Source: Macrocystis pyrifera
Taxonomy: Eukaryota > Sar > Phaeophyceae > Laminariales > Laminariaceae
NCBI GenBank assembly: GCA_031763025.1
Contig: JASSKH010000019.1
Coordinates: 7,708,336 to 7,772,335 of the forward strand
Length of the DNA: 64,000 nt
Reading direction: 5' to 3'
Under the pieces are notes generated by a model. It searched no databases, was not told where the DNA came from, and was given only the letters and a program-made list of their open reading frames with translations. The translations under genes were made by a program, and so were the position numbers. Every line of letters begins with the position of its first letter. The first letter of the stretch is position 1. Below are positions 1 through 64,000 of the stretch, piece after piece.

Positions 1-1262
1 AAGAATGGTGGACACCACAGGTCATGGACCGTGGCCCGGGCCAACCCGTAAACACACGTGAACCACCTCATGGGCAGGGCGGAGCAGCGCATGCCAAGCC
101 CAAATCGCATCGGCCGCAACCCGACCCGGACCATCTTGACTTTTATTGCGTGGGCCGCGACCGGGCCCGGCCCATCACACTTTTGAATATCCTCAGCACG
201 TCCCGGATCGGCACCGGCACATAACAGTTTAAACAACTTCGCGGCTTGGCTTGGCTCGGCTCGGCCCGGCCAATCGACCCACGACGAGGGGTCCCTGATC
301 ACATCAATATCGTTGGTCTTCGCGTTATATAGTTTATCTACTAGACGATTTCCACGTGTTGTAATTTCGTTGGGGCGACAGTCACCCGGCACAAAGACTT
401 TTGTCTCGAGGTTATGCTGGTCAACATTTTACTTCTGAATAGGAATAAATTCATGGCAAAAGTTCTCACGGGATGGTAGAAAAACTGCCTCTGCTAAAAT
501 AATCGTGGACATGTACAGCTGCTGACAACTAGAATTAAGTGCAGACAGCCGAGTGAGCCGATCGTGCTCCCGAGCTAGACTGTTCACTTTTGACGATCAG
601 ACGGTGGAGACAGCACAGCCGCGTACGGCAGATATCGCCTCACGGAGAAAGCAATTATTGCTGCAAGCTAGGGGTGTATTGTTTCTGCTCATCATGTCGC
701 CGCCGGAGCGAGTAGGCAGGGCTTACCTCTCGTATGTGGTGTTCGTGTGAGTTCGGTTGTTCTGAAGAGGCGTACTCAATCTCTTGTTTAACTCGTGTTC
801 ATTGCTGCAGAAATATTTTACTTTTTGCCTGGCGGCCCCACGCCGTCCACGACTACGGCAGCCACCGTGCCGGTGACTCCTCATAAGCAGTATCGTGTTC
901 CAGCTGCCCATGGTACCGTAGAACGAGGCGGATATCACTTGTGTTGTCTTTTGCGTGGTGCTCTAGCCAGCTCCGTGATCCTAGTAACATGCTGCCACCT
1001 CTGTGCAACTATTGTGCGTGTCGATGCAATGTGAGCAAGAAGGTTGCATTTTAGAGGCCAATTCGCGCCTATCACGGTTGCGGAAGAACCCCGCCCCCCC
1101 CCCCTCTGCCGAAATGTAGTGGCATCTCCCATTCAACACCCATGCCACCACCGCACCAAGCGGGTAGGGAGAGTATTGTCCCGTATGTGGTGCTCCAGCC
1201 AGCGTTGTGTTTTCATTCCCAGTCTCGTTCTACAGTATCTGTGTAAAGCGCATTCTCGCTTC
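1..1262. other. Intergenic; GC-rich palindromic start
   Basis: I see no convincing gene. Bases 1-210 are rich in GGCCCGGGCC-type self-complementary words, and a related GGGCCGGCCC-rich patch occurs in the right flank at 46290-46410. A short run of GGCTT/GGCTC pentamers sits at 241-271, and a long C run at 1093-1105 varies between the arms. The mirror copy is roughly 44328-45589. Confidence 0.5.
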
Positions 1263-1688
1263 TCACCTCAGCTGCTTGCTATATTCAAGCCAGTGATGCT
1301 TGTCCGAGCAGCCTTCACAAGCGGGGTGTTTTGAGTTTGCCACACAGAGATCTGTTCTGGCCAAAATTATAGGAGAAGCCTTAAATTCGTATAAGCCGCG
1401 AGAGAGGTAGCACATTTTCGCTAAAACGGTTTCTGAATGACGAAGCTCCTTAGCGGAAAATCGTCGGAATGCCAAACTTGTTTCGAAACGAAAACGTGTT
1501 GGTATATATACCTGGGCCATGGGATTAGGCATCGCGGTGCAAGTTGATTTTTGCGGAAGGCAGTCAGAAAACAAGTGGTGCACCTCTACTGTACCATGCG
1601 TCATTGAAACGTGAATAACTAAGGTCACTATTGTTGTTTTGTTTGTTCTGACTACTACGGGAGGCCAAAGTAAACAGGGCTTACGCAA
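1263..1688 (-). CDS. Candidate hypothetical exon, 141 codons
   Basis: This open frame has a plausible composition and is the same length in both arms (mirror 43903-44328, plus strand). Its last codons are followed directly by a good donor-like sequence, CTGAG then GTGAGA, so it could be an internal or first exon. The C-terminal half contains a C-x6-C-x2-C cluster (CVANSKHPACEGC), but I recognise no family. Its 5' part overlaps a small foldback element at 1652-1755, so the real coding part, if any, probably starts downstream of that. One substitution between the arms changes Pro to Gln. No neighbouring exon could be joined with confidence. Confidence 0.3.
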   Translation of the reverse strand: MRKPCLLWPPVVVRTNKTTIVTLVIHVSMTHGTVEVHHLFSDCLPQKSTCTAMPNPMAQVYIPTRFRFETSLAFRRFSAKELRHSETVLAKMCYLSRGLYEFKASPIILARTDLCVANSKHPACEGCSDKHHWLEYSKQLR

Positions 1689-1755
1689 ACTCTATGTATT
1701 TCTGTATTTTGACGAAGAAATACTTTATTCTATTTGCCATGGCCCCCGGTAATAG
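1652..1755. mobile_element. Foldback/MITE-like element, family CTATTACGGGG, copy 1
   Basis: The ends are inverted repeats. The left end begins CTACTACGGGAGGCCAAAG, and the right end read on the other strand begins CTATTACCGGGGGCCATGG. The element is 104 bp and the interior is AT-rich. The same family occurs at 4681-4796 and 51849-51959, with mirror copies at 43836-43939 and 40801-40915. It carries no coding capacity. I could not find a clear target-site duplication, so the parent superfamily is open. Confidence 0.7.
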
Positions 1756-3529
1756 TTGGGATTTATATCACCAGTATTCTTCTCGTTTTTTGTTTCCAAG
1801 TTCTCATTAGTTTTTACAAGTGTTACTCTAGCCCATTCTTAGTATTATGAGCATTATTATCACTGTCATTAATATTTTGTGATTTTTTTTCACAAATAGT
1901 ATTGCACTTGTTCATATAGGTTTTATTATCATTATTGTCATTAATAGTGTGGGTGTTGTTATGTATGCCTGGTACAGTATTGACAAAGCACTAAAGAAAA
2001 CCGTATTTAGTCATTTTATATCTCATTTTTTTCAATTTCATGTTTTTGGCCCCGGTGTGCAAAATATACTTCAACGCGGTTGACGGACGGGGGGAGTCGT
2101 GCTAACAAGTGGCTCGAAACTAAGTGGGGCGTACGACAGGTAGACGTGTACTGGCGATCCCCCCTCCGTCGGCACCGATCTGACGATAATGCTCCATCCT
2201 CTTTTACTGTCGACAGAGCTTCTGCTGTACCGGTGATATCAGAGACAGCGGCATTTACTGCAGCGACAGCTTGGCGCGTCGTAGATTACTCTACTATCCT
2301 AAGCTAGATTTGACTACCCTCATGGTTGGGTTCGCAACCTTCACGGGTACTGCATGTGCGTGCTTGTCTTTAACAGTTCGTTGTACTCAGCTCTATTCTG
2401 CGGTTTGGAACAACCTGCGTGCGAAATCGATCAATTCGTGTGCATATGCGACACGTCAAACCGGACGTGTAGCTAAACGAACACGCTTTCAGTACAACCT
2501 TCCCTTCCTGCGATTCTTGTCGCAAAGGGTTACTGTACGGTAAGGGATGTGGCACCCGTCCCCGCCGCCTTTAGTTTAGTTCGGAGTCAGTCTTCCGCCC
2601 TGTCCAATCAAAGCTGACAGAGTCTAGGCGTGTGTGGTGCTTGGGGATCTGCACAACCTCTAACGCGTGCAACGGATAGCATCTAACTTTTATGAGATAC
2701 CTTGCCGTACAACGGATCAAAAATATGCACATAAAACATTGACCGCGACCCATGGTGTCAGTTCCTCGTGTTACCGTAACGAGTGTTGCGTTGTAGCCCA
2801 GGGGTTCAATCGTTTGTCGGCCTATGGTTTCCTCTCAACAACGACATGGGTGCCTGAGCCGAATGGTATGCGTTGAGCTGTATAGGACAGCGGTGAAGTT
2901 CGTTTGTTTGTATTGTTTTGGTTGGCGGAAGTTGCCACACATCCTGTCTTCTTGAGATTAGAAAAACTCATTGAAACTGTGTGTAGTTTGAGGGAGGGTT
3001 CTGTGGATGTGTGGTCTAACATACGGGTTTAAGCGCGAGGCTCCTGAATCGAGGACAATGCTACCTTTTAGCGGTGGTTATATTTTTCGGAGCTCCTGGC
3101 ATCAGAGGAACAATATTTTACGCGAAACATGACCCTAAAGAACTATATTCACACAATCCGAATACAAGGCATCCTTCAGGCCGGTTGATTCCCATTTCAG
3201 AAGCTCAACGATTGTGAAATTGTCTTCGGTAAGGCGTTTAACCCCTAGCGTGGAACAAGTCTTGCAGATGCATAAGGATAACATCGACTTTTGTTGTATT
3301 TCTAGAGAATGAGTTGGGTATGGCGTCGAGCTTGCAAATTTGGTGAAAGTGAGGTTCCTGGTGAGTAGATATACTCGTCGCCTTCTTTGTGCAGTTCAGC
3401 CTTGAAGAGCTTAGGTCCACCCCGTACAATAGAAAGCCACGGTTCTGAACCAAGCTCGTGCGCTGAGGGGCCTACTTGTTGTGTCTCCGCATCTCTGCCG
3501 TCTCTGTTGTCTCCTCTGCATCCTTTACC
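1756..3529. other. Intergenic, AT-rich then unremarkable
   Basis: Bases 1760-2060 are AT-rich with short direct repeats of the ATTATTATCA/TCATTAAT type. Further on I see only short open frames without splice context or recognisable domains. The mirror copy is about 42062-43835. Confidence 0.4.
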
Positions 3530-3660
3530 AAACATCTGTTTGCAGAGGTTTTGCGGAGTGCGATATCGAACTTGCTTTGCTGCGAGGCTCAATGCGGGAC
3601 AACGGCGGAGCAGTTTACGATAAACGACCCGGCGGTGTGATTGGTTGGTTTAGTTTTTTG
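3530..3660 (+). pseudogene. Degenerate copy of the Cys-rich exon
   Basis: A pyrimidine-rich tract ending CTGTTTGCAG resembles a 3' splice site. It is followed by DNA that aligns with the Cys-rich exon at 5878-6061: both contain GCTGCGAGGCTCA, then TGCGGGACAACGGCGG against TGCGAGACCTGCGG, then a segment reading YDKRPGG against YDQRPGC. Most cysteine codons are gone here, so this looks like a decayed tandem relative 2.4 kb from the better copy. The mirror copy is at about 41932-42062. Confidence 0.5.
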
Positions 3661-4680
3661 TCTCCCTTTGACCTCTCGTGTCATGCGCCTCTAGATAGTC
3701 ACTCACACACACACCATTGCTTTTTCACCCACCTCGAAGATGGGGGAGATGGCTCGTACGCACCTGCCAATGTTTTTTCGGCTATAAGTAGTGTCTGGCA
3801 GGACGACGTAAACATGGATACACTGCGATATCGGCAGGTCCGACGAACAAGAGAGCTTTTCGAAAGTTTCGACTCTATAGTTGACGCACGCGGCCTATGA
3901 GATAAAGAGGTATGCCTCTTTCTAGTGTTTATTCATCTGGCAATGTGCAGCGCCTATTCCTATGACATCATCACACCTTGCACGTAAACATGGGTGTCTA
4001 GAATCTAATAAATATAAGCACGGCAAGTGTTATCAATCAAATTTGGATTGTTGACGAAATTAGGCATTGTTTCGTACAAACTGGACACGTTTATTGAGCT
4101 AGGTTTAGGGTGCGGTTAGTGTGCTTGTGACCTATTGTTTACCACGGGCTATATGTAGATACCAGGTAAGCCAAACATTGTAGTGTATGAAACATCCTGG
4201 TCACAATGATATTCATCTAGTCTCGTATGGTGCACGAAACCTTCGAACCATAGTAGTATCAGGAAGTGGAAAGTAAGTGAGTCTCAACCTTCGCGACGGA
4301 AGCACTCCTCGCCTTTTCCCGGATGCACAGGAATCCTGCTGCACACGCCGAATCTGGGACCGTGGCGACATGTGCAGTACCACATCTACGATCTACGCCG
4401 CCGTGCATCATCGAGGTTGACAACAATTTTCGTAAGTGCAGCTCTTTCAAATCCCGGGCTGACTGTCGGAGTGCTTGGGTCTTGTTTTTTTCATTTCTTA
4501 CATTACTGTAGATGCGGTACTTTGAACTTTTGTGATTCACACGTCTCTGGTATACGCAGCAACAGTGTGTACTTGCATGGTTGATTAGTGCTAGAAAGTA
4601 CTGTGCGTAAGGACGCATCCTACCTTGAAGCAGGGGTGCACCTGAGGTTCTCTGGGTCTCTGCGTTTGAGACACTCTATA
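3661..4680. other. Intergenic, nothing firm
   Basis: A 119-codon minus-strand frame at 4259-4618 is disrupted in the other arm by a short indel in an A run, and I see no domain in it. Nothing else stands out. The mirror copy is about 40916-41931. Confidence 0.4.
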
Positions 4681-4796
4681 CTATTACGGGGAACCATAGT
4701 AAATAGGACCAAATATTTTCAGTAAAAAAAGGTAATTATCTACCTGGCAGGTTTTTGTGCGTACCGTAGGTCCTATTTTCTATGGTCCCCCCCCCG
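4681..4796. mobile_element. Foldback/MITE-like element, family CTATTACGGGG, copy 2
   Basis: The left end is CTATTACGGGGAACCATAGT. The right end carries ACTATGGT-type complement (CTATTTTCTATGGTCCCC), then a C run replaces the terminal GTAATAG. The interior shares AGGACCAAATATT and GGTAATTAT with the copy at 51849-51959. It is about 115 bp and non-coding. The mirror copy is at 40801-40915. Confidence 0.75.
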
Positions 4797-5877
4797 AAAC
4801 AACAGTAATTTATTCGTACTAGCAGCAAGTCATTCGTACTGATAGTAAGTCACCGACAAGCTGACTTCAACAAAAAACGTAATAGGACACCCCGATGGCC
4901 TAGGTACACTGACATACAACGAATACCACTCAAAATCCCAGATAGATGGTGTTGCAACCAAAATGGGTATTGCATTTCCTCGATTGATGGCGGTTGATGG
5001 CCCCGACTGTCACAATCAAATTTGGTTAGGAAGTTCAACAAGGCAAGTCCTATCCTCGAATGCGCCTAAAGTGACATCTAGGCCTGGGTACACGGTAGTG
5101 CTTGTCGCCGTTGCGCAGCCGGTGCTGTGGCTAGCGGCGGAGCGGGAGCTGGCCGAGTTACAGGACTGAGGCACCAGAGCAACCAAGCATAGGTGTTTCT
5201 CAGACGGTTTACAAACGTTTGGTCAGGATCGGCATGTGTTAGTGTCCGTAAAATCTAGCGGGGTGTAGGGCAATACTTGGTTGTCTATCAGGGAAAAAAA
5301 ATACATACACGTATTTAAACAAATATATACTGTGGTGGTTTCAACCTGCACACGCAAGAGGTCAGGGGAGTGTTCGAGGTCCATGGCCAACGGCGAAAGT
5401 ACCACCTCGTGTATTGTTGAGGTTCATTCGTATCAATAGTACCGTAGCGGATGCGCAGTTAATACGTATCAACAAGAGTATTACAGCATCTTAGTTTGGA
5501 TAGTGCGCAGAATACGATGAAACAACAAGCTCCCTTTATTCTTCTTCGCTGTCGGCATAATATATGTTCAACTTCCATTTACTTTGATGGGGACGATGAC
5601 TAAAACAGATCCGGCAAGCTACAGCTTGCCAGCAAACGTATTGGGCAACCACAAATATAGGAATGTCGCCATAAGACGAATCGTCGGCCAGTGCAACAGC
5701 ACATAGAATCCATTGATCTGTATTTTGTGCGTCCACTCTAGTTCACTGCTCTTCTTTCCTCCTGTCGGCATCTCAGACCTTTCTTGTCATATTCGTTTCA
5801 GCTATCATGCCAAGAAAACAAGCACCGTTTTTTTTTCCAATCTCTGTATTCTCTATCATCATTTGTGTTCTTCGCAG
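4797..5877. other. Intergenic, nothing firm
   Basis: It holds only short frames. A pyrimidine-rich tract at 5740-5877 leads into the next exon and ends TTCTTCGCAG, so the last ~130 bases are probably intron. The mirror copy is about 39723-40800. Confidence 0.4.
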
Positions 5878-6061
5878 TCCAGGCGAATCGGCCCCCCATC
5901 TATATATCACTTGCATCAACGGTGTGCATGGTGTGCAAACCGGCGACATCTGCTGCGAGGCTCACTGCGAGACCTGCGGAGGAAGCGGTTATGACCAGCG
6001 CCCCGGTTGCAAGGTTCATTATTGGTTCATGTTACCGTCTCTTGCCCTCGCGGTGTGCTGA
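5878..6061 (+). CDS. Cys-rich secreted-type exon (best copy)
   Basis: After a strong 3' splice-like tract (TTGTGTTCTTCGCAG) the frame reads about 60 codons and includes GVQTGDICCEAHCETCGGSG followed by YDQRPGCKVH. The pattern CC-x3-C-x2-CGG-x-G-x4-RPG matches a small cysteine-rich module that I recall from brown-algal extracellular proteins. It is probably disulphide-bonded and outside the cell. Related exons lie at 3530-3660 (decayed) and 47606-47777 (minus). The frame ends at a stop soon after the module, and the later cysteines I would expect are missing, so it may be a truncated or decaying exon. The mirror copy is 39538-39722; a one-base G-run difference there changes the frame of the upstream part only. 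Confidence 0.5.
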
Positions 6062-7098
6062 GACGATAGGAGGAGCGACTTCACCGGTCCTAAGTTAGGT
6101 GTAGCACTTTTTGCCTCCAAAGGCAAGCATGTTTGACTATCGGGGGGCCGTAGACAGTGGAGCTATTAATACCTGATATCATTGAAAGGAGGTTTGTGTA
6201 ATACATTGATGGCTCGTTGTATATGCATCTACAGTGGGCCATGGGATTTCTCATCTCTAGATGCTGGTTTTGTCTGGTTTCTGGTGGGATAAGAGAGCTT
6301 CCCATGTGAGGACCCTCCGACACATTTCGATGCATGCACCCCTAGCATGACATACCTCGAATTGGTTTTCCAAGCTACTCCTCCGACTGGCGGGAGTGAA
6401 GTCTCCAAACGGAGGGGCAAGCCATTCTCGTTGAACCTCACTGGAAGACCTTACTGAACCATGCTCGGTGTGTATTCCTAGACAATGGGGTTGTTCGTGC
6501 GGTTGTTAGCGCTCGCAATTGTTTTTTGGTAAATCCAAGTGTTTGCCTGACGGATAGAGCTCGCGTGAGGAGCCCAAAGAAGGTTCATCAGTGAATTCCA
6601 AGCATAACATACGTCTCACCAAGCGAGAATGAAGTTTGGGTTCCTCACATACGAAACGGGGGGATGCCTTGTCTCTCACGCACCAGCAGGTAACGTACAC
6701 ATATACAAACCATGCTATGGTGTGAAGGATTACTCGATTCACCCCAAAAAAATGAATAGACCCAGGAAAATACGCCGCTACCACCATTCGGCAAGCACGC
6801 CTGGGCCTCGTCTATGGACCAAGCCAACACCTTAAGATTCGATGTGTACGCTGCTGAAAATAGTTCGTCAAATACTACGAAATACATAGGCGTTTGTACA
6901 GGGTTACAGCAATTGCTTACGTTTAGTTTGATTTTGAGTAAGGTGTACAACTCCTCAAGTGTGAAGGGTCAGAAACAATAACAGCAGCAGGTATTTCCCC
7001 CGCCATAGCTCGTGTCGTCAAACAGCGAGATGTACACCTCCCGGCCCCAACGTTGATTTTACTGACCTGACACAACCCACCTTCCCCGCCCCCTACAC
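6062..7098. other. Intergenic, nothing firm
   Basis: Several short frames lie on both strands, none with a domain or paired splice signals. The mirror copy is about 38501-39537. Confidence 0.4.
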
Positions 7099-7192
7099 CG
7101 TTGACAGTCCGGCGGTTGCACCAGCACCATCGAAGACGGTCATGACTACTGCAGCGCCACCAATGAGGTGCCGTGCATCCTCGACTAAGACG
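7099..7192 (-). CDS. Small candidate exon (low complexity)
   Basis: Read on the minus strand, an AG acceptor (CGTCATCAG) is followed by 94 bases whose frame contains LVEDARHLIGGAAVVMTVFD and then GAGATAGLST. A GTGTAG donor-like sequence comes next. The composition is coding-like (Ala/Gly/Val-rich), but I know no family and no partner exon. The mirror copy is at 38407-38500. Confidence 0.25.
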
Positions 7193-7328
7193 CTGATGAC
7201 GATATTTGGAAGTCAGGCTATGTCTGATATATGTTAGATCAGTAGCCTGTAGTACTAAATCAGGGACGAGGCACAGAGGAGCCGGCCGCGCCACGCATCT
7301 GAGGATGCCAAGAACGGCGACAAAGGGA

Positions 7329-7344
7329 GGGGGGGGGGGGGGGG
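7329..7344. repeat. Poly-G tract, 16 G
   Basis: A pure run of 16 G in the context AAAGGGA..AAGGGC. It has the same length in the mirror arm (38255-38270), unlike the 13067-13085 run. Confidence 0.9.
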
Positions 7345-7439
7345 AAGGGCAGCCGTACTGATAAAGCTGTCGACGAATGCAGAAACGAAATGATAAATCG
7401 GGTGGCTAGGTATCGGTTCGACTAGCCCATACAGGCTTC

Positions 7440-7866
7440 AACCTGTAGCTCCCTCTCTTTTGTGTTGCTTCGTCCGCGCAGTAGATATCTGTCCTTCCTG
7501 TGTACGTATGCTTTCCGTCTGGCAGCCTTTCTGAAGTCTTTGCGTCGTTTGTATTCTGTTTCATTTTAAAGTCTTGTTTTTTGTTTTAGCGTATTTTTCT
7601 TCTCATTTTCCTGCTTTTGTTTTGGTCTTGCTTGTGCTGTTGTGTTCTCGTACCCGGTACGCTGGCATTGCACTTGCTTAACACTTAAATTGGCTATCAT
7701 CTTGTATTTATTTATGTTTGGTCTTCCTCTGTCTCACCGTTTGTGACCACAGAATCAGTATCCCTCCAAGATGAGGAATCAGGGCGGACACTGGGTGTAC
7801 TGATGGGGTAGAAAGGACGATTTAATGTGAAGACAATATCAACAACAACAACAACAACAACAATAA
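7440..7866 (+). mobile_element. Dispersed repeat with (AAC)n tail, copy 1
   Basis: A pyrimidine-rich ~280-bp body is followed by a conserved 3' core (GTGACCACA, then GAGGAATCAGGGCGGACACT, then GTAGAAAGGACG-TTTAATGTGAAG) and a CAACAACAAC tail. The same order recurs at 50340-50775, 59488-59590 (core) and 63190-63533, and in reverse at 51228-51330. The simple-repeat tail at one fixed end suggests a SINE-like or other non-autonomous retroposon, but no tRNA promoter is clear in this copy. The mirror copy is at 37733-38159. Confidence 0.65.
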
Positions 7867-8972
7867 CGAAGTAGTGTGTAGCAATGTCCTGAGGTACGGA
7901 AAACATTTAGATTGTGACAGGAAAATACAGGAGGGTATACAACTTTTTTGTCAAGTAGAGTCCAGTACGTGTTTCCAGAAAAATATATGGTGACCTTGTT
8001 TGGAGCAATTGCATAGCCTGTTTGGGTAACGGGATACGGTAGTTGAGCACCAGGCACTGTGGGATATCACTAGAGCCGATCAGGTGGTATATGTGCTAAG
8101 AATAATATGTCATAAATGTGTGTGGCGCACCTACACCGCATGTCTGATTGTCTCGGTAGTTGAATGTTTCCAAACAAAATGGGTTGGCCTTTAGTTTTCT
8201 AGGACTTCCAGCAGCACGTTGTACAAAAAACGTTGTATGTAGTATCAATACATCAGTAGTGGAATGCCCTACGCAGGACCCTCTTATAACCACCGGTATC
8301 CGTACCACGTGTCACTCACGTTTCACCAAAGTACGTACGTAGACCTTTGATGTTTGGTTCATCTCGTCGTAAAAGAAGCTCCCTTTACGTGCAGGTTTCT
8401 TGATCTTGACTGAAGTCCAGTTCTCCTGCCGCTACTGTATAGCGAGCCAGCAGCAGTTGAGGGTGGCCGTCTTAGGTCAGCGTGCCACCTGTAGTATCTT
8501 GCCGCGTTTACGCGTCCCGAGGCTGTATAACCTATTTGGTATGGCGATTGGCGTGTGTACCAGATAGTAGTTGATGTGTACGCCTAGACTCGATGGGCGA
8601 TGTCCGGTCAACACGCAGTCGATGTTCGAAGGTAACGTATATAGTCACTGCTGTCAGCTGACTTGTACGATACGGTTGAATAGAAGAAAAAGAAGAAGAA
8701 GGTGGTGTGGTGACCCCCAGCCATAGTGTTGATAGTGATCAAACGTAGAGTAAACGAGTGGGCGTGCAAACGCTCCTGTTGTTCTGCCAACCTTGATGAT
8801 CTCAGAGACACACCAGCTGGGCCGGGCAATACCCCAACATAATGGCTGGACTGGATTTCCGAGACGGTTTTTTTTTGCAAATCACTTGTCACGTGCTTCT
8901 TAGTAGCACAACAAACATATATACGGGGGTGCGTTTTCGTTTCTTTTTCGTGAGCTTGCCCGATGTTAATAG
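7867..8972. other. Intergenic, nothing firm
   Basis: I see only short shadow frames and a purine-rich patch (AAGAAAAAGAAGAAGAAGG near 8683). The mirror copy is about 36626-37732. Confidence 0.4.
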
Positions 8973-9175
8973 GCATAGTATTATCGAGGCGCGAGAAAGT
9001 GCGAGTTTTACACGTACGGAAGAAGTTTGGGCAACCAATCAGATCAACGGGTTAATTGTACGTAGCAATTGGATAGCCTTGAGACACACCTTGCCTAGTT
9101 CGTAGTTGCTGACCAGCGAGTTAAGCACGTTGTCAAGCAGAGTCAGGGCTACAAGAGTTAGGGTGTGATATAGAT
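8973..9175. repeat. 203-bp direct repeat, outer copy
   Basis: This begins GCATAGTATTATCGAGGC and is about 95% identical to 13288-13490, in the same orientation 4.3 kb away. On the minus strand it contains a possible small exon: CTCTTGTAG acceptor, a frame reading LTLLDNVLNSLVSNYELGK, then AAG|GTGTGT donor. The two copies together bracket the tandem array region. The mirror copy is at 36423-36625. Confidence 0.85.
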
Positions 9176-9563
9176 GGGTTTGAGTTGAAGAGGGCTCTGT
9201 GTTGCGCGTTCGATATGATCTGTTTGAATGCTGAGCAAGCAGGGCTTTTCGCCAGCCAGATACTAAAAAAACAAAATGTTCCTGATCGAGAGACCTTCCT
9301 TTGAGATAGAATCGTTCGTGATGTCTTGTGAGTGCGCGGACGAGAGCAGCTAGGTGCAAATGTGGACGGAAAAACATTGGGGACCATGTCGGAGGGCATG
9401 CCAAGCGTGGCCGGACAACCCAACACAGGAGCAAATCGACAAGATCGGTACCTCCGGCATATCGCAGCACCGTGAGACGTTTCCGCGGATGTGTAGCACA
9501 GTGTGACGTTTCCCGGGATGTTGCACCCTCGGTGGTATCATTATGTTCGCAGCTTGCAAACAC
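9039..9563 (-). CDS. Candidate hypothetical frame, 174 codons
   Basis: A long minus-strand frame runs through the outer 203-bp repeat. In the mirror arm the same region (36034-36559) is split into two frames by a single-base difference in a T run, so one allele or one consensus is shifted. The segment TLLDNVLNSLVSNYELGK near its end is followed by a donor-like GTGTGT and is the most coding-like part. I recognise no domain. It could be one real exon plus intron read-through rather than a 174-residue protein. Confidence 0.3.
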   Translation of the reverse strand: MFASCEHNDTTEGATSRETSHCATHPRKRLTVLRYAGGTDLVDLLLCWVVRPRLACPPTWSPMFFRPHLHLAALVRALTRHHERFYLKGRSLDQEHFVFLVSGWRKALLAQHSNRSYRTRNTEPSSTQTHLYHTLTLVALTLLDNVLNSLVSNYELGKVCLKAIQLLRTINPLI

Positions 9564-9597
9564 ATGCGCACAGCAGTGGGCCGGTAGCCTGTGCTTG

Positions 9598-9942
9598 CGG
9601 GAATATTATACCAGACGCGAGTATGCATACTCTTGTACTTTTTCTCGGTACCAAACTCGAGAAAAGGCAAGATTAAAAAATATGACGGGTTCAGCAGCGG
9701 TGCGGATACAGCAGCAGTGTTCGTGCAGCAGTGGTTGTACGATCTTTCAAGTGCTCGTGCCGGGGCATACTATTAATGCGAAAAATCCTGGAAATATCAT
9801 ACCTCATGCGAGGCTTTCCTCTGTGGTACCAAACTCGGGAAAGGTTAGATGAGTATGACTGGTACAGCCATGCGTATACAGCAGGGGTTCGTGCAGCAGT
9901 GGTTGTACGTATGATATGTCAAATGCTCGTACCGGGGCATAC
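9598..9942. repeat. Two tandem ~172-bp units
   Basis: The two units (9598-9770, 9771-9942) each contain GGTACCAAACTCG, then a CAGCAG-rich stretch, then TTCGTGCAGCAGTGGTTGTA, and each ends CGGGGCATAC. They are diverged, roughly three-quarters identical by eye. They lie just upstream of the TATA box and hairpin array. The mirror copy is at 35655-35999. Confidence 0.75.
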
Positions 9943-10209
9943 CACGAATGTATGGCCCAACGTTCTTCTGGGAACTGGGGCGTGTGCAGTAATCCGGTAG
10001 AGCGTACTCTGAGCTACTGGTGCTCTGATTGTTTCTTGGTGGTATGAAATGATCAGGGTATATACAGGCTGTGTATCTGGTAGCGGTGGTAACTGATATT
10101 ACATTATCCTTCGCTGTAAGACGCGGATTTGGTGTCTAGCTGGCACCGGTTGCTCCACTGCGATATTGGTACAATTTGCTGGTCGCGTTTCGGGAGGGTG
10201 GCGCGTGTT

Positions 10210-10218
10210 TATAAAAGG
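10210..10218 (+). promoter_or_regulatory. TATA box before the tandem array
   Basis: TATAAAAGG is a canonical TATA element, about 60 bases before the first ATG and 160 bases before the tandem array. Together with the low stop-codon density downstream it suggests the array could be transcribed on the plus strand. The mirror copy is at 35379-35387 (minus). Confidence 0.4.
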
Positions 10219-10369
10219 TCAATCACAGGGCTGGGGTCGAAATTGCCCCATCCACTGCTGTTCTGCTAGTATGTGGCTTCCCCTGGCATGTTCCGTATCG
10301 TCCATTCGTGGGAAGTTGTGTCGGTAGAGTTACTGGCCTCTACGTGGGTGCGCCGCGTTCGTATACCGT

Positions 10370-12270
10370 TCATCCGGAGAAGCAAGTGCCACGCGTTGGA
10401 CTGTGTGCTGTTGCAACATGTGCGTCTGCTTCAGCACTACAGGCGTCGCGACTCGTCGGCTTCCTCTTGCATATTGCGTTAGCCGTTGATCCGAGGGATT
10501 TTGTTTTATTTTTGCGAGATGTGTGGTGACCTCCGTGGGTACACCGCGTATCGCCGCCGAAGCGGATTTCGTCGGTTATCGTTTCCTCGTCTGCGTATCA
10601 CCAGTCCACAGGGGGGCGGTGTGCTGTCGCAGTGTTTGCGCCTCCTTCAGCGAAGCAGGTGTCGCATCTTGTTGACTTCCTTGTCCACGTGTCATGTGCC
10701 GTTCATCCGGGGAAGCGTGTGCCACAAGATGGACCATGTGCTATTGCAGTGCCTACGCCTATTTCACCGAAGCAAGTGTCCCAACTCTTTGGCTCCCCCG
10801 TCCATGTTTCGTGTGCCGATCATCCGGGGAAGCATTTGCCACAAGTTGGACTGTGTGCTGTTGCAGGATATGCATCTGCTCCAGCGCTACAGGTGTCGCG
10901 ACTCGTCGGCTTCCTCGTGCATGTTTCGTTAGCTGTTCATCCGGGGGGAGCTTTTCGCGATATGTTCAGTTACCTCCGAGGGTACACCGGTGTATCGCCG
11001 CCAAAGCGAACTGTGTCGGTTCTCGTTTCTTTGTCTGCGTAGCACCCGTCCACAGCAGGGACGGTGTGCTGTCGCAGTGTGTACGCCTGCTTCCGCGATG
11101 CAGGTGTCGCGTTTTGTTGGCGCCCTCGTCCGTGTTTCGTGTGGCGATCATTCGCGGACGCGTGTGCTACGAGTGGAACCGTGTGCTGTTTCAGTGTGTG
11201 GGTGTGCTTCAGCGCTGCATGTCAGATATTTGCAGATGTCGCTTCTCGTCGGCTTCCTCGTGCACGTTTTGTTTGCCGTTCGTCCGGGGAAGCATGTGTC
11301 ACAAGTTGGACTGTGTGCCGTTGCACTATGTGCGTGTGGTCAGCACCGCAGGCGTCGCAACTTGTCGGCTTCCTCGCGCATGTCCGTGTGCCGTGCATCT
11401 TGGGGAGTGTTTCGCAAGGCGTTTCGTGGTGTCCGTGGGTACGCCGCGTATCTCCGCCGTCGCGGAATTCATGGGTACCTGTTTCTTCGTATGCGTAGCA
11501 GCTCTCTAGAGGGGGGGACGATGAATTGTTGTAGTGTGTGCGTCTGCTTCAGCAAAGCAGGGGTCGCATCTTAGTGTTTCTTCGTATGCGGGGCACCCGT
11601 CCACAGGGGGAGGCAGTGTCCTGCTGCAGCGTGTGCATCTCGCTTCAGCGAAGCAGGTGTCGCAACTTGTTGGCTTCCTCGCGCATGGTCGTTAGGCATT
11701 CATCCGGAGAAGTTTGTCTCGAGATGCTTCGTGATCTCCGTCTGTGCTGCGTAGCACCTGTCCACAGGGCGAGGCGGTGTCCTGTTGCAGCGTGTGCGTC
11801 TGCTTCAGCGAAGCAGGTATCGTAACTCTTTGACTGCCTCATGCATGTTTCGTGTGGCGTTCATGCGAGAAAGCGTGTGCCAGACGTTGGACTGTGTACT
11901 GTTGCAGTAAGTGCGTCGGCTTCAGCGCTGCAGGTGTTGCAATTAGTCGGCTTCCTCGCGCATGTTTGTCAGCCACTCATCTGGGAAATATGTTCGCGAT
12001 ACTCTTCGTGGTGTCCTTGGGTGCGCTGCGTATCTCCGTCGAAGCGGACTGCGTTGGTACTTGTTTCTTGGTACGCGTACCAGCCGTCTACAGGGGGGAG
12101 TGTGCCGTTGCAGTGTGTGCGGATACTTCAGCGAAGCAGGTCTGGCATCTTGTTGACTTCGTCGTCCTTGTTTCGTGTGTCGTTCATCTGGGGCAGTATG
12201 AGCCACACGTTGGATTGTGTGCTGTTGCAGTGCGTGTGCGCGGCATCCGTCCACAGGCGGGGACGGTGCG
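10370..12270 (+). repeat. Higher-order tandem array with hairpin in each unit
   Basis: About 13 units of roughly 115-130 bp share GTTGGACTGTGTGCTGTTGC, then CTGCTTCAGC, then GTCGGCTTCCTC and TTCATCCGGGGAAGC. Type A units carry CTTCAGCGAAGCAG, which with its flanks folds as CTGCTTC-AGC-GAAGCAG (a perfect 7-bp stem near 11805). Type B units carry CTTCAGCGCTGCAGG instead. Linkers of ~115 bp at about 10495, 10945, 11400 and 11985 divide the units into blocks in the order linker, A units, B units, giving a higher-order period near 450 bp. All plus-strand frames are largely open because of composition, so the long frames here are not good evidence for a protein. The mirror copy is at 33327-35227. 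Confidence 0.85.
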
Positions 12271-12351
12271 CTTTATCAGTCAGTCTGTAACTTTCTGTCC
12301 TGATTCGCGGGTATTCTTGGGCAATTGTGTCGCAGGTAGTTTTTCCTGTTT

Positions 12352-13032
12352 TTGCACCTGGTTAATTTTTCCCCGTGGGTGTTGCTAGTTGGGCTGTTTA
12401 TCCTGTCCGCGTGCGACGGAATGATGTTGACCTCAATCGCCGAACGGTCCGAGAGGCAGTGCAGTGCAGCCCGCGTTGAGGCGCGGTTTTGTGAGTTGAA
12501 CGATGACCTGCTTGGGAAAGGGGCAGTTTCTACGTGTGTTCGGGTGTGGGTTCGTTGCGTCGGTGACGACACCACCTTCGCACGTTCGCGTGTATGTCTT
12601 GTTACTACCTTTGCTTTTCCTCGCCGAACCCCTCGTTACGTGCTGCGTCTGCAGCAGCGGATGCTCTATGCGAACTGCGCTTTAACGGTCGACAACCTAG
12701 GGACGAGTAGTTGCGTTGGCGGGAGTGTGCGCACGGAGGAGTACGCTCGGCACTCCCTGGGGATTGGAGGCGCAACGAACTCGTCGAAAGGGGGAGCTGT
12801 ACCGGAGGGCTTGCAGTCCGGCAGTCGATGGACGTGTTTCGCCACTGGGCAGGACGCCAGCTGGACAGTAAACGGAATCGCCCAGGAGGTTCGTGACAAT
12901 GGGATCCCGCCGGACCTGGGTGGGAGCGGGTTGATCCACCTTATGAGTTGGACAGGCAGACGTAGCCAAATGTATATTCCGGTCATGCAGCGTGTCCGTG
13001 GGTGCCAAATGAAAAGAGTATGGAGGAGATAG
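12352..13032 (+). CDS. Candidate hypothetical frame with Ig-like pattern
   Basis: This is a 226-codon open frame. The first in-frame ATG is at 12421; upstream codons encode a hydrophobic stretch (VLLVGLFILSACDG) but lack an ATG, so an upstream exon would be needed. The C-terminal half contains WTCFATGQDASWTVNG, whose C-x8-W-x-VNG spacing resembles the B and C strands of an immunoglobulin fold, but this is weak. Both other strands are also partly open, so coding status is uncertain. The frame is identical in length in the mirror arm (32565-33245, minus). It lies between the tandem array and the inner 203-bp repeat. Confidence 0.3.
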   Translation: MHLVNFSPWVLLVGLFILSACDGMMLTSIAERSERQCSAARVEARFCELNDDLLGKGAVSTCVRVWVRCVGDDTTFARSRVCLVTTFAFPRRTPRYVLRLQQRMLYANCALTVDNLGTSSCVGGSVRTEEYARHSLGIGGATNSSKGGAVPEGLQSGSRWTCFATGQDASWTVNGIAQEVRDNGIPPDLGGSGLIHLMSWTGRRSQMYIPVMQRVRGCQMKRVWRR

Positions 13033-13066
13033 ATTGTCATGCGCGTTCCCCATGGTATAGCAACAT

Positions 13067-13085
13067 GGGGGGGGGGGGGGGGGGG
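13067..13085. repeat. Poly-G tract, 19 G (13 in the mirror arm)
   Basis: A pure G run. The mirror run at 32518-32530 has 13 C. This one difference explains 6 of the 14 net bases separating the arms. Confidence 0.9.
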
Positions 13086-13287
13086 CGCTAGCATGTGTTC
13101 GTAAATCGGGTCAATCCGTTTGTTAGAAGCTGGCGTCGAGCGTTCGACATTGCCAGTTGGGATGGAAGTTAACTCGAGTTTACGGATGCTAGCGTGGACT
13201 TGCTGTTGGAGTATCCTGAGGGGCTTGCCCTTCTCTCCGAGCGGGGGGGTGCGCAATAATATGATACAACTTTGAAAGAAGTGCAAA

Positions 13288-13490
13288 GCATAGTATTATC
13301 GAGGCACGAGAAAATGCGAGTTTTACACGTACGGAAGAAGTTTGGGCAACCAATCAGATCAACGGGGTAATTGTACGTAGCAATTGGATAGCCTTGAGAC
13401 ACACCTTGCCTGGTTCGTAGTTGCTGGCCAGCGATTAAGCACGTTGTCAAGCAGAGTCAGAGCTACAAGAGTTAAGGAGTGATACAGATA
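13288..13490. repeat. 203-bp direct repeat, inner copy
   Basis: This is the partner of 8973-9175. The possible exon on the minus strand is shifted by a one-base deletion in this copy, so if the exon is real this copy is decayed. The mirror copy is at 32113-32315. Confidence 0.85.
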
Positions 13491-13653
13491 ATTTTGAGTT
13501 CCCACCCAACCAGCGTGTTATACCCATTACTAACTCATTGCTTTTTCCTCTCGGACATCCAATGTAGCCTCGAGAACTATTTTTCGGTGTTAAATTGCAT
13601 CCTCGGTGGTCGTTATTCGCGAGGGCTCTTTGTTTACGCGAAGTACTCTTTAA

Positions 13654-13781
13654 ACTTCGCATGAACTGCCGCCGTAACGACCTCCTGCAACCACATATTC
13701 CGCCCACAGGACCTTGCGGGCCGTCATATCCCAAGAATGGGGGTGGAACACTTCTTGCGCATCCTCCCTGGCGTTCCATGT
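13654..13781 (-). CDS. Coding-like fragment
   Basis: The minus strand reads WNAREDAQEVFHPHSWDMTA followed by RKVLWAEYVVAGGRYGGS, then meets a stop. Amino-acid usage is strongly protein-like over about 40 codons, but no domain is recognised. It lies upstream of the inner 203-bp repeat on the same strand, so the two could be remnants of one gene. The mirror copy is at 31822-31949. Confidence 0.3.
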
Positions 13782-14803
13782 AAGATTGAAAGCGGATATT
13801 TCTTGGTAAGCTCTTCCCTACTTCACTTGCAGTGATGGCGTAGTGGAGAGTGGTACCCCGGCTTCTATCGCGTTTAGGATTGACAATGACTAGCGGAACT
13901 ATCTCATACGTGGTACATACGAAGCTTGAATGCGGTGGTTGTCAACCAAAACGACGTCTGTGGCAACCGCCTGGCGACCCTTTCTATTAGACATGACAAC
14001 GTATCACTCTAACTTTCGGCGGTTTCACGCTTGAAACCATTTCTACAGCGCAAAGTGACCAATTCAAAGGTCGACCTTGAGACTTACAATGTTGTGGTGT
14101 TAGCAAGCTACACTGCTGACGGAGGGAATTAGACGATATAGAACAATGTGTACTTTAGGTGGACGGGCTTGACTGAATAAAACATAACCTATCCGCTATG
14201 ACGGGCATGCTAGTTAGTACCGTTGTTAATACATGATATTCCCCCCCTCGGTATGCTGAAGACGGTGCTGGAAAGAGCTACTTGGTAGCGAAGGACAGAA
14301 CCATGCTGTCATTGTCGTTGAACAAGTCGCGTCCGTGTGTTCCATGCAATTTGCGTTAAACATAGACACCAAACCTTTCCACCCTTTGCCCTGTTCCCCG
14401 CATAGGATAAATTGACGCAACCAAAGAGTCTCGCGACCGGATATGCTCGACCAAGCTCTCCAAAACTATATTCCGATAAGTCTAGATGGTCCCCTCCAAC
14501 TCTACTACCGCTGTATCTTTGATCCTGTAGTTTTAAACACCGCCGCGGTCATATTTTGGCAATCTGTGAAAAACAATTGCATTGCGGACAGAGCTTCCGA
14601 TTGCCGACACTCTTTCACTACGTCATAGGCAACATTAATGAGTGAGATCATGATGGTCACATCAGGAAAAAAACCCAAGTACGAACAGAATCAGTACAGT
14701 GCGTATTCAAAGTGAGCACGTAGTGTACCTGTGAGAGTATTTCTCTCCTGATCTCATCGACATCTACTATAAATGCCAACCGTTGAAACGCAAAAATGCT
14801 TTA
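13782..14803. other. Intergenic with one allele-specific frame
   Basis: In the mirror arm a 122-codon plus-strand frame (30926-31294) is open. In this arm the matching region has one extra A at about 14533, which shifts it. Its translation is moderately coding-like, but no domain was seen. Confidence 0.35.
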
Positions 14804-15361
14804 TCCACAAGGGCATGGCAATGGTACAATGAAAAGTGAACCGCCTTTGGTGTGCACCTGGTCCGTTCAGAAATCTACAACGCTGAGTTTGCGGAACGTG
14901 CGTGGATCATATCAGCCTCCCCGTAAGCAACACCCAGTTCCGCGACGTAACATTCAGCAATAGGCTGCTGTCATATCGACTACCTCGTTTGTCCCTGTTG
15001 AAAGAGAATCGTTCATCTGCGTACCATCAACGCCCCTCCCGCGATATGACGAACATACATCTACTGATTGAAGCGTATCATTTCCCCCTCCACTAAATCC
15101 GATCAACGCGAAAAGGTAGAGGTTGCATATATAATCTAAATCAAACGAAATGTAATATTTTACCTGGCCGCTTATAGCCCTATCTGTTCACAATCGATGC
15201 TACCGACCATACTTGTGTATTATTCATCACACGCATTGAGATTTTTGGGAACTCTGAACATGGGGGTACCATTGAACTTTCGTCACACAGCAAACTCTCA
15301 CGGTGTTTTTGAGGGGCGAAGGCGGTGCCCAGAGAACCAGACACGGGTTAGTGGTCAAGGA
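14804..15361 (-). repeat. Decayed tandem copy of the root-cap-like gene's 3' end
   Basis: This segment aligns with the last ~10 codons and the 3' flank of the neighbouring gene (15369-15934). Both contain CTCTGGGCACCG-CTTCGCCC, then ATGGTAC-CCCATGTTCA, then GGTAAAATA-TACA and TATATGCAACC, in the same order at a 573-bp offset. The codons are no longer open. The mirror copy is at about 30243-30800. Confidence 0.8.
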
Positions 15362-15368
15362 CCTTCGT

Positions 15369-15870
15369 GCTAGTGAAATAGCCACACACGTATCACAAGC
15401 ACGATGAAAACCGAACCTCGTATAGTATGCACGTGGCCTCTGACAAAACCTGCAATCCCTTCTCGCGGACCGTGCGCGGATGCGACATCAACCGCTCAGT
15501 TAGCAACAAGTGTTTCTGTGGTGATACCTTCAGCAATAGTCTGCTGCCATATCGACAACTTCAATGCACGCTATTAAAAATATAATGTAGCATCGAAAAT
15601 CCATCCACGTTGTGTTTTTTTTAATAGATGTTTACGTGATAGAAGCGCATCATCTCATTCTCCACTCTTCTCAAACGACGTGCAATGGTGGCGGTTGCAT
15701 ATATATCGTCTAGATCACACGAGTGTAGTATTTTACCTCGACGCCTATAACCCTACCTCGTCACAATCGGTGGTAACGACCATACTTTAATGTCGCCCGT
15801 GACATCGTGTCCAGGCGTCCGGACTAATTGAACATGGGAGTACCATTGCATTCTGTTCGTAGAGCAGACC
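15369..15870 (-). other. 3' flank of the root-cap-like gene
   Basis: This is probable 3' UTR and downstream DNA, and it forms the intact unit of the 573-bp tandem duplication. No gene was seen in it. The mirror copy is at about 29734-30235. Confidence 0.5.
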
Positions 15871-16781
15871 TTAGCGCTTGTTGAGAAGGGCGAAGTCGGT
15901 GCCCAGAGGCCCCAACACACGGTAGTCTTCAACGGTGCCACGGAATGCCTCGAATCCCGTCATCACCTCGCGGCCGTCCTGATCCAGCACCGGGCGGGCC
16001 GTCTCACCTAGAATTCCTGACAACGACTCGTGGTCTAGGGATAGGCCGTCCAGTCCCACGTCCATCTGCCAGAACTCCAGGTCGGGCAAAACACGACCAT
16101 CCCAGTCTAGTTCCCCCTCCTCCTGGGAGTTCATACCGACGTTGAGGCGCACAGTCACCGATGATGTCACGATCTTAAAGACGGCATGGATGGACTGTAC
16201 ATCGGCAAGGTCATGCTGATCGATGTACTGCGCGCACCAGTTGGGAGCTGCCATGTCGTCAAAACGAAGGATCCAGTTTTCGAAGTGCTCCTCGATAGCC
16301 AGCTCGCGGGTGCCTTGCAGCATTTCGTCGTACAGACGGGCCCAAATCTTGTATCCGCCAAACTGACGGCACTCCGCGGGTAAGTTTGACGCCGACACAG
16401 TGATGCCATCTGCCACATGTTCGTCTCTGGAAAAATGAAGGAGGCCTTCTGCTTCCTCTCCGTCAACGACAGCGCGAAGTCCGCCGTCAGAAAGGCAGGG
16501 CGAGGTCACGCCGGGACACCCGTTTGTGTCGATAGCGTAGGGGTTCTTTACTTCGATAACAAGAGAGTGCCCCTCTGACAAAACGCTAAGGCCCGTGATT
16601 AGCTGGCGGTCAGGGAACTCCTCGGGCAGGGGAGCCGTCAACCGGACGTTCACATGAAGACTGACGTCCTCATCCTTAATCATGTTGTACCAGGCGCCAT
16701 CGACTCCAGACCAGTCAATCTTCTGGCCGCGGAGGCCTTTCATGTGTGGGTCATCGCATATGTCTGATCCATCCGGGCACG
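15871..16781 (-). CDS. Root-cap-like secreted-type protein, last exon
   Basis: This is the best host gene in the window, about 303 codons ending in TAA. Near the start the exon reads CPDGSDICDDPHMKGLRGQK, followed by IDWSGVDGAWY. A Cys, then DPH, then a G-x2-G-x-KIDWSG segment is typical of the root-cap/von Willebrand D-like extracellular family in plants and algae. Near the end, LSGILGETARPV and a later DYRVLGPLGTDFALLN match the family's GVLGQTYRP-type finish. The 3' splice site is the CAATTCAG just before the CG of the first codon, preceded by CTAAC and a T-rich tract, so the 5' part with any signal peptide lies on an upstream exon I could not identify. The exon is open and of equal length in both arms. 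Function beyond an extracellular or wall role is unknown. Confidence 0.75.
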
Positions 16782-18358
16782 CTGAATTGTTCGCGTTCAA
16801 TTTCGGGCAAACGGGATATCAAAAAAGTTAGTAAATGAACATTAATAGCCCCCAACGGAAACAGACAAACGACGCCCTTGAAGCGAAGAGAGTTCAAACG
16901 TGGGTGGGGGGAATCGAAACTGGCCTATGCGTTGCCTACGTGTGAGAAGCGTACTGTAGGATTCAGTGGTTGGTCGGTCAGTCGCTCTTTCTTGCTTAAA
17001 GCACTCGCATGAACAAAGACGAAAACATTTCCACCACGCAAGCATAGGTGTTAGCCGCCAAGATGATCCTGCATCTACGGCGAGATGACGAGTAGGACAA
17101 CAATTCATGGCATCATTAAGGATCACCCACTACATGCTTGTAAAGGCGGCGGACTACCGGTAGACCATAAACTCTTCTGTCAAGAGCAATCCGTGTCGAT
17201 GTTAACTGCATGGAGTAGCACTTGAGGCCGTTTTGATAGAGAGGCGTCGAAATTGGACGTGCGTGCAAAGCTACTGAAGATTTTCACGTAAAGTCAATGC
17301 TTTTGTATGTACAACGAGAGTTGTTGTAAGTATCTATGGCCGACTTGATAGCGAATATTGCCAGGGTGTCAGATTGGTCTTCGGCGGACGCCTTGGAAGG
17401 CTAAGCGTAGTTCAACACTAACAAGTAAGAGCGAGATGGCTAATAGGATGGGCCCACTGCGGAGTCTAATTTGCAAAGGAACAAGGGTGCTAGACGTTAA
17501 AATAAATACGTTCAAACCAACAAGCATTTCACGTACGTGCATTTTCTACGTGGGATGTTTTGGTGCAAGATAAAGTTAAGTTTGCACACTATTGATGTAT
17601 TGCACTGAGTCGCACCACGGACGATGTATCTTTCGAATATTGGTCAATCAGGCAGCATTTCGTAGTAAAGTATTAACACTGAACAGGTACTAATTGCGTA
17701 GGTTCTAATGTAAGAATCAACCACACTGCCCTCGAGGAAAAGGCGTGACCGGAACGTGTACTCTATGGTGGAAATCCATCGTGGTAGCGGAGTGTCCCAT
17801 GTGACATTGTGGTGAACGCCCTTGTCAAGAGGCGTCCCTCAGGATAAATACATTATGCTGAAAGGTTACGGAATCACGGATACGAAGAATATTAAATGAA
17901 TATATGATGACAGAGCAAAACACACAGCGAAGAATGGGGTCCAGTTCCCTCGATTCACCGTCAGCGAAGAGTTACAGACTTTACTGCTAGCTGTGCGCTA
18001 TAATGACCATTGTACCCGGCGACTGACTGCAAGCGTCACGTGAGTGAGTGGCTTATTATGGCGGTTGGTAGCGTGCGTACTTGGTGCTACTGTCATTGCT
18101 CGAACATCTGCTCGTGACCCATACCTGCGTGAAGCAACTAGTAATAGGGCGCAGTGGCAACACCTTTCTGCGGCCCCAAATCCACACATAATCCACATAT
18201 CCTTTCACGAGCGACTACAAACAGGTATATTGGGTATGTACCGTAATATGCACGGGTAGAGGTCACCGATAAGCCTGCCGTGCGGTACCCACTCAAGCTG
18301 TGAGCTCCAACAAAAGACCAACCCTTCGTCCTCAACGTGTGGCCTCTCTGGTCACTTC
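16782..18358. other. Upstream region of the root-cap-like gene
   Basis: This should contain the gene's intron and first exon. One candidate on the minus strand is a 57-codon frame starting near 17542 with the hydrophobic run GPILLAISLLLVSVELRLAF, but no convincing donor follows it. Nothing else is firm. The mirror copy is at about 27246-28822. Confidence 0.35.
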
Positions 18359-18800
18359 CTACCTGGCGAGAATTCTGGTTGTCGAAGTGGAGCCCAAGAC
18401 CCGTTGAATCGAGCGGGAAGAACAACAGGAAAGGCAAAAAACGTTGTTCAGATCAAATATGAGGAAAACACTCGTGGCTCCTGCTACAAATGTATTGCAA
18501 TTACTGAAGACACAACGTACGACGCGTGGTGGTACGATAAGGGATACAGTTAGCTTTTTTGGCGAAAACGCTGCGGGCTGACGGGGTTCCTCAACCTGAT
18601 GCACCCCATTATTGTTGGCGCAATACTTCTCCAGTGCTTGCGACAGGTTGAGGTTAAGCGTGTTCTTTTTTAAGAATATATCTTTCATGAAACTATACAC
18701 TGTAGCTCCTCAAATGAGTGATGAAACTCTGACAAGAACAGGTGCTACCTCTAACGCATTAGGTGTCTTGTTGACCACGTTCGACGCGACTTTACCCTGC
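18359..18800 (-). CDS. Coding-like stretch, unknown or decayed
   Basis: The minus strand reads protein-like segments such as KVASNVVNKTPNALEVAP, then FMKDIFLKKNTLNLNLSQAL and EKYCANNNGVHQVEEPRQP. The combined stretch is about 140 codons and is not continuously open, so it is either an exon pair or a decayed gene. I recognise no family. The mirror copy is at about 26804-27245. Confidence 0.35.
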
Positions 18801-20419
18801 TGCTGCGACGACGATACTTTCTAGGCGTCGTTGAGGCACGACAAAAGGCACGAGACTCGAAACAAGTGACATCTGCACGCCCAGTTACCGAACCCGCAGC
18901 GTGTACTTCTGTGAGGCCGTTGTTTCATCAACACAGCATCGTAGCGTTGATATCAGCAAGATCCTGACGGTCAGTCAAGAACTTGGTCCGCGGAAACCCA
19001 ACACAGCCTTTCCCCCCCAAAACCAAACAGCAACGGTAGGCATGGGCAACAGTTTAATTTCCGCCGGGAAGAGAGATGGGGAACCAAGCAAAACCTCCAT
19101 ACTTCTTTTTTGGTCACGGGGTTCGCACGGTAATGACAGGAGATAACTACTGTCAGTCGCGACCTGCTGGTTGGATCTACCAGAAAATACAGCCGGCTGA
19201 ATTTATCGTGCCCATGTCCCCCGAAACACGCACATTGTCGTTCGGAACAAAATCGAGCCGAGTTTGGGGATACGAGAGGGGGAGAGGGGTGGAGTACTGT
19301 TGATGAGAGCCTACCACTCTATGCCCTGAGGGTAGAAGCAACGGAGTGATATCAACTCGTTGAGTGTTGACTTCTCGTATGAACCGAAACATATCACATT
19401 AAGATCCTACCGTGACGGCGGGATGTGCACTCCATGTTTATCGTTTTTGTTCTCTGTATTATTCCGTGTCGATAGGAGTACCGACTTTCTCCTGAACCAA
19501 TGGCATGTGCCCTGATTGAATCCAACGTACGGATAACAGACGCCGCAGTATATTTGTTTCTGCTGACAAACGCGAGTCCCGAGCTCTAGTATATATGCCT
19601 GTACTGTATTGTTTTCTTCTGAAGATCGTTTATCCCGAGGCCTAGTATAAACACTTTTGGCGAAGAGTGGTACGTGCCGAACAGCGAAACGTCTAGAGGG
19701 CACGCGCAGGCATGCCCTTCAGAAAAAACAACGTCAAAGAAAATATCGACGAGGTACGTTCATGAACAGCTAAGATTGCCAACCTCACCGCATTCGCCGG
19801 ACGCCTCGGAGTTGATGCAAAGGCCGTGGAAGCACATACAGCCTGAAGGCGTGTGACAAATCTGAAAAACGACGGAAGGGCGGGCGAAGGAGGCGATATG
19901 AAAATAGCGTAGTTGTAAATGTTTTACTGTTACCGCTAGATGGCTGCGCAGATATTATCCAATTTTTGTCGACAGCAGCACCCAGTCTGCCCTATAGCTG
20001 ATTCTTTGATAGCGAAGGGATGAAATAAACACTGTCCGACGGCACCAATATAAATCTATACAGGAATATGTTGACATTGGGTTATTCACTAGAGCTTGGA
20101 TGCTGTTTCATGACGTGGACGAACGTCGCTATGCTTGTCGATCGTGGTGATCGGTCTCGGTCACGAACGCGTGAAATTTGTTCGGACAGGGTGTTACACG
20201 TCGATGCGTGATGCCATCTGCAGTATTAAATGTATCATGTGCTTAGTGAATGACGCCGACCGGGGCAAACCAATATGCCGCAAAACGTTGTCGTTCCGCC
20301 CTCAAACTGAAACGTGTGTGACTGGTGCTACGGTATGAGGAGTGCTTCTAGGTTGTTATTTTTGAGCCGCTCAGAGCCACTCGGCCGAGTGTTTACCTTA
20401 TTAATTTTCAGTCTTGAGA
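18801..20419. other. Intergenic across the inner end of the arm
   Basis: No gene was seen. The inverted repeat ends at 19189 only because the partner contig starts there (26415). Sequence from 19190 onward has no partner in the window. Confidence 0.5.
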
Positions 20420-20860
20420 TTAAAAGCCGTTTGATTTCGCGAAATGCACCAGAAAGGGATGGCCTGTTGTTCTGCTCGAACTAATAAGTTTTATCTCCAG
20501 CTTTGAGTGATGAAAAAAGAAACTCGCTTCTGTTGCGCAGACACCGTAAAGACGACGAGGGCACCCCGCTACCGAGGCACCACTCCTTTGGTGCGAAATC
20601 GCCAACACTAGCGTTATACGCATATCTCCAGGGTATTCGTGCAAATTTCGACGACACGAATCATGTTTTTCTACAGTTGGGATAAATAAAATGTTCTCCA
20701 TTCGCACAAGAGAGCGGTTGGCAAATATTGCAGTTAAAGGGGTTGAGTGACCGGCCAAGTTGTCAGGCAACAGAGAGGCACCTACCGACATTTCTTCATC
20801 TAGCAAGCGGGGACCGTCCAAGCGGGTGAAAAACTTTGACCAGAGGGGAACGTAACCCAT
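20420..20860 (-). CDS. Candidate hypothetical frame, 146 codons
   Basis: The frame begins with an ATG and MGYVPLWSKFFTRLDGPRLL. The first ~60 codons look coding; after that there is a donor-like GTAGGT within the frame (after ATGTCG) and the translation becomes less convincing. It lies in the same orientation downstream of another coding-like stretch (20939-21232) and of the retroelement, so it could be a host exon or an extra 3' reading frame of the element. No domain was recognised. Confidence 0.35.
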   Translation of the reverse strand: MGYVPLWSKFFTRLDGPRLLDEEMSVGASLLPDNLAGHSTPLTAIFANRSLVRMENILFIPTVEKHDSCRRNLHEYPGDMRITLVLAISHQRSGASVAGCPRRLYGVCATEASFFFHHSKLEIKLISSSRTTGHPFLVHFAKSNGF

Positions 20861-20938
20861 TTACATACCGGATATTGACACGCGAGCAGCATTATCTTTA
20901 TATGGAGCTAAAGACCGCTAAAGGACAAGTATGTTGAC

Positions 20939-21232
20939 TCAGCGTACAAGTCGGTCTATGTCGCGAAAGAAAATACACAGACAAATTAAGACTGGTGAAA
21001 AAAAGGGAAGGGTTGCTAGCCGGGGTGGCTCCAAGCTGCTACACAACGAAGACAAAAACGTAATGTCCCGCCATAGCCTAATTTGCTGGTTGTTCACCTC
21101 GCCGTTCTCAGGCGGCGCAAGTTCCAGGAAGCAATCATATCGGTCTTCAGTCAGTTCTGAACAAAACCCTACGTCCGTTGCCTTGCCACATCCGAGGTCG
21201 ACATTTGCCTGACTGAGGAAGCACTGCATCAT
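20939..21232 (-). CDS. Candidate hypothetical frame, 97 codons
   Basis: The frame begins at an ATG and reads QANVDLGCGKATDVGFCSEL, then LELAPPENGEVNNQQIRLWR. It is strongly protein-like until a T-rich tract resembling an intron end. The orientation and position suggest it precedes 20420-20860. I recognise no family. Confidence 0.35.
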   Translation of the reverse strand: MMQCFLSQANVDLGCGKATDVGFCSELTEDRYDCFLELAPPENGEVNNQQIRLWRDITFLSSLCSSLEPPRLATLPFFSPVLICLCIFFRDIDRLVR

Positions 21233-21620
21233 GGTTTAGCGTTTGAACGTACGGACGAAACGGGTGTGCAAATATGATATGTTAGATATCATGCACAACA
21301 TTAGGCCGGACCTATGGCCTCTGCCAGATGATATCAGCAAGAGGGCTTCCAGCGAGGGACTCCACCAGTCTCGCTGGCCTCGCACTCAGTAAGTCTTGTT
21401 CTTAGAGCTTGTATTATCACGGAGTGATCCTCATCGGACCACGAGCCAGGTGGCTAGGGGACATCACACAGGATCCCCGGCCACTGCTCCACTCACACAT
21501 GCGATTACACTGAAACCTCCACGGCTTGGTATCTTTTGGCTACAGCCCCCAAAGCGAGTTCACTCGACACGAACGAGCTTGACAAAACCAGAAAACCAAG
21601 ACGAAATCGCATGCGGCAAA
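21233..21620 (-). other. Possible 3' non-coding part of the retroelement
   Basis: On the minus strand the sequence CTTTGGGGGC followed by TGTAGCC (about 21544) could be a polypurine tract and the start of an LTR. No second LTR is available for comparison because the other end falls in the gap. Confidence 0.2.
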
Positions 21621-24600
21621 TCACAAATCAATGCTGAACTCTGAAGCAATTTTAATCTTGAGCGCACGGGTCATCCGTAATTTGCGCAATTCCTTCACGA
21701 CGAATTCAGGCGCAGCAGAATAAATCGACCGCAAAGACTCCCACGTGCGCTCCTCTGCTTCGAAACCATCCCAATCGACCAAGACAATCACCTCGTTGGC
21801 ATCATCTTCGGCCACATGCACCAAAGCATTCATGCGGCATTCACCCTGCGCAAAGGAATGTTGGAAAACATCCTTCAGATCAGCGGTGACGTTCAACGTC
21901 GCATCCGCATAAAATCGTAAACGAGCCACGTGAGCTTGATGCACCTTCCCAGAAACGATGTTCTGAACTGAGTACACATGATCATGATCAGCTGCTACCA
22001 CACGCCACGGACCAGTCCATGTGGACAACAATTTCGGTGTGACACCCTGCCGACGAACACGAGCATACAACACGAAATCACCAACCGCAAATTTTGGCAA
22101 CACCACCTGGCCCTGAGCCTGTTTACGTTTGTTGTCGCGAGACACGGCAACAGCTGCGCGAATATCGGCGCAAAATCTCTCCTGCTCTGCAACGACTTCA
22201 CGGACGTTCGCACGCAACAAGTCAGCATTCATCACGTCAACATTCCACCTGCCATCAGACTCAGAAACGAGCGCCGAGAAATCGGTACGCGGAGCACGCC
22301 CAAACATCACGCTGTACGGAGTGCTTCGGTAACGTTCACGAAACGAAGTGTTCAAGGCCCACTGAGCGGCCGGCAAAACATCAACCCACTCCGAAACCTG
22401 ACGACGCTGTTCTGACAGAATGGAACGCAGAGCACGTACCACCTCTTTTACCATGCGTTCACACGTACCGTTCGACCACGGCGTGTAAGCGACAGCAAAA
22501 CGATGTTCGATGTGCAACGCGTCGCTCAACAAAGCAAGCACCCTGTTCTTGAAATGCGTGGCGGTATCACTCACCCACACACGCGGCACCCCCAAAGTCT
22601 TACACCAGGCTAGCAAATGCTTCGCTGTGACCTCGGCTGTACAAGCCTCGGCCGGTTCCAACGCCACGTAGTTGGACAAATCATCCATGATGACCAAAAC
22701 ATATCGGAAACCATCCTCATCAGGCAGGCCATCGCTACCTTCGGGCCCGCTGTGGCCAACATACAAAAAATCAAAGTGCACCACTTCTCCCGGAGCGGTA
22801 CCATGCACCGTGTCTCCGTAGGGACGAGGAATGAGTGCACCTGCACGCGTGTCTACACAGTGCAAACACTGGCGAACGAATTCGCGAACCTGAGAATCCA
22901 TGTGAGGCCAAACACAATATTCCTTCAGGCGAAACAAAGTCGGCGCCACACCACGGTGACCAGCCGAGCGCATGTGCGCGCACACCATCAAACGAGTTTG
23001 AAGAGCAAGATCATCCGGCGGAATCCACAAGACGTCACGCACCCCAACACGCACACGAAACAAACCATCATCGGCCAAGGTAGCTTGACCGAAGGTTGTC
23101 GAAAATTCATGAACACCAACGCCGATACGAGCGACAGACCTTTGTTGCGAGGCACGAATCACATCCAATGCGGGAAGCGAATCGTCAGCATTACATGGGC
23201 TGTGCACGGCAACCGAACGAACAGGCACCGTAGGAACTTTGACCCAACGAGACAACAGATCCCCCCAACAGTTTCGATCGCCAGGGATGTGTTCGATTGC
23301 ATAGCGGTATTGTCCTAAAACACCCTTCCAATTCTCTAGGCGTTGTGCCATGGTCTTTGTGACCGTCGTGACACACTTCTCCGGATTGAAAATGTACTGC
23401 AAGTTTCGATGATCAGTAAAGATATGAACACCACCCCAAAGCAGGTATTCGAGCCTCCGGAACGTATTAACGATCGCAAAACCTTCTTTGTCGACAGTCG
23501 CCCAGCGCAACTGCGAACCTGTGAACGAACCACTCAGAAATCCGAGAGGCTCGTGAGACATGCTTTCCAACGCCAATCCACTGCGAAATTCGTGTTCAGG
23601 CACTTGGGTGAGAAAACTACCCCAATGGAAATCAGAAGCGTCAGGAAACATCAAAACAACGCACCCGGGACGAGGATGATGAAGCGGCACTGCTTGCGCC
23701 ACCAAACCCCGTGCGGCATTCCACGCCCGCACCCGATCCTCCGTCCACGCGGTATCCTTGATGACACGATTGCGCGCCACTCGCTTAGTCCGACGTGTAG
23801 CCCCAACAAGGAGCTCCTCCAAAAAATCACGTAACGGTGCTACCGTTTCCGCTAAACGTGGTAACGATGTACGCAACCAGTTGACAGCCTGCAAGAATTG
23901 CATTAGTTCTCCAGCGTTTTCGGGACGACGCATTTCACTTAAACCTTGCACTCGAGCGGGGTCATGGGACACGACACCATTGGAATACACCTTACCACAC
24001 CAGACCAGTTCACGAGAGAAGAAGGTACACTTGTGGGCGGCGACAAACAGTCCAACATTCTCCAGGCGTTCAAGAATGTCATCAAGCAAGCAGCTGCAGA
24101 AGAGCTTCTTCGGTGTCTGCGAAAAAGAAAACGTCATCGACCCAAACTTTGCAATCCAAACCACGCAACACTTCAGTCATGACACCTTGGAAATAAGAAG
24201 TCGCATTCAAAACACCTTGGGGAACACGGGTAGGCGTGAACAAACCGTCGCTTGTCGCCATGGTGAAGACGTCTTGCGCCTCCGGAGCCAAAGGCATCTG
24301 CCAGTACCCTTGAAGTAGGTCCAGCTTGCCGAAGAAACGCGCCCCCAGCAGATCTCCCATGTCTTCATGGTTGGGCATGACGCCCGGGGACTTCTCCACC
24401 TGTGCGTTCACCGCCGAGTAGTCGCTCACCAAACGGAAAGAGTCCTTCTTGGGCACCGCCATCGCCGGACTCGCCCACACCGCCTGGATGTTGTGGTAGA
24501 CAAAGCCAAAAAACACCAAAGCAGCAATGCACTTCGAGAGCCAGTCCCTTTTCGTCGGTTCGTACCGACGTGGCGTTGCCTTGACAGGCTTCGCCTGTTG

Positions 24601-26314
24601 CTTCAGCTGCACTCGCATCGGCTCCACTTGCGCTGGCGGATCACCACACAGCGCACGGCGAAAAGCACCCACGCGACGAGCCAAAATTTCGCGCAAACGG
24701 GTTGCTCCGCCGACGCTTAATCCACTCTGCTCTGCCTGCTGCACGCTGTCCTCCAACGCCCGTTCTCGGGCCGTCCGCTCCTCCTCCGGATCCATGAACA
24801 TGTCTGGCCCCCGGTCGACCAAATGTTCCACCGCCTTGTCCTCCGGAGCATCCACCGTAGCCTCGGTCTGAAAAGCACGCACGGAAACCGTCACTCTGCG
24901 CGCCGCAAGGTAACTCGGAGTCTCCACACCGGTCGATACCGGCACTGCGCGAGGGCGAAGCTTCTCCAGAGCTTCACGGTAGACGTCGATGCCAAGAGCT
25001 TTCATGGTAGCCATGCCAAACAGAACGACGTTATCTGTACCAGGCATGACCGCGAAAGTGATGGGCTCCAATTTCACCGCTCCCCACGGCGTCCGTACAC
25101 TCACGGCAATCGGCACCGTTTTGTGCGTGACCATCACTGAAACACCCGTAGCGGTTTTCGCCTGCTGCGGGCCATTTTCGAACGGAATTTGCAGATCGGC
25201 GCCGCCGAAATGCGAAGACAGCTGCTGAAGTAAGCCGACACCGATGGACGTGAGCGCCGACCCCGAATCAAGGATCACACGCGCCATCAGCGAACCAACC
25301 GACCCTGGCAAAGAGAGATCAGCGCGTAAACACTCAGCGCTGCGATCGACAGGCACTTCACCTGCCGTTGAACTCTGGTCGGTACCAAGAGTCACCTGAC
25401 GCCATGGCTGCCCTCCTACAGCCGGCGCCGAAGAAATAGAATCGGCGGTCCACCCCGACCAAGACGTCGAATATACAGACGGTTCCGGCGCTACCGCCCC
25501 TGCAGCAGCACCAGACACTGACTCCGCCCGCTCGGTGGATGGCGAAGTTCTCGCTCCAGCAGCACCCACCGATGTTCCAGCTCCTCCAACGTATACAGCT
25601 CGGCCGGCAACAGACGAACCAGATCCCGACCCAGCGGCTCCTGCCGCTGGCGCACCAGAAGTTGAAGAAGCAACAGCAGAAGTTCCACCGCCCGCTGTCA
25701 ATTGATTGCCACCACGGCCACCGCGCCCGCGTCCATGGTTGAATCTGCCCCGGCCGCCATTGCGGCCCCCGCGATACCCTGACGACCCGCGCCCACCACT
25801 GCTGGGAGCTGTGCCGCCACCGCGAGCTTTTGGGCAATCAGAAACATAATGGTTGGGATCACCACACTCGAAACAGACGCGAACAAACGACTTTTTCGCG
25901 GACTGCTGCTGTTTCGGTTTCTGCTGCTGTTGGCGTCGCGGTTCAGCTGCCCCTGCAGCATCTTTCCGACCATACGCCTCGATGAATTTCCACTGTTCTG
26001 CAGCAGAAAAAATTTGGTCCATGACCAATGCCGGGTCCTTCTTCCACCCTGCAGCGTACGTTAGCTGACCTTTTACGTACTTTTTGAACTCGGACGGCCA
26101 TAAGCCATCCACCAACGCCATGCTCACAAATTCCGCCGGTCCGGGCAACCACGAACGGTCCTGCGCGCGGTACATGGCATGCACCGCGTGATTCTCCCGC
26201 AAAATACTTTTCCATAGCGGAGTTTACCATCATCGCGCGGTCTTTGACGGATGTTTCACCGCCCTGCTTTTCATCGCGCCTCATTGAGAGAACGCGAACG
26301 CAAGTCCGCTGCCG
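21621..26314 (-). mobile_element. Ty3/gypsy LTR retroelement with chromodomain-like tail
   Basis: On the minus strand the order is Gag with a CCHC knuckle (CFECGDPNHYVSDC, near 25850), protease (LDSGSALTS, near 25270), reverse transcriptase with VWVDD (roughly 24500-23900), RNase H (DASDFHWGSF and TDHRNLQY, 23650-23400), integrase zinc finger (H-H-C-C, near 22950), integrase core (22800-22400, with SDTATHFKN and SNGTCERM), then a chromodomain-like end (LVDWDGFEAEERTWESL, near 21740). The order RT-RNaseH-integrase places it in Ty3/gypsy (Metaviridae), probably chromovirus-like. The coding part looks nearly whole, with about one interruption or a recoding site such as this family uses, so it is probably young. 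The 5' end and LTR are lost in the gap. Confidence 0.93.
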
Positions 26315-26414
26315 NNNNNNNNNNNNNNNNNNNNNNNNNNNNNNNNNNNNNNNNNNNNNNNNNNNNNNNNNNNNNNNNNNNNNNNNNNNNNNNNNNNNNN
26401 NNNNNNNNNNNNNN
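26315..26414. other. Assembly gap of exactly 100 N
   Basis: One hundred N is a common placeholder for a scaffold join of unknown size. The left contig stops inside a repeated element. The right contig starts inside sequence already present in the left contig in the opposite orientation. Confidence 0.99.
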
Positions 26415-28822
26415 TATTTTCTGGTAGATCCAACCAGCAGGTCGCGACTGACAGTAGTTATCTCCTGTCATTACCGTGCGAACCCCGTGACCAAAAAAGA
26501 AGTATGGAGGTTTTGCTTGGTTCCCCATCTCTCTTCCCGGCGGAAATTAAACTGTTGCCCATGCCTACCGTTGCTGTTTGGTTTTGGGGGGGAAGGGCTG
26601 TGTTGGGTTTCCGCGGACCAAGTTCTTGACTGACCGTCAGGATCTTGCTGATATCAACGCTACGATGCTGTGTTGATGAAACAACGGCCTCACAGAAGTA
26701 CACGCTGCGGGTTCGGTAACTGGGCGTGCAGATGTCACTTGTTTCGAGTCTCGTGCCTTTTGTCGTGCCTCAACGACGCCTAGAAAGTATCGTCGTCGCA
26801 GCAGCAGGGTAAAGTCGCGTCGAACGTGGTCAACAAGACACCTAATGCGTTAGAGGTAGCACCTGTTCTTGTCAGAGTTTCATCACTCATTTGAGGAGCT
26901 ACAGTGTATAGTTTCATGAAAGATATATTCTTAAAAAAGAACACGCTTAACCTCAACCTGTCGCAAGCACTGGAGAAGTATTGCGCCAACAATAATGGGG
27001 TGCATCAGGTTGAGGAACCCCGTCAGCCCGCAGCGTTTTCGCCAAAAAAGCTAACTGTATCCCTTATCGTACCACCACGCGTCGTACGTTGTGTCTTCAG
27101 TAATTGCAATACATTTGTAGCAGGAGCCACGAGTGTTTTCCTCATATTTGATCTGAACAACGTTTTTTGCCTTTCCTGTTGTTCTTCCCGCTCGATTCAA
27201 CGGGTCTTGGGCTCCACTTCGACAACCAGAATTCTCGCCAGGTAGGAAGTGACCAGAGAGGCCACACGTTGAGGACGAAGGGTTGGTCTTTTGTTGGAGC
27301 TCACAGCTTGAGTGGGTACCGCACGGCAGGCTTATCGGTGACCTCTACCCGTGCATATTACGGTACATACCCAATATACCTGTTTGTAGTCGCTCGTGAA
27401 AGGATATGTGGATTATGTGTGGATTTGGGGCCGCAGAAAGGTGTTGCCACTGCGCCCTATTACTAGTTGCTTCACGCAGGTATGGGTCACGAGCAGATGT
27501 TCGAGCAATGACAGTAGCACCAAGTACGCACGCTACCAACCGCCATAATAAGCCACTCACTCACGTGACGCTTGCAGTCAGTCGCCGGGTACAATGGTCA
27601 TTATAGCGCACAGCTAGCAGTAAAGTCTGTAACTCTTCGCTGACGGTGAATCGAGGGAACTGGACCCCATTCTTCGCTGTGTGTTTTGCTCTGTCATCAT
27701 ATATTCATTTAATATTCTTCGTATCCGTGATTCCGTAACCTTTCAGCATAATGTATTTATCCTGAGGGACGCCTCTTGACAAGGGCGTTCACCACAATGT
27801 CACATGGGACACTCCGCTACCACGATGGATTTCCACCATAGAGTACACGTTCCGGTCACGCCTTTTCCTCGAGGGCAGTGTGGTTGATTCTTACATTAGA
27901 ACCTACGCAATTAGTACCTGTTCAGTGTTAATACTTTACTACGAAATGCTGCCTGATTGACCAATATTCGAAAGATACATCGTCCGTGGTGCGACTCAGT
28001 GCAATACATCAATAGTGTGCAAACTTAACTTTATCTTGCACCAAAACATCCCACGTAGAAAATGCACGTACGTGAAATGCTTGTTGGTTTGAACGTATTT
28101 ATTTTAACGTCTAGCACCCTTGTTCCTTTGCAAATTAGACTCCGCAGTGGGCCCATCCTATTAGCCATCTCGCTCTTACTTGTTAGTGTTGAACTACGCT
28201 TAGCCTTCCAAGGCGTCCGCCGAAGACCAATCTGACACCCTGGCAATATTCGCTATCAAGTCGGCCATAGATACTTACAACAACTCTCGTTGTACATACA
28301 AAAGCATTGACTTTACGTGAAAATCTTCAGTAGCTTTGCACGCACGTCCAATTTCGACGCCTCTCTATCAAAACGGCCTCAAGTGCTACTCCATGCAGTT
28401 AACATCGACACGGATTGCTCTTGACAGAAGAGTTTATGGTCTACCGGTAGTCCGCCGCCTTTACAAGCATGTAGTGGGTGATCCTTAATGATGCCATGAA
28501 TTGTTGTCCTACTCGTCATCTCGCCGTAGATGCAGGATCATCTTGGCGGCTAACACCTATGCTTGCGTGGTGGAAATGTTTTCGTCTTTGTTCATGCGAG
28601 TGCTTTAAGCAAGAAAGAGCGACTGACCGACCAACCACTGAATCCTACAGTACGCTTCTCACACGTAGGCAACGCATAGGCCAGTTTCGATTCCCCCCAC
28701 CCACGTTTGAACTCTCTTCGCTTCAAGGGCGTCGTTTGTCTGTTTCCGTTGGGGGCTATTAATGTTCATTTACTAACTTTTTTGATATCCCGTTTGCCCG
28801 AAATTGAACGCGAACAATTCAG

Positions 28823-29733
28823 CGTGCCCGGATGGATCAGACATATGCGATGACCCACACATGAAAGGCCTCCGCGGCCAGAAGATTGACTGGTCTGGAG
28901 TCGATGGCGCCTGGTACAACATGATTAAGGATGAGGACGTCAGTCTTCATGTGAACGTCCGGTTGACGGCTCCCCTGCCCGAGGAGTTCCCTGACCGCCA
29001 GCTAATCACGGGCCTTAGCGTTTTGTCAGAGGGGCACTCTCTTGTTATCGAAGTAAAGAACCCCTACGCTATCGACACAAACGGGTGTCCCGGCGTGACC
29101 TCGCCCTGCCTTTCTGACGGCGGACTTCGCGCTGTCGTTGACGGAGAGGAAGCAGAAGGCCTCCTTCATTTTTCCAGAGACGAACATGTGGCAGATGGCA
29201 TCACTGTGTCGGCGTCAAACTTACCCGCGGAGTGCCGTCAGTTTGGCGGATACAAGATTTGGGCCCGTCTGTACGACGAAATGCTGCAAGGCACCCGCGA
29301 GCTGGCTATCGAGGAGCACTTCGAAAACTGGATCCTTCGTTTTGACGACATGGCAGCTCCCAACTGGTGCGCGCAGTACATCGATCAGCATGACCTTGCC
29401 GATGTACAGTCCATCCATGCCGTCTTTAAGATCGTGACATCATCGGTGACTGTGCGCCTCAACGTCGGTATGAACTCCCAGGAGGAGGGGGAACTAGACT
29501 GGGATGGTCGTGTTTTGCCCGACCTGGAGTTCTGGCAGATGGACGTGGGACTGGACGGCCTATCCCTAGACCACGAGTCGTTGTCAGGAATTCTAGGTGA
29601 GACGGCCCGCCCGGTGCTGGATCAGGACGGCCGCGAGGTGATGACGGGATTCGAGGCATTCCGTGGCACCGTTGAAGACTACCGTGTGTTGGGGCCTCTG
29701 GGCACCGACTTCGCCCTTCTCAACAAGCGCTAA
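28823..29733 (+). CDS. Root-cap-like secreted-type protein, last exon (mirror copy)
   Basis: This is the mirror of 15871-16781 with the same predicted protein. The 3' splice-like sequence TACTAACTTTTTT..CAATTCAG ends at 28822, and the TAA stop is at 29731-29733. If the arms are two haplotypes, this is the second allele and not a paralogue. Confidence 0.75.
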
Positions 29734-30800
29734 GGTCTGCTCTACGAACAGAATGCAATGGTACTCCCATGTTCAATTAGTCCGGACGCCTGGACACGAT
29801 GTCACGGGCGACATTAAAGTATGGTCGTTACCACCGATTGTGACGAGGTAGGGTTATAGGCGTCGAGGTAAAATACTACACTCGTGTGATCTAGACGATA
29901 TATATGCAACCGCCACCATTGCACGTCGTTTGAGAAGAGTGGAGAATGAGATGATGCGCTTCTATCACGTAAACATCTATTAAAAAAACACAACGTGGAT
30001 GGATTTTCGATGCTACATTATATTTTTAATAGCGTGCATTGAAGTTGTCGATATGGCAGCAGACTATTGCTGAAGGTATCACCACAGAAACACTTGTTGC
30101 TAACTGAGCGGTTGATGTCGCATCCGCGCACGGTCCGCGAGAAGGGATTGCAGGTTTTGTCAGAGGCCACGTGCATACTATACGAGGTTCGGTTTTCATC
30201 GTGCTTGTGATACGTGTGTGGCTATTTCACTAGCACGAAGGTCCTTGACCACTAACCCGTGTCTGGTTCTCTGGGCACCGCCTTCGCCCCTCAAAAACAC
30301 CGTGAGAGTTTGCTGTGTGACGAAAGTTCAATGGTACCCCCATGTTCAGAGTTCCCAAAAATCTCAATGCGTGTGATGAATAATACACAAGTATGGTCGG
30401 TAGCATCGATTGTGAACAGATAGGCTATAAGCGGCCAGGTAAAATATTACATTTCGTTTGATTTAGATTATATATGCAACCTCTACCTTTTCGCGTTGAT
30501 CGGATTTAGTGGAGGGGGAAATGATACGCTTCAATCAGTAGATGTATGTTCGTCATATCGCGGGAGGGGCGTTGATGGTACGCAGATGAACGATTCTCTT
30601 TCAACAGGGACAAACGAGGTAGTCGATATGACAGCAGCCTATTGCTGAATGTTACGTCGCGGAACTGGGTGTTGCTTACGGGGAGGCTGATATGATCCAC
30701 GCACGTTCCGCAAACTCAGCGTTGTAGATTTCTGAACGGACCAGGTGCACACCAAAGGCGGTTCACTTTTCATTGTACCATTGCCATGCCCTTGTGGATA
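29670..30800 (+). repeat. 573-bp tandem duplication of the gene's 3' end (mirror copy)
   Basis: Unit 1 (29670-30235) is the gene's end and 3' flank, and unit 2 (30243-30800) is the diverged copy. This is the mirror of 14804-15934. One A-run difference between arms lies in unit 1. Confidence 0.8.
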
Positions 30801-30925
30801 AAGCATTTTTTTGCGTTTCAACGGTTGGCATTTATAGTAGATGTCGATGAGATCAGGAGAGAAATACTCTCACAGGTACACTACGTGCTCACTTTGAATA
30901 CGCACTGTACTGATTCTGTTCGTAC

Positions 30926-31294
30926 TTGGGTTTTTTTCCTGATGTGACCATCATGATCTCACTCATTAATGTTGCCTATGACGTAGTGAAAGAGTGTCGG
31001 CAATCGGAAGCTCTGTCCGCAATGCAATTGTTTTTCACAGATTGCCAAAATATGACCGCGGCGGTGTTTAAACTACAGGATCAAAGATACAGCGGTAGTA
31101 GAGTTGGAGGGGACCATCTAGACTTATCGGAATATAGTTTTGGAGAGCTTGGTCGAGCATATCCGGTCGCGAGACTCTTTGGTTGCGTCAATTTATCCTA
31201 TGCGGGGAACAGGGCAAAGGGTGGAAAGGTTTGGTGTCTATGTTTAACGCAAATTGCATGGAACACACGGACGCGACTTGTTCAACGACAATGA
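30926..31294 (+). CDS. Candidate frame open in this arm only
   Basis: A 122-codon frame with segments such as ECRQSEALSAMQLFFTDCQN. In the left arm the corresponding region is shifted by one A. It has no recognised domain, and it may be chance or a decayed gene. Confidence 0.25.
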   Translation: MGFFPDVTIMISLINVAYDVVKECRQSEALSAMQLFFTDCQNMTAAVFKLQDQRYSGSRVGGDHLDLSEYSFGELGRAYPVARLFGCVNLSYAGNRAKGGKVWCLCLTQIAWNTRTRLVQRQ

Positions 31295-32112
31295 CAGCAT
31301 GGTTCTGTCCTTCGCTACCAAGTAGCTCTTTCCAGCACCGTCTTCAGCATACCGAGGGGGGGAATATCATGTATTAACAACGGTACTAACTAGCATGCCC
31401 GTCATAGCGGATAGGTTATGTTTTATTCAGTCAAGCCCGTCCACCTAAAGTACACATTGTTCTATATCGTCTAATTCCCTCCGTCAGCAGTGTAGCTTGC
31501 TAACACCACAACATTGTAAGTCTCAAGGTCGACCTTTGAATTGGTCACTTTGCGCTGTAGAAATGGTTTCAAGCGTGAAACCGCCGAAAGTTAGAGTGAT
31601 ACGTTGTCATGTCTAATAGAAAGGGTCGCCAGGCGGTTGCCACAGACGTCGTTTTGGTTGACAACCACCGCATTCAAGCTTCGTATGTACCACGTATGAG
31701 ATAGTTCCGCTAGTCATTGTCAATCCTAAACGCGATAGAAGCCGGGGTACCACTCTCCACTACGCCATCACTGCAAGTGAAGTAGGGAAGAGCTTACCAA
31801 GAAATATCCGCTTTCAATCTTACATGGAACGCCAGGGAGGATGCGCAAGAAGTGTTCCACCCCCATTCTTGGGATATGACGGCCCGCAAGGTCCTGTGGG
31901 CGGAATATGTGGTTGCAGGAGGTCGTTACGGCGGCAGTTCATGCGAAGTTTAAAGAGTACTTCGCGTAAACAAAGAGCCCTCGCGAATAACGACCACCGA
32001 GGATGCAATTTAACACCGAAAAATAGTTCTCGAGGCTACATTGGATGTCCGAGAGGAAAAAGCAATGAGTTAGTAATGGGTATAACACGCTGGTTGGGTG
32101 GGAACTCAAAAT

Positions 32113-32315
32113 TATCTGTATCACTCCTTAACTCTTGTAGCTCTGACTCTGCTTGACAACGTGCTTAATCGCTGGCCAGCAACTACGAACCAGGCAAGGT
32201 GTGTCTCAAGGCTATCCAATTGCTACGTACAATTACCCCGTTGATCTGATTGGTTGCCCAAACTTCTTCCGTACGTGTAAAACTCGCATTTTCTCGTGCC
32301 TCGATAATACTATGC
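32113..32315. repeat. 203-bp direct repeat (mirror of 13288-13490)
   Basis: Same element as 13288-13490 in the other arm. Confidence 0.85.
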
Positions 32316-33326
32316 TTTGCACTTCTTTCAAAGTTGTATCATATTATTGCGCACCCCCCCGCTCGGAGAGAAGGGCAAGCCCCTCAGGATACTCCAACAG
32401 CAAGTCCACGCTAGCATCCGTAAACTCGAGTTAACTTCCATCCCAACTGGCAATGTCGAACGCTCGACGCCAGCTTCTAACAAACGGATTGACCCGATTT
32501 ACGAACACATGCTAGCGCCCCCCCCCCCCCATGTTGCTATACCATGGGGAACGCGCATGACAATCTATCTCCTCCATACTCTTTTCATTTGGCACCCACG
32601 GACACGCTGCATGACCGGAATATACATTTGGCTACGTCTGCCTGTCCAACTCATAAGGTGGATCAACCCGCTCCCACCCAGGTCCGGCGGGATCCCATTG
32701 TCACGAACCTCCTGGGCGATTCCGTTTACTGTCCAGCTGGCGTCCTGCCCAGTGGCGAAACACGTCCATCGACTGCCGGACTGCAAGCCCTCCGGTACAG
32801 CTCCCCCTTTCGACGAGTTCGTTGCGCCTCCAATCCCCAGGGAGTGCCGAGCGTACTCCTCCGTGCGCACACTCCCGCCAACGCAACTACTCGTCCCTAG
32901 GTTGTCGACCGTTAAAGCGCAGTTCGCATAGAGCATCCGCTGCTGCAGACGCAGCACGTAACGAGGGGTTCGGCGAGGAAAAGCAAAGGTAGTAACAAGA
33001 CATACACGCGAACGTGCGAAGGTGGTGTCGTCACCGACGCAACGAACCCACACCCGAACACACGTAGAAACTGCCCCTTTCCCAAGCAGGTCATCGTTCA
33101 ACTCACAAAACCGCGCCTCAACGCGGGCTGCACTGCACTGCCTCTCGGACCGTTCGGCGATTGAGGTCAACATCATTCCGTCGCACGCGGACAGGATAAA
33201 CAGCCCAACTAGCAACACCCACGGGGAAAAATTAACCAGGTGCAAAAACAGGAAAAACTACCTGCGACACAATTGCCCAAGAATACCCGCGAATCAGGAC
33301 AGAAAGTTACAGACTGACTGATAAAG

Positions 33327-35227
33327 CGCACCGTCCCCGCCTGTGGACGGATGCCGCGCACACGCACTGCAACAGCACACAATCCAACGTGTGGCTCATA
33401 CTGCCCCAGATGAACGACACACGAAACAAGGACGACGAAGTCAACAAGATGCCAGACCTGCTTCGCTGAAGTATCCGCACACACTGCAACGGCACACTCC
33501 CCCCTGTAGACGGCTGGTACGCGTACCAAGAAACAAGTACCAACGCAGTCCGCTTCGACGGAGATACGCAGCGCACCCAAGGACACCACGAAGAGTATCG
33601 CGAACATATTTCCCAGATGAGTGGCTGACAAACATGCGCGAGGAAGCCGACTAATTGCAACACCTGCAGCGCTGAAGCCGACGCACTTACTGCAACAGTA
33701 CACAGTCCAACGTCTGGCACACGCTTTCTCGCATGAACGCCACACGAAACATGCATGAGGCAGTCAAAGAGTTACGATACCTGCTTCGCTGAAGCAGACG
33801 CACACGCTGCAACAGGACACCGCCTCGCCCTGTGGACAGGTGCTACGCAGCACAGACGGAGATCACGAAGCATCTCGAGACAAACTTCTCCGGATGAATG
33901 CCTAACGACCATGCGCGAGGAAGCCAACAAGTTGCGACACCTGCTTCGCTGAAGCGAGATGCACACGCTGCAGCAGGACACTGCCTCCCCCTGTGGACGG
34001 GTGCCCCGCATACGAAGAAACACTAAGATGCGACCCCTGCTTTGCTGAAGCAGACGCACACACTACAACAATTCATCGTCCCCCCCTCTAGAGAGCTGCT
34101 ACGCATACGAAGAAACAGGTACCCATGAATTCCGCGACGGCGGAGATACGCGGCGTACCCACGGACACCACGAAACGCCTTGCGAAACACTCCCCAAGAT
34201 GCACGGCACACGGACATGCGCGAGGAAGCCGACAAGTTGCGACGCCTGCGGTGCTGACCACACGCACATAGTGCAACGGCACACAGTCCAACTTGTGACA
34301 CATGCTTCCCCGGACGAACGGCAAACAAAACGTGCACGAGGAAGCCGACGAGAAGCGACATCTGCAAATATCTGACATGCAGCGCTGAAGCACACCCACA
34401 CACTGAAACAGCACACGGTTCCACTCGTAGCACACGCGTCCGCGAATGATCGCCACACGAAACACGGACGAGGGCGCCAACAAAACGCGACACCTGCATC
34501 GCGGAAGCAGGCGTACACACTGCGACAGCACACCGTCCCTGCTGTGGACGGGTGCTACGCAGACAAAGAAACGAGAACCGACACAGTTCGCTTTGGCGGC
34601 GATACACCGGTGTACCCTCGGAGGTAACTGAACATATCGCGAAAAGCTCCCCCCGGATGAACAGCTAACGAAACATGCACGAGGAAGCCGACGAGTCGCG
34701 ACACCTGTAGCGCTGGAGCAGATGCATATCCTGCAACAGCACACAGTCCAACTTGTGGCAAATGCTTCCCCGGATGATCGGCACACGAAACATGGACGGG
34801 GGAGCCAAAGAGTTGGGACACTTGCTTCGGTGAAATAGGCGTAGGCACTGCAATAGCACATGGTCCATCTTGTGGCACACGCTTCCCCGGATGAACGGCA
34901 CATGACACGTGGACAAGGAAGTCAACAAGATGCGACACCTGCTTCGCTGAAGGAGGCGCAAACACTGCGACAGCACACCGCCCCCCTGTGGACTGGTGAT
35001 ACGCAGACGAGGAAACGATAACCGACGAAATCCGCTTCGGCGGCGATACGCGGTGTACCCACGGAGGTCACCACACATCTCGCAAAAATAAAACAAAATC
35101 CCTCGGATCAACGGCTAACGCAATATGCAAGAGGAAGCCGACGAGTCGCGACGCCTGTAGTGCTGAAGCAGACGCACATGTTGCAACAGCACACAGTCCA
35201 ACGCGTGGCACTTGCTTCTCCGGATGA
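33327..35227 (-). repeat. Higher-order hairpin tandem array (mirror copy)
   Basis: This is the mirror of 10370-12270. On this strand the hairpin reads CTGCTTCGCTGAAGCAG. Unit count and order are the same in both arms by eye, which is unusual for an array free to change length between old copies and fits very recent common descent or allelism. Confidence 0.85.
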
Positions 35228-36422
35228 ACGGTATACGAACGCGGCGCACCCACGTAGAGGCCAGTAACTCTACCGACACAACTTCCCACGAATGGACGAT
35301 ACGGAACATGCCAGGGGAAGCCACATACTAGCAGAACAGCAGTGGATGGGGCAATTTCGACCCCAGCCCTGTGATTGACCTTTTATAAACACGCGCCACC
35401 CTCCCGAAACGCGACCAGCAAATTGTACCAATATCGCAGTGGAGCAACCGGTGCCAGCTAGACACCAAATCCGCGTCTTACAGCGAAGGATAATGTAATA
35501 TCAGTTACCACCGCTACCAGATACACAGCCTGTATATACCCTGATCATTTCATACCACCAAGAAACAATCAGAGCACCAGTAGCTCAGAGTACGCTCTAC
35601 CGGATTACTGCACACGCCCCAGTTCCCAGAAGAACGTTGGGCCATACATTCGTGGTATGCCCCGGTACGAGCATTTGACATATCATACGTACAACCACTG
35701 CTGCACGAACCCCTGCTGTATACGCATGGCTGTACCAGTCATACTCATCTAACCTTTCCCGAGTTTGGTACCACAGAGGAAAGCCTCGCATGAGGTATGA
35801 TATTTCCAGGATTTTTCGCATTAATAGTATGCCCCGGCACGAGCACTTGAAAGATCGTACAACCACTGCTGCACGAACACTGCTGCTGTATCCGCACCGC
35901 TGCTGAACCCGTCATATTTTTTAATCTTGCCTTTTCTCGAGTTTGGTACCGAGAAAAAGTACAAGAGTATGCATACTCGCGTCTGGTATAATATTCCCGC
36001 AAGCACAGGCTACCGGCCCACTGCTGTGCGCATGTGTTTGCAAGCTGCGAACATAATGATACCACCGAGGGTGCAACATCCCGGGAAACGTCACACTGTG
36101 CTACACATCCGCGGAAACGTCTCACGGTGCTGCGATATGCCGGAGGTACCGATCTTGTCGATTTGCTCCTGTGTTGGGTTGTCCGGCCACGCTTGGCATG
36201 CCCTCCGACATGGTCCCCAATGTTTTTCCGTCCACATTTGCACCTAGCTGCTCTCGTCCGCGCACTCACAAGACATCACGAACGATTCTATCTCAAAGGA
36301 AGGTCTCTCGATCAGGAACATTTTGTTTTTTTTAGTATCTGGCTGGCGAAAAGCCCTGCTTGCTCAGCATTCAAACAGATCATATCGAACGCGCAACACA
36401 GAGCCCTCTTCAACTCAAACCC

Positions 36423-36625
36423 ATCTATATCACACCCTAACTCTTGTAGCCCTGACTCTGCTTGACAACGTGCTTAACTCGCTGGTCAGCAACTACGAAC
36501 TAGGCAAGGTGTGTCTCAAGGCTATCCAATTGCTACGTACAATTAACCCGTTGATCTGATTGGTTGCCCAAACTTCTTCCGTACGTGTAAAACTCGCACT
36601 TTCTCGCGCCTCGATAATACTATGC
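36423..36625. repeat. 203-bp direct repeat (mirror of 8973-9175)
   Basis: Same element as 8973-9175 in the other arm. Confidence 0.85.
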
Positions 36626-37732
36626 CTATTAACATCGGGCAAGCTCACGAAAAAGAAACGAAAACGCACCCCCGTATATATGTTTGTTGTGCTACTAAGA
36701 AGCACGTGACAAGTGATTTGCAAAAAAAAACCGTCTCGGAAATCCAGTCCAGCCATTATGTTGGGGTATTGCCCGGCCCAGCTGGTGTGTCTCTGAGATC
36801 ATCAAGGTTGGCAGAACAACAGGAGCGTTTGCACGCCCACTCGTTTACTCTACGTTTGATCACTATCAACACTATGGCTGGGGGTCACCACACCACCTTC
36901 TTCTTCTTTTTCTTCTATTCAACCGTATCGTACAAGTCAGCTGACAGCAGTGACTATATACGTTACCTTCGAACATCGACTGCGTGTTGACCGGACATCG
37001 CCCATCGAGTCTAGGCGTACACATCAACTACTATCTGGTACACACGCCAATCGCCATACCAAATAGGTTATACAGCCTCGGGACGCGTAAACGCGGCAAG
37101 ATACTACAGGTGGCACGCTGACCTAAGACGGCCACCCTCAACTGCTGCTGGCTCGCTATACAGTAGCGGCAGGAGAACTGGACTTCAGTCAAGATCAAGA
37201 AACCTGCACGTAAAGGGAGCTTCTTTTACGACGAGATGAACCAAACATCAAAGGTCTACGTACGTACTTTGGTGAAACGTGAGTGACACGTGGTACGGAT
37301 ACCGGGTGGTTATAAGAGGGTCCTGCGTAGGGCATTCCACTACTGATGTATTGATACTACATACAACGTTTTTTGTACAACGTGCTGCTGGAAGTCCTAG
37401 AAAACTAAAGGCCAACCCATTTTGTTTGGAAACATTCAACTACCGAGACAATCAGACATGCGGTGTAGGTGCGCCACACACATTTATGACATATTATTCT
37501 TAGCACATATACCACCTGATCGGCTCTAGTGATATCCCACAGTGCCTGGTGCTCAACTACCGTATCCCGTTACCCAAACAGGCTATGCAATTGCTCCAAA
37601 CAAGGTCACCATATATTTTTCTGGAAACACGTACTGGACTCTACTTGACAAAAAAGTTGTATACCCTCCTGTATTTTCCTGTCACAATCTAAATGTTTTC
37701 CGTACCTCAGGACATTGCTACACACTACTTCG

Positions 37733-38159
37733 TTATTGTTGTTGTTGTTGTTGTTGTTGATATTGTCTTCACATTAAATCGTCCTTTCTACCCCATCAGT
37801 ACACCCAGTGTCCGCCCTGATTCCTCATCTTGGAGGGATACTGATTCTGTGGTCACAAACGGTGAGACAGAGGAAGACCAAACATAAATAAATACAAGAT
37901 GATAGCCAATTTAAGTGTTAAGCAAGTGCAATGCCAGCGTACCGGGTACGAGAACACAACAGCACAAGCAAGACCAAAACAAAAGCAGGAAAATGAGAAG
38001 AAAAATACGCTAAAACAAAAAACAAGACTTTAAAATGAAACAGAATACAAACGACGCAAAGACTTCAGAAAGGCTGCCAGACGGAAAGCATACGTACACA
38101 GGAAGGACAGATATCTACTGCGCGGACGAAGCAACACAAAAGAGAGGGAGCTACAGGTT
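37733..38159 (-). mobile_element. Dispersed repeat with (AAC)n tail (mirror of copy 1)
   Basis: Mirror of 7440-7866. The TTGTTGTTG run is its tail. Confidence 0.65.
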
Positions 38160-39537
38160 GAAGCCTGTATGGGCTAGTCGAACCGATACCTAGCCACCCG
38201 ATTTATCATTTCGTTTCTGCATTCGTCGACAGCTTTATCAGTACGGCTGCCCTTCCCCCCCCCCCCCCCCTCCCTTTGTCGCCGTTCTTGGCATCCTCAG
38301 ATGCGTGGCGCGGCCGGCTCCTCTGTGCCTCGTCCCTGATTTAGTACTACAGGCTACTGATCTAACATATATCAGACATAGCCTGACTTCCAAATATCGT
38401 CATCAGCGTCTTAGTCGAGGATGCACGGCACCTCATTGGTGGCGCTGCAGTAGTCATGACCGTCTTCGATGGTGCTGGTGCAACCGCCGGACTGTCAACG
38501 GTGTAGGGGGCGGGGAAGGTGGGTTGTGTCAGGTCAGTAAAATCAACGTTGGGGCCGGGAGGTGTACATCTCGCTGTTTGACGACACGAGCTATGGCGGG
38601 GGAAATACCTGCTGCTGTTATTGTTTCTGACCCTTCACACTTGAGGAGTTGTACACCTTACTCAAAATCAAACTAAACGTAAGCAATTGCTGTAACCCTG
38701 TACAAACGCCTATGTATTTCGTAGTATTTGACGAACTATTTTCAGCAGCGTACACATCGAATCTTAAGGTGTTGGCTTGGTCCATAGACGAGGCCCAGGC
38801 GTGCTTGCCGAATGGTGGTAGCGGCGTATTTTCCTGGGTCTATTCATTTTTTTGGGGTGAATCGAGTAATCCTTCACACCATAGCATGGTTTGTATATGT
38901 GTACGTTACCTGCTGGTGCGTGAGAGACAAGGCATCCCCCCGTTTCGTATGTGAGGAACCCAAACTTCATTCTCGCTTGGTGAGACGTATGTTATGCTTG
39001 GAATTCACTGATGAACCTTCTTTGGGCTCCTCACGCGAGCTCTATCCGTCAGGCAAACACTTGGATTTACCAAAAAACAATTGCGAGCGCTAACAACCGC
39101 ACGAACAACCCCATTGTCTAGGAATACACACCGAGCATGGTTCAGTAAGGTCTTCCAGTGAGGTTCAACGAGAATGGCTTGCCCCTCCGTTTGGAGACTT
39201 CACTCCCGCCAGTCGGAGGAGTAGCTTGGAAAACCAATTCGAGGTATGTCATGCTAGGGGTGCATGCATCGAAATGTGTCGGAGGGTCCTCACATGGGAA
39301 GCTCTCTTATCCCACCAGAAACCAGACAAAACCAGCATCTAGAGATGAGAAATCCCATGGCCCACTGTAGATGCATATACAACGAGCCATCAATGTATTA
39401 CACAAACCTCCTTTCAATGATATCAGGTATTAATAGCTCCACTGTCTACGGCCCCCCGATAGTCAAACATGCTTGCCTTTGGAGGCAAAAAGTGCTACAC
39501 CTAACTTAGGACCGGTGAAGTCGCTCCTCCTATCGTC

Positions 39538-39722
39538 TCAGCACACCGCGAGGGCAAGAGACGGTAACATGAACCAATAATGAACCTTGCAACCGGGGCG
39601 CTGGTCATAACCGCTTCCTCCGCAGGTCTCGCAGTGAGCCTCGCAGCAGATGTCGCCGGTTTGCACACCATGCACACCGTTGATGCAAGTGATATATAGA
39701 TGGGGGGCCCGATTCGCCTGGA
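39538..39722 (-). CDS. Cys-rich secreted-type exon (mirror copy)
   Basis: Mirror of 5878-6061. One extra G in the G/C run just inside the exon start changes which upstream frame joins it, but the Cys module itself is unchanged. Confidence 0.5.
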
Positions 39723-40800
39723 CTGCGAAGAACACAAATGATGATAGAGAATACAGAGATTGGAAAAAAAAACGGTGCTTGTTTTCTTGGCATGATAGCT
39801 GAAACGAATATGACAAGAAAGGTCTGAGATGCCGACAGGAGGAAAGAAGAGCAGTGAACTAGAGTGGACGCACAAAATACAGATCAATGGATTCTATGTG
39901 CTGTTGCACTGGCCGACGATTCGTCTTATGGCGACATTCCTATATTTGTGGTTGCCCAATACGTTTGCTGGCAAGCTGTAGCTTGCCGGATCTGTTTTAG
40001 TCATCGTCCCCATCAAAGTAAATGGAAGTTGAACATATATTATGCCGACAGCGAAGAAGAATAAAGGGAGCTTGTTGTTTCATCGTATTCTGCGCACTAT
40101 CCAAACTAAGATGCTGTAATACTCTTGTTGATACGTATTAACTGCGCATCCGCTACGGTACTATTGATACGAATGAACCTCAACAATACACGAGGTGGTA
40201 CTTTCGCCGTTGGCCATGGACCTCGAACACTCCCCTGACCTCTTGCGTGTGCAGGTTGAAACCACCACAGTATATATTTGTTTAAATACGTGTATGTATT
40301 TTTTTTCCCTGATAGACAACCAAGTATTGCCCTACACCCCGCTAGATTTTACGGACACTAACACATGCCGATCCTGACCAAACGTTTGTAAACCGTCTGA
40401 GAAACACCTATGCTTGGTTGCTCTGGTGCCTCAGTCCTGTAACTCGGCCAGCTCCCGCTCCGCCGCTAGCCACAGCACCGGCTGCGCAACGGCGACAAGC
40501 ACTACCGTGTACCCAGGCCTAGATGTCACTTTAGGCGCATTCGAGGATAGGACTTGCCTTGTTGAACTTCCTAACCAAATTTGATTGTGACAGTCGGGGC
40601 CATCAACCGCCATCAATCGAGGAAATGCAATACCCATTTTGGTTGCAACACCATCTATCTGGGATTTTGAGTGGTATTCGTTGTATGTCAGTGTACCTAG
40701 GCCATCGGGGTGTCCTATTACGTTTTTTGTTGAAGTCAGCTTGTCGGTGACTTACTATCAGTACGAATGACTTGCTGCTAGTACGAATAAATTACTGTTG

Positions 40801-40915
40801 TTTCGGGGGACCATAGAAAATAGGACCTACGGTACGCACAAAAACCTGCCAGGTAGATAATTACCTTTTTTTACTGAAAATATTTGGTCCTATTTACTAT
40901 GGTTCCCCGTAATAG
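40801..40915. mobile_element. Foldback/MITE-like element (mirror of 4681-4796)
   Basis: The right end is complete here (GGTTCCCCGTAATAG). Confidence 0.75.
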
Positions 40916-43835
40916 TATAGAGTGTCTCAAACGCAGAGACCCAGAGAACCTCAGGTGCACCCCTGCTTCAAGGTAGGATGCGTCCTTACGCACAGTACTT
41001 TCTAGCACTAATCAACCATGCAAGTACACACTGTTGCTGCGTATACCAGAGACGTGTGAATCACAAAAGTTCAAAGTACCGCATCTACAGTAATGTAAGA
41101 AATGAAAAAAAAAGACCCAAGCACTCCGACAGTCAGCCCGGGATTTGAAAGAGCTGCACTTACGAAAATTGTTGTCAACCTCGATGATGCACGGCGGCGT
41201 AGATCGTAGATGTGGTACTGCACATGTCGCCACGGTCCCAGATTCGGCGTGTGCAGCAGGATTCCTGTGCATCCGGGAAAAGGCGAGGAGTGCTTCCGTC
41301 GCGAAGGTTGAGACTCACTTACTTTCCACTTCCTGATACTACTATGGTTCGAAGGTTTCGTGCACCATACGAGACTAGATGAATATCATTGTGACCAGGA
41401 TGTTTCATACACTACAATGTTTGGCTTACCTGGTATCTACATATAGCCCGTGGTAAACAATAGGTCACAAGCACACTAACCGCACCCTAAACCTAGCTCA
41501 ATAAACGTGTCCAGTTTGTACGAAACAATGCCTAATTTCGTCAACAATCCAAATTTGATTGATAACACTTGCCGTGCTTATATTTATTAGATTCTAGACA
41601 CCCATGTTTACGTGCAAGGTGTGATGATGTCATAGGAATAGGCGCTGCACATTGCCAGATGAATAAACACTAGAAAGAGGCATACCTCTTTATCTCATAG
41701 GCCGCGTGCGTCAACTATAGAGTCGAAACTTTCGAAAAGCTCTCTTGTTCGTCGGACCTGCCGATATCGCAGTGTATCCATGTTTACGTCGTCCTGCCAG
41801 ACACTACTTATAGCCGAAAAACATTGGCAGGTGCGTACGAGCCATCTCCCCCATCTTCGAGGTGGGTGAAAAAGCAATGGTGTGTGTGAGTGACTATCTA
41901 GAGGCGCATGACACGAGAGGTCAAAGGGAGACAAAAAACTAAACCAACCAATCACACCGCCGGGTCGTTTATCGTAAACTGCTCCGCCGTTGTCCCGCAT
42001 TGAGCCTCGCAGCAAAGCAAGTTCGATATCGCACTCCGCAAAACCTCTGCAAACAGATGTTTGGTAAAGGATGCAGAGGAGACAACAGAGACGGCAGAGA
42101 TGCGGAGACACAACAAGTAGGCCCCTCAGCGCACGAGCTTGGTTCAGAACCGTGGCTTTCTATTGTACGGGGTGGACCTAAGCTCTTCAAGGCTGAACTG
42201 CACAAAGAAGGCGACGAGTATATCTACTCACCAGGAACCTCACTTTCACCAAATTTGCAAGCTCGACGCCATACCCAACTCATTCTCTAGAAATACAACA
42301 AAAGTCGATGTTATCCTTATGCATCTGCAAGACTTGTTCCACGCTAGGGGTTAAACGCCTTACCGAAGACAATTTCACAATCGTTGAGCTTCTGAAATGG
42401 GAATCAACCGGCCTGAAGGATGCCTTGTATTCGGATTGTGTGAATATAGTTCTTTAGGGTCATGTTTCGCGTAAAATATTGTTCCTCTGATGCCAGGAGC
42501 TCCGAAAAATATAACCACCGCTAAAAGGTAGCATTGTCCTCGATTCAGGAGCCTCGCGCTTAAACCCGTATGTTAGACCACACATCCACAGAACCCTCCC
42601 TCAAACTACACCAGTTTCAATGAGTTTTTCTAATCTCAAGAAGACAGGATGTGTGGCAACTTCCGCCAACCAAAACAATACAAACAAACGAACTTCACCG
42701 CTGTCCTATACAGCTCAACGCATACCATTCGGCTCAGGCACCCATGTCGTTGTTGAGAGGAAACCATAGGCCGACAAACGATTGAACCCCTGGGCTACAA
42801 CGCAACACTCGTTACGGTAACACGAGGAACTGACACCATGGGTCGCGGTCAATGTTTTATGTGCATATTTTTGATCCGTTGTACGGCAAGGTATCTCATA
42901 AAAGTTAGATGCTATCCGTTGCACGCGTTAGAGGTTGTGCAGATCCCCAAGCACCACACACGCCTAGACTCTGTCAGCTTTGATTGGACAGGGCGGAAGA
43001 CTGACTCCGAACTAAACTAAAGGCGGCGGGGACGGGTGCCACATCCCTTACCGTACAGTAACCCTTTGCGACAAGAATCGCAGGAAGGGAAGGTTGTACT
43101 GAAAGCGTGTTCGTTTAGCTACACGTCCGGTTTGACGTGTCGCATATGCACACGAATTGATCGATTTCGCACGCAGGTTGTTCCAAACCGCAGAATAGAG
43201 CTGAGTACAACGAACTGTTAAAGACAAGCACGCACATGCAGTACCCGTGAAGGTTGCGAACCCAACCATGAGGGTAGTCAAATCTAGCTTAGGATAGTAG
43301 AGTAATCTACGACGCGCCAAGCTGTCGCTGCAGTAAATGCCGCTGTCTCTGATATCACCGGTACAGCAGAAGCTCTGTCGACAGTAAAAGAGGATGGAGC
43401 ATTATCGTCAGATCGGTGCCGACGGAGGGGGGATCGCCAGTACACGTCTACCTGTCGTACGCCCCACTTAGTTTCGAGCCACTTGTTAGCACGACTCCCC
43501 CCGTCCGTCAACCGCGTTGAAGTATATTTTGCACACCGGGGCCAAAAACATGAAATTGAAAAAAATGAGATATAAAATGACTAAATACGGTTTTCTTTAG
43601 TGCTTTGTCAATACTGTACCAGGCATACATAACAACACCCACACTATTAATGACAATAATGATAATAAAACCTATATGAACAAGTGCAATACTATTTGTG
43701 AAAAAAAATCACAAAATATTAATGACAGTGATAATAATGCTCATAATACTAAGAATGGGCTAGAGTAACACTTGTAAAAACTAATGAGAACTTGGAAACA
43801 AAAAACGAGAAGAATACTGGTGATATAAATCCCAA

Positions 43836-43939
43836 CTATTACCGGGGGCCATGGCAAATAGAATAAAGTATTTCTTCGTCAAAATACAGAAATACATAGA
43901 GTTTGCGTAAGCCCTGTTTACTTTGGCCTCCCGTAGTAG
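43836..43939. mobile_element. Foldback/MITE-like element (mirror of 1652-1755)
   Basis: The ends are CTATTACCGGGGGCCATGG and its imperfect complement. Confidence 0.7.
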
Positions 43940-45589
43940 TCAGAACAAACAAAACAACAATAGTGACCTTAGTTATTCACGTTTCAATGACGCATGGTAC
44001 AGTAGAGGTGCACCACTTGTTTTCTGACTGCCTTCAGCAAAAATCAACTTGCACCGCGATGCCTAATCCCATGGCCCAGGTATATATACCAACACGTTTT
44101 CGTTTCGAAACAAGTTTGGCATTCCGACGATTTTCCGCTAAGGAGCTTCGTCATTCAGAAACCGTTTTAGCGAAAATGTGCTACCTCTCTCGCGGCTTAT
44201 ACGAATTTAAGGCTTCTCCTATAATTTTGGCCAGAACAGATCTCTGTGTGGCAAACTCAAAACACCCCGCTTGTGAAGGCTGCTCGGACAAGCATCACTG
44301 GCTTGAATATAGCAAGCAGCTGAGGTGAGAAGCGAGAATGCGCTTTACACAGATACTGTAGAACGAGACTGGGAATGAAAACACAACGCTGGCTGGAGCA
44401 CCACATACGGGACAATACTCTCCCTACCCGCTTGGTGCGGTGGTGGCATGGGTGTTGAATGGGAGATGCCACTACATTTCGGCAGAGGGGGCGGGGCGGG
44501 GTTCTTCCGCAACCGTGATAGGCGCGAATTGGCCTCTAAAATGCAACCTTCTTGCTCACATTGCATCGACACGCACAATAGTTGCACAGAGGTGGCAGCA
44601 TGTTACTAGGATCACGGAGCTGGCTAGAGCACCACGCAAAAGACAACACAAGTGATATCCGCCTCGTTCTACGGTACCATGGGCAGCTGGAACACGATAC
44701 TGCTTATGAGGAGTCACCGGCACGGTGGCTGCCGTAGTCGTGGACGGCGTGGGGCCGCCAGGCAAAAAGTAAAATATTTCTGCAGCAATGAACACGAGTT
44801 AAACAAGAGATTGAGTACGCCTCTTCAGAACAACCGAACTCACACGAACACCACATACGAGAGGTAAGCCCTGCCTACTCGCTCCGGCGGCGACATGATG
44901 AGCAGAAACAATACACCCCTAGCTTGCAGCAATAATTGCTTTCTCCGTGAGGCGATATCTGCCGTACGCGGCTGTGCTGTCTCCACCGTCTGATCGTCAA
45001 AAGTGAACAGTCTAGCTCGGGAGCACGATCGGCTCACTCGGCTGTCTGCACTTAATTCTAGTTGTCAGCAGCTGTACATGTCCACGATTATTTTAGCAGA
45101 GGCAGTTTTTCTACCATCCCGTGAGAACTTTTGCCATGAATTTATTCCTATTCAGAAGTAAAATGTTGACCAGCATAACCTCGAGACAAAAGTCTTTGTG
45201 CCGGGTGACTGTCGCCCCAACGAAATTACAACACGTGGAAATCGTCTAGTAGATAAACTATATAACGCGAAGACCAACGATATTGATGTGATCAGGGACC
45301 CCTCGTCGTGGGTCGATTGGCCGGGCCGAGCCGAGCCAAGCCAAGCCGCGAAGTTGTTTAAACTGTTATGTGCCGGTGCCGATCCGGGACGTGCTGAGGA
45401 TATTCAAAAGTGTGATGGGCCGGGCCCGGTCGCGGCCCACGCAATAAAAGTCAAGATGGTCCGGGTCGGGTTGCGGCCGATGCGATTTGGGCTTGGCATG
45501 CGCTGCTCCGCCCTGCCCATGAGGTGGTTCACGTGTGTTTACGGGTTGGCCCGGGCCACGGTCCATGACCTGTGGTGTCCACCATTCTT

Positions 45590-45917
45590 GTTGGTACGAT
45601 GTCCGCCCGTGCTCATCGGCTGTTGACGGTTCTTGTACAACAGCCAGATGACGGTGGTGATGCCGGTATGGGTGTATAGAAGACACTAGAGGACACTACT
45701 TGCCGTATCCGCGACCCAGGCAGCATTTCACGTTTTTGCCCTAGTTTTTCCCGGACAGAACCGCCAGTGAAAACGCGGTGAAGTTCGCCCGGACGGAGAC
45801 ATCTCCAGACCGAACATTGCGACGACGTCCACCTTACGTTGGTGTGTGTCGCTCTTAAACAGGAACCGATAACTGGTGCTATAGTTTGGCAAGACCCCAC
45901 CGAGGGGTCACTGGCGG
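45590..45917. other. First sequence beyond the inverted repeat as seen here
   Basis: No gene is firm. A minus-strand frame covers 45613-46080 but overlaps the better-supported plus-strand transposase remnant. Confidence 0.4.
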
Positions 45918-46091
45918 CGTGATCTATTATTCCTCCGGACGAGATATTTAGAGAACAAGCGGCAAGGTGTTGTTGCAGGAGCGAGTTTTGCGGGAGCGAA
46001 AGTTTCAGAAGCATGTACTGTTGCTGTGGGCACCGCAGCACAGAAGGAGATGATGTCAATCCAGTTAGAGCGAAACCCATCGGACTGGTCC
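45918..46091 (+). pseudogene. Tc1/mariner-like helix-turn-helix remnant
   Basis: The frame reads LENKRQGVVAGASFAGAKVS, then EACTVAVGTAAQKEMMSIQL. It resembles the N-terminal DNA-binding helix-turn-helix of Tc1-type transposases, where an R-G-x-I-V-G-A-x-x-A-G-A-S-V pattern precedes a GVS-type turn. The segment ends at TGGTCC|GTAAGT, a near-perfect donor, so it may have become a host exon or may simply be a remnant. The rest of the transposase (DDE domain) is not seen nearby. Confidence 0.4.
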
Positions 46092-46427
46092 GTAAGTGAA
46101 CCTAATTTGTGTGAGAAGAGTGTTTGGTGCCTCGCGTGTAGCTATTCGTTGGCCAAGAGCAGCTGATATATGGTATCGTAAAGAAAAGAAACGAAACACA
46201 ATTAAGAAAGTAGTAAGAAAACACGGAATGACATCTTCGAGACCATAGACTAAGATAAAATACGTGGGCAGGTTCATGTTTCGACCCAATATCCGCGGGC
46301 CGACCCATGTTTATGCACAGACCGGCCCGTGCAGAACCTGGCCTCGCTGCCATAGTCCTGGACTGGGCGAGGGAATTGTGAAAATTCGATGGGCCGGCCC
46401 ACAAGCGTTGGCGCATGACATTCCCAG
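46092..46427. other. Intergenic with GGGCCGGCCC-rich patch
   Basis: Bases 46290-46410 contain several GGCCGACCC/GGGCCGGCCC words similar to those at 1-210. No gene was seen. Confidence 0.4.
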
Positions 46428-46688
46428 GTGTTTAGCATCCGGGGTGCCATATACAGCGACAGCGTAGTGAAGACCGTTGTGCTCGGACAGTGGTGTGCGT
46501 TCGACGTTTGTAGTGCTCGCTTTCTCGGCATCAGCATGACGGTGAAGTCAAGCGTTTGTTCGTCAAACCGCATTCAACCAGATCTGTCCGAAAACCCTTT
46601 AGTCGGTACTGGGCACCTCCCCGATATTATGGAAATGTTGATTGCTGAAAAAACGATCGCACCTTCCTGCGAGCTCAACGCCCTTTAG
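46428..46688 (+). CDS. Candidate terminal exon, 86 codons
   Basis: A CATTCCCAG acceptor-like site precedes an open frame that ends in TAG. The translation includes DSVVKTVVLGQWCAFDVC, then ENPLVGTGHLPDIMEMLIAE. Amino-acid usage is protein-like. I recognise no family and see no partner exon. Confidence 0.3.
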   Translation: MFSIRGAIYSDSVVKTVVLGQWCAFDVCSARFLGISMTVKSSVCSSNRIQPDLSENPLVGTGHLPDIMEMLIAEKTIAPSCELNAL

Positions 46689-47196
46689 TCTTTGTTGTAG
46701 GTGCCTCCCGGTAGATTAAAATAGGAGAACGTTTTGTATATGAATGCTTATTGCAAACAATCATTTTGAGGAATGTAGTAGTAGCTCGAAATGTTTGACA
46801 TATGGATTGGCGGACAAACCATTTTTTCCCCCGATATCATCGAGGAGTGTCAGGTAAACAAATTATGATTTACCTGATTTCTTACAAGTAGGAAGCTAGG
46901 CGTTCCCACTCCCTGGACAATAGACACAACGATCGTTATATCTGCTTCAAGCATTAGTGAAGGACGGAGTCGTGTCTATCGGTGCTGTCAGCGGCAAAGC
47001 ACCGTTTATGGGATTATTGTAGGGCATGTTTTTCTAAGCTACCTTCGCTATCGTCAAAAGTGTGGGAACATCATCCATCATCCATCGCACGATGCTCGCA
47101 GCTCATTGTCGAATACTATTTCCGTCGATAGACATCGTCGCCAGCCTGTGGTGGTCCAACATCGCGGCTGACAAGCACCATGGGTTGTGAAGCGTG
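46689..47196. other. Intergenic, nothing seen
   Basis: I see no frames of interest and no repeats. Confidence 0.4.
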
Positions 47197-47450
47197 CCCA
47201 TCGATGACCGTTGTCCACCACAATAGATTGTAAACAGATGTATCGACGGTAATTACAAGCCACAACATATTTTATTAGATCTCTGACGATAGACAGTATC
47301 AATCGTGCTAGATGGTGCACTCTATCCATCGAAGGCCATCGTCAACCACAATAGATTGTACAGGCTGTCCATCAACATACGTTGCCCACTGCAATAGATT
47401 GTGCAAGCTGTCCACCGATGGCCATTGCTGGCCACAATGAACTGGCGAAG
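47197..47450. repeat. Minisatellite, ~44-bp units
   Basis: Units with the core GTCCATCGATGGCCATTG and CACAATAGATTGTACAGGCT occur at about 47197-47240, 47324-47366, 47367-47410 and 47411-47450. The first is separated from the rest by ~80 bp. Confidence 0.7.
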
Positions 47451-47605
47451 AACACAATCGACACACATTACCCCGACAATAATAATACCAGTCCGTGGAA
47501 CCCCAGTACACCGCTACTGCCGTTACGACTGCTTATTATTCTGTCTCGTTTTAATGGTGTGTTTCCAGTTGGATGAGGTATAAAGCTCTACTCACGGGGA
47601 GTCTC

Positions 47606-47777
47606 CTACAAGTTAGACCATGTCCCTGCCATCATACCACGCGTCGACAACAACAGATACCCGCATACCCTTCCGGGCGGCTGTTGGACACAGTCGCTTT
47701 CTCCGTGCATTCGGCAGTCAGCATCGCAGCAGATGCCGTCCTTCTGAACACCCGCAAGGCCGTTGCTCTGTTGTGGC
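47606..47777 (-). CDS. Cys-rich secreted-type exon (diverged copy)
   Basis: On the minus strand a TTGTGCTGTAG acceptor-like site precedes a frame with GVQKDGICCDADC followed by SDCVQQPPGRVCGY. This aligns with GVQTGDICCEAHC and YDQRPGCK of the exon at 5878-6061. The CGG is replaced by HGE and the frame stops soon after, so it is a diverged, possibly decayed member of the same family. I infer an extracellular role from the family. Confidence 0.45.
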
Positions 47778-48103
47778 CTACAGCACAATAGGATGAATGC
47801 ATCGCAGCGAACGATCGTGGGTATAGCAGGCAATGTCAGTTGTTGACGTCGGCACGATTTGAAGTACATACGCAAATTTTATTTGCCAGGGCTGGGCCCT
47901 GATCGGGTATGTACCTGCGGCAGTCCATACGTGGCAGTACTGCTGTTCTGGCTGAAGCAGTGGCCAGGGTTGCCAACTCTCTGTCTGTTCACGTACGTCC
48001 TACAAAAAATATCATGGCGTAGCAAATACCAACCCAAAGGCGTGGCGAGTACCAACCGCGAGAGAGGGCAGAGGCACAAAGACAGAGGGAGGCCGTGACC
48101 ACG
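47778..48103. other. Possible promoter/5' region
   Basis: No gene was seen. It lies between the Cys-rich exon (minus) and a plausible first exon (plus), so it may hold divergent 5' regions. Confidence 0.3.
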
Positions 48104-48364
48104 ATGGACAAAGTCGCCTCGACCCCTGATGACTTGAGCTCCGTGGATTCTGACGGCTCATCTGGAGTCCCGCCGCTAGCGACGTCCAGCCCAGCTGCAG
48201 CTGGGGCTGCCGCTGCTACTGCTGCTGCTGCTGCTGCGGATGATATAAAGGTGATGTCGGCTCCAAATCTAAAAGATAATCAAGGGCGGCCGAAACCGGC
48301 ACAGCGAGAGGCGAAGCGCATATCGTATGATAAGCCCGATAAAAAACCAACACCACAAGTGTGA
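48104..48364 (+). CDS. Candidate first exon, low-complexity N-terminus
   Basis: From the ATG at 48104 the frame reads MDKVASTPDDLSSVDSDGSS, then an alanine-rich stretch and a charged tail (QREAKRISYDKPDKKP). Ser/Asp-rich starts followed by poly-Ala are common in disordered nuclear or cytoplasmic proteins. Donor-like GT sites occur after GATATAAAG and after CCACAA, so the real exon may be shorter than the open frame. Possible downstream exons on the same strand are at 48684 and 48893. No family was recognised. Confidence 0.4.
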   Translation: MDKVASTPDDLSSVDSDGSSGVPPLATSSPAAAGAAAATAAAAAADDIKVMSAPNLKDNQGRPKPAQREAKRISYDKPDKKPTPQV

Positions 48365-48683
48365 CCCGTGCCATGTTTCTCCTTTGTGATTGATGGCGGA
48401 AAATGTGAACAAAAAATAGAACACGATAGGAACTAATTATATCGATCTGAAGCCGCGATTCGATATCGAGCACCTCCAAAGTTGGGCTCCTGAGTAGAGC
48501 ACTTTTTGTTCCTAACATGAAATATCTAGGTTGCGTGCGGCAGTGAGACACAACATACATTCGGTTTCTTTTCTCACTTGTGCTTTGTCAATTTATGGCG
48601 ACTGTCACCGCTTGAAAAATGTCCCGAAATCAACATCTTGGTTACGTCTAGCGAAGCCAATCGCGTAAACACATGCCTCTGTC

Positions 48684-48872
48684 ATGGAGCCTCCAACGGG
48701 GCTCTTCTGGGATGTCTTCGGCGGGTCCCCTCATCCGCCGGGCGGTACGGTGGGTCGCCACTCATTATTGGGGTCCAGTGTACTAACATCCGACGCACGC
48801 CGTAAACACGGTACTGGCTTTGAGCTACCACGGTTCAGCTGTACGATATTCACCACCGAGTCTAGCAGCGGT
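48684..48872 (+). CDS. Candidate exon
   Basis: The frame from ATG 48684 reads MEPPTGLFWDVFGGSPHPPG, then RFSCTIFTTESSS, just before a GTTAGC donor-like site. It is coding-like but unrecognised. It may belong with the exon at 48104. Confidence 0.3.
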
Positions 48873-48892
48873 TAGCTCTGTTCCCCATTCGG

Positions 48893-49068
48893 ATCGTGCC
48901 TGCGACCATTTCGTTGGCGAGCCTTACAATCAACGCAATCAATGTGCATTCCGATCCTCCGAAAAGGAAATAAAGTTGCACAGTATACTGCAGAACGATA
49001 CATCAATCACTATGGCGCGAATAATAAGAGCCGTTGAACGTCGAGGCCCTAAACGTGGCCTCCTTGCG
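48893..49068 (+). CDS. Candidate exon with strong donor
   Basis: The translation includes CAFRSSEKEIKLHSILQNDT, then MARIIRAVERRGPKRGLLA, and ends exactly at a GTAAGA donor. It is basic and protein-like. No family was recognised and the acceptor was not clear. Confidence 0.3.
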
Positions 49069-49379
49069 GTAAGAATAAATTTATGCAAATCTAAGGCTAC
49101 CTCACAGCATAAATCCTAGGGAACTACTGTGTTGGTGGTATCGATGTATGGGCAATACACAGTCGTGGTCCCACTGTAGTGCGTTCCACTTAAGTGTCAG
49201 GTCCTACTTAATAGCGGTCAGAATCGCTTGTAGCGTCTAAGTGCGGTCCTCACCTTAAACTGGGATTTATCCCTCTTTTGTGCGGGCACCACTCACTTGG
49301 ACAGCACCCTAGACAAAAGGCGGGCTCCACTGTTTGTTCACGAACACCGTGCGCTTCGTACGCTGCAGGTCGCCTTCCA
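49069..49379. other. Intergenic, nothing firm
   Basis: A motif of the type AGTGCGGTCCTCACCTTAAACTGG here recurs as AGTGCGGTTCTTCCCTAAACTGG at about 50861, so a further short repeat family is likely. Confidence 0.4.
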
Positions 49380-49670
49380 GGCGGCAACCGCTGCCGTCAG
49401 TAGCCACGAGTGGGTTCGTGTTAGGTACGGGGGGAAGTCTATGCTGTAGTTTAGTGGATACCTGAGGTCAAGTTATGTACTTCATTTTGCTCATAGACAA
49501 CATATCACATGCGCCTTTGTCTTGTGTATTGTTTGGTGGGATGCGTCGTGCTTCCTAGTCAAAATTATGTTTGAAATGTCATTTTTTATCTTAGTAGGGC
49601 TCTAGCACCTTCGTGTGACCATGGACTCCTTGCTTTGAGAGTGAATATCAGACCAACAACAACAATTATC
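49380..49670 (+). mobile_element. Second dispersed repeat family, copy 1
   Basis: This shares AGCCACGAGTGGGTTCGTGTT, CTATGCTGTAGTT, TGCGCCTT and GTGACCATGGACTCCTT in order with 53280-53650, and both end near an ACAACAACAA run. The 3' end resembles the (AAC)n-tailed family at 7440 but the body differs. Confidence 0.55.
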
Positions 49671-50339
49671 CCGGGACCGTGAAGACTCAACAGCAATACG
49701 ACGTACAGTAGGTACAGACGAAACTCAGTTACAGGACAGCGTACACATCGACAACGTGTCAGTGCACAGGAATCTGTGTACTCACCTCACCGGTAGTACC
49801 AACACGTACGATGCCGTGTGCAACGGCATTGTTTTTTTTTTTTTCAGAGAGCACGCCAAAGCTTCGTGACGGCGAAACATGTCGCGGACTATGGGGTGGC
49901 CGCCTTCCCGCCATTCATTTTAGCGAAATAGAGAACCCCGACAGTGATAATTTACTCCATTATATGCGTTTCTGCCGAGACAACTATCCACGACCGTCGA
50001 TCGCGGTGCCGGGGAAGCGCAAACGTTGACAACACGCGCGGCCATGACACAGGGCAGTGGAAAGGCTCCAACCTTCCCCATAGAAGCAAACCCTTCAAGC
50101 GATCACGTCTGGCTGTCAAGGGCGTGGTTCAGGCGCCACCCACCAGAAACACGTTGATAGCAACAGTAACAAGCCCATTCGTCTGATACTGCTGCGCCCA
50201 AGGGCTGCGGTGTATCGTCGTGTAGGGTCCCTGGTGGCCCTGGTCACTTAGTCATTACGGTGTAGGGACCCACGTTATTGTGGTCCCCGCGCTATGCAGT
50301 AGCCGCATAAATATGTTTCCCCATTCTTCCAACTGGCTC
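49671..50339. other. Intergenic, nothing firm
   Basis: There is a poly-T run at 49833-49845. Two GTGTAGGG(T/A)CCC motifs at 50220-50275 are spaced 40 bp apart. No gene was seen. Confidence 0.4.
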
Positions 50340-50775
50340 CTTCTCTTGGTTTAGGCTTTTGTTCCTTTCTCCTGCCCACCGTCTTCACGCCGGTGTTTGC
50401 ATTGTCCTTCGTGTCGCTTCGGCCTTGCAGCAGCTATCCGTTTTGCGTGAGGGAGTAGTATGTTCTTCCAGCGGCCTTTCTGATCGCCTTCCGCCGTTTG
50501 TATCATGTTTCATTCATAGTTCCATTTCTTTCTTGTGTTTTTTTTCTCATGTACCCCTTTTTATGGTCTTGCTTTTCTTGCGGTGTTCTCGTACCCGGAA
50601 CGCTGGCGTATTATATTCTTTACCCGAGCATTTGCGATGTATATTCATGTTTTTTTTCCTCTGTCCCTCAGTAGTCTGTGACCACATAAATAGCATCTCT
50701 GTAAGATAAGGAATCAGGACGGACAAAGGGTGTGCTGATGAAGCTGGGTAGGAAAAACGGTTTCATGCGACGACA
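50340..50775 (+). mobile_element. Dispersed repeat with conserved 3' core, copy 2
   Basis: It shares with 7440-7866 the pyrimidine-rich body (GGCCTTTCTGA, TTTGTAT, TGTTTCATT, TCTCGTACCCGG-ACGCTGGC) and the core GTGACCACA..AGGAATCAGGACGGACA. The AAC tail is degraded to ACGACAACACGG. Confidence 0.65.
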
Positions 50776-51227
50776 ACACGGAACACATTACAATTTCCAC
50801 GTCATTAGTCGGTGGTCCACATTATGCAAGAGTAATACGTTTCCTCATGTATGATACTTTAGTGCGGTTCTTCCCTAAACTGGACCCTACTGCAGGGTGG
50901 TACCTCACTTGGACGGTTATGGGCGGGGTCCCACTTTGGCGCGGTTATGGCAACCTGATGACCGACCACACGGAAGTGGGACAACGATTGCATAGGCGAA
51001 CATAGCTCGAAGCGTTTCACAAATGTTCTGTGGGTTCATACGCCTACACGTAGACCCAGGATGCGTTTCATATGTTCTGTCGGCATTTAGTCGGTATCCA
51101 GGCGCGTTGTAGCTTCTGATAGAAATAACACGAGACAGAAAGGGGTATATCCCACCTCCTCCAAAACAAAAATGTTGACTGCAAAGGGGGGCCGACGGTT
51201 CGACGACGCAGACATCCATTTACTCGG
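50776..51227. other. Intergenic, nothing firm
   Basis: Only short frames and a GGTCC-type short repeat at 50861-50945. Confidence 0.4.
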
Positions 51228-51330
51228 TGTGCTCTTTTCACCTTAAACCGTTCTTTCCACCCGTTGATATCCAACACAACCAGTGTCCGTGCAGGGTCCT
51301 GATTCCTAGATAGACGCACCTATGTTGCAA
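51228..51330 (-). mobile_element. Dispersed repeat core, reverse copy
   Basis: The minus strand reads AGGAATCAGGACC, then CACGGACACTGGTTGTGT, then GGTGGAAAGAACGGTTTAA. This is the 3' core of the (AAC)n family in the opposite orientation and shows the family is truly dispersed. Confidence 0.6.
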
Positions 51331-51848
51331 ACCAATCACGCCACAGAGTTATTAAATTGTCATGCACTAACCAGAGTATCTTATCGGACGCAATAGACCT
51401 TCCCGTCGCATAGCTAAGCCACGTTACCTTTCTTCATCACCCGGGGTCGTTTCCTGTGGCGGGGTGGTATTGAACTTACCCCAGTGATAAGGACACGTTT
51501 CGTTCGAGTTTTGGAACATTCATCACCGGTTGGTGCTTTGTAGTATTGGTTATGATGGAGGGGTGGAAGGAGCAAAATGAGAAATATTTGAAACACATGG
51601 CACACCAACCCCGGGTGATAGCAAGGGTGGCGGTATCGCAAGCCACGACTATTGACACATTACTTACGCTTTTAGGCAGTTACCAGGTAGGTGATAACAA
51701 CGCGGGGTGATACCACAAACCGCGTTGACCGGCACCTTTTTACAGTCGGGTACCAGAAGGGGTGCTAAACAAGGGGGGTGATACCATTGGGGTGAAATGA
51801 CCGTAGCACTTGCGGACCACTCTATCGAAACGACCAAAAGGACTCGTG
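51331..51848. other. Intergenic with short GGGGTGATA direct repeats
   Basis: At 51690-51800 the motifs GCGGGGTGATACCA, GGGGTGCTAAA and GGGGGGTGATACCA recur. No gene was seen. Confidence 0.4.
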
Positions 51849-51959
51849 CTATTACGGGGGGCCATAGTTAATACGACCAAATATTGTTAGTAAAAATAGG
51901 TAAATATAAAGGTTTTTATGTATACCATAGGTCCTGTTAACTATGGACCCCCGTAATAG
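51849..51959. mobile_element. Foldback/MITE-like element, family CTATTACGGGG, copy 3
   Basis: This is the best copy of the family. The ends CTATTACGGGGGGCCATAGT and, on the other strand, CTATTACGGGGGTCCATAGT are near-perfect 23-bp inverted repeats around a 65-bp AT-rich centre, 111 bp in all. No coding capacity. Confidence 0.85.
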
Positions 51960-52159
51960 GAAAGGAACACATCACGCTATTCTGAGCATTTTCTATTGTG
52001 CCCGACTGGGCTCCTTAACCCATTTGTTTTTTTAAACCACCCTATTTTTCACAGTATTGTTCGTGATATACCCAGGTGATCCTATTGTTCGTATGTATGT
52101 ACTTTTTAGCTTTTCCCTGGCTCCGTTTCAGGGTGGAGTATAGAGTTAATGTATTGCTA

Positions 52160-52476
52160 TCAACTGAGGAGACCCGGAAGGTAAACGTAGGCTGCACCAC
52201 TCCTGTATGCGTCAGGGGGCTCTTCTGCCGCAAGAGGGGCCGGCGCTGCCGCGTTTAGGGGGCTGCCGCTGTTGCTGCCAGACGGCTTTGTACTGCTGCG
52301 GCCAGGGGGGGCTGGGGCTGTTGATGTCGAGACTGGAGGCACGACAAGCTAGTTGTGCCGGTGCCGCAGACACGGGCTGACGCAGGATTTGCTGCTGTGG
52401 CTAATTCATCTAGCGCTGCTACGGACGCTTGAGGCGCAGGCACCGCAGGAGTAGTTTGCGCACGGACAAAGAACAA
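52160..52476 (-). CDS. Ala/Pro-rich coding-like segment
   Basis: The minus-strand frames here are free of stops over about 300 bases and rich in Ala, Pro, Ser and Gln (for example AVPAPQASVAALDELATAA). Two frames are open together, so composition rather than selection may explain it. If real, it would be a disordered region of a larger protein. Confidence 0.25.
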
Positions 52477-53279
52477 AGCGATCGGCGTCCTGCGTATGGC
52501 TAGAGACGCGCCACTAAGCCATGTCTACCATGGACGTACAGCGGGCGAATAACAGCAATCTGGAGATGGCAGGTGTTAGCCGAGGTGGTATGTTGTTGTT
52601 ATAGACCTGGCAGGGTGGCTGGATCGGTGGGTGAGAGTAGGGGTGATTGCCAGTGTTGCAACGTTCCTTCCGGCGTACCACTAGTGTGTGATTTTACCGT
52701 TATCATACCTGCACAAGGAATGCTGCCACCGCTTGATGTGTGACGAGACGTCAGCGCCACCAGCCCCAGAAGCTCCTGCTTGAATCGCATGATGTTGATT
52801 TACGCCTAACGCTTACTGTGGTATGTATAAAGAGAAATTGGGTGAGAGGAAAAGACCTGCGCCACAGAGAGCATATTCTTAGACGTACCATCCCCCACGC
52901 CTCCGGAAACAAAGGAGGGAAAGGGGGAGAAAACAACCCGAACAAAACGACATACAAGGTACCAGTTGTTGGGCAATACTGTAGGTATCAAGGCTTTTCT
53001 GCGGAGTGGTTTTATTTCGGTGTCGTTTTCTGCACACATACAGGTTGTTCAGTAAGACTTTGGCCATGCCGCCAGTTAGAGTTGTATGCAGCAGTTGAGG
53101 CATTAGCCGAACACCAACTAAGCATTGGAAGTTGTTAATAGGTGTGAGAAAAAAACGAGTTATTTCAGCTTTGAGTGTTGAACGACAACAGTGGCAGTCG
53201 GAGCTACAGCTAGTGTTGGTTTGCTAGGTATTAGAGTTCGTTGCAGCGATGCCAACTATCCGACTAAAGTGTTTGGGTT
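52477..53279. other. Intergenic, nothing firm
   Basis: A 132-codon plus-strand frame (52740-53138) is low in coding character. Confidence 0.35.
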
Positions 53280-53650
53280 TCCTTGTTCATGCCTACGTCA
53301 GAAGCCACGAGTTGGTTAGTTGTGGGAACGGGGGAGAGCTCTATGCTGTAGTTGAGAGTATACCCGTCACCATCTTGCTGCTGTAGTTCAGTACAAACAT
53401 TGCCGTATTCTCATGTGTGCAACTTCTTCGTCCCGCGACTATGGGAGTGTTGTAGCTCAGTATACACGTTGATTTCACTTCATGCGTGCGCCTTCTTCGC
53501 CTCGGGCATTTGCAGGTGAAAAGCGTCGCGCTTCCCAGCTATATTTTGGTATATGTGGTTATTATTAACGAGATCTCGCTTGGGCTCGAACATTTTTATG
53601 TGACCACGAACTCCTTTATTTCACGGTTATAAAACGACAACAACGTCGTG
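53280..53650 (+). mobile_element. Second dispersed repeat family, copy 2
   Basis: Partner of 49380-49670. This copy contains an internal repetition of CTGTAGTT/TTGTAGCTCAGTA and ends AACGACAACAACG. Confidence 0.55.
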
Positions 53651-53986
53651 TTCTTTTGTTGGGTACCTTTTGGCATCCGCTTCCACGAATTATTTTTGTA
53701 CGGTCCGACGTCTCGTGAAATCTTCTAGATTTTAAAAAACCTTCGTTGTGAACGCACAGATTGGTTCGGAAGTTTCTGTTGGTCTATCAGATAAACGGCA
53801 AGATGCCGATACTGGTTGCAATGAGAACCAGGTGGTACGGGGGGCGCATGCACGTGATCAACATCTGTTTTGCTCGTACTTCTTATCTCCTTACGCGTTC
53901 AAGAAGCAGACTGTGTGGATCATGCTTTTGTGTTTGTAACCCCCTGCTGGTAGAGTGTTAGCTGAGAAGTACGGTCGGTGAGCATC
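53651..53986. other. Intergenic, nothing firm
   Basis: Short frames only. Confidence 0.3.
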
Positions 53987-54081
53987 ATGAACCCAAGCAT
54001 GCGACCGGGGCTGAACCCTTCTCCTTCCTCAACACCAGGGAACATGCCGCAACTACAGCGGTCGCCATCATGGCATACTAG
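53987..54081 (+). CDS. Small candidate first exon
   Basis: From the ATG the frame reads MNPSMRPGLNPSPSSTPGNM, then PQLQRSPSWHT, and ends at an AG|GTATAA donor. The Ser/Pro/Asn-rich composition is typical of a disordered N-terminus. No downstream exon was identified. Confidence 0.3.
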
Positions 54082-55149
54082 GTATAACGAGTCACAATCC
54101 GTAGACAACTCTGAAAGCAATATAAAATCTACACACCCCATAGAACGCGCGGTCGAATTATCACACCATGTTTGCAAATATGAATTTTTAGGCTTTTTTC
54201 CATGTCACAGTTTCGTTTCGTTTATCTATTTTTTTTTAGACGATTTTTTTCAGGCTGCTAGGACGAGGAGGCGACAAAAAACTATTTATTTCTTAAGAGC
54301 GAAGAGGAATTCTCCGAAATATGTTGTCGCGTAGGCGCGCGTAAACATTTCGCTAACAAACGCAGAGGCCTCAGTGAGGAAGGCCTTTCCCTGTTTCAGT
54401 ACTTCAGGGGTGGGAAGGTTGTACACTAGTGAGAATCCAGAGCTTTCTAGATCTTTTTTTACTTATTTTCGGCCCAAACAGCAGTGTTCTCACTATCGAA
54501 AACGTCATTTTCCTGTCCGTTCTGTTAACTGTATATTTTCACGAGGCCGGGAGACCAGCACATTTTTTAGTGAAAGCCGTTGTTTATAATTACCCGGAAA
54601 CCCGGGAATGGGGGGTGGACGAGGACCCCCCGCGGCCGTAACCCTTCCGGTAGTGCACTAGCCTTGTACAGAAACCTAAATCCGGCTTGATAGTTGCTAG
54701 TCTATCGTCGCCACGACGGGACTACGGTAAAGAAGGGGTAGACATAAATGGCCAGCGCCCCACAAACAACGAAGCCAGCAGTAAACCGCAACTAGGGATT
54801 GAAACGCGTGCTACGATAGGGGTTGAACATTTTTTAGTCGGAAACGTTTTCGGAAGTACGTGCTCTTTAACCCTGAATCGTTTCTCTTAGCAAAGGGCTG
54901 CAGTTGTTTTAGCTGTGTACTTATCATTAACGCCATGGGAAGATTGTGTATAGGATAGCACTGAAACGTTCCTCCACAATCGTATTTTGAACTGTGAGGT
55001 ACCTAGAGCTCCTCAAGGTCATGTGAGGAGGCTCCAGAAGCAAATAATATGGTCCACTTCTACCGATGCATGCGTCTTCGAAAACCATATACCAGATGTG
55101 ACTACTTTATTCACTACCAGGTATTTGGCAATGTATAGTGATTGTTCCA
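54082..55149. other. Intergenic, nothing firm
   Basis: Several short plus-strand frames; none with a domain or splice context. Confidence 0.35.
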
Positions 55150-56573
55150 ATCACACCACGCAAATATGAGGGAATCCAAAATCCGACGATTTTAGACATA
55201 CCTCATACCTGGTGTTTATTTTAAGGAGACGCGGAAATTCGACGAAAACACACGTTTCTACCTCGGTGGGAACTTGAGGATCTGTGTGATCTGTACCTAT
55301 GTGTAATCTGCAGGATCTGTATGATCTGTACACATGTACACGTGTGATCTGCAGGATCTGTACGATCTACCTGAGTGGAATCTGTGTGATCTGTATGATC
55401 TGTTCATCTTCACCGGGATTGGGTCTGTATGATCTGCATGATCTGCACATGTGTACTTTTGGGTTTCGATGACCTGCAGGAATTGTATTATCTGCAGGAT
55501 CTTTGGTACTGGGCAGGTGTGTGTACCTGAGGGGTTTGTTGATGTGTGTGATACGTACATATTTACCGGGTGGTATCTGTATGATGAGGTATATACTTCT
55601 CACGTGTATATCTGAGTGGGAACTTGCAGATTTTTGTATGATCTGCTGCTGTAAATCTGGGTACTTCATAATAGGTTACATCATGTTTGGCCGGGATGGG
55701 GTCCGTATGAGGTAGATATCCAGACGTGTGTAGACTAGTGGCAACTTGATCTGTGTGATCTACAAGATCTGTAAGATCTATTTGAGTGGAATATGTGTGA
55801 TGTATATGAATGGGGTCAGTACGATCTGCATGATCTGCACATATTTTTCGGTGACCTGCAGGATCTGTATGACCCGCAGGATCTGTAATATTTGACAGGT
55901 GTGTACCTGAGTGGGATCTTGGTCTGTGTGATCTGTACATCTTCACCGGGTGGGAACTGCATGATCTGCGCGAACTGTGCACATGTTTTTGTCGGGAAGA
56001 TCAAAGAATCAATCAGGACAAATAAAGCTCGAAAATGAGTTGATGGACAACTTTATACACGCACAACGCAATTAGCACCCGATACAAAATAACTGGCACA
56101 CGAAATAGCAAGGGTGTGATGAAAATATCAGTCGCACGGACTCAGAAAAACGAAGATTAGCAGCAAGGAATGCAACCCGCGCCAGCAACAACAGCAGTAG
56201 CTATGCCGTCACAGTGTGCAGCGGCGGCGTCATCGGCACGAACACCATGATAAGCCACCGTGTGACACGGCCAGGCGCCAGCCTCAACAATAGTAGCGGT
56301 AGTAGCATCTGTACCGTGATTGTGCACAGCAGTGCGATGCAGCAGCGCTAGCAACAACAGGAGCAGCAAGATAAGAAATAAGCAACCGCGTGGCACGGGG
56401 CAAAAATAATATGGGTAGCAGCAAAAAAAGCAACCGGTCCCAGCAACAGTAACAGCCATACAGTGATTGCGTGTAGCAGTAGCGGCAGCAACAACAGGAG
56501 TATTAGCAGAATAATAAGCAAACCGTGTGGAACGGGCACATTGTACAAAGGGCAGTGAACACTCGGCTAGTAC
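55150..56573. repeat. Tandem segmental duplication, copy 1, with ATCTG arrays
   Basis: The first ~850 bases are dense in GATCTGTATG/ATCTGCATG words at a spacing near 10 bp. The rest contains AGCAAGGGTGTGA, CAGCAGTAGC and ends GTGTGGAACGGGCACATTGTACAAAGGG. The same order occurs at 57060-58508, offset by 1.86-1.94 kb. The minus-strand frames made of repeated RSYRS and DHTD words are products of the repeat. Confidence 0.85.
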
Positions 56574-56604
56574 AGGGAACACAATACGGTCGGCAAATAT
56601 CCGA

Positions 56605-56890
56605 TAAATGATGAATCGCAACCCGATACTAAAAAAAAGGCACCAGGTATGTACGTGCGTGGTGGCTCAGCCTTTTCTCACGTCTTGTGGCCAAGCAGTC
56701 ACGAGCACACGAGCACTCTGCAGCAGCAGCAGCAAAACTCAGCAGCACTCCAGCAACACCCGATTCGAGCAGCACTCGTACGCCTCTTGATGCTTTTCTT
56801 GTACTGCTGCTGCGTACCGCTCGAGCAAAACACGAGCGCACGAGCATGAGTAGGTTTCCAAGTCTATATTGCACCGCTAAAAAAAGACAC
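56605..56890. repeat. CAG-rich repeat family, copy 1
   Basis: This shares TGATGAATCGCA-CCGATACTAAAA, GTGGCTCAGCCTT, TCTCACGTCTTGTGGCCAAG and a CAGCAG run with 59906-60192 and, with deletions, 59608-59815. Confidence 0.8.
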
Positions 56891-57059
56891 GGGACCGCGG
56901 CATTTATGTATGATCTGGAGGATCTGTACAATCGGGATACTGCACACTTGCTTTCAGCATGTTTAGCCGGGATGGGGTAAACATTTAACACGTGTGTACC
57001 TGAGCGGGAACTTGTTGGATTTCTAGGTATTGTGAAGGATCTAAAAAATCTGAGTACTT

Positions 57060-58209
57060 CACACTTGTTTACATCATGTTTAGCCGAGATGGGGTCTGTA
57101 CGAGGTAGATATTTTACACGTATCTACCTGAGTGGGATATTGATATGTGTGGTCTGTACCTTTGTGTAATCTGGAGGACCTGTATGATCTGGACACATGT
57201 GTATCTGAAGGATCTGTATGATCTACCTGAATGGAATCTGCATGATCTGTGTGATCTGTTAATCTTGACCGGGATGGTGTCTGTATGATCTGCATGATCT
57301 ACACATGTTTATCGGTGGGTTTGCATGACCCGCAGGAATTGTATGATCTAGAGGATCATTAGTATTTAGCAAGTGTGTGTACCTCAGCGTGAGGTTGGTG
57401 TGTGTTACCTGTACATATTTACCGGGTAGTATCTTTATGATGAGGCAGATATTTCCCACGTGTATATCCGAGTGGGAACTTGCAGGATTTCGGTATGATC
57501 TGCTGCCGTAAATCTGGGTACTTCATAATAGGTTACAACATGCTTGGCCGGGATGGGGTCCGTATTAGGTAGATATCCAGACGTGTGTAGATGAGTAGGA
57601 ACTTGATCCGTGTGATCTGTGCATATGTGCGACCTGGACGATCTGTATGATCTAACTTAGTGGAATACATGGGATCTATATGACATTTTCATCTTGATCG
57701 GATGGGGTCTGTACGATCTGCATGATCTGCACATATTTGTAGGTGGGTTTACATCACCTGCAAGATGCGTATGACCCGCAGGATCTGTAATATTTGACAG
57801 GTGTGTGTACCTGAGTGGGATCGTGGTCTGTGTGATCTGTACATCTTCAACGGGTGGGATCTGCATGATCTAGATGAACGGTGCATATGTTTCGTCGGGA
57901 AGATCAAATAATCAATCAAGACAAAATCAAGCTCGAAGATGAGTTGATGGACAATCCTATACGCGCGCAACACAATCAACAGCCGGTGTAAAATATTCTG
58001 GTACACGAAATAGCAAGGGTGTGAAAAAAAAAATCAGTCGCGCGGACACCAAAAAACGTAGCAGCAAGGAAAGCAACCTACGCAAACAACAGCAGTAGTC
58101 ATGACGTGACAGTATGCAGCAGCAGCGTCATCAGCACGAACACCAAGATGAACCACCATGTGACACGGGCAAAAATATACTTTGGGTAGCATCAAGAACA
58201 GCCTAATCT

Positions 58210-58240
<31 letters not shown>

Positions 58241-58508
58241 CAGCAGCTAGAGCGTTATTGTACGCACCAGTGTGCAGTAGCAGCGGAGCACAACAACAGG
58301 ACCGGCAGCAAGATAAGTTACTTTGTGGCAAGGCAAAAATAAAATATGGGTAGCAGCAAGAAAAGTAACCTGTCCCAGTACAAGTAGCAGCCATACCGTG
58401 ATTGTGTGTAGCAGTAGCGGCAGCGAGAACAGGAGTAGTAGCAGAATAATATGCAAACCGTGTGGCACGGGCACATTGTATAAAGGGCAGTGAACATCAG
58501 GCTAGTAC
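57060..58508. repeat. Tandem segmental duplication, copy 2, with ATCTG arrays
   Basis: Copy of 55150-56573. Near its end CATTGTATAAAGGGCAG (58474-58490) contains a TATA-like word where copy 1 has TGTACAAAGGG. A (TAG)n run lies inside. Confidence 0.85.
58211..58246. repeat. (TAG)n microsatellite
   Basis: About 11 uninterrupted TAG units run into CAGCAGC. Confidence 0.9.
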
Positions 58509-58535
58509 ACGCGACTCTTCTTTGCGGGGGCTCTG

Positions 58536-58802
58536 GTGCGGCAACACGAGGGGCGATTACCCAGTCGGTTGATGTTCGGGACGATCGCTGGTGGGGAGAG
58601 CGCGAAACCCGGCGGGAAGCTCAAGACTTGGCCTGGAGCCATTGCTGAGGACTTTAGAGTGTTCAAAGCCACCGAGGGATCAGCGGAAGACTCCCCCTTT
58701 GTCTTTGGAGTTGGGACCGCACTGTGGCCCACTGCACCAAAACAGACGGGAAAGTGGTACCGGGGAATCCTCGAAGCAGCTGAACCGTTAATGGGCAGGT
58801 GA
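58536..58802 (+). pseudogene. Coding fragment of unknown family
   Basis: The frame contains MFGTIAGGESAKPGGKLKTW, then AEDSPFVFGVGTALWPTAPK and KWYRGILEAAEPLMGR, which is strongly protein-like. It closes at a stop that also lies in a GCAG|GTGACA donor context, and the same frame stays coding-like for another ~20 codons beyond, so it is either an exon end or a decayed gene. The upstream TATA-like word is at about 58478. No family was recognised. Confidence 0.4.
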
Positions 58803-59487
58803 CACGAGGCTGAGGCAAAGCTAAGTAGACAGCGCCGCGCATCCGTTGCGGTTAGTGTTAATGAGAACAGGGGGGGGAGGTAACAGCAGGAGGGGTAGAA
58901 GGAACACCGTACAAGTGTATGGGGGCAGGGAGGGGAACGAGAGGAGTAGAAGGGAAACCGCGGTAGAAGAAAGTAGCAAAGAGACCGCAGACAGGGTAGC
59001 AAGGTATCAGGTCGTCTAATAGATTGGACGTTTCTTTGCTACTCGTACCGCCACTGCTGCGGCCGCTCGGTATGCATTCATTGGCTTGGTGCTTGAATTT
59101 TTCCTCATGACTTAACTTTTTCCTATATTTTCCCGTTCTTATCCTTGTGAAAGAAGTACTCCATAGTGGGTTGGTGACGAGCGTATTTTGTCCCACTCAT
59201 TCTGTTTTACTTCGTTAAGTGTTCCCCGGGATGCATATTTCCCTTTTTCCTTCCCGTTTCTTCCCCCTTGCACGTCCATTTCGGCTCATGCTCGGGGTAA
59301 GTATGTGTCTGAGCTTTGGTTTCCATTTTCTTTGTTTATCATGGATCTTCGCCTGTTCTTTTTCACTTTGGTTTTTTCGTTGCTTCTCGTTCTTTATGGT
59401 GTATTTTGGTTGATGGCGTATGTATGTATGTTGTGTCGGCCGCACCTAGTGTATTGCGTAGGTTAGTAATGCATTACGGCTCTGTGT
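58803..59487. other. Intergenic, pyrimidine-rich on one strand
   Basis: 58860-59000 is purine-rich (plus), and 59190-59410 is pyrimidine-rich like the bodies of the (AAC)n family. No gene was seen. Confidence 0.35.
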
Positions 59488-59590
59488 GATTACAGCACTT
59501 TCTAGGGTGAAGAATCAGCACGGACACTGCGCTTGCTGGATGTCGACAAGTAGAAGAACGGTTTGATGTGAACACACACACGCAACGCAA
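59488..59590 (+). mobile_element. Dispersed repeat core, copy 4
   Basis: GTGTGATTACAGCACTTTCTAG, GAAGAATCAGCACGGACACT, then GTCGACAAGTAGAAGAACGG. The tail is ACACACACACG instead of AAC repeats. It runs directly into the tandem CAG-rich units. Confidence 0.6.
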
Positions 59591-60120
59591 TACGTGCTGC
59601 AAAGATCCGATTAGATGAATGCACCGAGATACTAAAACAATGCGCCAGATACATACCTACGTGTTATCTCACGTCCAAGCAGTCACGTGTCAGCATTAGC
59701 AGCAACACTCAGCAGCACTCAAGCAACACTCGATTCGAGCAGCACTCGCCTGTTGTTGCTGTATTTGTACTGATGGTGCTGCTCGAGCAGCATCAGCGCA
59801 CGAGCACGATGCGCCAAGTTGCTGCACCGCAAATACTGTCGACAAGTAGAAGAACGGTTTGATGTGAAGAACACACACACGCAACGCAATACGTGCTGCA
59901 AAGATCCGATTAATGATGAATCGCACCGAGATACTAAAACAATGCCGCCAGATACATACCTACGTGGTGGCTCAGCCTTATCTCACGTCTTGTGGCCAAG
60001 CAGTCACGAGCACACGAGCACTCAGCAGCAGCAGCAGCAGCAGCAACACTCAGCAGCACTCAAGCAACACTCGATTCGAGCAGCACTCGTACGCCTGTTG
60101 TTGCTGTATTTGTACTGATG
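59538..60120. repeat. Two tandem ~298-bp units, one deletion-rich
   Basis: Both units start TGTCGACAAGTAGAAGAACG (59538 and 59836) and carry the CAG-rich family. Relative to unit 2, unit 1 lacks several short internal pieces: GTGGCTCAGCC, CTTGTGG, part of the CAG run and GTAC. Substitutions are few. (CAG)n lies at about 60026-60052. Confidence 0.8.
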
Positions 60121-60344
60121 CGTGCTGCTCGAGCAGCACTCGAGCGCACGAGCACGATGAGTAGGCTTCCAAGTCTAAAAAAGACACGGGACCACGATCA
60201 CTCGATTGCTCAAGCGCAACGAGCACGAGACGAACACAAGCACGACGTGGCCAAGCAGCCACGGGCACAGGAGCAACATTCGACTCCACGAGCACTCGTA
60301 CGCCTGTTATTTGCTGTTGTTATACGGCTGCAGCTCGAGCAGCA

Positions 60345-60410
60345 CGAGTTCGACCAGCACTGCTGGGTGCTGTTGTACGAGTTCGACCAGCACTGCTGCG
60401 TGCTGTTGTA
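60345..60410. repeat. 33-bp direct repeat, two units
   Basis: CGAGTTCGACCAGCACTGCT plus GGTGCTGTTGTA occurs twice, adjacent, with one mismatch. Confidence 0.9.
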
Positions 60411-60733
60411 GTTGCAGCAAGAAGCAAGAAGAACAAAATCTTTGCAGCTAAAATTACCCAAAGATCCGGGTAGGCTTCCAAGCCCCTAGATGGCTTTTCG
60501 GAAGTGGGACCCCATCCGCTGAGCTGCTTGCTGGGTAACGTGGCTTGGAGCACCTACAGCACGTGCTACGGAGCCCGGCCGGAGCCAACGCTTGCACCGC
60601 ACTTTCCACGCCGCCCCCCTGCAGGCCCCGCAGCAGGATGCACGAGAAAAGACCCGCGGCTAAACGAGAAAAGTGAACTATTCCGGAACAAACGGCTATT
60701 TGGTACAAAGAAATATTATGGGTTTTTGCCAAA
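60411..60733. other. Intergenic, nothing firm
   Basis: GC-rich around 60560-60650; the overlapping frames are not convincing. Confidence 0.35.
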
Positions 60734-60863
60734 ATCAGGTATATCTGGCCACTTTCGTGCCAAAAACAGTTACATACTGAAATCAAGTACAAAACACACA
60801 CCAGGAGCCCTGCTATTGGCCAAGCTGACATTTTTGGCACTTAAAGGCCAAGGTACACCTGAT
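60734..60863. mobile_element. Foldback/MITE-like element, ATCAGGT family
   Basis: The left arm ATCAGGTATATCTGGCC..CGTGCCAAAAACAG (60734-60769) pairs with the right arm 60825-60863, which on the other strand begins ATCAGGTGTACCTTGGCC and contains GTGCCAAAAATG. The loop is about 55 bp. It is unrelated in sequence to the CTATTACGGGG family. Confidence 0.65.
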
Positions 60864-61397
60864 TGTTTCTACTCTGTCTAGCTTTCAACTGATTTTGGCC
60901 AACTTTGAACCAATCAGAGAGGCAATACGTACACTGTTAGCTGTGCGCCTGAGGTCCGTACCGACCAAAAAAAACGTGGCATGTGAATTTCCATGAATAT
61001 TTTCCCAAAAGTCACTACCAACAAACTGGACAAAAAAAAACAATTCTGAACTGTCATGGCGCTACAAAATAACTTGAATATAGTATACCGGAAGGTCGTC
61101 CTTGCATCGCGTTTAACTCCTGATACGTCACGAATTGGCTGCCCATAGTGTGCCCAGACGTATAAAAGCACATGTTCTAGACAAATTTAGCAACCGGAAT
61201 GTTTTTCCGTTTGATGCTGATCTCAAAAACAGCTATTGGTGTGATTTTAAGCATATTTCGGCATTATTTGCCTGGAAGCAAAGCGCGTCGACTGATATGA
61301 AAAATCGAGGCTACAGAAACCTAGTTCGTGGTATGCCGCACACGGACGAACAAAAATCACCCTAGTAGTACATCTGAGTAAGGAGTACCACCCCGTC
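60864..61397. other. Intergenic with a weak frame
   Basis: A plus-strand frame 61135-61365 (contains DKFSNRNVFPFDADLKNSYW) is mildly coding-like. No domain was recognised. Confidence 0.3.
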
Positions 61398-61497
61398 AAA
61401 AAAGACTACCACTCTGATCCAAACAAATAAGGATCGTTTGTATTAAATAATTGTATGAAAACAGTCTCTATGTTTTGGGTCAGAGTGGTAGTTTTTT
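61398..61497. mobile_element. Foldback element, ACTACCACTCTGA arms
   Basis: The left arm AAAAAAGACTACCACTCTGA (61398 on) and the right arm (61471-61497), which on the other strand reads AAAAAACTACCACTCTGA, form a 25-bp imperfect stem around a 46-bp AT-rich loop. It sits immediately before the decayed coiled-coil gene and could be one end of a larger element. Confidence 0.65.
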
Positions 61498-61511
61498 ATA
61501 TACATTACACC

Positions 61512-62187
61512 ATGGGGAACACAATACGACACATGAAAAATAAGAGGAAGAAACTACAGCAGGGCTTGAAAAATAAAAAACTATTAATAGGAGGTTTTTG
61601 CCCGCACGAGGAAAACGGAGAAGCCGGGAGAGGTAAGCGAGCAAAGAACATAGCGGAGCGCCGCGACTTCGATCTACGCCATGGCGGTGCTGCCCGCGCA
61701 CGCGACGAGGCTGTCGCCAAACATGCCGCTGAGAGCACAGCTCGCCAATCGGCCGAGAGTCTAGCCGAGGACCGAAAAAAGACAATGGAAATGGACGAGC
61801 GGCTGCGACTTGACAACAGAAAAATTGTCCACGGCGGGTCAACAGCAGCTGCACGCGGAGGCAGGAACGTGTGCAGCACTAGCGGCGCTGGTAGCCGAGG
61901 AGGGATTGGTGGCGGGCAGAGGTGGCGAGGGTGGCGAGGCTTTCGGAGATGGATCGCCTGTCGTCCGTCACGGGTAGTCTCATCGAAGAGAGAAACCAGC
62001 TCGTGTCGGTGATTTTTTTACGGTTTTGGAGTTCAGTTTTTGGCGCAGCAGGAGTCAGCCCGGGACGCAACTTCGAGAGCAGCTCGGGTTCGAGAAGCTC
62101 AAGCTCAAGCAGATGGAAAGGGAGGTGGAGAACGCTGAAGCTCGGCGGAGGCAGCTGCTAGTGAACAACGCCAATTCGTGGAAGAGG
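61512..62187 (+). pseudogene. Decayed coiled-coil gene, 5' part
   Basis: From ATG 61512 the translation is basic (MGNTIRHMKNKRKKLQQ), then heptad-rich (ARARDEAVAKHAAESTARQS). Further coiled-coil coding continues in other frames (ALAALVAEEG, SLIEERNQLVS, LKLKQMEREVENAEARRRQL), so the coding signal changes frame at least twice. A short GT..AG intron could explain one change near 62009-62058. The last part ends NNANSWKR at a strong donor, GTGAGC (62188). A long coiled coil before a small conserved domain recalls uncharacterised transposon-linked proteins of eukaryotes. I infer a decayed gene. Confidence 0.45.
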
Positions 62188-62501
62188 GTGAGCAGCAGCG
62201 CAAGCAGTCGTCTTTTCGTTCATGGCATGCTCGGCTTGGGGTAGCCTCGACCGAATTTGGCGTTGTGCTATATTTTCTTTCAACATGATGCATCTGCTGC
62301 AGGAAACACTATTTAATTAATAGTTTTACTGATTTTTTGTTGTTGTGATCGACGTTTTTCTGTACTACTTGTTATTTGAGGCATCACAAAGTTGATATGC
62401 AACTAATACGGAGTTCCAGTACTTACTATTTATAGCCGCCACTTTGTTGTTGCCAATGCCCTGTTGTCATGCCTCGACCCTCCTGGTTTTGACGACAACA
62501 G

Positions 62502-63000
62502 AACAGACGCCAACGCAAAAAGATCGAGGTTTCGGCAGCAGCTGCAGCAGCTATGGCCGGTGGGACCGGCAGCAGGCGCACGCCTGTGCCTGTCCAGACA
62601 AGGCCGCCCCAGCAGCAGGACATGGGAAAGATTTTCGAGAAAAGGATTTTGGACAATTTGCGCCCGTATGGCCAGACTGCGGTGGAGGACGACGAGCAGG
62701 GGGGTGGTGGAAAAGGCAACAGGCGCGCGTACGGTATGACGTCGGCGCGTCTATGTCAGGAAATCATTGAGATCGGGACCCCGCTCAAGCACATCGGCCC
62801 CATTCTCATGAAAGTTCTGTACGCGGGCGCCGGCGTGCAGCTCGACGAGGTGTTGCTTCGACATTTCATGCCAAGAACCCGAACCCAAGGGACCCCTAAA
62901 GAATACGTTCTCCATCCCCACGTTGACGGCAAGGTGGAGGATATGCAAGAAGTACCCAATGCGGAACGCATATATGATTCTTCCGCGAGAACGGCAAGGG
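62502..63000 (+). pseudogene. Decayed coiled-coil gene, 3' exon
   Basis: A GACGACAACAG acceptor ends at 62501, and the frame joins 62187 in phase. It reads NRRQRKKIEVSAAAAAAMAG, then GKIFEKRILDNLRPYGQ, then MTSARLCQEIIEIGTPLKHI, GPILMKVLYAGAGVQ and LDEVLLRHFMPRTRT. The last part resembles a helical segment that precedes a nuclease domain in some uncharacterised transposon-like eukaryotic proteins (R-x-Y-x3-ARL-x2-ELI-x-IGTP). The similarity is weak and from memory. Beyond about 63000 the translation is low-complexity (Ser/Ala/Cys), so the downstream domain is missing. Confidence 0.45.
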
Positions 63001-63189
63001 ACCGCGCTGCATCGCCACCTTCCATCCCCTCTTTCTCCCGCTGCTGCGCTGCCTGCTGCTGCTGCTGCGGACCCTGGCTTACACATGACTGCTATTTTCA
63101 TATAAGTCCTGATCTCCAGAAATGTTCCAAGCTTTTGGGCTTTGGTCTCTAATGAAAAAAATGATGACGGCTGCTGTCAAATTTCTTCG

Positions 63190-63501
63190 TTGTGATTGAT
63201 AAAAAAAAAAGGAAATCATCTTTCTTATTTTCTGTTTCTTTTCTCTTTTGAATTGTCTTTGTTTTTGTTTTTATATTTTTTTCTTTGTTTCGTTTTAGTT
63301 TCTCTAGGTCATGGAATGGGTATGTCGTGCCTGTCGTACGCAGTATGATGACATGGCATTGCATTGCGTACGTGGTAACGTAGTATCTCTGTGGCGTAGC
63401 TTTGTGACCACATAACTTGCATCTCTCTAGGATTGAAGAATCGGCACGGACACTGGTTGTGCTGGATGTCGACGGGTAGAAAGAACGGTTTAATGTGAAG
63501 A

Positions 63502-63532
<31 letters not shown>

Positions 63533-63533
63533 G
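63190..63533 (+). mobile_element. Dispersed repeat with (AAC)n tail, copy 5
   Basis: A T-rich body, then GTGACCACATAACTTGCATC, GAATCGGCACGGACACTGG, GTCGACGGGTAGAAAGAACG and (AAC)n at 63503-63533. This is the best-preserved core and tail. Confidence 0.75.
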
Positions 63534-63564
63534 GTCAATGGACACTGATATTGCTGGTACCGGC

Positions 63565-63570
63565 TATAAA
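63565..63570 (+). promoter_or_regulatory. TATA-like box
   Basis: CTATAAAAAGG follows directly after the (AAC)n repeat. No clear gene begins after it inside the window. Confidence 0.25.
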
Positions 63571-63784
63571 AAGGACCTCAGGCGCACAGCTAAAGCTAAC
63601 AGTGTATTGAGCTCTTGTAAACAGTGGGGGAACTTTTCACGTTTGTTTACGGATATTATTTTCTAACCGTGGTAGAACACTATGTATGGAAAACGACCTT
63701 TACGGGGGGAGTGGTACTTCATTCCAGTATTACGAAACTACTGTTTAGCATGTTTTGTTTTTTTTTTCATGCCGGCGTTCTAGG

Positions 63785-63837
63785 TGGCTTGGTGAGTGGT
63801 CCGCGTGCCTATCAAGATCAACTTCGGGGTTCGAGTC
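63785..63837 (+). mobile_element. tRNA-derived SINE-like head (A and B boxes)
   Basis: TGGCTTGGTGAGTGG (63785-63799) matches an RNA polymerase III A box, and GGTTCGAGTC (63828-63837) matches a B box, with 28 bases between them. The tRNA arms do not pair well (the T stem has mismatches), so this is a tRNA pseudogene or SINE head rather than a working tRNA. Confidence 0.55.
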
Positions 63838-64000
63838 TCACCGAGTGCACGCTCGTAGGGACTTTTTCTTGCATGAAAATGATTGGCGGAAAGCGCGAGA
63901 GCGTGAGTTAGCTACATTCGATGAAAATCGACGAGCAGTGGGAATGCTGAACCCTATATATGCGCGACAAAAAATAAAGGCACGTGCCGGGCGGGAAAAG
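63838..64000. other. Window end, possibly SINE body
   Basis: Nothing firm. A TATATATG word occurs near 63955. Confidence 0.3.

Follow-up and report, generated by a model that had tools for sequence, protein, structure and literature searches.

In the account of false duplications by the Vertebrate Genomes Project (VGP) two types are described. Heterotype false duplications arise from divergent haplotypes, and homotype false duplications are located near contig boundaries or result from sequencing errors, are often about as long as a read and show up after scaffolding as tandem copies with an intervening gap (PMC8081667). The marks listed by Ko et al. (2022) are a reduced depth, a gap between the members of the pair and discordant or spanned read pairs, with single-copy k-mers as a further mark for the heterotype; a gap separating the two copies within one scaffold counts as a primary mark, and in five of the six assemblies tabulated there the heterotype length exceeded the homotype length (PMC9516828). 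The locus described here is a mirror-image repeat within a stretch of 64,000 nucleotides, which was analysed as a whole and is called the window below. We consider it very probably a false duplication, with one locus present in two contigs (A on the left and B on the right) that were linked head to head with a placeholder gap in between.

In the minus-strand self-alignment positions 1–19189 pair with 45589–26415 as one single inverted alignment of 19,194 columns with 99.859% identity (E = 0.0), a match that cannot be attributed to chance. The inverted arms of about 19 kb with a 100-N gap, as described in the initial annotation, are thus real and their coordinates are right. The only run of N in the window is located at 26315–26414 and is exactly 100 long, which is the usual filler for a gap of unknown size. 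Two further points of the initial annotation also held. The right contig matches the left one in reverse from its first base after the gap, with 26415 pairing with 19189, and the match runs off the window on the outer side, as it is still aligned at base 1. Position 45589 is therefore an effect of the window edge and no biological edge, and the right copy has a length of at least 19,175 bp, being open at the window edge. The description of the arms as meeting at the gap is correct for the right arm, which starts there, but the homology of the left arm stops 7,125 bp short of it, leaving the sequence 19190–26314 between the end of the homology and the gap. This sequence and 45590–64000 have no exact 31-mer in common on either strand, and the left arm has none in common with either of the two. 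The features are compiled in Table 1.

Table 1. Features of the window, with their positions, orientation and the evidence used for each.
Feature	Positions	Strand	Evidence
Left copy (contig A)	1–19189	+	End-to-end inverted alignment to 26415–45589, 99.86%
Contig A sequence without counterpart in the contig B part of the window	19190–26314	.	No common 31-mer; Pfam
Scaffold gap of 100 N separating contigs A and B	26315–26414	.	
Right copy at the beginning of contig B (reverse complement of 1–19189)	26415–45589	-	Alignment
Remainder of contig B in the window, outside the stretch also seen in contig A	45590–64000	.	Position only
Suspected second small assembly seam in contig B	59541–60159	+	Tandem copy pair; seam suggested by inference

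The arms each represent the same stretch in full and are no mosaic of repeats. This can be seen from a 214-bp internal repeat (8973–9186 and 13288–13500), whose two copies are 94% identical, with 12 mismatches and 1 gap between them. For each of them the other arm contains a perfect match at the position predicted from the preceding indels, and since each copy has its own exact counterpart despite the divergence of 12 mismatches, the arms must be copied position for position. A degenerate repeat array is also present in the arm at 10358–12233 (mirror 33364–35239), with a 117-bp unit called at 10620–10946 and many pairs of roughly 75–80% identity in the wider stretch. We counted 17 difference events between the left copy and the right copy. 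Of these, 3 are mismatches and the other 14 are indel events, which account for 5 gap letters on the left side and 19 on the right. Of the 41 stop-to-stop frames of at least 100 residues in the left copy, 30 recur unchanged in its counterpart, and the differences alter the other 11. An ORF of 309 residues, located at 15871–16800 on the minus strand and at 28804–29733 on the plus strand, has the same sequence in both copies. In Pfam nothing matched it at E up to 1, the solved structures gave one weak match (E = 1.6), and a confirmed relative was not found in the viral contig collection.

To take a position between one sequence assembled twice and two alleles, the kind of difference matters as well as the number. 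The 3 substitutions in about 19.17 kb correspond to 0.016%, and the one at 1555 lies outside any homopolymer. Half of the indel events (7 of 14) are found in homopolymers of at least 6, which make up 1.6% of the arm bases, and 11 of the 14 in runs of at least 3, which make up 16%; from the remaining three, two are located in TG or AC dinucleotide runs and one adjoins a T run. As a yardstick we used the ratio of mismatches to gap openings in other repeat pairs of the same window, to be compared with 3:14 in the arms. Three chosen non-mirror pairs showed ratios of 12:1, 131:33 and 34:7 (pooled p = 1.4e-7 against the arms), but they had been drawn from four distinct non-mirror pairs and the deviant fourth one (3:18) was left out at first. 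With this pair added the contrast is p = 2.8e-6, and the fourth pair alone compared with the arms gives p = 1.0. Among the 49 self-alignment rows not touching the right copy, mismatches outnumber gap openings in 48, and the sums over all 49 (1575 mismatches and 243 gap openings) result in p = 3.7e-10 against 3:14, a value that is indicative only, as the rows overlap and are not independent. Gap openings equal or exceed mismatches in only 2 of the 128 self-alignment rows (E up to 1e-5), which are the arms and the 59541/59837 pair. Homopolymer lengths change quickly in living cells too, due to slippage, and for this reason the indel-rich spectrum leans towards one sequence present twice but could also have been formed between alleles. 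Judged from the sequence, the spectrum of differences looks more like residual consensus error of noisy long reads than like alleles.

The deviant pair is a tandem one in contig B, with 59541–59811 aligned to 59837–60159 by 3 mismatches and 18 gap openings, and all 52 gap letters are found in one copy, the first (59541–59811). The region 59541–60159 is probably another assembly seam or an unpolished read patch, and the one-sided gaps would fit a deletion-rich long-read patch that has not been polished. The pair also gives a hint, but no proof, of noisy long reads as the source. A real duplication at this site would instead weaken the yardstick, as its ratio is that of the arms. Local duplications of about 74–84% identity are clustered at 55250–60177 of the same contig.

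Near the end of contig A a retroelement is encoded on the minus strand at 21621–26202, which we take to be of the Ty3/gypsy type based on the set and order of its domains. We scanned ten proteins against Pfam, four of them from the arm. For the element, matches were obtained to a zinc knuckle (E = 1.5e-4), reverse transcriptase (1.5e-10), RNase H (5.9e-16), integrase zinc-binding (3e-11) and integrase core (1.8e-8) domains, along with a sub-threshold chromodomain (0.035), and none of the four arm proteins matched a family at E up to 1. Two overlapping frames share the reverse transcriptase match between them, and the element as assembled is therefore broken or mis-sequenced by a local consensus error. 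The gag-RT ORF (24085–26202) was compared with Pfam. For the second ORF (21624–24164) no confirmed relative was found in the viral contig or genome contig collections and none in phages, and three plasmid records match it in the integrase region with 21.6–25.1% identity over 29–40% of the query. These records (NZ_CP087956.1, NZ_CP065945.1 and NZ_CP065944.1) are labelled Wolbachia and Bacillus licheniformis, and the matches are possibly due to eukaryotic contamination of the records. The start of the upstream ORF is listed at 26202 and contig A ends 112 bases past it; assemblies commonly break in retroelements. An LTR edge that might explain why contig B stops at 19189 was not found, as no part of 19190–26314 has a second copy in the window. 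The G+C content is about 49% outside the retroelement and the observed/expected ratio of CpG is about 1, and the retroelement points to a eukaryotic nuclear sequence. As a guess, from the resemblance of the polyprotein, the source may be a stramenopile-like eukaryote.

Within the reading as a false duplication we favour the homotype over the heterotype and regard it, on balance, as probable that the same sequence was assembled twice. Reads of one genomic stretch would then have ended up in two separate contigs that overlap by at least 19.2 kb at their ends and were left unmerged there. Contig B, when reversed, would follow the locus as far as the base corresponding to 19189 in contig A and end there, and contig A would run on through the Ty3/gypsy-type retroelement and break near or inside it. 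The scaffolder would have set B after A in the wrong orientation and with the 100-N placeholder between them. The differences would be sequencing errors and not alleles, the collinear order of the locus would lead from the reversed 45590–64000 over the common 19 kb to 19190–26314, and at the true locus the reversed 45590–64000 is predicted to precede base 1. The pair has a gap between its copies on one scaffold at 26315–26414, which is a primary mark of false duplications in Ko et al. (PMC9516828), and the right copy begins directly at a contig boundary (26415), as described for the homotype. Regarding the length of about one read given for this type, the overlap has at least 19,175 bp here and is open at the window edge. 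The overlap, visible over 19.2 kb and open to the left, may be far longer than a read, which would count against the homotype. Also counting against it is the orientation, since the homotype joins of the VGP are tandem and this one is inverted, so that a mis-orientation must be added to the model.

The same geometry, gap and contig-end position would be expected if each contig represented one allele of a diploid locus and the assembler had kept the two separate before they were scaffolded head to head, as a heterotype false duplication. Phasing assemblers are able to keep even very similar haplotypes apart, which counts for the alleles, and the length differences in homopolymers and dinucleotide runs could be true allelic variants. 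The heterotype was also the larger source of false duplications in five of the six assemblies of Ko et al. (PMC9516828). On the other hand it has been described for regions with increased haplotype divergence, in animals with 0.1–1.6% heterozygosity (PMC8081667), and the arms, which show 3 substitutions over about 19.17 kb (0.016%), are low in this respect, which is a leaning and no refutation. We regard the two alleles as possible but rather doubtful. From the haplotig join proposed in the initial annotation we would therefore keep the artefactual head-to-head joining of two contigs from one locus, which is the best reading, and rate the two alleles as its less likely version in view of 0.016% substitutions and indels mostly in homopolymers and short repeats. 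The case made there against a biological origin was that the end of a natural palindrome would not be expected to coincide with a scaffold gap. This argument is unsafe, because a break inside one arm of a real palindrome necessarily places the first base of the next contig within the homology, and a contig broken in this way matches from base one.

A genuine palindrome would have arms of at least 19.2 kb, a spacer or inner arm bearing the retroelement and an assembly break at or inside the right arm; should 19189 be the true end of the homology, the spacer would measure at least 7.1 kb. The homology from the first base of the contig, as observed, would follow from a break inside the arm, and the 17 differences could be paralogous variants. 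Palindromes with an arm identity above 99 or 99.9%, which are kept by gene conversion, do exist (PMC8981503, PMC3723533). The centre, however, is crossed by no sequence in the assembly, as the 100-N gap is located there and the inner edge of the right arm is the first base of a contig, and the differences are dominated by indels and mostly bound to homopolymers. No known palindrome cargo was recognised in the small Pfam scan of four arm proteins, and a duplicated pair with a gap on one scaffold is a mark of false duplication (PMC9516828). Due to the missing centre sequence, the error-like spectrum and the base rates we have lowered the palindrome, which would be a nuclear one and either very young or gene-converted, to an improbable explanation. 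The inverted orientation and the near-identity would also be expected from a fold-back chimeric read, formed by a missed adapter or a template switch and built into the assembly as an inverted copy. Such a read yields a symmetric centre without a gap, whereas here the arms are separated by 7,125 bp of one-sided sequence and the N gap, and contig B continues for at least 18.4 kb past 45589 without any 31-mer in common with the arm or with 19190–26314, making this origin highly improbable. Searches of the window revealed no tRNA (ARAGORN, bacterial code) and no Rfam match at gathering scores, and an organelle inverted repeat or an rRNA or tRNA repeat is unlikely for this reason.

The mirror repeat is almost certainly an ordinary assembly error and as such silent on biology. 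Genes in the 19-kb stretch would count twice in the assembly, including the 309-residue ORF, and the arrangement on either side of the gap is probably incorrect. For studies on gene gain or on inverted repeats in this genome one copy would have to be dropped and the join to be re-oriented, if the false duplication is confirmed.

In comparison to known systems, the locus shares inverted arms of more than 99% identity with the sex-chromosome palindromes showing arm-to-arm gene conversion (PMC3723533, PMC8981503), but it differs from them in having an N gap instead of a continuous centre, and a sex-linked or testis-type gene family was not seen in the small Pfam scan. With heterotype (haplotig) duplications it has in common that one locus is present twice on a scaffold with a gap in between, but 0.016% substitutions would be very low for alleles that were kept apart by an assembler. 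The homotype false duplications (PMC8081667; PMC9516828) differ in being tandem, whereas the locus here is inverted and has a visible length of at least 19.2 kb, and they resemble it in the near-identical copies, the start at a contig end, the gap on the same scaffold and the differences, which look like sequencing errors.
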